Shown: positions 1 through 41,682 of the stretch, piece after piece | Layout: the number at the start of each line of letters is the position of its first letter | Numbering within the stretch: the stretch's first letter is position 1 | NCBI GenBank assembly: GCA_021300155.1 | Contig: JAJTID010000073.1 | Coordinates: forward strand, 1-41,682 | DNA length: 41,682 nucleotides | Direction of reading: 5' to 3' | Source of the DNA: Pirellula sp. | Lineage (GTDB): Bacteria; Planctomycetota; Planctomycetia; Pirellulales; Pirellulaceae | Translations under genes and position numbers: made by a program | The notes under the pieces: generated by a model | Told to the model about the DNA's origin: nothing | Seen by the model: only the letters and a program-made list of their open reading frames with translations | Databases searched by the model: none

Positions 1-141
1 ACTTTCGTTCGATGCTGCGATTCGTATACAGCTTCCATCTCACACTTCCTCGCGGTCATGCAACTGCTTTCACTCACGGTTACCTCCGATAGGCCCCGTA
101 AAGGACTCTCACCTTCAATCAATAAACCATGCCCAACGCAC
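1..141 (-). other. Group II intron 5' end (partial, runs off the left edge)
   Basis: Read on the minus strand, the stretch beginning at 141 starts GTGCG, the usual 5' end of a bacterial group II intron. It goes on with GGGCATGG and then GGTGAGAGTCC, a layout typical of domain I (a GTGCG start, a GGGCATGG-like stem, then GGTGAAAGTCC). Only the first 141 bases lie in the window, so neither the reverse transcriptase gene nor domain V can be checked. A related remnant lies near 40.0-40.3 kb on the other strand. The assignment rests on remembered motifs, not on a folded model. Confidence 0.45.
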
Positions 142-837
142 AGTCTCAATGCGCTCCGCTAGCGCTGCGCCAAGTGTGAAGACTCAATCATCTCCAAGCC
201 CTACCGCTACCGTACCTGGCAAGTTTGAATGTTATTCCTTGCGGCTAGTCAACGTCGCTTGGCTGCCGATCAAGTTCACTAAGCAAGTCCGCTTCCGGCT
301 ATCGCGGGCGCTGCGATGAACGCTTCGAGCCGTGTTGGCAAGGCTACGCCGCTCGCAAGTCTCGGCCGTAATGATTCCAACCTCACTCGCAAGGTTTCGC
401 TACATCGATTGATCGCTTGTTCGCAGAGCCTCACTGCGCCATCATCGATTTCGCTTGCCGTCAATGCGATCCAAGCGGGGAACGCTTCCAACTCAACTCG
501 CAAGGTTGTTGGGGCATACACTTCGAGCGGGGCCGCTTCCGCCGATTCTCAACCGTGATCTGCGGGCGGAACTGCGCTTTTGATGTACGGCGATGAGGGC
601 TGAACCCAGCTTACTTGCCTTATCGTTCTTTTGAAGCATGGTTTCATTCATTGGCCAATCGCCCTCCAGAATCGCCGAACATCAACGCTTCGCCGCCGCC
701 TTGCAACAGGGCTGGCGTGTTCCGTTCGGGCCTTTGGGGGCCCTCACTGCGCCCCTCATAAAATCGGAATTCGACTTCCTGTCTCATCGGAACTCTCGCG
801 GGCCTCCTGCCCTGGCTACGGCTACGCACGGTCCTAC

Positions 838-850
838 GGGCATCGTGCCC
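838..850. repeat. Short palindrome with core GGCATCGTGCC (copy 1)
   Basis: The sequence GGGCATCGTGCCC forms a 5-bp stem around TCG. The same 11-base core GGCATCGTGCC recurs inside a longer palindrome at 1264-1284. Two copies of an identical palindromic core in a gene-free stretch suggest a REP-like intergenic element. Two copies alone do not prove a family. Confidence 0.4.
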
Positions 851-1263
851 TCCAGACACGCGGGGGATGAATCGTCACCGCGAAGAGGATGCATTGGAAC
901 GGTCACTTATCCTTCGACCTTTCAAACTTCGGCATTCACCTTTTGCACTTCCGACGCGGTTCCTCATCATCCCCGCTCGTGCTCCGCCTTCGCTGGGCGG
1001 GACTCGCTACGCTCGGTCGGACACGATCCGGACGCCGCTGGGTTTTTTGCATTGGAGAATCACTTAGTGCGCTGGGTTGATTGGCTTCGATAAACGTTAC
1101 TCGCACTTCGCCGCTTCGTGTCCGTATCGTCTCCGACTGGCATCCTTGCCATCCCGCCCGTCTTCAGCTCGACGTCCATGTCTCGCTATCTCAGTTCTAT
1201 CATCTCTGGCCAACGCGAACGGCCCTAGTGATTCAAGCGGGGGACGCATCCTGCTAAGACCTT

Positions 1264-1284
1264 CCGATGGCATCGTGCCATCGG
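1264..1284. repeat. Perfect hairpin with core GGCATCGTGCC (copy 2)
   Basis: CCGATGGCA and TGCCATCGG form a perfect 9-bp inverted repeat with a TCG loop. The flanks AAGAC and GTCTT could lengthen the stem after a small bulge. There is no T-run on either side, so a simple intrinsic terminator is less likely than a repeated extragenic palindrome. It shares its core with the element at 838-850. Confidence 0.45.
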
Positions 1285-1435
1285 TCTTCAGTTCAAACGT
1301 TCTCGACAACGCAACGTATCATCGCGCTTTGAGCATCACGCATTGAGACATTTCATGAGGTTCCGCCGGGCTTGAAGCATTATTACTTCGGCTACGTCGC
1401 TTGCCCGGCGGTTTCGAGACGGGTCTCGCCACGGT

Positions 1436-2062
1436 TTAATATGTCTTACCCGTGAATCGAGCCATCTCTATTTCGCGGTTCGCTGCAAGATACGCTTCTT
1501 GATTTCCGCTTTCAATCGCGGTCGCAAGTGATTCGGTATCTCGAACTAGATTTTGCTCCCAATCGAAAAGTTCCTCTTTGCTCTTGGCAAGTTGCCTAAC
1601 TATCGCGATTGATTCGTTTGCTTTTGCCAAGTTACCGCAGTACGCATACAAAGACGCAAGTGAACTTGCATCTAGTATCCGTTCCGTTGCTTGCGCAACG
1701 AACATTTGTATCGTTTCTGTTACGTCAAGAGGCTCTGTGATACTTGGGCGAAACTCGCCTTGCATCGCGTTCAATACGCTTTCGTGCTTTCGGTCGTGAT
1801 CGCGAGGTAGTATGTCGCGATTCTTGATGTCCAAAAACTGATGCAGAGTCGCACCACCTTGCATGATAAGCATCGACACTGTCATTACGGGTCGATATGC
1901 ACCTGAACGAAGATTCTCGAACCAAACCTGCTGAGCAAACGGACCACTCAACCGGAAGAAGCCTACTCCATCTTGCTTGCTCCAATCTTCGAATAGTAGT
2001 TCATACGAAGCAACGTAACGCCGAAGCTCGGCTTTCGTCATTGGTTTTATTTTGATTGCCAT
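1436..2062 (-). CDS. Candidate immunity protein of toxin unit 1
   Basis: This 208-residue protein starts with MAIKIKPMTK. Its ATG shares one base with the TAA stop of the giant toxin gene (TAATG), so the two are translationally coupled. I recognise no family. It is soluble-looking, with no signal peptide or membrane segment, and has a mixed alpha/beta N-terminal half and a helical, E/A-rich C-terminal half. A small cytoplasmic protein immediately downstream of a Hint-linked toxin tip is the standard position of the cognate immunity gene in polymorphic toxin systems. Function is inferred from position only. The start is fixed by the overlap and by the good length of the frame. Confidence 0.75.
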   Translation of the reverse strand: MAIKIKPMTKAELRRYVASYELLFEDWSKQDGVGFFRLSGPFAQQVWFENLRSGAYRPVMTVSMLIMQGGATLHQFLDIKNRDILPRDHDRKHESVLNAMQGEFRPSITEPLDVTETIQMFVAQATERILDASSLASLYAYCGNLAKANESIAIVRQLAKSKEELFDWEQNLVRDTESLATAIESGNQEAYLAANREIEMARFTGKTY

Positions 2063-5000
2063 TATGGGCGCACCGGAAGTACGGGGACATTAGGACCAAG
2101 ACCAGCACCATTCCGAATCTGATTTATACGATTTGGAGAAAGAATCGCATTCCCAAACTTATAGTCAAAAATCGCCGTTGGATTGTTGAGAGGGCCTTCA
2201 ACAACATCAAGTCGAATTGTTCCCTTGAGCGGAACTCCCTCGCGCCAAGGAACGCCGTTCGCATAGCGAACTTCAGTCGAAAGACCGCGGCTGCCAAACA
2301 TCTCTTGGTAGCGAGTTAAAAGGCGATCCGCGTAACCATGCTTCAACGTCCCTTCGACGCTCCCAGTCGTACTCAAACCTCGTCGTACGCCCCAAGCCTC
2401 TGCCCGTGTTGCGATATCCTGAACAAGCTGACCGTTTGTGCGTTGCACTGCACTACTTGGGGCATTGCAAGTCAATTTCGCATTATGCACCAACACCCCA
2501 AGTTCGCCGACTTGGTAGATGTGGTGGCCATGCACTTCCAGATTGTAGACGCTTTCGCCTGTAGTTAGCAAGCGCTTGGATTGTACCTCGACTGGCCCGT
2601 CTTCGGTCCACAAGTGCTCGCCAATTTCGAGATCGCCTAGCTCCACCCAGTCTTGCCGCTCTATCGACCAGATCGGGTGCTGCGGAGTGCCAGTTAGAAG
2701 CTCGTCATCGTCAAAACCGATCTCGACCAGTTCGGAGACTTGCCGTGTGACGATGCGAGCCGTGACCAAATTGCCGGAACCTTCGGCAATTGGCGGACAT
2801 GGTTCGATCGAACGCACTTGCGCCATTCCCGATGCTTCTAGCTCCGGGAACTCCATGAAGATCAGGCTGCCAGGGGCCGCTTGCTGAGATTCCCAGTACT
2901 CCGCTGGGCGGATCATCTCGACGTCAACCCAATTGCCCGATTCCTTCTGCAACGAGAATTTGGCAAGCATCCAAGTCGACTGATCAGGAACTGCAAGTTC
3001 ACCGTCGAAGTCCCACGGCCGTGGATTGTCTCCTGATACACGTGAGCCGATCGCAACCGACTCGATCGAGCGTTTGGTGATCGTCCGCGTTGGTGCAAGT
3101 GCAATTGATGCTACACCCTCCCATCGCTGCGCTCGACCCTCCCTGAGAGAGGGTAAGTCAACTGTCGCCGATAGCCAGACCTTTGTCCCAGCGACGAAGC
3201 AGCCAGTTCCCGTTACCTTGCATTTGATTTGACGTCCTAAGGCCATGACATCGTCAGCTTTATTGGCAATAAAACGAGCCGCTTTGCCACCCTTTCCAAT
3301 GGCATCGCCGACGATTGGGATCATTGAGGTAAAGGACAGCGCTGCTCCGACATAGTCTCCTCTAGCCAGCGATATGACTCCATTGATGCCGTCGGCGATT
3401 TCGCCAAGACCTGGAACCAATCCGACTACGTCCAGTACTCCCTGAACACCATCGAGAATGTCGCTAGCGCTCAGATTGGACAACGTATCGACGGCTGAAT
3501 GCAGCATTCCTGGTATGTCCACCATACTGCCGAGCGCCTCACCCACGCCTCGTGTGAAACCGGCAAGGAAAGACCCAGCGATTTCAAAGCCACTCCATCC
3601 AAACGTCTCGGTGGCCCAAACTCCCGCGTCCTCTATCCAACGAGCAGCGTTGTCAAACAATTGAGTGACTTGATCGCCCGCCCATGCGAACGCATCTTCG
3701 ACTGCATCGACTCCATTCCAAAATGCTTCGGCCGTGGAAAGATCTTTCCAGATCTTTGCACCCAAGGTTTCGAATTCAGTGAGACCTCCTCTGCTAAGAT
3801 CTGGGGCAGCAACGAAAGGCGGTGCCGCGTTTGGCAAAACTAATGGACTTCCCACTTCGACAATCATGTTCACAGCCGCCCAACGTGTCTTGCCATCTCC
3901 AATTGGTCCACCGCCTCCTGAACTTGGTGGATTTGCGGGTGTCGACCAATTCATTGGATAGGACCAACTCGTTCCGCTAGAACTGCCCGAGCTATACGTT
4001 CCGCTGCTTGTCCCACCTGTGCTCGAACCACCTCCATATCCTGAGCCAGAACCGCCTCCGTAACTCCAAGTCTCCCCCCAGGACATGTTAAAGCTCATGG
4101 ACATGAACATGCTCCAGGTATGCGAGCCACCCGAGGTTCCAGTGTGCTCCGAGCTACCGTCATGTCGGATCGTCCAATTGGAGTTGCTCCAATCGACCCA
4201 CTTGTCATAGTTGTCCGTGCTTACGGAAGAGTAACCAGTGCTAAAGCTGGTGTAGTTTGGACTCGTATAGTTGTTGTCCCAAGAGTAGATTCCATAACTA
4301 TCCGAATCAACGATATGCTCACTGCTATAAGCTCCACTACCAGCACGAGTCCAAGTTAAACCAGTTGTTGCAGCCATCTTCTCAACGTAGGTTTCTCGGA
4401 AGTTCGATACGGATCGAGATTCTTCCTTTAAGTTTGCGTGCCCATACGAAGTGGACGTGTCGTTGTGGCCGTCTTGATTATAGGAGTAGGTGCTGCTGTA
4501 CTCAGAGTAGCGAGTGTATACATTCTCATTGGCACTATCGCCCCACTTCACCCAGTTATAGTCCCAGGTGTTGTTGTTCCACACATCGCTTCCCGAGTAG
4601 TTGTAGTTGTTGTGCCCTGACTCAACTACGGTTGCAGAAGTTCGATTGTAGCCGTTGGCATGCGTTGTCGTTACGTCATAGCCGCCGCTACCTGCATAAT
4701 CCCATTTACTGAATCCATCGAAATTGGTTCTACCGGAGGCCGAAAGAACCCAGTTCTTGCCACCACCGACTGCAGCTTCCAGCGATAGGTCTTGGTGGTA
4801 GGTGTAGTCCCAATGGTCCCGCTTCGATGCTTTTGCAAATCCAGTAATTGTGCCGGCACCGTAATCAAACGAAGAGCTATAGGCTCCGCTAGCGGAACCC
4901 GTGATGGTCTGGTGTCCATTGCCGTCTCCGCTGCCACCACCAGAAACCAATTCAAAGTAATCGTCTGTGGCACTTGGCGTCGAACCATTTCTTAAAATAT

Positions 5001-8000
5001 AACCCGCATTCGAATTGTATTCGTAATCTTCAGAGTAATCAGTCGTTTGAGTACCAGAGATCAATGCACCGTGAACGACCGTTGACCAATTTTCAGTCTT
5101 GTTTAACTCAACTTTCCATGTGCCGTCTGCTGTGCCACTAGCCGTACCAGACATTGACCAATATCCGCCAGAAATCCCAATATTTGGCTCATGATTGCGT
5201 CTACCGCCAGCGCCTATCAACCCCCCACCACTTGGACGCCCCCCCCCCGCCTGGTCGACCCATTCTTCTTTGATTGTTTCGCTCGAAAACCAATTATCAA
5301 CTAATTCCTCGGACCGAGTTCCTGAACCACCATTAGTTGCAAAACTCTCGCTCCCCTCATACTCATAGTGGGATTGAATCCAACTGTTTCGCGTACCAGA
5401 GCCAGTCGTATTCCAGCCACTGCCACTGCTAAAGGTTGAGGTTCGATTCGATGTATAGTCACTATGCGTGACAATCAGCTCATTGTAGGTCCCGTCAATA
5501 AGGTAAATGGGTGTAATGTAGGGGCCATCCGTATCGTCGAGGGTGTCAAAGTTTCCACTGCCTCCGTCGCTGAATGTCCCACCTGTCAAGTTCCATCCCA
5601 ATTCACGACCATCTTCTGGAATATTGAAAATTGGCTGTTGAACGACAACGCTGTAGTTCTCGGTTGAATCTTCATGAAATGCATTGGCAAAGGAACGCAC
5701 CATGAATGTTGTTCCACCGCCACTGGCAGACACAGTCGCATTTCCGACGAAATCGTTGGAACCATCAACATGGGTGATGTCTTTCGCGGTGCCTGATTTG
5801 GCAACCCACTGATCGTGATTTTCTCCAACGAGTTGTTCGTACCAGGTTTCGGGAAGACTGGTGTCCCAGTCGTAGTCAACAGTCCCGGAACTTGACCAAT
5901 TGCTATTGCCCTTTTCGTTATATCTTCCCGTAACTCCTAAGAGGTCGTCTGTTCCGCTGGCTGAGTAGTTGCTATAGCCGCTCTTATCCCATTCTTCATC
6001 CCTGTCTGCAGTCGTTACCGCACCCGTCGAGGTCCACTCAAACGAATAAACATCCTTCGCGAACCCCTTGTCCCCTTCAAAGAATTTTCCGCTGATCGGG
6101 CCACGGTTATAAGAACCGCTGCCGTCCCATTTCCATCGCTGCTCTGCAAACCCGCTGGCTGTGAGACCCGAATCCGTAACGGCCCATTCGCCATTCTGAA
6201 CTGCCGTCTCAACGAAGATGCCCGAATTGTCTTCTTGTTTACCTGATTGCGTGGCGAATGCGGAAAAACTCCAAGTCGCACCGCCGTTTGATGGATCGTT
6301 CGTACCACTCAACGTCTGTGTACCGCTTCCCGAATACTCCTTCCCACTACCAGAAGTCTCGTCGACTCGGCCGCTTCCTGATACCAGCTTCCAGCCGGGC
6401 GCAACAGTGACACTTCCATCCGGGTTTTCCGTTGCAACGGACTGAGACCACGTTGACTTCCAATCGGCGTCTTCAATGACTTCATTGAATCCGTAGGCTG
6501 ACATGTGTCCAGTCATCCAGGAATTGCCCGAAACGACGTAGTTCGACGATGAATAGCCAAATTGATCTCGGTTGTCCATGTGAGATGTACCGGAGGAGCT
6601 TCCGCTATCAACTTTCCAGTTATCACCACCAGACGCTCCAGTATCTTGCCCCGAAGCATTTAGTTGCAATGTGGAGCTCGTCTTCCATTCGTCGGTATCT
6701 TTTTCAGACCCTTTCTGAGTGACGGTGCCACTGACTCGGTACGCGCCTGCCAGCATCGTAGCAGGGATGAGTGAATACAGTGGCCAAAGACTGCCATTGA
6801 CGACCCACGCACTCCAACTGCCGCTTCCGCTGTGAGTCGTTTCTTTGAGCGAGTCACCCCAATCGGAAGCCGATCCACTAACGGTTACCCACTGTTTCTC
6901 CGTGCCCGAAGCTGGAAGCTGAACTACCGACGATTTGTCCCACTTATTGTTCTTGTTGTCGTGACCTTTGGATGTCGTCGTGCCGCTGACACTCCAAGTG
7001 CCCCAACGATTATCGCTGCCGCCACTCGCGTAGCTGCCCGTTCCATCCCAATCGATATGCGTTAGGCCATCACCCCAACTCGAACCTGCGCCGGATTGTA
7101 GCTTCCAGCCAGCTTCCGTTGGGCTTTGTCCGCTGCTCGGGTTCGTGTTTCCGCCATTCCATGTTGATACCGATGAATATTGACTATTGGAGTTGGTATG
7201 TCCGTTTTCATTCACGCTACCCATCAGCCCAGTCGTACCACTCGAACCATCGTACCCACTGGAGAGAGAGTTGATTGTATTCATCCTACCGCTGCCAGTG
7301 TAATCGTTGTGGTTTCGCGAATTACCTTCACCACTCGACGAACCGGTAGTTGTCCAACCAGAAGACGCAGACCAGGTCGATGAAGTCGAGTACTTGGTGG
7401 CATCTCTCGAATAGTTGTCTTCATTGACCGTTCCGGAAATGTGCGAATTGTAGGCCCCTCCGTTGTGTGAATAACTTCCAGTTCCACTGTTGCTACTAAT
7501 GGTTTCGGTATCACCGCTTCCTGAACCGTTTCCAGCCGTTTGAACGAATACTCCTCCTGCCACTGTATTCGATTCTGACCAATCGCTATGATTCTCCGCT
7601 TTATTCGAATTCATGAACGCACCCGAATAAGTCGACTCGTTGTCGTTTGCGCCCGTGGTTGTCTTCACATACGATCCAGTCGTTTTGTTGAAGATATAGT
7701 CGAAATTGTTGCCGGAACTGCTACCCGAGCCTGATGTCCGAATCCAATTCCCTTGCGTATCTAGAGTGCTCTTGCTGCTGGCAGAGTAATTGCTCTTTAC
7801 GTGTCCCTTTTCTTTCGTTTCTACAGAACCCGTAAATGTCGACGTCGCGTTGCCTTCACTCTTTGTCCAAGATTTCGAATAGTTCGCTTCGCCGGACCAA
7901 TTGGTGTTTGCAAAACCATTCCCGTTTGCAGATGCACTGCCCGTAGTTGTTGACCAACCCGTTCCAATGCTACCTGAACCTGTTGTTTGTCCAAGTGCAC

Positions 8001-10248
8001 CATACTCTTGATCGAACGAAACCGTTTGAGTATTCGCTACGCTAAAGTCATAGTCCTCGCGTTCTTCATTTTTACTGCCGCTAATTGTGCCAAGACCATC
8101 AGATGTTGGACGGGCGTATGCGGCTGAACCACTGAAATAGGTGTACGAATGAGTACTCGTCGTGCCGCTACCTTCGCCGTTCGTGGTAATCAATCCAGTT
8201 GCATCCAAGACGGAGCTCGTCTTCCAGTTTTGGTTGACCGTTGAATGTCCATCTTGTTTTTGAGTCCCGTTATAGGTGATCGTATTCGGTGCTGCGCCTT
8301 CGGTTCTTGAGTAATTCCCCGCTCCGTCATAGTCGGTATGATTCATCGAAGTGCCTTTAGCAGATCCAGAGCCAGTCGTTACCCAGCCCGTTGGCAACAG
8401 CGTCGACGAGTTCTTGAAGCTACCTTGAGTAAAGTGATCGTATTCCTCATTGGCACTCCCTGATACCGATCCTCCATGAATCTGACGGTAGTAGGAACCC
8501 GATCCCTCATAATGGAGGTGATCGTGGTTGTCTCCCGAACCACTCCCTGTGCCAGTATAAGACCACTGCATCGTTGAGACGTTTAGCGTTCCAGTTGTTC
8601 CGTAGTTGCTGCGATTAGTATTGTGACCATCTTCTGACATGCTTCCCGACAACGTTTGAGAGTAGCCCGACGACGATTGCGTGAAAGTGTAACCACCACT
8701 TCCTGCATAGTCGAAATGAGACAATGAATCGCCGCTGGCATGATTGCCACCGGAGATCAGACTCCAACCGTTATTGCCGAGACTATAGTCCACTCTAAAG
8801 TCACCGCTACTATCGTTGTGTCCATTGGTGTTCTGAGTTCCAATCATCGTCCCACCGTGGAATTCGCGAGAGTATGATCCGGTTCCAATGTACGAGTACT
8901 TTGAGAAATGATCGCCGAGCGTATAGCCAGTCCCAGTTAGCACCCAACCACCGATATTTGTGAAACTGCCACCTCCCATGTAACTGCTATTTTCGCTTTG
9001 CCCTCCGCTTTCCGTTACGGTAGTTGTCATGCTAGCATCGCCGTACGTTCCACCACCTGAGTACTCAAAGGACTTATTGCTATTGCCGTTCATAGACACG
9101 ATACCTGCAACGTAAAACCCACCTGTCGTGAGCTGTGTGTAAGCGCGTGTCATCGTGATGCTATTGAATTCGTAACTGTCACTTTCCATTGTGCCCGAGA
9201 TAATGCCACCAGGCATTGGTCTGGAATAACTCCCTCCACCGAGAGAGTTTGCAGTATCATTCTTGTGATAGTAGATGGAGCCGCTATCGAGAACAGCGTC
9301 TATATTGATCACGGTGATCGTCGTATTGATTTGTCCCCAGTAATGGGACGAGAACGACGAACCCGAGGTGTTCGTGGCAACATTGCCGTCGTAGTTGTCG
9401 GTTCCGACGTAAGCCAATGTTGTTGTGATAACGCCAGCTACGGATGCAGAGGTAAAGAGGTACGAGTAACCACCCCAAAGATGTTTCGAATTGCCAGCCC
9501 CATCGTTGGAATTGATGTTATAAGTCCATACCACCAACTCAGAATAGGACCAATTCGCGACACCGTTTGAAGTCGTCGTGATCGTGCTGGTCAATCCTTG
9601 AGTTCCGGAGGCACCATTTGCATTGTATGCTGCCCCAGCGACTCCGACCGTGTAGGTATAGTTTCCAGAAACTGTCGGAATATAGCTGCTCGTGGGAGTG
9701 GCGACGTGTCCATTTCCAGTTCCACCATTCACGGAAAGGGCGCCACCGCCGGAACTATTGATCGTCGTTCCTGGAGCAGACCCGACGCTAACCGTTGCGT
9801 TGGCGCTTGATTGCTGTCCACTCGCGTCTCTAATCGTGTACTGAACGGTAGCGTTCCCCGTAAAGTTAGAAGTAAGAGTTACCTGCACACGATCACGTGC
9901 CGCTGCGCCACTGGCGGCAGAGTTCCCTTCGACAATTATCACTGTACCGGAACCGCCAACGATCGAAGCGCTAACGATATCGAGTGCACCGTTGCCTGAC
10001 ACATCGTTCGACAGAACGTCGAGAGTGATAGGCACGCCGATTTGGTTGAGAACCGCTTGATCGTTGACCGCGGTCGTTCCGCTTAGCATCACTCGGTACT
10101 CTAGGTCTTCGAGTTGGCTAGCCAAACCGTCTTGCTTTCTTCGTGCACGACGCTGCATCTTGGCATAGCGTCGTTCCCGCTTCGAGGCATTAGCAAGGTT
10201 CCATTGAAGCTTAGAGAAGAATCGACCCAGCCAGAATGCAACAGCCAT
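2062..10248 (-). CDS. Giant polymorphic toxin 1: anchor signature, Ig-like, repeat stalk, pre-toxin, Hint, PD-(D/E)xK-like tip
   Basis: The protein has 2728 residues from the ATG at 10248, which GAGG precedes by a few bases. The frame stays open upstream to 10329, so a longer form is possible. Residues 1-45 are basic and are followed by LEDLEYRVMLSG (46-57), the planctomycetal surface-protein signature. About 60-155 resembles an Ig/cadherin-like domain (VNDQAVLNQIG). Residues 300-2150 are degenerate repeats of about 45-60 residues, built on GSGSY, (S/A)GT.NE.GH and GW..TGSGS, rich in G/S/T/Y/N; I noticed no cysteine there. About 2170-2349 is a helical pre-toxin region with GLGEIADGINGV. The Hint domain (2350-2589) runs from CFVAGTKV through GTPQHP to VLVHN. 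The 139-residue tip has E (SVEGTLKH), D (IRLDVVEG) and DYK, fitting a PD-(D/E)xK nuclease. Hint presumably releases the tip. Export by the operon at 24-34 kb is inferred. A G10 tract lies inside the gene. Confidence 0.85.
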   Translation of the reverse strand: MAVAFWLGRFFSKLQWNLANASKRERRYAKMQRRARRKQDGLASQLEDLEYRVMLSGTTAVNDQAVLNQIGVPITLDVLSNDVSGNGALDIVSASIVGGSGTVIIVEGNSAASGAAARDRVQVTLTSNFTGNATVQYTIRDASGQQSSANATVSVGSAPGTTINSSGGGALSVNGGTGNGHVATPTSSYIPTVSGNYTYTVGVAGAAYNANGASGTQGLTSTITTTSNGVANWSYSELVVWTYNINSNDGAGNSKHLWGGYSYLFTSASVAGVITTTLAYVGTDNYDGNVATNTSGSSFSSHYWGQINTTITVINIDAVLDSGSIYYHKNDTANSLGGGSYSRPMPGGIISGTMESDSYEFNSITMTRAYTQLTTGGFYVAGIVSMNGNSNKSFEYSGGGTYGDASMTTTVTESGGQSENSSYMGGGSFTNIGGWVLTGTGYTLGDHFSKYSYIGTGSYSREFHGGTMIGTQNTNGHNDSSGDFRVDYSLGNNGWSLISGGNHASGDSLSHFDYAGSGGYTFTQSSSGYSQTLSGSMSEDGHNTNRSNYGTTGTLNVSTMQWSYTGTGSGSGDNHDHLHYEGSGSYYRQIHGGSVSGSANEEYDHFTQGSFKNSSTLLPTGWVTTGSGSAKGTSMNHTDYDGAGNYSRTEGAAPNTITYNGTQKQDGHSTVNQNWKTSSVLDATGLITTNGEGSGTTSTHSYTYFSGSAAYARPTSDGLGTISGSKNEEREDYDFSVANTQTVSFDQEYGALGQTTGSGSIGTGWSTTTGSASANGNGFANTNWSGEANYSKSWTKSEGNATSTFTGSVETKEKGHVKSNYSASSKSTLDTQGNWIRTSGSGSSSGNNFDYIFNKTTGSYVKTTTGANDNESTYSGAFMNSNKAENHSDWSESNTVAGGVFVQTAGNGSGSGDTETISSNSGTGSYSHNGGAYNSHISGTVNEDNYSRDATKYSTSSTWSASSGWTTTGSSSGEGNSRNHNDYTGSGRMNTINSLSSGYDGSSGTTGLMGSVNENGHTNSNSQYSSVSTWNGGNTNPSSGQSPTEAGWKLQSGAGSSWGDGLTHIDWDGTGSYASGGSDNRWGTWSVSGTTTSKGHDNKNNKWDKSSVVQLPASGTEKQWVTVSGSASDWGDSLKETTHSGSGSWSAWVVNGSLWPLYSLIPATMLAGAYRVSGTVTQKGSEKDTDEWKTSSTLQLNASGQDTGASGGDNWKVDSGSSSGTSHMDNRDQFGYSSSNYVVSGNSWMTGHMSAYGFNEVIEDADWKSTWSQSVATENPDGSVTVAPGWKLVSGSGRVDETSGSGKEYSGSGTQTLSGTNDPSNGGATWSFSAFATQSGKQEDNSGIFVETAVQNGEWAVTDSGLTASGFAEQRWKWDGSGSYNRGPISGKFFEGDKGFAKDVYSFEWTSTGAVTTADRDEEWDKSGYSNYSASGTDDLLGVTGRYNEKGNSNWSSSGTVDYDWDTSLPETWYEQLVGENHDQWVAKSGTAKDITHVDGSNDFVGNATVSASGGGTTFMVRSFANAFHEDSTENYSVVVQQPIFNIPEDGRELGWNLTGGTFSDGGSGNFDTLDDTDGPYITPIYLIDGTYNELIVTHSDYTSNRTSTFSSGSGWNTTGSGTRNSWIQSHYEYEGSESFATNGGSGTRSEELVDNWFSSETIKEEWVDQAGGGRPSGGGLIGAGGRRNHEPNIGISGGYWSMSGTASGTADGTWKVELNKTENWSTVVHGALISGTQTTDYSEDYEYNSNAGYILRNGSTPSATDDYFELVSGGGSGDGNGHQTITGSASGAYSSSFDYGAGTITGFAKASKRDHWDYTYHQDLSLEAAVGGGKNWVLSASGRTNFDGFSKWDYAGSGGYDVTTTHANGYNRTSATVVESGHNNYNYSGSDVWNNNTWDYNWVKWGDSANENVYTRYSEYSSTYSYNQDGHNDTSTSYGHANLKEESRSVSNFRETYVEKMAATTGLTWTRAGSGAYSSEHIVDSDSYGIYSWDNNYTSPNYTSFSTGYSSVSTDNYDKWVDWSNSNWTIRHDGSSEHTGTSGGSHTWSMFMSMSFNMSWGETWSYGGGSGSGYGGGSSTGGTSSGTYSSGSSSGTSWSYPMNWSTPANPPSSGGGGPIGDGKTRWAAVNMIVEVGSPLVLPNAAPPFVAAPDLSRGGLTEFETLGAKIWKDLSTAEAFWNGVDAVEDAFAWAGDQVTQLFDNAARWIEDAGVWATETFGWSGFEIAGSFLAGFTRGVGEALGSMVDIPGMLHSAVDTLSNLSASDILDGVQGVLDVVGLVPGLGEIADGINGVISLARGDYVGAALSFTSMIPIVGDAIGKGGKAARFIANKADDVMALGRQIKCKVTGTGCFVAGTKVWLSATVDLPSLREGRAQRWEGVASIALAPTRTITKRSIESVAIGSRVSGDNPRPWDFDGELAVPDQSTWMLAKFSLQKESGNWVDVEMIRPAEYWESQQAAPGSLIFMEFPELEASGMAQVRSIEPCPPIAEGSGNLVTARIVTRQVSELVEIGFDDDELLTGTPQHPIWSIERQDWVELGDLEIGEHLWTEDGPVEVQSKRLLTTGESVYNLEVHGHHIYQVGELGVLVHNAKLTCNAPSSAVQRTNGQLVQDIATRAEAWGVRRGLSTTGSVEGTLKHGYADRLLTRYQEMFGSRGLSTEVRYANGVPWREGVPLKGTIRLDVVEGPLNNPTAIFDYKFGNAILSPNRINQIRNGAGLGPNVPVLPVRP
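2065..2481 (-). other. Toxin tip 1 (nuclease-like C-terminal domain)
   Basis: These 139 codons follow the Hint terminus VLVHN. The order of acidic and lysine residues (E in SVEGTLKH, D in IRLDVVEG, D and K in IFDYKFG), with a following SPNRINQI segment, fits the restriction-endonuclease-like fold of many Rhs/Hint-linked toxins. It shares no visible similarity with the tip of the second giant protein, although the Hint domains just before both tips are close to identical at their ends. The nuclease assignment is from motif order only. Confidence 0.6.
5239..5248 (-). repeat. Homopolymer of 10 C (G10 in the coding strand) inside toxin 1
   Basis: Ten consecutive C on the plus strand give G10 in the mRNA-sense strand, within the codons for QAGGGRPSGGG of the stalk. 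A second run of six C lies at 5221-5226. Tracts of this length are classic slipped-strand hotspots. A gain or loss of one base would truncate the protein about two thirds of the way in, before the Hint domain and tip. Confidence 0.9.
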
Positions 10249-10290
10249 GAAAACCTCGACGGGAGAAATTGAGGAAACGGACCGAACTAT
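10040..10290. repeat. 5' region shared with toxin gene 2 (copy 1)
   Basis: Roughly 250 bp covering the first 60-70 codons and about 40 bp ahead of the ATG are close to identical to the segment at 23870-24110. The differences are scattered single bases, many at third codon positions. The conservation includes the stretch with the putative ribosome binding site. It marks paralogous units that share a fixed delivery end, or recent gene conversion. Confidence 0.8.
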
Positions 10291-10847
10291 GAATTTGAAT
10301 CTCAATGTGCCTGGCTTTGAACAACGCACAAGTTTAATATCGATTTGAGTCTTTGTTTGATGCGAACCAATCGATGCACATCAACCTAGAGACTCGGCAT
10401 TCGTATTTCAATCAGGGTTAGGGCAAAATCCAAAAATTTCTTTCTCGCAAAAATCGGCAGAATTTTGTCGCAGAGCTAGTCCGATGCGAAAGGGTCCGAC
10501 AAAAGCATCCATCAAACAGAGGTCTTTAGAGCATTCATCGTGAGCCAACCGAACCCATGATCATTGCGTCGATCTGTGACTCTACGGCTTATCGACGAGC
10601 CCTCTTTTGTCCGCAACAGACTTTCCAAGTCCAGCTCGTTTCTTAGGGTCGATAATCTCGCTCGACAATTGTCACAGAACTTTAGGTTCTATGATTGTTA
10701 GCATCTTTGCTGATTTGCAAAGCATGACATTGCTCGCGACTACGGGAAACGAGAACGGACGTTCTTCGCGCCCCAAGCGGCGACTTACCTTCCTTTACTG
10801 CCAAATTGCTCAGAAAGTGCATGGCACTCCCTGAGCGAAGCGATCTA
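10249..10847. other. Upstream region of toxin gene 1, no gene seen
   Basis: About 600 bp separate the start of toxin gene 1 from the remains of the transposase gene. Apart from the 40 bp nearest the ATG, which match the other toxin gene, I see no conserved motif. There is an A/T-rich stretch near 10425-10460. The promoter of toxin gene 1 should lie here, but I cannot place it. The short open frames at 10607-10834 and 10806-10988 (+) are not convincing. Confidence 0.5.
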
Positions 10848-11012
10848 CTAGCCAACACTCGGCAACGGCGAGCTACCCGTGCGATAGCGGGGACGCCCTC
10901 GAAGAATCGCTTCTTGTGCCAACAACTCTGGCTTGCCCGCTACGCGTTTAGAGATCTTACCGAATCGTTTCACCAAGTCGCACCATAGCTCTTCTGACAA
11001 ACCAACTCGTTC
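10848..11012 (-). pseudogene. RAYT-like transposase, C-terminal piece cut off by the IS21 element
   Basis: Translated on the minus strand from the IS boundary, this stretch reads VGLSEELWCDLVKRFGK and ends in SSPLPSVG and a TAG at 10848-10850. If the IS and one copy of the 5-bp target duplication are removed, this frame joins exactly to the piece ending near 13370 (PAD, stop, APIMER|VG). It therefore belongs to the same broken gene as 13370-13910. The WCDLVKRFGKI.KR.AG segment fits the C-terminal region I remember for this planctomycetal transposase family. Confidence 0.8.
11008..11012. repeat. Target site duplication, left copy (CGTTC)
   Basis: CGTTC directly precedes the left terminal repeat and is repeated directly after the right one at 13365-13369. 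A 5-bp duplication fits IS21-family insertion. Together with the intact ends it shows the element arrived by transposition at this site. Confidence 0.85.
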
Positions 11013-11085
11013 TGTCAGGGAGCATTTAGAAATGACCCATTAGGGAGCATGTAGGAATTGACCCACCCGAAGGGTGGATGGGATT

Positions 11086-11121
11086 ATCGCCAGGTGCTGC
11101 TGCGCAGCAGCATCTGGCGAT
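11086..11121. repeat. 36-bp near-perfect palindrome in the IS21 leader
   Basis: ATCGCCAG and CTGGCGAT form the arms, around a self-complementary GCTGCTGCGCAGCAGC centre. Only one mismatched pair breaks the symmetry. It lies between the left terminal repeat and istA. In RNA it would fold into a long hairpin. It could limit read-through transcription into istA, or bind a protein; both are inference. Confidence 0.8.
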
Positions 11122-11195
11122 CCAGATCACCCAGCTTACCACGGCTTCCAAGGTTGCTTGTATTGTGCATGCAACCATGACAGGAGGTCGGTCCC

Positions 11196-12434
11196 ATGAT
11201 CACGGTGGATCAATTTATGGATATCAAATCTCGCAATGAGAATGGTCAATCCAATCGCTCAATCGTAGCCGATACCGGCTCTTCAAGAAACACGGTTCGC
11301 CAAGTGCTTCGAGGTGAACATCCTATCGAAACTGGCAAAGCTCGGGCGGCTCCAAAACCGCGATCCTCCAGGCTAGATCCGTTCAAAGACTACATTCGAA
11401 AACGGGTCCAAGAGTTTGATTTGTCTGCCGTTCGCATCCTACCCGAAATCAAGTCTATGGGCTTTCAAGGAGGGCTTCATACCGTTCGTCGATTCATCTA
11501 ATCACTCAATCAGGATCGCGTGCGAACATCAGTTGCTACGGTACGTTTCGAAACGCCACCTGGAAAGCAGGCCCAATGCGATTGGGAGCATATTGGAAAG
11601 TTTCCGGACTCGACTGGCAAACTGGTTGATGTCTATGTCTTCGTGATCGTGCTCGGCTACTCACGTCAGCAGTACATCCACTTCACCACAAGCATGGCCA
11701 TCCCAACGCTTGTCGAGTGCCATCAAAAGGCATTCGAGTACTTTCAAGGGATTCCTCAAACAATCCTCTACGACAACATGTCGCAAGTTCGTACTGGCCC
11801 GGAGCGACTTAATGCTCAGTTTGGCGACTTCGCTTGTCATTATGGCTTTGAGGTGAAGACACATCGCCCCTATCGTCCTCGAACCAAAGGCAAGGTCGAA
11901 CGGATGGTCGACTACGTAAAGAATAATTTCCTTAACGGAAAAGACTTTTCGGGATTGGCGGATCTCAATTCGCAAGCCATGCAGTGGCTCAACACGGTTG
12001 CCAACGTGCGCATTCACGCGACTACACTTGCTAAACCTCATGACCTTTGGCTGCAAGAGAAAGATCAACTCGTACCGTTGAGCCTAGTTCGACCCTACGT
12101 ACCGGTCGTCCGAGTGGATCGCAAAGTTGCTAGCGATACGTTTGTCAGCTTTGAGAACAATCGCTACAGCGTTCCTCCGTCGCATATTGGGAAAACCATT
12201 GAAATCATTGCTCAAGGAGGAATTATCAAGATTCGATTGGGAGATGCGATCATTACCGAGCACGAGCAATCGAGCTCGACCGGACAATCGATCATGAAAC
12301 CCGAGCACATTGAGGAGCTTTGGAAGTCGACACTCGATAGGGTGCCGCTCAAAGGCCCGCCCCGTTGCAATGTCAACATGACCGACTCGGTAAAGCAATG
12401 CTCACTCTCAAGCTACAACGAGGTGGGCTCGTGA
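11196..12434 (+). pseudogene. istA: IS21 transposase istA, broken by an in-frame TAA
   Basis: The gene starts at ATG 11196 behind AGGAGG (11182-11187). The first 101 codons hold a helix-turn-helix (SNRSIVADTGSSRNTVRQVL). A TAA at 11499-11501 then interrupts the frame, and the same frame continues open to 12434. The second part has the integrase core of IstA: D in QCDWEHIG, D in LYDNMSQV and E in KGKVERMVDYV. No base is inserted or lost, so one substitution (for example CAA to TAA) explains the defect. The end overlaps the istB start (GTGA). A re-start at the GTG near 11520 would give a 304-residue protein without the DNA-binding domain. Confidence 0.9.
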
Positions 12435-13273
12435 GTACATTAGCTGCACATTCCAGAACAGATACTTCGGTCGTGTTCCAAGAGCGAGCATCCGAAGCGC
12501 TGACATTGCTGGACTTGCCTGTTGCTCGCGAGCATTTAGACTCTGCTGCTCAACGAGCATCAGCCGAGCATTGGTCCTACACGCATTTTCTTGGTTACTT
12601 GCTTGATGGTGAACTTCAAGAGCGCAACCGAAAGCGAGTTGAACTAAACATGCAGTTCGCGAAGTTTCCGATCGTGAAACGAATTGCGGACTTTGACTTT
12701 AACGCTCAGCCGAGCATCGATAGGCGACTGATCGACGAACTGAAGACCGGCCGCTATTTGAGCGAAGGTCGAAACATCATCTTTCTGGGGCCTCCGGGAG
12801 TCGGAAAGACCATGTTAGCCATTGGACTGGCGGTGCTTGTTGCAGAGATGGGTCATCGGGTTTACTTTACAACGGCCCTGGATCTGGCTGCAAAGCTTGG
12901 TAAGTCGATAGAACGGAACCAGCTTCATCGACAGCTTAACATGCTGATGCAACCGAAGGTCTTGGTGATCGATGAAGTAGGCTATTTGCAGTTGGATCGG
13001 GTGCATGCGAACCTGCTCTTTCAAGTGATCTGTAATCGCTATGAACGCAATCAAGCGATTATCCTAACGAGCAACAAAGCATTCGGAGAATGGGGCCAAG
13101 TTTTCGCTGAAGATTCGGTGATGGCAAGCGCTGCTTTGGACCGATTTCTTCACCGTAGCACGGTCATCAACATTCGACGCGAAAGCTACCGACTAAAAGA
13201 GAAACGACATGCTGGAGCATCGAGCAATTCGGTCTCGCAAATGGATTCAAGGTCAACGAGCAATAACCTCTAA
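12431..13273 (+). CDS. istB: IS21 helper ATPase IstB
   Basis: The 280-residue protein starts at GTG 12431, overlapping the istA stop by four bases (GTGA), as is usual in IS21. It shows a Walker A motif GPPGVGKT near residue 120, a Walker B motif VLVIDEVGY and the sensor region ILTSNKAFGEW, so it is an AAA+ DnaA/IstB-type ATPase. IstB assembles on target DNA and stimulates the IstA transposase. Length is slightly above the usual 250 or so because of a serine-rich C-terminal tail. The reading frame is intact although its partner istA is broken. Confidence 0.93.
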   Translation: MSTLAAHSRTDTSVVFQERASEALTLLDLPVAREHLDSAAQRASAEHWSYTHFLGYLLDGELQERNRKRVELNMQFAKFPIVKRIADFDFNAQPSIDRRLIDELKTGRYLSEGRNIIFLGPPGVGKTMLAIGLAVLVAEMGHRVYFTTALDLAAKLGKSIERNQLHRQLNMLMQPKVLVIDEVGYLQLDRVHANLLFQVICNRYERNQAIILTSNKAFGEWGQVFAEDSVMASAALDRFLHRSTVINIRRESYRLKEKRHAGASSNSVSQMDSRSTSNNL

Positions 13274-13364
13274 AAACAAAAACTTACCTAGCTTAACGTC
13301 GAACCAAATGGGTGGGTCAATTTCAAATGCTCGCTAGTGGGTCAAAAAGTTCTGCTCCCTGACA

Positions 13365-13369
13365 CGTTC
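13365..13369. repeat. Target site duplication, right copy (CGTTC)
   Basis: This pentamer immediately follows the right terminal repeat and is identical to 11008-11012. Removing one copy restores the reading frame of the interrupted transposase remnant across the insertion point. Confidence 0.85.
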
Positions 13370-13910
13370 CATGATCGGTGCTTAGTCAGCCGGAATTTGA
13401 CCCTTCTTATGATCTCGGCGTATCTGCCTGCCGGTCCAATCCATCAGCTTTAAATACAACTCGAAACTCATTCCAAGAAACCCTTTGTCGCTAGCCCGCT
13501 TTCCGCTCTTGCTTGGCATTGCACCTTTGTACGCGGCCGATCGTTCGTTGAGCGTCAATGGTGTCAGCCAGGCGTCGCTTCGCACAAAGCTCGTCTGCCC
13601 TTGGCCAGCACCAGCAGAATGTGCTTGACCTCCACGCCTTTCGCGGAGCTTCGATCGAGCCCGTTCCTTTTCATTAGCCTTCTGCGCTGCAACACGTTCG
13701 TACACCGAAGTGTACTGGCTCTTCTCAGGCTCCAAAGCTCGCGGCGAGTACTTGAAGACGATTCTGGATCCAAGTCCGCCGATGTTCAAAGGATTTGCCG
13801 GAAACCGGATCGGAGCCACAAAGCCAAGCCCGACGTACGGTCCGCTGCACGGCATGGAAGCAAATAACTTCAATCGGATCAAAGATATCGCGACGATTCT
13901 GCCTAGCCAT
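13370..13910 (-). pseudogene. RAYT-like (IS200/Y1-type) transposase, N-terminal and central remains
   Basis: The true start is ATG 13910, giving MARQNRRDIFDP, HAVQRTVRRAWLCG and EHRRTWIQNRL, which fits the N-terminus of a planctomycetal REP-associated tyrosine transposase family as I remember it. This frame stops at 13725. In another frame the gene resumes at once with LEPEKSQYTSVYERV and runs to SGKRASDKGFLGMS and LMDWTGRQIRR, the C-terminal part of the same family. The join near 13728 lacks roughly 140 residues, including the region that should carry the HUH and tyrosine catalytic motifs. A TAA at 13382 interrupts the frame, which then continues beyond the IS21 insertion to 10848. The gene is dead three times over. 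Confidence 0.85.
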
Positions 13911-14045
13911 GGACAGAGACCCTTTCCGAATGTGCCTAACGAAAAATGCAACGCCAAAAACTAAGCTAGAGTTCTAGGAAAAACCCAATCGGTCGACAAG
14001 CATAGATGGATAGTCGCCTCAGGTTGATCAGCAACTTTGGTTCTT

Positions 14046-14540
14046 CTACGCATCTGTTGTGAACAGGACCGCTCGTCCAGCCTTTGCGGCCTTGCTGAAG
14101 AAGCCCCGTAAACCTTCAAAGATCTCCCAGGTGTAGTCGAAATCATCTGGGCTAACTGGACCATAGTCCGTTTTCGAGAGTGTGTTGTACCGCTGTTGCA
14201 TCCATTTTTTTGTGACGCTCACCAGAGCGTTGCTGACCTCAACCACTTGGTCCGCGTCAACGAAGCATGCCGTATATTCGTCGCCAACATCGAGCGGCTT
14301 CCCTCCAAGAACTGCATAGGCGAGAGGAAATGGTCCAGATTCATATAGAAGTTTCCCGTCCGTCAGAGAACGATGGATGGCATCCCACGCCTTGTCGGAC
14401 TGGAACGACCACTTATCGTTTTCAAGGTACTGCTCTTCGAGATCTTCCGTAATGAATTCGAAGAGCTCGTCTGGATCCTTGTACTTCAAAAGTCGAGTTG
14501 CATCCCGAGAAGAAAGCGCGAAGTGTATACCGAGGCTCAT
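14046..14540 (-). CDS. DUF1877 family protein, possible orphan immunity protein
   Basis: From ATG 14540, with GGGAG nine bases upstream, the product has 164 residues and begins MSLGIHFALSSRDATRLL. The pattern GIHFALS...LLKYKD, then a glutamate-rich E.DLEEQYL, then DKAWDAIHRSLTDG is that of the DUF1877 (YfbM-like) family, small cytoplasmic proteins often found among immunity genes of polymorphic toxin loci. Here it stands two positions downstream of toxin 2, with no toxin tip of its own. It may protect against a tip carried by other strains. The reading frame extends 14 codons upstream, but the internal ATG has the better binding site. Confidence 0.8.
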   Translation of the reverse strand: MSLGIHFALSSRDATRLLKYKDPDELFEFITEDLEEQYLENDKWSFQSDKAWDAIHRSLTDGKLLYESGPFPLAYAVLGGKPLDVGDEYTACFVDADQVVEVSNALVSVTKKWMQQRYNTLSKTDYGPVSPDDFDYTWEIFEGLRGFFSKAAKAGRAVLFTTDA

Positions 14541-14869
14541 GTTTGACGTCTCCCGAAGGCGTAATCTGCCGAACATCAGCATTCATCAGGTCAGTATTGG
14601 CCACAGCTAAATGTGTGTAGCTGGAGCCGCTGATGCAATGCATTGTTCTGATTTATTATTGGTTTATCAGCCCTGTCGACCTTGTTTTGATCGTCTAAGG
14701 GGCCATTCGAAATGGTAACCCAAAAAACACAAGTCCGACAGCAGCAACCGTTGCCGCTACAAAAACCCCTTGACAAACCGCGACTACGCAATCCGAGGAT
14801 CTCAAGAACTCGGTTCAAGTACTTTTCGACATGAGCTCGGCATCCGCCATCGCTAAAGTCGCGCCATCG
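14541..14869. other. Gap between immunity candidate 2 and the DUF1877 gene
   Basis: I see no complete gene. On the minus strand a stretch around 14700-14810 encodes a hydrophobic run (GVFVAATVAAVGLVFFG) that ends at a stop, but its frame has another stop just upstream and no usual start codon. It could be the tail of a lost small membrane protein. The rest shows no recognisable feature. Confidence 0.4.
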
Positions 14870-15349
14870 TTACAATTTCTTGGGTTCGGCAATAAGCTCC
14901 AACTCGTCATCAACCAAATCGATAATCTTTACTCCGCTCTCCCACAATTGTTGTGCACCATCGGTAAATCGATGATATCGCCGGACGTTTTCGCTTCCTT
15001 TCAATCTAGCGCCTATCTTGGTTTTCCTCTTTATATACTTTTCCAACCGAAGGAACCCTCCAAAGGCGGATTCCTTAAGTCGTTTACGTGATTGACGCCC
15101 CACATCAATGTACGATCGATCGACATTAGAGTTGTAAAAAAAATCTAAATCGACTACCAGCGACTTAGGTACTGGTTTTTCCAAAAAAACTAAACGTAAA
15201 TCCCTATCTTCCTCGAGCAGTGCCTTCAAGTCGGATGTCAAGCCTGCTTTTTTGTCGGAAATGGTCTGAGGGCACTCTCTCCATTCTACGCCAAAATCCT
15301 CCACCCACTCAGTGATCCAGGAAAATACCTCACCTCGAGTAACATGCAT
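14870..15349 (-). CDS. Candidate immunity protein of toxin unit 2
   Basis: The product has 159 residues from ATG 15349 (MHVTRGEVFSWITEW), with GGGA six bases ahead; a GTG at 15361 is the alternative start. It lies 28-40 bp downstream of the second giant toxin gene, on the same strand. I recognise no family. It is soluble, with a tryptophan-rich N-terminus, a basic middle (GRQSRKRLKES) and an acidic C-terminus (IIDLVDDELELI). Immunity function is inferred from its place directly behind a toxin tip. It does not resemble the immunity candidate of unit 1, as expected if tip and immunity gene are exchanged together. Confidence 0.75.
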   Translation of the reverse strand: MHVTRGEVFSWITEWVEDFGVEWRECPQTISDKKAGLTSDLKALLEEDRDLRLVFLEKPVPKSLVVDLDFFYNSNVDRSYIDVGRQSRKRLKESAFGGFLRLEKYIKRKTKIGARLKGSENVRRYHRFTDGAQQLWESGVKIIDLVDDELELIAEPKKL

Positions 15350-15388
15350 TTGTATTCCCACTCTGCTCTCACTTCCGCTTTTCTTGCT

Positions 15389-18300
15389 TCAATTGTATGG
15401 GACAAACGTCGTAGGAACCTTGCGATTGAGATCTCGAAGGGCCTCTCGCTCTCGCCGAACAGGTTTCCCCTTGGCGTTCTTCAATCCGACATTTACTGCT
15501 CGCATAACGCCGTTCTTGTCCGTGTAAAGAATGTCGGGCCTCCGAAATTTCCCTTTCGCGACTTCGATGATCGCTTCCGCCAACCTTTTCCCCTTAACTA
15601 TTAATCTTCCGCCACCGATTATTTTTCCACCGGCCTTAATGATCTTTTCTCGTTCTTCAATAATCTTCGCATTGTGCGGCGCAGTATCACTTGTCTTTGG
15701 TCCACGCTTTGCCGCTGGCTTGGGCCTAGTCTTATATTTGAAGCCTGGATTGTGCACAAGCACACCAAGCTCACCGACCTGGTAGATATGGTGTCCGTGC
15801 ACTTCCAGATTGTAGACGGACTCTGCAGTCGACAGCAACCTCTTTGATTGTACTTCAACGGGGCCATCTTCGGTCGACAAATGCTCGCCAACCTCGATTT
15901 CGCCAAGATCAATCCAATCCTGTCGCTCTATCGACCAAACGGGGTGTTGCGGTGTTCCAGTTAGAGACTCATTACCAAACTCGATTTCTACCAACTCGGA
16001 GACTTGTCGGGTGACGATTCGAGCCGTGACCACATTGCCAACTCCTTCCGCAATTGGAGGACAAGGTTCCATGGAGCGAACTTGTGCCATGCCAGACGCC
16101 TCTAGCTCGGGGAACTCCATGAAAATTAAGCTTCCAGGAGTTGCTTGCTTTGACTCCCAGTACTGGTTTGGGCGGATCATCTCCACGTCGACCCAATTCC
16201 CTGCTTCTTTCTGAAGCGAAAACTTGGCTAACTTCCACGTGGAGGAAGTTGGCTCGGGAAACTCGCCATCGTGCTCCCATGGTCGGGGGTTTTCACCTGA
16301 GACACGCGACCCGACCGCTACGGATTCTATCGCTTGTTTCGTAATGGTGCGCCGCATTTCTAACAATGTGGCGAAGGAAGACTGGGCGTATTGCGGTGAA
16401 TACCGTTCGCTAAAGTGATCTGGTTGATTCACAGACGCAGAGAGCCAAACCTTTGTACCAGCAACGAAGCAACCAGTGCCCGTCACTTTGCACTTGATCA
16501 GGCGCCCAATTGCCATAACATCGTCAGCCTTATCGGCCACAAATCGAGCTGCTTTGCCGCCTTTGCCGATGGCATCCCCCACAACGGGAACCATCGAGAC
16601 GAAAGAAAGAGCCGCTCCGACGTAATCGCCCCTGGCTAAAGAAACGACGCCGTTGATACCATCGGCAATTTCACCAACCACAGGAATAAATCCAACAACG
16701 TCCAACGCACCCTGCAATCCGTCTAGTAGATCGGAAGTTGTTAAGTTGGAAATGGCGTCGACGACTCCATGAATTGTGCCAGGAATGTCCACCATACTTC
16801 CAAGGACGTCGCCAGCAGCGCTTGTAAAACCTGCGAGGAACGATCCAGCGATCGCAAACCCATCCCACCCGTAGGTCTCCGCCGCCCAAATTCCGGCGTC
16901 CTCAATCCACTTCGCAGCATTGTCGAACAACTCTCGAACTTGATCGCCTGCCCATGCAAATGCATCTTCAACAGCGTCTACGGTGTCCCAAAATGCCTCA
17001 GCCTGTGAAAGAGCGTCCCATCGCTTCTCACCTAGTTTAGAAAAACCCTCGATAGATAGAATGCTCAAATCAGGTGCTTCTATTTCAGGAGGAGATGATT
17101 CTGGAAAGTTCAGTTCTCCACCTCCTAACTTGATCTTCTCTGAGTCCCAACGGAGTTTACCGTCGCCAAGGGCACCTGCAACAGGACCAGTACCTAAACT
17201 AGAATACTCGTAGGTGTATCCCCACGCATAAAAGCCGCTGTCGCTATAGCTGTAGCTATAACTGTAGGAACCACCTGTACTGTAGGAATAGCCTCCTCCA
17301 GTTCCGCTACCGCCTCCTCCCGAGGAACTGCTTCCTCCATCGTCAACCACTTCAATTTCCAAATCGCCATCGGACCCAGAAGATGAATCTGAGCTAGATG
17401 CCCCTGATTCGGACGTCCCAGAATCAGATGATCCGGAATAGGAACTACCAGCCAATGCCGTTAGCCCAATTGCCCCAAAGTTGGGTTTGGTCAACGAATC
17501 GTCCCAATCTTCACTTCTTGCATTCCCTGAACTGTAGTCACTGTTATTGCCTAAACCGCTTCCACCTCCGCTGGCACCTGATTCGGTCCAAGATGGAGCA
17601 AGACTCTCAAGGTATGAATCCGTACCAGATGTCGAGACGGAAGATGTGGTCGCGTTCGCGTACGATCCTGAGGGGCCATACTCGAACGCATATGCCCACC
17701 CGGACTCAGCTTCAATTTCAGGTTCTGTTGTCGACGAGCTATCCGAACTACCCGATCCAGAACCCGAACCGGAACCGGAACTGTCAGTATCAACGACTTC
17801 TGGCTCCTCCTCATCTGGTCCTCCACCACTTGAGCCGGGACCTCCATAGCTCCATGTGGAGCCCCACGATCCTGACCAGGAATAGGAATACCAATAATTC
17901 CAAGCGAACGTGTAATCGACGTCTGTTCGATAGTAGGAACTTCCATCATTTTTATAATACCATTCGGAACTCGATTCGGAAGTTGATTTTTGGTAGCTGC
18001 CGTAGTCGCCAGACGAATTTCCGTTGCTAAAGCCGGAGTATCCGGGACCAGAATAGCTGTAGCCCCATGACCCATCGTGATTGCCAGTCGAATCGGATAT
18101 CCATTCACTATAGCTGTGGTCGTTTCCTGAGTGAATCACAATGTACTCCTCAGTCGTCATCTTCGATTCGTAGCTCTCCTCGAAATCGGACACTCCGTGA
18201 GCTTCGTAGGTGTATTCTCCTTCACTATTATAGTCCGAGTATGAATTGGAGTTTGCATCGCTATAGGAGTAAGAACCGCCGGACTCACTCTGACTTTCGT

Positions 18301-21300
18301 AGACGTAATCGTATGCAGAATCTCCCCACGAGTCTAAGAAATAGTCCCAGGTATTGTTCTCCCAGTCATCCACTCCAACGTAGAAGGTGTTGCTATGCCC
18401 AGACTCTTCCACGGAAGATGAAAAATCGCTGTACCAACTCCCGTATTCTGAGGAACCGCTATCGCTATAGCTATACTCGCCGCTTCCCTCGTAGTCAGTT
18501 TTGTAGAAACCGTCATAATTGGTTATGCCATCGGAAGAAAGAACCCACTGTTTGTCGCCCTCGTCCGATGTTTCCAAAGAGACATCCTGGTGATACGAAT
18601 AGTCCATATGGTCCCGTTGAGAGGCGTTTGCTTCACCCTCGATTTCAATTCCTCCATAGCCGTACCCACCCCAATAGCCATAGCCGCCCCAAAAACCATA
18701 TCCACCCCAATAACCGCCGTAGGATGTGTACTCGCCAGAGGCTTCTGAGGTCACAGTCAGATGACCACTCCCGTCACCAGTCTTGTTTCCTGATTCCACC
18801 TCGAAGAAGTCATCTTTGCTATTGCGATTGTCGCCTAGCGCAAGAACGTAGTCCACATCGACTTCGTATTCGAATGTTTCCATGTAATCTGTCGTACGTG
18901 TTCCCTCAAGCACAGCGTAGTGAACATAAGCGTACCAGTCTTCTGTCTGATTCAGCTTTACTTCCCACGAACCATTAGCATCATATTCTGCTGTTCCTTC
19001 GGACGACCAGTATCCAACTTCTGTATCGACAGGCTTGCCATTTAACAAACCCAGGTTGCTCACGCTCCCTGCAGCGCCGGGTCGCCATCCCGTCTCATCG
19101 TCGTTCCAGGTGTCGTCTATAGAGGTAAAGAAAGAGCTATGATCCGATTGTTTCTCAGAGCGGGTGCCTGTACCGCCATTCGTCTCAAATTCCTCGCTTT
19201 CGTCATACGAGTAGTCATATGTACTAAGGCTGATTGCCGTCCCTGTGCCATTGGTTGTCCATTTGCCGTTTTCAAATGAACCCGTTCTGCTAGAAGTGTA
19301 CTCTGAGTTTCCCGTTGAAATCTCAGTATAAGTCCCCTCAATCGAAAAGATGGGAGTTGAGAAATCGCCTACGGTTGAATCTAGAGTGGCAAACGCTCCT
19401 GATCCTCCATCAGAAAAAGTCCCGCCAACGAGAAGCCATTCCTGTTTTCGGCCAGATTCAGGAATTACTGCGATAGCTACTTGTGGGACTGCTATATAAT
19501 TTTCCGATATGTGCTCAAAGTATGAGTTTGAAAAACTTCTGTCTTTGACGATCAGTGAGCTTTCCGATAATTCGATATCAGATCCTGAAAAACTATTGCC
19601 GCCACTAACATGACTTTGTACGTTTGCATTTCCACCAATGGCAACCCATTGGTGTTTCTCTTGGTCCGCAAAACTGGTATCCCAGCGATAGTTCACATTG
19701 GTCGAACCTGAAGCAGAAACATTCGAAGTAATTCGGTACAAACCAGACACCCCCAACAGTTCCACCGTCCCTGATGCTGAATAATGGCTGTAAGAAGTGG
19801 CCAGCGTGCTTGCGGATCTAGAAGCAGACGTCATCCCCCCAATTTGATTGAAACCGAAAAGATAGGCGTCTCTGGAATAGGAGGAGTTACCTTCTCCAAA
19901 TACTCCAGAAATTGGTCCGCGGTTATAAGTTCCTAATCCGTTCCAATTCCATCGTTCTTCAGAAAATCCACTGGCCTGAGCCCCGGAATCGACAATATTC
20001 CATTTTCCATTCTGCACTTGACTGACAACGAAAATACCAGAACTGTCTTCGATCCGTCCATACTGAGTCGCAAACGCTGCAAAATTCCAGGAACCTCCTC
20101 CGCCAGTTGTGCCCCCATAACTGGAACCGCTTTCTCCACCGGAATCAAAATCACCAGACCGATTGTCAAACCCTAGACCGTTGTACTCCTTCACCTTTCC
20201 TGAAGTCTCATCTAGCCGGCCGCTACCTGAAATCAATTGAAACCCCGGCGCTGTTGTGGTTGTTCCGTCTTCATTTTCAGTAACTGCTGTATTCGACCAG
20301 ACCGAATTGTAATCGCCTTGGATAATGGACTGTTGGTAACCGTAAGCCGTCATCGACCCCGACATCCACGGAGCATCCTTTAGGGTGTATGTGTCTGAAG
20401 CATACTCGAATTCGGTTCGATCACTTTCGAAGTGGCTTCCCGAAGCATTTCCACTCACCACGCGAAAAGTTTCTTTCTGTGCGCCCGATGGGTCCATACT
20501 TAGGTCAAGGTTTGAACGAGTGTTCCATTCGTCTCTTTCCCATTCCACAGACGTTTGAGTTACTGTCCCAGAAACGGGTTTAGCCAAGGGGACTGGAATC
20601 AAGGAAACAACAATGGAATCTTCGAGGACCCAAGCACGCCAAGATCCACTGCCGTCATGAGTGGTAATGCTGTACGAATTTCCCCAATCCGAAGCCGAGC
20701 CACGGGTCGTCAACCACGCATTGCCCGAAGCTGATGGGAGTACCTTTGACGTTTTATCCCAGCCATTGAATTTGTCATCGTGACCATTGGATGTCACGAT
20801 TCCGGAAGCACTCCAATTGCCCCATCGGTTATCAGCTCCTCCACTGGTATATCCTCCAGTTCCGGACCAATCAACATGGGTATATCCATCTCCCCAACTC
20901 GAACCACTACCGCTCCACAGCCTCCAACCAGATTGCGGTGCCGATGGGTTTGGAGTAGGGTCGTTGACATTGATCCACACTGAATCGGACGAATAGTCCG
21001 AAAAGGCATTCGTATGCCCCTTTTCATTTAATTTCCCCGTCAGGATCTTGATCTCATCCTGATCTTCGTATGCACTTGCTCCCGTGTCCAAGGAGTTCAT
21101 GTCGCCACTACCTGAGTAGTTGCTATGGTCGACAGAATTCCCCTTTGATATCAACAAACCCGTTGATTGCCACCCGAGTGATTGCGACCAAGTCGAATTC
21201 TTATCATAGCTTGTGGTATCGGTTGACTCGTTCCATTCGTTGGTAGTGCCGTGGATGGTAGTGTTGAATTTGCCACCGTGGTGTGCGTAGTTTCCTGAAC

Positions 21301-24067
21301 CGCTACTGCTGAAGAAACTCTTTGAGTTTCCAGAACCCGACGCAGTCCCGAACACTTGCCTAAATTCACCACCGATGACGTTTGTCTTCTCGGACCACTC
21401 TGTTCGATTTGTGTCCGTCTCAAGACTAGTAAACTCACCGGAGTTGAATGTCTCACGGTCATGCTCTCCGGTACTTCCCTTTGTGTAGGAGCCTGTCGTG
21501 TCCATTTTCATATAGTCATAGTCTTCACCCGAACTCCTTCCTGATCCGGAGGTGCGCACCCAATCGCCATTAACGTTCAAAGTGCTAATGCTGCTGGCGT
21601 AGTAGTTGCTCTTTGCATGTCCTTTCTCAGTCAGATCTGCTGCACCCGTGTAGGATGCCGAAGTCGTCCCCTGGTCTTTGGACCAGCTACGTTGATAGTT
21701 TGAGCCGCCATTCCAATTTACATTTGCGTATCCGCTGCCAACATTTGAAGCCGTACCGGTAGTGACGGACCAGCCAGTTTCAGGAATCTCCGTGCCCGTC
21801 GATTGCCCCAAATCGCCATAATATTGTTCGAATGATTGGGTTGAGGTCGAAATTTCTTTCCAGTTTTCATCGGTGCGATCCTCGTTCTTGGCACCCTTAA
21901 TCACACCTTGTTGGTCGACTGTCACTCGATAATAGGAAGCTTGGCCACTAAAATTGGTATATTCATGGGAGTACGTTTTCCCTTTTCCGCTGGCGTTTGT
22001 TGAAACTATGCCATCCTCGGTCAAGGTCGATTGCGTTTGCCAATCATTGAACTTGGTCGTCGAACCATGTTCTTTTTGTGTTCCTTCGAACTCGATTCCT
22101 TCGACCGATTCCCCCTCCATTCGGGAGTAGCTTCCCGACCCGCTGTAGTCGGAGTAGTCAATCGATATTCCCTTTGCCGAGCCGTTGCCGCTAAGGATCC
22201 ATCCAGAGGCAGACATTCTTGAGACGGTCTGAAAATTGCCGCTCGACTTTTGGTAAAAACTCTCGGAGGCATCTCCACTAACAAGTCCGTTGTTGGCAAG
22301 CCGATAGTAGCTTCCAGAGCCACTGTAAGACAACTCATCTTCATTGCTTCCTAGGGCATTGCCAGATCCACTCGTATTCCATTTCGATGTTGCAATATCC
22401 AGAGTTCCTGATGTTTGATAGTAACTATAGTTGGCTTTTTTCCCACTCTCTGCCATGAGCCCCGACAGTGTCTTCGAATAGCCTTCCTTTTGTTCGACGA
22501 ACTCATAGTCTCCACCGCCAACATACTGTGATTTCGAGAGAGATTCACCTCCTCCGCTGTTTACTCCTCCGGAAAGCTTCCAGCCATTGGGAGTCAAGTT
22601 GTAATCAATTCTAAAGTCGCCACTGCTATTGTTGTAACCACTCGTGAGCTGGACCCCCTCGATAATGCCTCCGTGAAATTCCCTTTCGTAATCCCTCACA
22701 CCATCATAGGAGTAACGCGATTCCTGGGTACCTTCCATATGACCGCTTCCGCTTAGAGTCCAACCGATCAGGGTATCAAAAGCTCCCCCACCTGAGTATT
22801 GGCTTGACTCCGTCTGGCCTCCACTCTCGTTCGCGGTTGTAAAAACGCCATGGTCATCGTAGGATCCACTCCCCGAATAGGAGTAATTGGAATCCGAATC
22901 TCCACTCATTGCGACAGAGCCAGTGACATGGAAGCCACCTGTTGTGAGCTGGGCGTACGATCGCGAAAGAGTTAACTGGTTGTTACTACTCCCGCTACTA
23001 CTCATCGAACCAACGATTCCACCCCCGTAAAGAGACCGATTGTATATGCCATGTCCTGTGGAGTTGGCCGAATCTGTTTTGCGATAGTAGACAGATCCGA
23101 AATCGAAGACTGCATCGATGTTGACTACGGTAATAACCGTATCAACGCTACCCCGCGATCTTGAAGTGTAGGAAACAGCGGGCGTAGTTGTGACAGAGGT
23201 CACATCAAATTCATCGCCAGCAACATACGCAAACGTCGTTGTAATCACGCCATCGACGGATACAGCGGAAAAAGCGTAGCTGTACCCGCCCCAGTAATGC
23301 TTCGAATCTCCGTCTCCACTCTGACTGTCAATGTCGTAGTCCCAAACAACTTGCTCTGTGTAGGACCAATTCGCAACTCCGTCTGAGGTCGTGGTCACAA
23401 CCGCCACAATGTCTTGATCCCCTGACGCTTCCGACGTAGAAAAGGATGCTCCCAAGACTCCGATCGTGAATGACATGTTGCCTGTGATTGTAGGAATGAA
23501 TCCAGATGTCGGAGAAACAGAATGTCCTCCACCTGTTCCGCCAACGACGATTAGAGCGCCATTGGCGCCGCTTTGATAGAATCCGATCCCAGGATCGGCG
23601 CTCATGTTGATCGATGCGCTAGCAGTTGATTGATTTCCAGCTTCATCAACGACGGAGTACTGAACGGATGCTGATCCAGAAAAATTATTAGCTAGTGTTA
23701 CTTCAATCTGATCTTGACCAGCCAATCCAGTCTCCAGTGGATTCCCCTGGACGACGCGCACAGACCCCGATCCGACGAGGAGCGATGCGTTCGTTATTTC
23801 CAGTTTGCCATTGGCCGAGTAGTCGTTCGCCAACACATTCAAAGTGATAGGAGTGTTGATTTGCTTCAGGACCGCTTGATCGTTGACCGCGGTCGTTCCA
23901 CTCAGCATCACTCGGTACTCTAAGTCTTCGAGCTGGCTAGCCAAGCCGTCTTGCTTTCTTCGTGCACGACGTTGCATCTTGGCATAACGCCGTTCCCGCT
24001 TCGAGGCATTCGCTAGATTCCATTGAAGATTTGAAAGGAATCGACCTAACCAGAATGCCACAGCCAT
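15389..24067 (-). CDS. Giant polymorphic toxin 2: anchor signature, Ig-like, repeat stalk, pre-toxin, Hint, REase-like tip
   Basis: The protein has 2892 residues from ATG 24067. N-terminus, LEDLEYRVMLSG signature (46-57), Ig/cadherin-like part (VNDQAVLKQIN), pre-toxin (VVGEIADGINGV) and Hint domain (2533-2773, CFVAGTKV to VLVHN) closely follow toxin 1. The stalk (about 300-2330) uses the same repeat plan but is clearly diverged, and is longer by an acidic Ser/Gly-rich insertion (around 17160-17830, with EEEPEVVD and SGSGSGSGS) and a WGGYGY tandem. The 119-residue tip contains RRPDILY and AVNVGLK and ends in FVPYN, a pattern I know from Rhs-type REase-like toxins. The gene shares its upstream region with the divergent export operon. 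The reading frame opens at 24124, but the conserved ATG after GAGG is preferred. I saw no cysteine before the Hint domain. Confidence 0.87.
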   Translation of the reverse strand: MAVAFWLGRFLSNLQWNLANASKRERRYAKMQRRARRKQDGLASQLEDLEYRVMLSGTTAVNDQAVLKQINTPITLNVLANDYSANGKLEITNASLLVGSGSVRVVQGNPLETGLAGQDQIEVTLANNFSGSASVQYSVVDEAGNQSTASASINMSADPGIGFYQSGANGALIVVGGTGGGHSVSPTSGFIPTITGNMSFTIGVLGASFSTSEASGDQDIVAVVTTTSDGVANWSYTEQVVWDYDIDSQSGDGDSKHYWGGYSYAFSAVSVDGVITTTFAYVAGDEFDVTSVTTTPAVSYTSRSRGSVDTVITVVNIDAVFDFGSVYYRKTDSANSTGHGIYNRSLYGGGIVGSMSSSGSSNNQLTLSRSYAQLTTGGFHVTGSVAMSGDSDSNYSYSGSGSYDDHGVFTTANESGGQTESSQYSGGGAFDTLIGWTLSGSGHMEGTQESRYSYDGVRDYEREFHGGIIEGVQLTSGYNNSSGDFRIDYNLTPNGWKLSGGVNSGGGESLSKSQYVGGGDYEFVEQKEGYSKTLSGLMAESGKKANYSYYQTSGTLDIATSKWNTSGSGNALGSNEDELSYSGSGSYYRLANNGLVSGDASESFYQKSSGNFQTVSRMSASGWILSGNGSAKGISIDYSDYSGSGSYSRMEGESVEGIEFEGTQKEHGSTTKFNDWQTQSTLTEDGIVSTNASGKGKTYSHEYTNFSGQASYYRVTVDQQGVIKGAKNEDRTDENWKEISTSTQSFEQYYGDLGQSTGTEIPETGWSVTTGTASNVGSGYANVNWNGGSNYQRSWSKDQGTTSASYTGAADLTEKGHAKSNYYASSISTLNVNGDWVRTSGSGRSSGEDYDYMKMDTTGSYTKGSTGEHDRETFNSGEFTSLETDTNRTEWSEKTNVIGGEFRQVFGTASGSGNSKSFFSSSGSGNYAHHGGKFNTTIHGTTNEWNESTDTTSYDKNSTWSQSLGWQSTGLLISKGNSVDHSNYSGSGDMNSLDTGASAYEDQDEIKILTGKLNEKGHTNAFSDYSSDSVWINVNDPTPNPSAPQSGWRLWSGSGSSWGDGYTHVDWSGTGGYTSGGADNRWGNWSASGIVTSNGHDDKFNGWDKTSKVLPSASGNAWLTTRGSASDWGNSYSITTHDGSGSWRAWVLEDSIVVSLIPVPLAKPVSGTVTQTSVEWERDEWNTRSNLDLSMDPSGAQKETFRVVSGNASGSHFESDRTEFEYASDTYTLKDAPWMSGSMTAYGYQQSIIQGDYNSVWSNTAVTENEDGTTTTAPGFQLISGSGRLDETSGKVKEYNGLGFDNRSGDFDSGGESGSSYGGTTGGGGSWNFAAFATQYGRIEDSSGIFVVSQVQNGKWNIVDSGAQASGFSEERWNWNGLGTYNRGPISGVFGEGNSSYSRDAYLFGFNQIGGMTSASRSASTLATSYSHYSASGTVELLGVSGLYRITSNVSASGSTNVNYRWDTSFADQEKHQWVAIGGNANVQSHVSGGNSFSGSDIELSESSLIVKDRSFSNSYFEHISENYIAVPQVAIAVIPESGRKQEWLLVGGTFSDGGSGAFATLDSTVGDFSTPIFSIEGTYTEISTGNSEYTSSRTGSFENGKWTTNGTGTAISLSTYDYSYDESEEFETNGGTGTRSEKQSDHSSFFTSIDDTWNDDETGWRPGAAGSVSNLGLLNGKPVDTEVGYWSSEGTAEYDANGSWEVKLNQTEDWYAYVHYAVLEGTRTTDYMETFEYEVDVDYVLALGDNRNSKDDFFEVESGNKTGDGSGHLTVTSEASGEYTSYGGYWGGYGFWGGYGYWGGYGYGGIEIEGEANASQRDHMDYSYHQDVSLETSDEGDKQWVLSSDGITNYDGFYKTDYEGSGEYSYSDSGSSEYGSWYSDFSSSVEESGHSNTFYVGVDDWENNTWDYFLDSWGDSAYDYVYESQSESGGSYSYSDANSNSYSDYNSEGEYTYEAHGVSDFEESYESKMTTEEYIVIHSGNDHSYSEWISDSTGNHDGSWGYSYSGPGYSGFSNGNSSGDYGSYQKSTSESSSEWYYKNDGSSYYRTDVDYTFAWNYWYSYSWSGSWGSTWSYGGPGSSGGGPDEEEPEVVDTDSSGSGSGSGSGSSDSSSTTEPEIEAESGWAYAFEYGPSGSYANATTSSVSTSGTDSYLESLAPSWTESGASGGGSGLGNNSDYSSGNARSEDWDDSLTKPNFGAIGLTALAGSSYSGSSDSGTSESGASSSDSSSGSDGDLEIEVVDDGGSSSSGGGGSGTGGGYSYSTGGSYSYSYSYSDSGFYAWGYTYEYSSLGTGPVAGALGDGKLRWDSEKIKLGGGELNFPESSPPEIEAPDLSILSIEGFSKLGEKRWDALSQAEAFWDTVDAVEDAFAWAGDQVRELFDNAAKWIEDAGIWAAETYGWDGFAIAGSFLAGFTSAAGDVLGSMVDIPGTIHGVVDAISNLTTSDLLDGLQGALDVVGFIPVVGEIADGINGVVSLARGDYVGAALSFVSMVPVVGDAIGKGGKAARFVADKADDVMAIGRLIKCKVTGTGCFVAGTKVWLSASVNQPDHFSERYSPQYAQSSFATLLEMRRTITKQAIESVAVGSRVSGENPRPWEHDGEFPEPTSSTWKLAKFSLQKEAGNWVDVEMIRPNQYWESKQATPGSLIFMEFPELEASGMAQVRSMEPCPPIAEGVGNVVTARIVTRQVSELVEIEFGNESLTGTPQHPVWSIERQDWIDLGEIEVGEHLSTEDGPVEVQSKRLLSTAESVYNLEVHGHHIYQVGELGVLVHNPGFKYKTRPKPAAKRGPKTSDTAPHNAKIIEEREKIIKAGGKIIGGGRLIVKGKRLAEAIIEVAKGKFRRPDILYTDKNGVMRAVNVGLKNAKGKPVRREREALRDLNRKVPTTFVPYN
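15392..15748 (-). other. Toxin tip 2 (REase-like C-terminal domain)
   Basis: The tip starts after VLVHN with a lysine/proline-rich linker (KTRPKPAAKRGPK). Then follow HNAKIIEEREKI, GGGRLIV, KFRRPDILYTDKNG, AVNVGLK, REREALRDLN and the terminal FVPYN. The RRPD...D..G....NVG..K layout is common at the ends of Rhs proteins and is taken to be a PD-(D/E)xK nuclease variant. The strongly basic charge suits a nucleic-acid target. Assignment is from memory of the pattern. Confidence 0.65.
17160..17870 (-). repeat. Acidic Ser/Gly-rich low-complexity insertion in toxin 2
   Basis: Codons in this part spell alternating SGSGSG, SDSSS, EEEPE and SYSYSY runs. They sit between the last regular stalk repeat and the pre-toxin helices. 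Toxin 1 has only a short G/S linker at the equivalent place. Composition suggests a flexible, acidic hinge ahead of the Hint domain. Confidence 0.7.
18651..18726 (-). repeat. Short tandem repeat encoding GGYWGGYGYW units
   Basis: About four imperfect units of 18-21 bp (CCACCCCAATA.CC type on the plus strand) encode a run of WGGYGY-like motifs in the stalk of toxin 2. Toxin 1 lacks it at the matching place. It is a likely site of copy-number change. Confidence 0.75.
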
Positions 24068-24110
24068 GAAAACCTCGACGGGTGAAATTGAGGAAACAGA
24101 CGGAACTAAT
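23870..24110. repeat. 5' region shared with toxin gene 1 (copy 2)
   Basis: This is the counterpart of 10040-10290: the first 60-70 codons plus about 40 bp ahead of the ATG are almost the same in both genes. Similarity drops sharply further upstream, where this copy faces the export operon. Confidence 0.8.
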
Positions 24111-24339
24111 GAACTTGTTTTCAACCGCTACTAGGTGTTGAACATCAAGCAAGCATCTCGATTCCATTCCTCGGCTTAAGAAATTTTTCGAGCGGACCAG
24201 TAAACTACGAAGTTCCCCAACCCATTTCAACTAGGCTCATGCAGTTTTTTTGAAATTGTTTTCGAGTTTGGTTTACACTCGTAAGATCACTAAATCGGAT
24301 GTCGGTAGATTAAACGCTATATGGTTTTGGTGTCGAACA
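24068..24339. promoter_or_regulatory. Divergent intergenic region between toxin 2 and the export operon
   Basis: These 272 bp separate the start of toxin gene 2 (minus) from the start of the M50-HlyD gene (plus). Promoters for both should lie here. I cannot assign -35/-10 boxes with confidence. The divergent arrangement allows joint control of a toxin and its presumed exporter. Confidence 0.4.
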
Positions 24340-26547
24340 ATGGAAAACGCAAGTAACGACAACGAAACAGCGCTCCCGTTTGCTGCTCGACAAGATCTAG
24401 AATTTACGACGATTAGTTTCCGTGATGAAGAATGTGCGATTGCAAAGGACCCTGTTCGCCTGAAGTACTTTCGGCTCACCCCTGAACAATATCTTCTCCT
24501 GACTCTTCTTCGGGTTCCTCGATCCATCGAGCATCTCAAGCGAGAGATTCAAAGAGCTTTTCCTACCATCCACGTAGACGTTGTCGAAATTCAGAACTTG
24601 CTTCAAGACATGCACGAAAAAGGGCTTGTCGCCACAGCAAGGGTGGGGCAAGGAATACGACTAACCCTAAAGCGTTCAGAACAGTTGCGAAAATCGACAA
24701 TCAAGGTAATTAGCAACCCTTTGTTCATTCGTTTGCCGGGCTGGGACCTCAATCATTTCTTGGGAGTTGTATTGAGCGTTTTTGGATGGCTTTTACATCC
24801 ATGGATGATTCTGCTCACGCTGTTATTCGTTGGAGTGTGTGCTTCCTTTGCAGCCTCGCATTACGGCGAGATCCAAAGACGTCTGCCTGCACTCGAGCAG
24901 TTCTTTTCCGGAGAAAACATTTTCTACTTGTGGATTACGATTGCGATCACCAAATTCGTACACGAGTTGGGGCATGGACTGAGTTGCAGAAAGTTGGGTG
25001 GGGAGTGTCGGGAGATGGGGTTGGTTTTTCTTGTGTTTAGTCCAACGATGTTTTGTGACACCTCGGATTCTTGGCGATTCGACAACAAATGGCATCGAAT
25101 GGCAGTAGGTGCGGCTGGAATGTATTTTGAACTGATCTTGTCTGCAATCTGCGTTGTAATTTGGTGGAATGCTCCGATGGGAGCGATTCAAAACATGTGC
25201 CTGAACATCGCGTTTGTTTCGACCGTTTCCACGCTCATCTTCAACGCGAATCCGCTGCTGAAGTTTGACGGTTACTATATCCTGGCGGATTTCTTGGAAA
25301 TTCCCAACATGCAGACCAAGGCCACGCAAGCACTACGCAATGCGATCGCTTGGGGGTGCCTCGGCATCAAAGTTCCGCAGAGCGCTTTCCTTCCCCGCAC
25401 GGACAGGGGGCTATTTGTGCTCTATGCTATCTCCGCATCCCTTTATCGATGGGTCGTAATGATTGGCATCATGGGTTTCATGTATCAGATTCTGCGTCCC
25501 TATCGTCTGGAAACACTCGGACTGGGTTTGGCATCCATCAGTCTATTCACAGGGTTTGGGACTCAAGGAAAGCAGTGGTATGACATCTTGAGTGCTCCTC
25601 GAAAAACCCCCATGAGCAAGAAAAAGATGACGATTTCCTTGGTCATTCTTGCGGCGTTCCTTGGCTTTATCGCGTTTGTACCAATTCCTTGGTTTATCGA
25701 GGCTCCCTGTTATTCTCAACCTCATTTGGCACAAAACGTTTTCGCTACCGTGCCGGGTATTTTGGAAGAAATCCTGGTTAAGCCTGGTGAGCACGTTGAA
25801 GTCAATCAACCATTGTTGCGGCTAAAGAATGATGATCTTGTTGATCGCGTTCACACGTTGATTTCAGAGCTTGATATCGTGCGTAAGAAACAAGAAGCCG
25901 CCAGGAGCGTTTCCGACGAATCAGCTTCAAGACTTCATGAAGATCGCGAGAAGTCGATACTTGCGGAATTGACAAAAGCCGAAGGTTGGCTGGCCCAAAC
26001 AACAATACTGGCTCCGATCGCTGGACGCATCGTGGAGCCGCCAGTACTCCAAATGCCAAACGAAGAAGATTCGAAAATTCTCGGACGTTGGGCTGGAACC
26101 CCACTGTCGACCAAAAATGTTGGTGCGTTCATTGATGTGCAAACTCATCTCTGCACCATAGCCCCAACCGAGAACTACGAGGTTGTATTGCTTGTAGATC
26201 AAGAAGATGCAAAACAGCTACGATCAAGCCGCGACGTTAGAATTAAAATCTACGGTACTCCCAACGTGGTTATACGAAGCAAGCTAGAAGTGGTTGCCGA
26301 GCGAGCCATTAGGAATTGCCCCCCCGAACTGTACGCTTCATTCGGGGGACCGATTGCAGCCACGCCAACTCCTGACGGACGATTTTTGCTGGATCGAGGT
26401 ATGATCATGGCAAGTGCAAGGATAACGCTTACCGACGAACGACTGCAAACTGGCTTTCGTGGATCCGCTAGAATCATCGTCAGCGAGTACTCCATCGGCA
26501 ATTGGCTATGGAGATGGGCCGTTACTAAAGTGTGGTTTCGACTATAG
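24340..26547 (+). CDS. PqqD-like / M50 (site-2-protease-like) / HlyD fusion protein
   Basis: The product has 735 residues from ATG 24340; an upstream TTG at 24250 is possible but less likely. Residues about 15-110 look like a PqqD-type winged helix, which in other systems binds leader peptides. Then come membrane segments with the zinc site HELGH (208-212) and the second M50 motif NPLLKFDGYY (D at about 310). A last membrane segment near residue 440 leads into a lipoyl/HlyD-like hairpin domain (ATVPGILEEILVKPGEHV) with a central coiled part. Such proteins are annotated as peptidase M50 or putative peptide zinc metalloproteases and sit beside HlyD/TolC genes. It heads a six-gene plus-strand operon. 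It could cleave a substrate, or act as the inner-membrane platform of the exporter; the zinc ligands look intact. Confidence 0.88.
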   Translation: MENASNDNETALPFAARQDLEFTTISFRDEECAIAKDPVRLKYFRLTPEQYLLLTLLRVPRSIEHLKREIQRAFPTIHVDVVEIQNLLQDMHEKGLVATARVGQGIRLTLKRSEQLRKSTIKVISNPLFIRLPGWDLNHFLGVVLSVFGWLLHPWMILLTLLFVGVCASFAASHYGEIQRRLPALEQFFSGENIFYLWITIAITKFVHELGHGLSCRKLGGECREMGLVFLVFSPTMFCDTSDSWRFDNKWHRMAVGAAGMYFELILSAICVVIWWNAPMGAIQNMCLNIAFVSTVSTLIFNANPLLKFDGYYILADFLEIPNMQTKATQALRNAIAWGCLGIKVPQSAFLPRTDRGLFVLYAISASLYRWVVMIGIMGFMYQILRPYRLETLGLGLASISLFTGFGTQGKQWYDILSAPRKTPMSKKKMTISLVILAAFLGFIAFVPIPWFIEAPCYSQPHLAQNVFATVPGILEEILVKPGEHVEVNQPLLRLKNDDLVDRVHTLISELDIVRKKQEAARSVSDESASRLHEDREKSILAELTKAEGWLAQTTILAPIAGRIVEPPVLQMPNEEDSKILGRWAGTPLSTKNVGAFIDVQTHLCTIAPTENYEVVLLVDQEDAKQLRSSRDVRIKIYGTPNVVIRSKLEVVAERAIRNCPPELYASFGGPIAATPTPDGRFLLDRGMIMASARITLTDERLQTGFRGSARIIVSEYSIGNWLWRWAVTKVWFRL

Positions 26548-26552
26548 GATTG

Positions 26553-28421
26553 ATGTGCGACATGCTTAGCTCATATGTGTCGACCATTCTTAAGAAACGT
26601 CAGCGACTTGCGGGTTGCTCCGATGGAGAGCTAGTTCGGTTCGCGAAAAAGCTGAAGTCGTATGCATTGAGTGGAAAGCCGCTCAGTCAGATCATGGTGG
26701 ATACCTACTCACTAGCGAGCGAATCCACTCGTCGCGTAACGGGCAAGTCTCACTACCCGGTTCAGATCCATGCCGCAATTCAAATGTTTCACGGTCGGAT
26801 TGTGGAAATGCAAACCGGGGAGGGTAAGACAATCACTGCGGTGTTGCCAGTTGTGCTACGAGCCTTTGCAGGATTAGGTTGCCATGTCTTGACGGCAAAC
26901 GAGTACCTAGCCACCCGCGACGCAAAACTATTGACGAGCATCTACGAGTTGTTAGGGCTATCTGTTGGCTCAGTGACAACAGACATGGATGATCAAGCAA
27001 GGGAAATCGCGTACGCGAAAGATGTCACCTATACGACGAGCGGAGAAGTCGGGTTTGATTTCTTGAGGGATACCATGAAAAGAGGCACTCCTGATTCTGT
27101 GAACAACAGATCGGAGATGACAAGGCCTGTACATCGCGGTTTCTACTTTGCACTTATCGACGAAGCGGACAGCATTCTCATTGATGACGCAAGAACTCCG
27201 TTGATCATTGGTTCCGAACGATCCGATGAGCAAAACAAGGAAAACCTATGTCGTTGGGCTTGCGATTTTGCTGCCAATCTGAGCCCATCGCAGCATTTTA
27301 TCCTAAATCCGAGACGCCGTACTGCAGATCTTTCGGAGTATGGCTGTCGACAAGTTTTACTTTCAGCAAAACCAAGCGTCCTGGCACAATTCAACAACGA
27401 GGAGATATTCAAACACATCGAACAAGCCATCGTAGCGAAGTACTTTTACTTGAAGGAACGGGACTACATTGTTATGGAGGATGATTCCATAGTGATCGTT
27501 GACGAGGGGTCTGGACGAGTAATGGAAGAACGAAAATGGCAGCAAGGTCTTCACCAAGCCATCGAGGCGAAAGAAAAGGTTCGTTTCTCTCCAGCCAATT
27601 CAACAGCGGCGAGAGTTACATTGCAGAGTCTTTTTCGAAAGTATGATCATCTGACGGGGATGACGGGAACGGCATACCACGCACGCGGTGAGTTGCGAAG
27701 CATTTATAAAATCGGGACACGTGTGGTGCCTACAAATCGGCCGTGTATCCGAGAACAATTACCGACGAGAATGTTCATCGATATCTCGTCAAAGCAAGAT
27801 GCCATCGTTGATTCAATTCGCCAACTGATTGGACTGAATCGTTCTGTATTAATTGGTACACCGTCCGTTGAGGCTTCAGAATCATTGAGCAAGAAGCTTA
27901 CTATGGCGGGAATTCTGCACCAGGTCTTGAATTGTCGATCACATGGACGTGAAGCTGAAATCGTCGCATTGGCGGGTCAAAGCAAAGCGGTTACCATTGC
28001 TACCAATATGGCAGGTCGAGGAACGGACATCTTGTTGGACGATGAAGTGCGTTCCGCGGGTGGGCTGCACGTAATCGCAACAGAAAGACACACATCCGTT
28101 CGCATCGATCGTCAACTCGTGGGGCGTTGTGCTAGACAGGGTGATCCAGGCAGTTTTCAATTTTTCCTAAGCATGGAAGATGAGCTGTTCCGTTCGATGA
28201 AAGCTGACTACCATGCAAAACTGATCGCAAAATGGAAGCGATTGGCTAGGAAGGAAGGTGAACTGCCAGCGAAAACTGAGAGAATACATGTCCAGTTACA
28301 GCGGACGATTGAAAAATTGCATACAAAAAGCAGGAAGGAACTTCTTAAGCATGAAAAACAACGCCTCAAGTCATTCATTCGAATGTCTCTCGATCCTTGC
28401 ATCGAATTGCTGAACGAATAG
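26553..28421 (+). CDS. Short SecA-like ATPase (accessory translocase motor)
   Basis: From ATG 26553 the product has 622 residues; the frame opens at 26532, which would overlap the previous gene, and ATG 26562 is another option. The DEAD motor is complete: MQTGEGKT (Walker A), HVLTANEYLA, LIDEADSILIDDARTPLI (Walker B and following), MTGTA, ATNMAGRGTDI and VGRCARQGDPGSF. It ends in a basic helical region right after the second motor domain. It therefore lacks most of the C-terminal scaffold/wing region and the zinc-binding tail of housekeeping SecA, which is usually 830-1100 residues. The key ATPase residues are present, so it should be active. A SecA2-type dedicated role for the giant proteins of this locus is inferred from the operon. 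Confidence 0.88.
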   Translation: MCDMLSSYVSTILKKRQRLAGCSDGELVRFAKKLKSYALSGKPLSQIMVDTYSLASESTRRVTGKSHYPVQIHAAIQMFHGRIVEMQTGEGKTITAVLPVVLRAFAGLGCHVLTANEYLATRDAKLLTSIYELLGLSVGSVTTDMDDQAREIAYAKDVTYTTSGEVGFDFLRDTMKRGTPDSVNNRSEMTRPVHRGFYFALIDEADSILIDDARTPLIIGSERSDEQNKENLCRWACDFAANLSPSQHFILNPRRRTADLSEYGCRQVLLSAKPSVLAQFNNEEIFKHIEQAIVAKYFYLKERDYIVMEDDSIVIVDEGSGRVMEERKWQQGLHQAIEAKEKVRFSPANSTAARVTLQSLFRKYDHLTGMTGTAYHARGELRSIYKIGTRVVPTNRPCIREQLPTRMFIDISSKQDAIVDSIRQLIGLNRSVLIGTPSVEASESLSKKLTMAGILHQVLNCRSHGREAEIVALAGQSKAVTIATNMAGRGTDILLDDEVRSAGGLHVIATERHTSVRIDRQLVGRCARQGDPGSFQFFLSMEDELFRSMKADYHAKLIAKWKRLARKEGELPAKTERIHVQLQRTIEKLHTKSRKELLKHEKQRLKSFIRMSLDPCIELLNE

Positions 28422-28496
28422 ATGACTCGGCAGCATCGTTAGATTATCCTACCCTAGGTACTCTAAAATCCCGCATCGCCCACTCAAAGATCTCAA

Positions 28497-30485
28497 GTGA
28501 TATTCTCCTTCGAGCAGTTGATTTCGGACCTCGATTCGATCGGTACAGACTTCAGTTCCTATCGAGGCGATTTCGACGTCCTTTTGCGAAAACTCGTGGA
28601 ATGTGCCTGCGGTCATCTCTCTAGTATAGCGATTGTTGTCTGGACAATTGAAGAAGGCGAGGCTCCTGCTGTCAGGCTAGATATCGGGCTAGATCAGTTC
28701 GCGCAGAACGGTCACTTCAGGGTCAATTCCACGCACCACGATCAATTGGTGAGTTGCTCGGAAAGCGGTGAGATCGCGACAGAACATATAGGGCAAGTCG
28801 TGACCGGATTGAATCTAATAGGTCGTATCTTTCCTTTTTCCGCTGGGACAAAGCGATTGATTCTCGAGATATTGTGCGACGATTCTTTTTTCAAGCACTC
28901 TCGCTCCTCGATTGACGCAGTTGGGCAAAAAATTTGCGATGTTGTCGATCTTCATTCGAAGAAGGCGGTAGAGCCGAGTTCTTCTGCCGAATCACAAGCG
29001 GCGATTAACAACAAACAGCTCGATCGATTTTTGCAGTTGCTCTATGAGCAGTTGAGTACCAGTAGAGTGGCTGCAGTTTCGGCAACAGATGGTCGAATCT
29101 TGGCAGGTTGTGATCGTCTGAGTGTCGTTTTGTTCCGTGGTAGCGGATGTAAGCTGCTTGCGATTAGCCACGTTGAAACGATTCAGAGGCGTGCTGGTTT
29201 GTCCAAAGCGATGCGAAAGCTTGCGAACTTGTCGAGGTGGTTACCTCAAAAGTTGATTTTGCAGGGCGGAGATGCAAATTGTCCAGACAATATGCTGGAC
29301 GCCTTTGCGGACTTCATCGCGGAGAGTCGCTCGCAATGCGTGGCGTTGATTCCTTTGGTCCCAAGTGATGAACATGAGAGAACCAAACATGAAATGGCGC
29401 ATCGAAAGATTCCCAAAAAGAAGTCGATTGGTTTGTTGTTGGTCGAACAGTTTACCGGAAGCCAAGACTTCCATTCTTGTGTGGAACGAGCCGAACTACT
29501 TCGTCCTCATATCGCGTCGGCGTTAAAGAATGCGAATTCATATGAATCTGTTCTGTTTTTGCCAATCTGGAGATGGATAGGTACGAAAATTCGATGGCTA
29601 TTGGGGTACCCCAAAATAGCAATCGCCTCCGTGATAGCGGTTTTGGTGGCTACAGGTATCTGCTTAGCGTTTGTGCCTGCTACTTATCGGGTACACGCGG
29701 AGGGGCGAGCGATGCCTGAGATTCAACATGAGATATATGCCAAGGCTGATGGAATCGTTAAAGAAGTCCTGGTCGTTGGCGGTGGGCGCGTGAAGAAAGG
29801 ACAAACGCTTCTGACTCTCGACAACAAAGAATTAGAATTAGACTTGGTTGCTAGCAAGAACAAAATTGTCGAATTGTCCTCACAGGTCGAATCGCTGGGA
29901 GTAAAACTGCAAGGCGCATTACAACTTGGCGACCGCGAACAGGAGCTTGCGATTGAAGGTGAAAGAGCGGCAGCGTCCATTGAACTTTCTGGGACAGAGA
30001 CACGTGTCAGAATTTTGGAAGAGAGAATTAGCCGGTTGGTTGTCGTGTCGGAGTTTGATGGAGTAGTTGCAACGTTTCAGCCAGAGGAGTACTTGACAGG
30101 CCGTCCCGTGAAGCAAGGAGACCTTTTGCTTGAAGTGATGGAGGACGAAGGTCCATGGCGTCTAGAACTGAACATTTCTGAATACCGAATGGGACACGTT
30201 CTAAAGAGTCTAGAAAAATATGAGTCCCTGAAGGTTCGGTACATTGCTATGACCGAAGTTTCTCAGCCAAAATATGCTATGCTCTCGTCGGTTGCCACGC
30301 GCGCAGATCACAACGAGAGACTTGGAGCTTATGTTCGCGCATATGCAAAGATCGATCGATCAGAAGTGCCCGACCAACGCATTGGTGCTGAAGTTTCAGC
30401 AAAGATTCGCTGCCCTGACTACAGTCTTTTTTATAGTCTATGCGGCGACGTTGTTGAATTTGTAGAACGAAACGTGTGGTGGTAA
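28497..30485 (+). CDS. GAF-like sensor / HlyD membrane-fusion protein
   Basis: The 662-residue product starts at GTG 28497; an upstream in-frame ATG is blocked by a stop. The N-terminal half (1-350) looks like two GAF-type or related cytoplasmic domains, seen for example in IGLLLVEQFTG and LRPHIASALKN. One membrane segment follows at about 372-392 (IAIASVIAVLVATGICLAFV). Outside it is a HlyD-type adaptor: lipoyl half HEIYAKADGIVKEVLV, a helical hairpin with ELELDLVASKNKIVEL, and lipoyl half two VVVSEFDGVVATF. It would bridge the inner membrane to TolC while sensing a cytoplasmic signal. It lies 75 bp after the SecA-like gene and 54 bp before the next gene. Confidence 0.85.
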   Translation: MIFSFEQLISDLDSIGTDFSSYRGDFDVLLRKLVECACGHLSSIAIVVWTIEEGEAPAVRLDIGLDQFAQNGHFRVNSTHHDQLVSCSESGEIATEHIGQVVTGLNLIGRIFPFSAGTKRLILEILCDDSFFKHSRSSIDAVGQKICDVVDLHSKKAVEPSSSAESQAAINNKQLDRFLQLLYEQLSTSRVAAVSATDGRILAGCDRLSVVLFRGSGCKLLAISHVETIQRRAGLSKAMRKLANLSRWLPQKLILQGGDANCPDNMLDAFADFIAESRSQCVALIPLVPSDEHERTKHEMAHRKIPKKKSIGLLLVEQFTGSQDFHSCVERAELLRPHIASALKNANSYESVLFLPIWRWIGTKIRWLLGYPKIAIASVIAVLVATGICLAFVPATYRVHAEGRAMPEIQHEIYAKADGIVKEVLVVGGGRVKKGQTLLTLDNKELELDLVASKNKIVELSSQVESLGVKLQGALQLGDREQELAIEGERAAASIELSGTETRVRILEERISRLVVVSEFDGVVATFQPEEYLTGRPVKQGDLLLEVMEDEGPWRLELNISEYRMGHVLKSLEKYESLKVRYIAMTEVSQPKYAMLSSVATRADHNERLGAYVRAYAKIDRSEVPDQRIGAEVSAKIRCPDYSLFYSLCGDVVEFVERNVWW

Positions 30486-30539
30486 CGATAGCGAAATGGT
30501 GACCCAAATACTTCTTTAGGAAAGCAGGCTTTCGTCTAG

Positions 30540-32531
30540 ATGGAAACAAATCTTTTGCTGGGATTGGGAGCTGGCCAATGTGGCTTTGGCGCTTTAAAGG
30601 AGCTCATTGCGCGTCAGCCTCAGACGGTGGCAACGATCGAAGATGCTCCAATTTTGCCCTGGGTTACCGATGACAAGGAGCGGCGAATCCGCGAACGCCT
30701 GTTGCGACTTCGCAATTCGGCGTCGGGAGCGAGACTGCGCTGCGATATTGCTGCATTCTACTTGCCGTTCGTTCCGTTGGTTTTGGAAACTGACCCAAGT
30801 GTTAGAATGCTGTGCCTCCGTGCATCCGTTGAGACCGTTGTGAAAGGGTTCGAGTCACAACTGGATAGTGTTGCTCGTGTGCCGACAAACAACTGGTCGG
30901 AGATTCTGCCAACCGGATGGTTCCGTGACCCAATTTGGTCCCGCTCTTTTCCGAAATACAATACGCCGTCGCGATCCGAGGCCATTGCACTCTATGTGAA
31001 TGAGTATTACGAACAGGCAGAGAAGTTTGCGATCAATCACCCTGAAAATTTCTTGTTAGTCGATGACCATCAATTGAGCGATGAGAATACTGTCAAAAGA
31101 ATCCTCGAATTTGTGCAGATCCCGTCAACGCTGCAAAATTTGTGGATGTGCCCACCTGATAGACTTCATCCGAAGGCCGGAATTGCACGAAAGTATAGCG
31201 ACGATCCTATGGACCCTCGCAAATGTGTTGTGTTGGTGCCTTTTGGCATGTTCATTCATCAAGAATGCGACTATGCGCTCAAAGAACTGGAACGAAGAGG
31301 TTACGAGGTTCGTCGTGTCGGAGGCTATGCAGCGATCGATCAGGGAAGAAATCAGATGGCCACAGATGCGTTGCTAAACGGGTTTGAAGAGACTTTTTGG
31401 ATTGATTCCGATGTTGGTTTCCATCCTGACGACGTTGAGAAAGTCAGAAGGCATAACCTGCCAATCGTTTGTGGTATTTATCCACAAAAAGGTAAGCGTG
31501 CATTAGCTTGTCATGTGGCGCCAACGATGCCAGCGGTAACGTTCGGAAAAGAAGGGGCATTGATTGAGATCCTATATGCTGGTGCGGGATTCTTGAATAT
31601 ACGCCGCGCGGCATATCAGAAGGTTCAGGACGATTTAAATCTTCGCGTTTGCAATGAACGATTTGGTGCGCCAATGATTCCTTTCTTTCAGCCCATGATT
31701 AGGGAGATCGAAGAAGCCCATTGGTATTTGGCAGAAGACTATGCTTTTTGCGAACGGGCTAGAAGTTGCGGATTGGTTACTTACGCTGATACCTCGGTAC
31801 GGTTATGGCACATCGGAAACTATCGATACGGATGGGAGGACGCAGGCATGGATCGTCCTCGATTTAATAGCTTCACGATGAATTTTAAGGACACCAAGAC
31901 GCCTCGCACGGAAACTTCGCAAAACGACAAAAGTACTTTAATGAACTTTGCTGCAAGGTATCCTTGGCCAGAAACGCGGCCTGAGGATATAGCGGCAGCC
32001 GATCGAATTTGGATTCTGCCCTCGGTGCGCCAAGCATTGGCAGATACCGTAAAAGTTGACGACACTTGTGTTGTGGAGTTGGGGTGTTGGATAGGACGAA
32101 CCAGCAGGCTGATTTCTGAATTGGCTGGACATTCAAAGATCATTTGCCTTGATCCATGGAAAGGATATCCGTTTGCCCAGAAAGACCCAGAAACGGAATC
32201 ACTCGAATCAAACCTATTCGAGAAGTTTGTTCACGAGAATTGGGACATGCAAAACAGGATAATACCTGTACGCAAGGAGTTTATGGATGGGCTTATAGAA
32301 ATTGCAGACAGCGGTGTTCAACCAGATGTGTTGTTCTTTAATGCAATTTCTGATTGTCCCGAGCTCTTGGTTGCGATTAAAGCGGCGATTGATTTGTTTC
32401 CACGAGCCACGCTTGTCGGACATTGCTTCGATCGACCTCCAATTGCTCAAGAGCTTGAGAGTCTTCGCGAACAAAGGAAATTTCGGCTGGATACACTTTC
32501 GACAGCCTGGAGAATTTGGCCCCGCAGTTAA
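30540..32531 (+). CDS. Three-part enzyme: sulfotransferase-like, glycosyltransferase, methyltransferase
   Basis: The 663-residue product begins METNLLLGLGAGQCGFGALKEL, whose glycine-rich turn resembles the PAPS-binding loop of sulfotransferases (residues 1-225). Residues 230-460 resemble a GT-A glycosyltransferase, with the metal-binding motif DSD at 289-291, then GAGFLNIRRAAY and EDYAFCERARSCG. Residues 480-663 look like a class I SAM-dependent methyltransferase (VVELGCWIGRTSRLI, then IICLDPWKG). Three modifying activities in one chain suggest ordered decoration of one glycan. No signal peptide or membrane segment is seen, so it acts in the cytoplasm. It lies 54 bp behind the exporter genes and 12 bp ahead of the next glycosyltransferase. 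The sulfotransferase part is the least certain. Confidence 0.75.
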   Translation: METNLLLGLGAGQCGFGALKELIARQPQTVATIEDAPILPWVTDDKERRIRERLLRLRNSASGARLRCDIAAFYLPFVPLVLETDPSVRMLCLRASVETVVKGFESQLDSVARVPTNNWSEILPTGWFRDPIWSRSFPKYNTPSRSEAIALYVNEYYEQAEKFAINHPENFLLVDDHQLSDENTVKRILEFVQIPSTLQNLWMCPPDRLHPKAGIARKYSDDPMDPRKCVVLVPFGMFIHQECDYALKELERRGYEVRRVGGYAAIDQGRNQMATDALLNGFEETFWIDSDVGFHPDDVEKVRRHNLPIVCGIYPQKGKRALACHVAPTMPAVTFGKEGALIEILYAGAGFLNIRRAAYQKVQDDLNLRVCNERFGAPMIPFFQPMIREIEEAHWYLAEDYAFCERARSCGLVTYADTSVRLWHIGNYRYGWEDAGMDRPRFNSFTMNFKDTKTPRTETSQNDKSTLMNFAARYPWPETRPEDIAAADRIWILPSVRQALADTVKVDDTCVVELGCWIGRTSRLISELAGHSKIICLDPWKGYPFAQKDPETESLESNLFEKFVHENWDMQNRIIPVRKEFMDGLIEIADSGVQPDVLFFNAISDCPELLVAIKAAIDLFPRATLVGHCFDRPPIAQELESLREQRKFRLDTLSTAWRIWPRS

Positions 32532-32543
32532 AGAGCCAGCACC

Positions 32544-33554
32544 ATGAGAATTGTTCACCGATTTTACGACTTGTTCGTCGGCGGAGCAGAAGTTGTTGTA
32601 TTGAATACGGTAAAGGCGCTTCCTGACCACGAACATGTATTGCTCTTTTCAAGAGCCGCAAAGAGCTGGATTTCTGAAGAGTTGTCAGAATTGCAGAACG
32701 TGTCTTTGTTGCAAGTCGAGCCCGGCAAAGAGACAGGGATGATTGGCAGCCAGAATGCCGATCTGAATTGTTTCCATTACTATCCGCCAATGAGTGAGTC
32801 CGACTTTCGAGATCTGCCACCTCGTGTCTTGAATCGGTCGCTGATAATCAACCATTGGTTCAAAGAGGTTCCCCTCGTACATGGTATGAGGTATATCTTT
32901 CTTTCCAAAGAGTCGAGAGCTCGAACAGGTGCGAGTGTACCTAACAGGCTAAGTCGAGTCTTGATCAACCCTGTCGCCGAAAAGTTCTTTCGAGTTCAAA
33001 GACAAGAAATCCCGTTTTCTGTGGGAAGACACTCTCGCGATGCCGAATTCAAGTTTCCTACTGATTTTTTCGGATTGCACGAGTCGATTCGTATCGGCGA
33101 TCTTAATGCGATGATATTAGGAGCCCCAATCGAAATGCAGCAGTACGTCAAAACAAACTTGTTTCGATTGAAGAACAACTATCTCTTGCTCGGATTTGGA
33201 TCGATGAGAGTTCCCGACTTTCTCAAATTTCCACAAATATACTTGTATCAGACGCGGGAGGACTTTGCCGAAACATGTCCAATGAATATTCTCGAAGCAA
33301 TGGCTGCTGGCATCCCCGTCGTTGCGGAATCCAAAGGTGGTATTTGTAGTCTCTTGACCCACAACGAGACAGGAATTTTGTGCACTTCTACGGACCAGTA
33401 CGTCGATTCTTGCCACCTTCTTTTTGATAGTGCTCAAGAGAGGAGACGCATCGGTGATGCCGCGCAGCAATGGGCTAGAGAGAATGCTTCGCTTGAGCGG
33501 TTCGGTGAGCATTTTTTGCAGGCGACGAGCCAGCTCCTATCAATCGCGATCTGA
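32544..33554 (+). CDS. Glycosyltransferase family 4 (GT-B) protein
   Basis: The 336-residue product starts MRIVHRFYDLFVGGAEVVVLN, where GGAE is the typical N-terminal loop of GT4 enzymes. The C-terminal half carries the donor-binding segment CPMNILEAMAAGIPVVAESKGGI and HNETGILC. Only 12 bp separate it from the previous gene, so the two are co-transcribed. It is somewhat shorter than the usual 360-400 residues, with a compressed middle part. It would transfer a nucleotide-activated sugar in the cytoplasm. The acceptor is unknown; the Ser/Thr/Asn-rich giant proteins of the locus are candidates. Confidence 0.85.
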   Translation: MRIVHRFYDLFVGGAEVVVLNTVKALPDHEHVLLFSRAAKSWISEELSELQNVSLLQVEPGKETGMIGSQNADLNCFHYYPPMSESDFRDLPPRVLNRSLIINHWFKEVPLVHGMRYIFLSKESRARTGASVPNRLSRVLINPVAEKFFRVQRQEIPFSVGRHSRDAEFKFPTDFFGLHESIRIGDLNAMILGAPIEMQQYVKTNLFRLKNNYLLLGFGSMRVPDFLKFPQIYLYQTREDFAETCPMNILEAMAAGIPVVAESKGGICSLLTHNETGILCTSTDQYVDSCHLLFDSAQERRRIGDAAQQWARENASLERFGEHFLQATSQLLSIAI

Positions 33555-33635
33555 AAATGGAATGCACATTTGACTTTCTTTCGAGGTTCGCTTCAGAAAT
33601 TCCCCCCATTAGCCCATTAAAGGAGTGCTTGAACG

Positions 33636-34289
33636 GTGTCATTCCATGAGTCGATCAAAGTAGAATCGGAGGTCGCAGAGGTGGCCGAGAATTGGTTCAA
33701 TGACGAGGCCTACTACGAGTATGCAGAGAAGAACGTTGACGATTTTTGGAAACCGTCATCAGCATTTCGATTGAAATTTGCTCATCTGGACGTTCGGAAT
33801 GTTTTGGAGCTTGCATGTGGTCGCGGTCGACACAGTTGGGTCATGCGAGATTGGGGAAATCGCAAAACGTTGGTCGACATTGTGCCTGCGAACATTGATT
33901 TCTGCCGAAACAGATTTCGAGATCACAACGATGTAAGCTTTCTTGCGAATGATGGCAAGTCCCTGGATCCACTACCAAATGAAGTATTCACATCTGTGTT
34001 TAGTTATGATGCAATGGTTCATTTCGATCACTTAGTAATTTACAGTTACTTACTTGAAATCCACAGAGTATTGAGACCTGGGGGAATGGCGCTTTTGCAT
34101 CACTCGAACTATGCCGCGAATCCTGGGGGAAAATACACGCTAAATTCTCACTGGAGGAATTTCATGCCGCCAGGATTGTTTTATGACTATTGCCTCAAAG
34201 CGGGATTAAACATAGTTGAGCAAACAGTGATTCCTTGGGGTGAGCATCAGCAAATCGATTGTCTTTCTCTAATAGTTAAGCCTGCTTAG
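33636..34289 (+). CDS. SAM-dependent methyltransferase (class I)
   Basis: The 217-residue product starts at GTG 33636 behind GGAG. It has the SAM-binding motif I VLELACGRGRHSWVM, an acidic end of strand 2 (LVDIVPANIDFC), motif III-like VFSYDAMVHFDH and the post-motif LRPGGMALLHHSNY. This is a small-molecule or sugar methyltransferase of the Methyltransf_11/25 kind. It closes the plus-strand operon, 81 bp behind the GT4 gene, and probably methylates a sugar made or moved by the two preceding enzymes. It is distinct in sequence from the methyltransferase domain of the three-part enzyme. Confidence 0.87.
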   Translation: MSFHESIKVESEVAEVAENWFNDEAYYEYAEKNVDDFWKPSSAFRLKFAHLDVRNVLELACGRGRHSWVMRDWGNRKTLVDIVPANIDFCRNRFRDHNDVSFLANDGKSLDPLPNEVFTSVFSYDAMVHFDHLVIYSYLLEIHRVLRPGGMALLHHSNYAANPGGKYTLNSHWRNFMPPGLFYDYCLKAGLNIVEQTVIPWGEHQQIDCLSLIVKPA

Positions 34290-34298
34290 AATGCTATT

Positions 34299-34313
34299 AA
34301 CCCGAAAGGGTTT
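34299..34313. terminator. Possible bidirectional hairpin between convergent genes
   Basis: AACCC-GAAA-GGGTT forms a 5-bp stem with a GNRA-type loop in the 65-bp gap between the converging methyltransferase and TolC genes. A run of T follows only weakly on either strand. Its position suits a terminator, but it is short. Confidence 0.4.
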
Positions 34314-34354
34314 GAAAACACATCCAATTGCAATAGAGTTCCGTTGTAGTTGCA

Positions 34355-36247
34355 CTAAAATCTAACGGATAGATTGTTGTCTTCGACAATTCGTCCTTGA
34401 CGGTAAAGAAGTTCACATAGAGCGTTGTAGTATTCAGCTCTAGAACGTTTTAATTCCGCGTCATCGTTCACATTCGTCTGGATTGCGTTTGCCAAAAGAA
34501 CGCTGTTTTCGATTTGAAAGTCAGCCAGTTGCCTAGCCTCGAGTGAACGAATGACTGCCATCGATCGTTCAAATTGGTCTTTTCGAATCTGACAAGTTTG
34601 ATAAATCAAGTCGATGTCGTTTGTTATTTGCCGGAGTTCAAAAAGCAATTCGTTACAGCGATCTCGGCGGACGATCGCAAGCTTGTGGAGCTGGGCTGCA
34701 ATATTCTTCTCTCTCGTACGTGCTAGTCGACGTCCTGCTACCGACGCTAACTCAAATCTGGCATCCCATCCAGTATTCTGCCCGTCGAATAGGTTCCTGT
34801 AAACGCTCGCTGTTGCGCTATCTGGTCCAGGAATGTCTGGGGCGAACATATTATCACCAAACCCGTTGACATTGTATCCAGTCACAAAGTCCAGTTGAGG
34901 TCTGTTGAGATTCCTAGTCGCCAAGTATTGTGCTCTCAAACTCCGTTCTCTTAGTTCTAGAATTCGGAAGTCGGACCTTGAATGAATGGCGGATTGGTGC
35001 GCATGATCGACATCTGCCATAAACGGAACAGGATCTCCAAGGCCTCGCAACTGGAGTCCTTCGATTGTATTCGGGTAGCCGATTAGTCGCTGCAGTCTTG
35101 CTGAAATAGTCCGGTTGTTCCGGAGCTCATTCATTCTACTAAGCAAAATCCCGTCCCGGGCTTGTTTTGCCTGAAGCAGATCAAAAATTCCACCCTTTGC
35201 TTTGCTCTCTACGGCTGCTTCCGATCTAGAAATCAACTCCTCAAGTGATCGGGTCGCGCCATCGTAGATGTCTATGATCTCGTTTGATGTAGACAGTTGA
35301 TTGTAGAGAATTTCAACGTCTCTCAAGAGTTGTGAAACTGCTAAGTTCAGCTGTTCTCGTGCTTCCTCCGTTTGAAGCTTTGCAATCAAGACGCCTTGCG
35401 ATACTCCAGTTACGCCATCTATCGTTCCGTTCAATGGACCAGCCACTGATGTAACCTGCCTCCCAGCACCTGCAAGCAAAGGTTGTCGAATTTCCCCGCG
35501 AATTCGTCCATTGAACGAGGAGGGATAAAAGGCGTCTTGAATGTTACTTGCCAAATAGTCCAATTCGTGCGACAAGCGTATTTGTCCACCCCATTGAGTA
35601 TTCTTGGTTGCACTGGTCAAGTACTGACCGGTCCTGTTTTGTAGCGTCCCCCCCGGCGGTATTCCCCCGGAAAGGAATCGGTTGTTTTGAATCAAGTCAT
35701 TTTCACCGACTGCGATTTGCTTGTTCCACCGCCAATCAAAATCGGAATTCGCCGCATTTACTCCGCGTTGCCCGAAGAGAAAACCTGATTGGGCGATATC
35801 GTAATCCGCAAGGGTTGTAGTGGACTCAACGACACTACCGTTTATCGGAGATAGGAAGTCCGCATCCCGCCTGATGACTTCGTTGTTTGACAAAGCAAAG
35901 AGTTTGACATCATCAAGGCTAAAGTACCGTTCTCCGAATGTTTCATACAAATCTCCAAGAATTGGATCCGGACCATTCGCCAAGTCTACGTTTGTTGAAT
36001 CTACGCGGAAGTCCGATAGACGATTGGGATCGTACTCGACTTCCTTTACAGCAGATGCCTGCTGAATGGCGCCAGAGCTTGGATTGAGACTATCGAGGTC
36101 ATTAACCAATGCGGGCTCGATTCTTGTCGGACTACACTGCTCATGACGGTCGGATGTATTTGTCGGCTTCCGTCTTGGAATCCCTCCACAGCCGGGGGAC
36201 AACAAGATCAATGCGATTGAGAAAAATCGAAAATAGCTGAGCGACAT
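34355..36247 (-). CDS. TolC-family outer-membrane efflux lipoprotein
   Basis: The 630-residue protein starts MSLSYFRFFSIALILLSPGCGG, a lipoprotein signal with lipobox LSPGC. The body has the long helical repeats of TolC proteins (EQLNLAVSQLLRDVEILYNQL, ARDGILLSRMNELRNNR) and a second half with LRAQYLATRNLNRPQLDF, the usual second-repeat pattern. An insertion of about 150 residues after the signal is not typical of short TolC. It forms the outer-membrane duct for HlyD-type adaptors. It lies 258 bp behind the adaptor gene on the same strand and converges with the export operon, whose own two HlyD-type proteins would need such a duct. Confidence 0.88.
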   Translation of the reverse strand: MSLSYFRFFSIALILLSPGCGGIPRRKPTNTSDRHEQCSPTRIEPALVNDLDSLNPSSGAIQQASAVKEVEYDPNRLSDFRVDSTNVDLANGPDPILGDLYETFGERYFSLDDVKLFALSNNEVIRRDADFLSPINGSVVESTTTLADYDIAQSGFLFGQRGVNAANSDFDWRWNKQIAVGENDLIQNNRFLSGGIPPGGTLQNRTGQYLTSATKNTQWGGQIRLSHELDYLASNIQDAFYPSSFNGRIRGEIRQPLLAGAGRQVTSVAGPLNGTIDGVTGVSQGVLIAKLQTEEAREQLNLAVSQLLRDVEILYNQLSTSNEIIDIYDGATRSLEELISRSEAAVESKAKGGIFDLLQAKQARDGILLSRMNELRNNRTISARLQRLIGYPNTIEGLQLRGLGDPVPFMADVDHAHQSAIHSRSDFRILELRERSLRAQYLATRNLNRPQLDFVTGYNVNGFGDNMFAPDIPGPDSATASVYRNLFDGQNTGWDARFELASVAGRRLARTREKNIAAQLHKLAIVRRDRCNELLFELRQITNDIDLIYQTCQIRKDQFERSMAVIRSLEARQLADFQIENSVLLANAIQTNVNDDAELKRSRAEYYNALCELLYRQGRIVEDNNLSVRF

Positions 36248-36505
36248 GGTTTGATCTACCGTTTAGGCGAAGGTAGTTTGATAGCATAAGCGGTTTAGTC
36301 GAATTACTCAAAACAATTGTACTGAGTGTTTCGAACCCACTTCGCGGCGTCGGTGAGCATTACTCCATTGGCTGGATCATTAGCAAAATTCCCTAGAACA
36401 CGCGTTTTCCTGTCGATCCTCACAAACAGTAGATTTTGCCATGAGTACGATGGCCCACTTCCGTTTTGAGCACGATGTGTCCTCGATATTCGTCAAATTC
36501 TCTTG

Positions 36506-37357
36506 TCAATTCGAGCCAAACAGAATTGCAGTAACTGCTTCCCCTTCCACTAGCCCCTGCGTATCTGTAGTCTCCCCCCATATTCGTATAAGCTTTTGGA
36601 CCTGTTGCGCTCCTACATCAATGAATTTTAGGTCAAACGCAACTTCTTTTCCTGATTTCTGACGAACCATTATTTTGTCACCGACTCGAAGATTTCGCGA
36701 CTCGTCTAAACTAACAAAACCCTCGACTCGGAGTTTGTTCTTACTGACAATTTGTCCAATCGGTTTCAAACCATCGACCGACGAGCCCTTCGAAAGTAAT
36801 CGGCGAGTTATCGTCCCAGTAAATGGCGAAGTTAGAATCGTCGCCTCGTACGATGCCTTTGCGATCTCGGCCTCAAGCGCTGCAAGTTCCTTCTCACGAT
36901 TTTTCTCGTTGAGTTCAGCAACCGCCAAATCCAAATCCAGTTCCAGACGGCGAATCTCCTGTGACGGGATGGCATGGAGCACTAATTGATTGGCATCAGT
37001 TGCCCTGGACTTCGCTGTTTTGGAGGCAGCGATTCTTGCCTTGGCTGTCTCCAGAGTTTCTGATGCGTCTGCTTTTGCTTTTCGAAAGGCATATTCTGCT
37101 TTTTCGCGATCATTCTCAAGTGTAGCTAGTACCTCACCAGCTTCAACGACCTGCCCTTCCTCAAAGAGCACGGATTTCAGCCGCCCAGCTATTGAAAAAC
37201 TCAAGTCAACGCGATCTGCATAGCGTACCAAGGGTTGCTTGACCTCGATGGAAACTGTTCGATTTTTCGCATCACTTGGTTGTGCAGAAGGATCTTCTGA
37301 ACTTGCAAAGGGAAGAATCGCCAAGAGTAAACAACCAGACATGAACGAAGGAGTCAT
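36506..37357 (-). CDS. HlyD/RND-type periplasmic adaptor protein
   Basis: The 283-residue product has an N-terminal signal-like segment (SGCLLLAILPFASS), then a first lipoyl half (GRLKSVLFEEGQVVEAGEVLATLEN) and a helical hairpin rich in A, E and K. A second lipoyl half (LTSPFTGTITRRLLSKGSSV) and a beta-barrel part with VGDKIMVRQKSGKEV follow. This is a complete but compact membrane-fusion protein without its own transmembrane anchor. It precedes the TolC gene on the same strand and presumably works with it. No inner-membrane pump gene lies beside it, unlike typical RND or ABC operons. Confidence 0.87.
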   Translation of the reverse strand: MTPSFMSGCLLLAILPFASSEDPSAQPSDAKNRTVSIEVKQPLVRYADRVDLSFSIAGRLKSVLFEEGQVVEAGEVLATLENDREKAEYAFRKAKADASETLETAKARIAASKTAKSRATDANQLVLHAIPSQEIRRLELDLDLAVAELNEKNREKELAALEAEIAKASYEATILTSPFTGTITRRLLSKGSSVDGLKPIGQIVSKNKLRVEGFVSLDESRNLRVGDKIMVRQKSGKEVAFDLKFIDVGAQQVQKLIRIWGETTDTQGLVEGEAVTAILFGSN

Positions 37358-37938
37358 CAGGAATTCTCAATAATTCGCGAAATGAATTGATTTTACACTT
37401 CTAGATTAAGCCGAGAAAGAATTGCTGCAAGCATCTAATTGGGATTGAAACTTCAAGAAGAATATCCTCGATGCGTCATCTTTAAGGAACGAAAACCTGG
37501 AAATAGCTACCAAACGTTCGAGACTCCGAAGCCAGCCCCATTGCTGCTTTTAAGTCCCTGGTACAGATTCGTCGCTTCAAGTTTCTGGGGATTGACTCGA
37601 CCTTGTCGGGGGTATTTGTAAGATGGTCTTGAGTCATCTTCGAAATCGATTGGCGTTCTTCGTTTTGATGTCTAGGTCTGTACTGATTCCGGGTGATGTG
37701 TCTTCCAGACATCCAGACGCAATTCCTCAATCTTCACCGTTCCTCGAAGCATGTGCGTGATCACACTCTCCCCAGATACGTCGTTACAACCAAATCGTTA
37801 CGATATGAGCTGGTCACCAAAGTCATCAATCTCGCATTGCTCACACCTTCTCGCGCGCTACCTACAAAGAGCCAACTCTTGCGACCGACCCCTTTGCGAC
37901 GCATCAAGCCATACGAGAGTCGGTGTAACGCTTGCCGA
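37358..37938. other. 581-bp gap without a recognisable gene
   Basis: Short open frames occur on both strands (for example 37482-37730 on the minus strand), but none has a recognisable product or a good start. The part next to 37357 should contain the promoter of the adaptor/TolC pair. I see no repeats or strong hairpins. Confidence 0.4.
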
Positions 37939-39654
37939 TTACTTCTTTGCGTCAACATTCATGTTGAAGAAATCGCCAAGCTCTTCGATTTGGCGAACTT
38001 TATTGTTTGATGTTGGCGAATCATTCGCAGATGCTGACATCGCTCCATCCGCTTTTTTCCGTTCGTTTGCTAACCTGATTCGTTCTTCTCGCGTTTTCCA
38101 TGACTCTTGGATTCTCCAAATGTCATAGGGTGACAATTTCCAAGACAACGGCGGCGACTCAAGCTTGTTGGCCAGTGGATCGAACCGGAGCTCAAGTGAG
38201 TGAATTGCAATTGGCTTGAACCCGTCGATGGTGGCGGGACTGGCTTTTTCCAGTGTAGATTCTACGATTTCCTTCGATGCGTTTTTTACGCGAGCAATCG
38301 CATCTTTGACTTCGAGAGTCAAATCTGCGTCTTGTGCTTTGCCCCAAAAACTTGGTTCGAGAACTTGACCTGCTGTGGACTGGATTTGCGCTGCTTGTCC
38401 TGGACTAAGAACTCGCTTTTGCGAATCGGTAGACTCGGTTCCTAAAGTAGCTTGCTTTACCAAAGCACCAAGTCGACGCTCGATGTCTTTCCTTGATTGA
38501 ACATCGAGCTTGGCTTCCGGGATTTCCTTGACAATGGTCAGTGCATCGCTGGCACTCTTGCCTAGGGTATTCAAAAGTCTCGTATCGAACGAAGCAAGGA
38601 CGTCGTCGTCTGGACCCTTGCGGAAAGTGCTATCACGTCCCATAAGCCGATGTTCGATTTGTGCACGTTCCGATTGACTTGAAACTCTGGCATTGACCAT
38701 AGAATGGATGGGGCCGAGAAATCCACTTTTTAATCCCGTCGTGTCGTTTTCGATAGAGACTGCTGTATTCGGAAACGACTCCAAAGAAACAAACAATATC
38801 TGCTCAAAGGGTGCAGCCACATTTTCGCGTTTGTATTCATCGATCAGATCGGAGATCACTTGTATCGCAGCCACGATACCTGTGTTGTCTGCATATCCTC
38901 CATCACAAAAATGGTAATTGAGTCGATGCGAATGTTCGGCGAAATTCTCCGACTTTACGTCATCAGAAATATGTGCTCTGGCCACTGGTGTGATATAGGA
39001 AAAAGAGGCTGAAAGTCGAACCGCTGTCGAAACTCGTATGTCAATGAGTTGTTCATCCCTGACAAGTGGCTTGTAGAATTCGAGCAAATCGATTGGAGTC
39101 ATGACTCGCTCAAAATCTATTTCGGGTTCACCGGTCTTGGCATTTCCAGAACGTTCCTTGTTGGAAATGAAGGTTGAGATCATGGCTCGTTGTCCTGTTT
39201 CCACGGCCGTAGCGTTGAATATGACTGGAGGGATCTTCCCCTCGTTCGTTAAATGCACCAGATCACTCATATGCAAATCCCTCATGCTCTTCCAGTCAGA
39301 GTCGTTTGCACCCATTCGCGTCCACCATGACGACTCAATTGCAAGCCCACGATCCTCGAAGGAGACTTTCCTGCTAAATGGAAATGCGCTACGAATGGTG
39401 TCGGAAAAGGCTAATCCCCAACTGACTGCTTCGAGACTTGAGGCTGTCGCTGAGCTTTGTATTTTCCCTCTTTGATTATCGGTCAGTTTAAGCAATGGCA
39501 GACCTTTTTCTTTGCTGTCATCGCTTTTTGGATTAAGGCGAAGACCACGATGGCCTAGGTAGTACATGACCCCCACGCTTCCTCCCGAGACTCCGCTTAT
39601 CAAACCGATTGACTCACTGAATGCGGGGCATACCTTGTGGTTGCCCAGCGGCAC
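37939..39654 (-). pseudogene. Patatin-like phospholipase, 5'-truncated
   Basis: The reading frame of 571 codons begins shortly before the nucleophile elbow LISGVSGGSVG (serine near residue 23) and contains the catalytic aspartate motif CDGGYADNTG. Patatins need an oxyanion-hole glycine cluster (GGG.R) about 35-40 residues ahead of that serine, and normally start well before it. Both are missing here. Immediately upstream the DNA belongs to an unrelated HEAT-like gene, so a deletion or rearrangement joined two gene pieces around 39610-39660. The ATG at 39654 lies in the junction. The long C-terminal part (to DAKK) has no recognised domain. Without the oxyanion loop the enzyme is probably inactive. 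Confidence 0.8.
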
Positions 39655-39938
39655 CCGGTTTCAGCGAGCAGGCCGATCGCCATCGCGCGAAGCTCTTCGC
39701 CTGCATGAACCGCTTGATCCCGAAGAAATGGAACTCCATGCTTTCCAAGTCGTTTGATGATCGCGCAGCTGTCCGAAACTAGCGGGGCCTTGTCATGAAG
39801 TGTCAATTCAAAGAGCGCGGGCAAAGCGGACACCGCACCTTTGCCATACGCAAGCACTTTTTTTATCGCAACTCCGGCTTCCAGCCAGTTATCGGAACGC
39901 AGTTCGGCAATGATTGCTTCGAGCGACTGGGTTTGCAT
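39600..39938 (-). pseudogene. HEAT-like repeat protein, 3'-truncated
   Basis: From ATG 39938 (MQTQSLEAIIAELR) the frame gives helical pairs typical of HEAT/armadillo repeats: NWLEAGVAIKKVLAYGKGAVSALPALFEL, split by SDSCAIIKRLGKHGVPFL. The repeat pattern breaks off after RAMAIGLLAETG, and the last 15 or so residues are read out of frame from the patatin piece. The gene has thus lost its 3' part at the junction near 39640. AAGG six to nine bases before the ATG supports this start; a longer start at 39977 is possible. Confidence 0.65.
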
Positions 39939-40027
39939 TGCGACGCCTTGAAATATGCCCCTGCCAGCTAACGCCACGATTCACCGATGTCGCGGCCAGA
40001 AAACGCTCCATCAGGAAGCGGCCGATC

Positions 40028-40256
40028 CGCGACTTCGGTGCAAGTACGCCCAGCATGGGCGTGATCTTATCGGGTGAAAGTCCCGTGTGTTTAGTTCCAG
40101 TCCTTTTGACAAGGGGGCATTATACCAAAGCAACACGAGGTGAGGGCAACTGCGTGTGGGTGACCGAGCTTGCTCATCTACGTTGAACTGCCGTATGCGG
40201 ACCCGCACGTACGGTGGTGTGGGCAGGGTGGTCAGCAATGACCACCCTTACCCGAT
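40028..40256 (+). other. Group II intron remnant without reverse transcriptase
   Basis: The left part has the domain I signature CGCCCAGCATGGGCG followed by GGGTGAAAGTCCCG. The right part has the 3' signature: GAGCTTGCTC, then CCGTATGCGG and CCGCACGTACGG forming a domain V-like hairpin, then GTGGTGTGGG and a domain VI-like stem (GGGTGGTCA and TGACCACCC) ending in CCCGAT. Complete introns have several hundred bases of ribozyme and usually a maturase gene between these parts; only about 100 bp remain. The 5' boundary is uncertain (40028 or 40038). The element ends right at the stop codon of the neighbouring minus-strand gene. Confidence 0.65.
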
Positions 40257-40730
40257 TTACCCCACGTCCTGCAGTAGGTCAGGATACAGTTCACGTGGAT
40301 CGTTGCCCTTCAGTAGTTGCTCCACCACAGATTCAATGCGATGTATCCAGAAACGCAATTTCGCGACATCTTTATCTGAAATCAATCGGTTGCGTCTCAG
40401 CATTCCTGTGTCATCGACGCCCCAGCAATGAGCCATTCGCGTGATGCCCATTATACCGGCAACAAGTTCAATGGGCCAAGCGTCACGCCCCGCAAGCGAT
40501 TGACTTAGGGAGAGGATTGCTGCCATTAGATCCAGATAGTTTTCGTCACGCAGGCCAGACCAAGGACGAAGGCAACCAATAAAGCCATGCTCGTGACGTG
40601 CTTCCGATAACGGCACATCACTACGTCCAATTCCATGCATCAGAATGGTGTTCAGCGCATCGCGGTATTCCATAGGTTTCTCTACTACCACTGAAGCATC
40701 ATCGAAAACATCTTTGTCGGGTAACGGCAC
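40257..40730 (-). CDS. Hypothetical protein next to the intron remnant
   Basis: The frame gives 157 residues from GTG 40730; ATG 40673 (MEYRDALNTILMHGIG) would give 138 and is a plausible alternative. I do not recognise a named family. The segments GCLRPWSGL, LVAGIMGITRMAHCWGV and MLRRNRLISDKDV are clear conserved-looking blocks, so it is probably a real small cytoplasmic protein of accessory DNA. Its stop codon touches the 3' end of the group II intron remnant. It follows the small membrane protein gene on the same strand, 73 bp apart. Confidence 0.55.
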   Translation of the reverse strand: MPLPDKDVFDDASVVVEKPMEYRDALNTILMHGIGRSDVPLSEARHEHGFIGCLRPWSGLRDENYLDLMAAILSLSQSLAGRDAWPIELVAGIMGITRMAHCWGVDDTGMLRRNRLISDKDVAKLRFWIHRIESVVEQLLKGNDPRELYPDLLQDVG

Positions 40731-40802
40731 GCGTCACCGGGTACGCGCGAAAGATTTTCCATTTCAAATCGGCTGGCTCGCGTACTCCGGTGCACGCGAT
40801 GG

Positions 40803-41219
40803 TTACCCGCGTTTTGGCAGGAACTCGGAAGCGAAGGCAAGCGCGGCCCAATGTGCAGCCCCAGTGTCGAGCCCAAGCAACGCCAGCATCAGTATACCAG
40901 CCAGCGTGTTTGGCGGCAAAGTCACAATTGCAGCAAACAAGAAGAGTAAATGAACGATCGGAATACCCGAGACATGTTTATATTCCCCTTTGTCTCGTCG
41001 GGTGTGCAGCCACGGACGAACCACAGACAGGTAGAAATTGAAGAGGGCCGCAAGTCCGTAGATGGCAAGGCACGCCCAACCGACGTACGCATAAAATGAA
41101 GTAGCATAGACGTTGGCTTGAAGCAGATGTCGGCCAACAATCGCCAGAGGGAGAAACGCGGCGAGTGCGAACACGCAGAGAACGCAGCCTAAATCGTTGA
41201 GCGTCCATGAGCTTCGCAT
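40803..41219 (-). CDS. Small integral membrane protein, unknown function
   Basis: The 138-residue protein from ATG 41219 has four hydrophobic segments: about 9-29 (GCVLCVFALAAFLPLAIVG), 40-62, 85-103 and 105-122. A polar loop with RPWLHTRRDKGEYK separates the second from the third. No family is recognised. Small four-helix membrane proteins next to mobile elements are sometimes immunity proteins, but no toxin is adjacent here. It is followed by the 157-residue hypothetical gene on the same strand. Confidence 0.6.
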   Translation of the reverse strand: MRSSWTLNDLGCVLCVFALAAFLPLAIVGRHLLQANVYATSFYAYVGWACLAIYGLAALFNFYLSVVRPWLHTRRDKGEYKHVSGIPIVHLLFLFAAIVTLPPNTLAGILMLALLGLDTGAAHWAALAFASEFLPKRG

Positions 41220-41404
41220 GTTGTGTGCAGTTCATCTCTCCGAGCGGGTAACTTGTAATTATCCCCGGTTGGGACCATTATCCCAGCCCTTTGAAGGTGA
41301 ATCGACCTTTCCTGTTTTAGCTATTTTTGCCATTCTGTTGAAATGGAAGTCACCTAAGGAAGGTGGATTAGCTAGAAAAGCGTTAGAACGTAGGAGTCAG
41401 CAAG

Positions 41405-41682
41405 ATGTCAGGGAAGATGTCCGATGAAGTGTTCGAGAAGTTCGCGATAGCAAGTCCAATGGCTACGCTTGGCATGATCGCCGCGCGAGCCATCTTTTCC
41501 AATCGGCAATTGGACAAAATCTTTCAGGACGCGTCTTCTCGACAATATACAAAAAACGTCGCGTTCTCCACTTGCGCCAAACTACTTGGTGAGGTTGCCT
41601 TGCTAGGCACCCCTTCGGTCAATAACGCTTACAATCGCATCAATGCCGAGATCCCGGTCAGTATTTCGGCTATTTATCAAAA
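41405..41682 (+). CDS. IS4-family transposase, N-terminal part (runs off the right edge)
   Basis: Starting at ATG 41405 behind AGGAG (41392-41396), the first 92 codons read MSGKMSDEVFEKFAIASPMATL, then a small-residue helix (GMIAARAIF), QLDKIFQDASSRQYTKNVAFST and GTPSVNNAYNRI. The pattern F..F...SP......AR.......LD..F......QYT....FST is the N-terminal domain of IS4-type transposases common in planctomycetes. The DDE core would lie beyond the window. The left terminal repeat should lie between 41220 and 41400, but I could not identify it. Confidence 0.75.
   Translation, partial: MSGKMSDEVFEKFAIASPMATLGMIAARAIFSNRQLDKIFQDASSRQYTKNVAFSTCAKLLGEVALLGTPSVNNAYNRINAEIPVSISAIYQ

Follow-up and report, generated by a model that had tools for sequence, protein, structure and literature searches.

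The window, by which we mean the whole 41,682-nt Pirellula sp. contig analyzed here, contains two giant genes with Hint domains that face a divergent operon (24250-34289), together with an inverted HlyD-TolC pair (34355-37357). All of its named genes are intact open frames. Giant 1 (P0001; 2062..10329, minus strand) encodes up to 2755 aa, with a basic N-terminus containing LEDLEYRVMLSG followed in order by Big_9, a Ser/Gly/Thr stalk, a pre-Hint helical region, PT-HINT and a C-terminal tip that matched no Pfam family. Giant 2 (P0002; 15389..24124, minus strand; up to 2911 aa) follows the same plan, and PT-HINT and Big_9 were matched in both proteins. The giant 2 tip also matched no Pfam family, and both tips fall outside the alignment of the two giants, whose bodies are 49-69% identical. 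Over residues 191-2250 the composition is 16-18% S, 14-15% G, 9-11% T and 5-8% N, which bears out the original prediction of two giant Ser/Gly/Thr/Asn-rich repeat proteins. The giants thus have the conserved Hint-bearing body and exchangeable C-terminal tip of polymorphic toxins.

Each giant gene is followed by small open frames. A 208-aa ORF directly after giant 1 (1436..2062, minus strand; no Pfam match) and a 163-aa ORF directly after giant 2 (14870..15361, minus strand) are candidate immunity genes by position only. A DUF1877 protein (14046..14582, minus strand; 1.4e-25), the only one of the three searched with a family over the cut-off, is by the same positional reasoning a possible further immunity gene.

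Judging from the homologue in a second genus (genome G125), both giants likely start at an internal ATG (MAVAFWLG...). From this start they open with a short hydrophobic/amphipathic stretch, MAVAFWLGRF, and carry LEDLEYRVMLSG, a variant of LExRxLLS[AG]. The LEPR-8K model (NF012209) matched neither window giant at E 10, and a search of the window's own genome at E 1e-3, which is overly strict for a model of 24 positions, also gave no match. The 18 giant N-termini that we compared had been pre-selected with the motif pattern and so attest its occurrence, not its frequency. An LExRxLLS[AG]-type leader is the likely common feature of the cargo.

The first gene of the operon encodes M50-HlyD (P0003; 24250..26547, plus strand), which matches Peptidase_M50, HlyD_3 and HlyD_D23. 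The fusion was anticipated by the original prediction, which missed two parts of it visible in the structure model: an RRE/PqqD-like fold at residues 42-131 and a site-2 protease core at residues 216-350, ahead of a membrane-fusion protein at residues 456-765. The core has the HExxH and NxNP..DG motifs and the S2P fold of M50 site-2 proteases, and the PqqD-like fold is that of an RRE, here a likely leader-binding domain as predicted from the model. Outside the adaptor region the model is less covered by the fold comparison, and the absence of other families there is uninformative.

The 629-aa SecA-like ATPase that follows (P0004; 26532..28421, plus strand), hereafter mini-SecA, consists of motor domains and a preprotein-binding domain only (SecA_DEAD, 9e-90; PP_bind; P-loop_SecA), and its first possible start gives a 16-bp overlap with the M50-HlyD gene. 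Next comes the GAF-HlyD adaptor (P0005; 28497..30485, plus strand), a MacA-like adaptor with a TM helix. The HlyD half of its predicted name is supported by an HlyD_3 match; a search of P0005 at E 0.1 gave no GAF match, and we assign a GAF region because 13 of 15 aligned relatives match that family. Every one of the best 50 fold matches of P0005 is an adaptor, which leaves the GAF region without a separate fold match among them. Pfam searches thus recovered the predicted combination of a short SecA and two HlyD-type fusions.

Three modifying enzymes complete the operon. All had been described as sugar-modifying, but the GT4 protein (32544..33554, plus strand) is the only clear glycosyltransferase; the last gene (33636..34289, plus strand) encodes a class I methyltransferase by domain match, and the 663-aa P0006 (30540..32531, plus strand) has no Pfam match. 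P0006 is possibly a sulfotransferase/glycosyltransferase/methyltransferase fusion: one homologue has a sulfotransferase match just over the cut-off (L046, 4.6e-5), and homologues give weak methyltransferase and glycosyltransferase signals. A PDB sequence search with P0006 returned designed repeat proteins only (best 0.0049). P0006 homologues lie near SecA in three other genomes (G125, G060 and G101), and such enzymes are near SecA in 4/6 loci of the window SecA's clade and in 0/5 family f3 loci (L167, L169, L171, L173 and L175) that join this clade in a second tree. Linkage of GT4 and P0006 makes glycan decoration of the giants' stalk plausible.

On the far side of the operon, the inverted pair comprises a TolC-like outer-membrane protein (34355..36247, minus strand; OEP, 5e-11) and a soluble HlyD/RND-type adaptor (36506..37357, minus strand; HlyD_3, 1.5e-12). 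The locus therefore has the HlyD-type adaptor and TolC of type I secretion, and an ABC exporter encoded with the adaptor was not found among the window proteins scanned. Domain searches of these proteins, which included part of the small ORFs, identified neither an ABC nor an RND pump, in agreement with the original prediction.

In G125 the HlyD-TolC genes are co-directional with the operon, unlike the inverted pair in the window, and the giant carries a different toxin tip, Tox-GHH. Because the gene set is syntenic in another genus it goes beyond chance, and we regard it as real and conserved. The co-directional arrangement rules out HlyD-TolC as an unrelated convergent pair, and relatives in other genomes rule out an operon unique to the window. 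We consider it reasonably probable that the operon and the HlyD-TolC pair together represent a copy of a type-I-like machine that exports giant proteins, is linked to SecA and is free of ABC components.

The central part of this proposal is the motor. All 19 mini-SecA relatives have the DEAD motor, PP-binding domain and P-loop domain, and the Walker A sequence TGEGKT is present in 46/47 mini-SecAs (3/47 without the reference motif were left out of the measurement); these are the features of a SecA superfamily motor. The scaffold/wing region PF07516 was matched in 1/19 (E 0.021) versus clear matches in 2/2 controls, and the best PDB alignments, to chains that we take to be from B. subtilis, end near residue 600 of 765-841. 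Mini-SecA belongs to a truncated family without this region, on a branch apart from housekeeping SecA. P0004 scores under the cut-offs of both housekeeping SecA models (603.3 of 814 and 594 of 800 bits) and SecA2 models (492.6 of 930, 529.7 of 1085 and 414.1 of 725 bits). Its nearest tree neighbor is from G125, followed by family f3 members. A further short SecA (C49) and a further M50-HlyD (C137) exist besides those of the operon.

SecY is present as a single copy in 8/8 genomes checked, and none was found on four plasmids carrying the module. The single SecY and the SecA truncation rule out a SecA2/SecY2 identity, and with it the likeness to streptococcal SecA2 that the original prediction had drawn. 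The scaffold/wing region of SecA holds the two-helix finger; without it, mini-SecA may not be able to push chains as SecA does. These data also bear on a two-step route, in which mini-SecA feeds the single SecYEG, M50-HlyD cuts the leader later and HlyD-TolC exports from the periplasm. Such a route would fit the lone SecY, the complete set of motor and preprotein-binding domains and the hydrophobic/amphipathic start of the window giants, but it is at odds with the missing scaffold/wing region and with N-termini that, judged by eye, are basic rather than signal-peptide-like, and we think it rather unlikely.

SecA, M50-HlyD, GAF-HlyD, HlyD and TolC form a co-inherited, conserved set that includes no ABC pump and is linked to giants in Planctomycetota and Alphaproteobacteria. 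Next to M50-HlyD and in its orientation, mini-SecA relatives are found in several families of planctomycetes and on plasmids of Alphaproteobacteria, where the sets follow giant genes that reach 39 kb. An annotated giant gene is upstream of HlyD-M50-SecA in 5/7 SecA-bearing plasmid loci, and the remaining two have an upstream open frame of >2,400 aa. Giants also adjoin the set in planctomycete families f1, f3 and f47. M50 is missing in 1/37 SecA loci (L204), which were partly chosen for being linked.

The link to giants extends to two phyla, but many M50 loci have no SecA or giant nearby. Among 80 named planctomycete M50 loci, many of which end at contig ends, 6 have SecA within the stored flank and 5 have a recognized giant with the motif. 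Of 14 plasmid loci examined (in 13/80 plasmid records, picked by rank and organism), 7 have no SecA beside M50, and none was found in the entire Variovorax and Azospirillum B510 records. Thalassospira has a LEPR-XLL giant, a GAF-type HlyD and TolC with no adjacent SecA. These SecA-less loci imply that SecA is not always required or is supplied in trans. In 16/32 near-complete genomes the short SecA lies at a distance from all listed M50-HlyD matches, five of the 32 (G028, G083, G117, G174 and G187) being outside this placement count. One genome (G224) has a short SecA match without M50, and two (G216 and G202) have M50 without a short SecA. A motif pattern picked out ABC-like ORFs at L148, where only a few ORFs separate one from SecA, and near L176, where they are of sugar type; sugar-type ABC genes also lie near L187 and L191, and a type I ABC lies near L208, a locus without SecA.

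Linkage and LEPR-8K matches were compared in 55/148 surveyed genomes, namely families f2 and f3, those whose second SecA was recognized as short from its open frame, and part of the rest; short and long SecA were told apart by eye, and the survey does not individually list 18 genomes without a match. LEPR-8K passes its cut-off in 0/27 genomes without short SecA. The model is weakly specific, with sub-cut-off matches in 8/27 of these genomes and matches in 7/14 control genomes, one over the cut-off. Four hits lie close to the set (G263, G330 and two in G338) where a hand estimate expects ~1, a weak excess in which only the two in G338 pass the cut-off.

It is conceivable that the cargo of the SecA/M50/HlyD set is a small RiPP-like peptide that depends on the RRE, on the pattern of daptide or epipeptide loci, or that the set serves membrane stress, the giants being chance or hitch-hiking neighbors. 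The RRE fold, the resemblance of the M50 part to a daptide protease model (149 bits, under the cut-off of 300), the lack of an adjacent giant at most of the 80 named M50 loci and the modest LEPR-8K linkage are compatible with this; the giant genes or long frames upstream in all seven SecA-bearing plasmid loci, the giants in f1, f3 and f47 and the lack of above-cut-off LEPR-8K matches in genomes without short SecA argue against it, and we judge it improbable.

Among 199 family genomes, just two, that of the window and G125, match the pre-Hint and Hint region at ≥57% over residues 2-499; G197 (35%) and G179 (28%) come next, with most of the region covered. The SecA/M50 set is widespread across Planctomycetota, and a motif-bearing giant adjoins few of the named M50 loci. 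This is the outcome that the original prediction had set as refuting, so its view of a system dedicated to giant toxins does not hold. That the set is a general exporter with no special toxin tie, the window copy having diverged or moved laterally and ordinary polymorphic toxins using a neighboring exporter, would agree with this distribution and with the tree position of the window-type SecA, but toxin genes adjoin the operon in both genomes that have them, and we give this account very little credence; it is compatible with the favored machine as to the machine itself.

For the SecA-linked export machine, we hypothesize the following sequence of events. The RRE-like domain of M50-HlyD would bind the giant's N-terminus, with its basic segment and then LEDLEYRVMLSG; truncated SecA would grip the unfolded chain and provide ATP-driven movement; and the site-2 protease core would process or gate the leader in the inner membrane. 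M50-HlyD, GAF-HlyD and the soluble HlyD would form the periplasmic conduit to TolC, and the GAF region may gate export through a small ligand. Outside the cell, Hint would cleave and release the nuclease-like tip, with the small genes after each giant protecting the producer. P0006, GT4 and the methyltransferase may decorate the Ser/Gly/Thr stalk in the window version, which is best read as a toxin-carrying, possibly glycan-decorating form of the machine. More tentatively, and with less than even confidence, Planctomycetota and Pseudomonadota could have an undescribed secretion class here. In it, a mini-SecA that lacks the finger would work with M50-HlyD and a GAF-adaptor instead of SecY and carry proteins between 1,000 and >12,000 residues long, with an LExRxLLS[AG] leader, from the cytoplasm through TolC in one step, polymorphic toxins among them.

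To our knowledge, the export of proteins thousands of residues long with LEPR-type N-termini in planctomycetes and some proteobacteria is unexplained, and a conserved, compact candidate machine can now be named, with a likely leader-binding domain, a protease and a motor. Plasmid modules such as those of Pseudosulfitobacter or Methylosinus are cultured systems in which to test it. If a SecA without finger and SecY is at work, SecA-type ATPases would no longer be seen as confined to SecY channels, and polymorphic toxins would gain an additional trafficking route. The novelty of the machine is provisional: a limited search found nothing on planctomycete SecA, HlyD and giant proteins together, and the passages on LEPR-XLL that it returned are not about export.

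Among known systems, polymorphic toxins share with the window a Hint domain ahead of an exchangeable toxin tip (Zhang et al. 2012, PMC3482391) and a small gene after each giant. In 300,000 of the 357,715 characters of that article, HlyD, TolC, T1SS and membrane fusion have 0 mentions each and SecA has one, in a different connection. Daptide/epipeptide M50 proteases and RRE-containing RiPP enzymes have the same M50 core and RRE-type fold, whereas the window M50 is fused to a membrane-fusion protein and its cargo is apparently giant proteins. LEPR-XLL/LEPR-8K proteins share an N-terminal LExRxLLS[AG]-type motif behind a basic stretch; the window giants differ in carrying the variant LEDLEYRVMLSG, unmatched by the model. 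Gram-positive accessory Sec (SecA2/SecY2) systems have a second SecA-like ATPase, Ser-rich cargo and glycan enzymes. The window resembles them in placing such an ATPase beside cargo and enzymes of these kinds, but no second SecY was found in the eight genomes checked, the window's SecA lacks the scaffold/wing and outer-membrane parts are included. With type I secretion it shares HlyD-type adaptors and TolC, repeat-rich giant cargo and a compact operon. Where type I systems use an ABC exporter, the window instead has a truncated SecA, an RRE/site-2-protease/adaptor fusion and a GAF-adaptor, and the leader of its giants is N-terminal.

The window carries two giant genes on the minus strand, giant 1 (2062-10329) and giant 2 (15389-24124), each trailed by one small gene. 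Transposase genes lying between them (11196-13273), which we take to be IS21-like, include one with rve and Mu-type domains (11520-12434) and, by eye, its IstB-like partner; their presence suggests that the toxin region was duplicated or shuffled. Divergent from giant 2 runs an operon encoding, in order, M50-HlyD, a SecA-like ATPase, GAF-HlyD, P0006 (a 663-aa possible modifying enzyme), GT4 and a methyltransferase, with TolC and then a soluble HlyD adaptor inverted beyond its methyltransferase end. A patatin-like protein at 37939-39654 (Pfam E 0.0037, below the cut-off) adjoins the HlyD gene. The genes at these coordinates and their domain matches confirm the gene set of the original prediction, and the window proteins scanned include no ABC or RND pump, as it had stated. 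Its GAF-HlyD label holds for homologues of P0005, 13 of 15 of which matched GAF, although P0005 itself gave no match, and its "three sugar enzymes" needs softer wording.

Both giants are polymorphic-toxin-like proteins that comprise, from N- to C-terminus, a basic N-terminus ending in LEDLEYRVMLSG, Big_9, an extended stalk rich in Ser, Gly and Thr, a region judged helical by eye, PT-HINT and a short C-terminal tip. Their identity is 49% over residues 9-2090 and reaches 69% over 2121-2630 (giant 1 numbering), with the tips falling outside their mutual alignment, and the 5′ ends of their genes share a 149-bp stretch of 88% identity. No Pfam family matched either tip; the tip of the giant in G125, a genome from another genus of the family, is Tox-GHH (1.2e-20). 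Across 199 family genomes, the pre-Hint and Hint region was matched in 53, and the window genome (twice) and G125 alone matched residues 2-499 of the toxin region at 57% or more. G197 matched residues 19-462 at 35% (contig end) and G179 residues 84-498 at 28%, and most remaining matches span the Hint part only. We note that genus g36 (G138, G148, G172, G179, G185, G191, G197) has open frames of ~12,800-14,000 aa with a Hint-region match.

Sequence comparison indicates that the ATPase, P0004, is a distinct, truncated SecA (mini-SecA). Its alignment to its best PDB relatives, presumably B. subtilis SecA, ends near residue 600, in chains of up to 841 residues. The three motor/preprotein domains are present in all 19 aligned mini-SecAs, and the scaffold/wing family SecA_SW, clear in two full-length controls, matched one of the 19, marginally (E 0.021). 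From GRxxRQG to the end, the 44 measurable of 47 mini-SecAs have 79-102 residues compared to 334-595 in seven housekeeping proteins. A fully supported branch splits the 47 from seven housekeeping SecAs, one of them alphaproteobacterial, in a 54-row tree (short search, SH-aLRT only). M50 and SecA lie on one strand in 36/36 pairs, and their distances over 36 loci correlate (r=0.92; 0/9999 permutations as high).

The window gene set is a conserved unit. A G125 contig end has M50-HlyD, SecA, HlyD2, P6, GT4, HlyD3 and TolC in a single direction, and a second contig opens with the remaining part of M50-HlyD and a divergent giant split over two open frames; it bears LEARVMLSG and Hint and is 50-52% identical to giant 1. 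The window machine is also a version of something older. Among the matches listed, many family genomes, the window's own included (C49), have a second short SecA ~45% identical to that of the window. In 11 of 32 near-complete genomes, 3.4-4.3 kb separate this short SecA from a full-length M50-HlyD match on the same strand (the best match in nine, second best in two); the two genes are apart in 16, and the remaining five have no verdict. All six loci opened of the eleven have a GAF-HlyD-type gene between M50-HlyD and SecA, and five (L068-L071, L073) a second HlyD there, none being recognised in L072. The window's own genome (C98; L061 7156-16722) has M50-HlyD and HlyD, without SecA, beside a protein that starts LEPRILMSA and abounds in GGxGNDxL-like repeats.

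Across Planctomycetota we sampled 55 of 148 genomes, 28 with short SecA and 27 without. M50-HlyD is present in 27/28 versus 2/27, or, by family code (the only phylogeny correction applied), in 9/10 families with short SecA versus 1/18. LEPR-8K, a profile for LEPR-XLL giants, scored over cut-off in 17/28 versus 0/27, with weaker matches in 8/27 genomes without short SecA and matches in 7/14 control genomes, one over cut-off. M50-SecA pairs in window order were found again in other families. In G338, a giant (LEDRVLLSG) is followed by a 631-aa gene resembling the GAF-HlyD of L185, then by M50-HlyD and SecA; in G330, M50, HlyD2 and SecA run together, opposite in direction to HlyD3, TolC and a giant (LEQRVLLAA). 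P0006-type genes occur near SecA in four of six loci of the window clade (window, L045, L046, L047) and in none of five annotated f3 loci of the wider SecA-tree clade. Directly upstream of SecA, G019 (L048 5971-8650) encodes a protein that, by Pfam run on L048, carries three cNMP-binding domains and ends in a C39 peptidase, with no ABC part, then a PpiC-type isomerase, and G017 (L049 8832-11606) has genes of similar look; parts of this kind are otherwise associated with ABC-type exporters. The set is not universal, since only six of 80 named planctomycete M50 loci, many ended by contig ends, have SecA and only five a recognised motif-bearing giant; 51 have a neighbour best matching the GAF-HlyD query.

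Plasmid loci were reached by tblastn, and 14 M50 loci were opened on 13 of 80 records, seven with SecA and seven without. The set extends to a second phylum: on alphaproteobacterial plasmids, HlyD, PqqD/M50 and a SecA-like ATPase lie in a row downstream of a giant gene in Pontibrevibacter (LEPR-XLL, 31.8 kb), Alisedimentitalea (24.4 kb), Methylosinus (26.5 kb, the row followed by HlyD and TolC) and two Pseudosulfitobacter loci (38.2 kb; LEPR-XLL, 38.8 kb), and Pseudohalocynthiibacter and Ensifer have the row with a large open frame at the giant position. The ATPase, annotated as SecA, translocase, helicase, prepilin peptidase or hypothetical, is SecA-like in 7/7 loci, and the six records bearing them contain no further SecA-family protein. 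DUF3467 is annotated in 4/7; in L185, L186, L190, L191 and L206, a small DUF3467 protein gene lies between giant and HlyD, just upstream of HlyD. L205 has a SapC family protein (13531-14352) between M50 and SecA, where Ensifer (L189) has a 273-aa ORF. Of the seven SecA-less loci, five include a shorter HlyD whose match lies chiefly in the adaptor part; that of Azospirillum B510 has no such neighbour. Thalassospira (L206) has a GAF-type HlyD, LEPR-XLL giant and TolC without SecA, and Variovorax (L188 1-14055) a 48.7 kb giant gene with TolC, HlyD and M50-HlyD, no SecA nearby. The whole Variovorax and Azospirillum B510 records lack SecA. The Variovorax and Thalassospira sets are possibly a SecA-free relative of the machine.

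The gene set supplies the components that a leader-guided exporter requires: an RRE-type domain, an inner-membrane protease, an ATPase whose clamp grips polypeptides, adaptors and TolC. Giants adjoining such sets start with a basic stretch and a LExRxLLS[AG]-type motif (18 rows selected by that motif, one probably chance and one from a SecA-less locus). We therefore propose the operon and HlyD-TolC pair as a candidate ABC-free, SecA-linked, type-I-like system. Either M50-HlyD or the single SecYEG could form the inner-membrane channel (8/8 genomes have one SecY), and the GAF region points to regulation by a small molecule. Hint would free the nuclease-type tips of the window giants (nuclease by family only for the G125 tip), and P0006, GT4 and the methyltransferase may decorate the stalk.

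Among known systems, SecA2/SecY2 identity was rejected for the window machine. HlyD, TolC and T1SS do not occur in the parts consulted of the main polymorphic toxin survey (PMC3482391). In our judgement the machine is categorically new, a judgement rather than proven absence from print because the literature search was limited. ABC genes lie near some other members (L148, L176, L187, L191 and the SecA-less L208). The proposed way of working resembles that of a type I system, but the window machine, as far as the window shows, lacks the defining ABC exporter.
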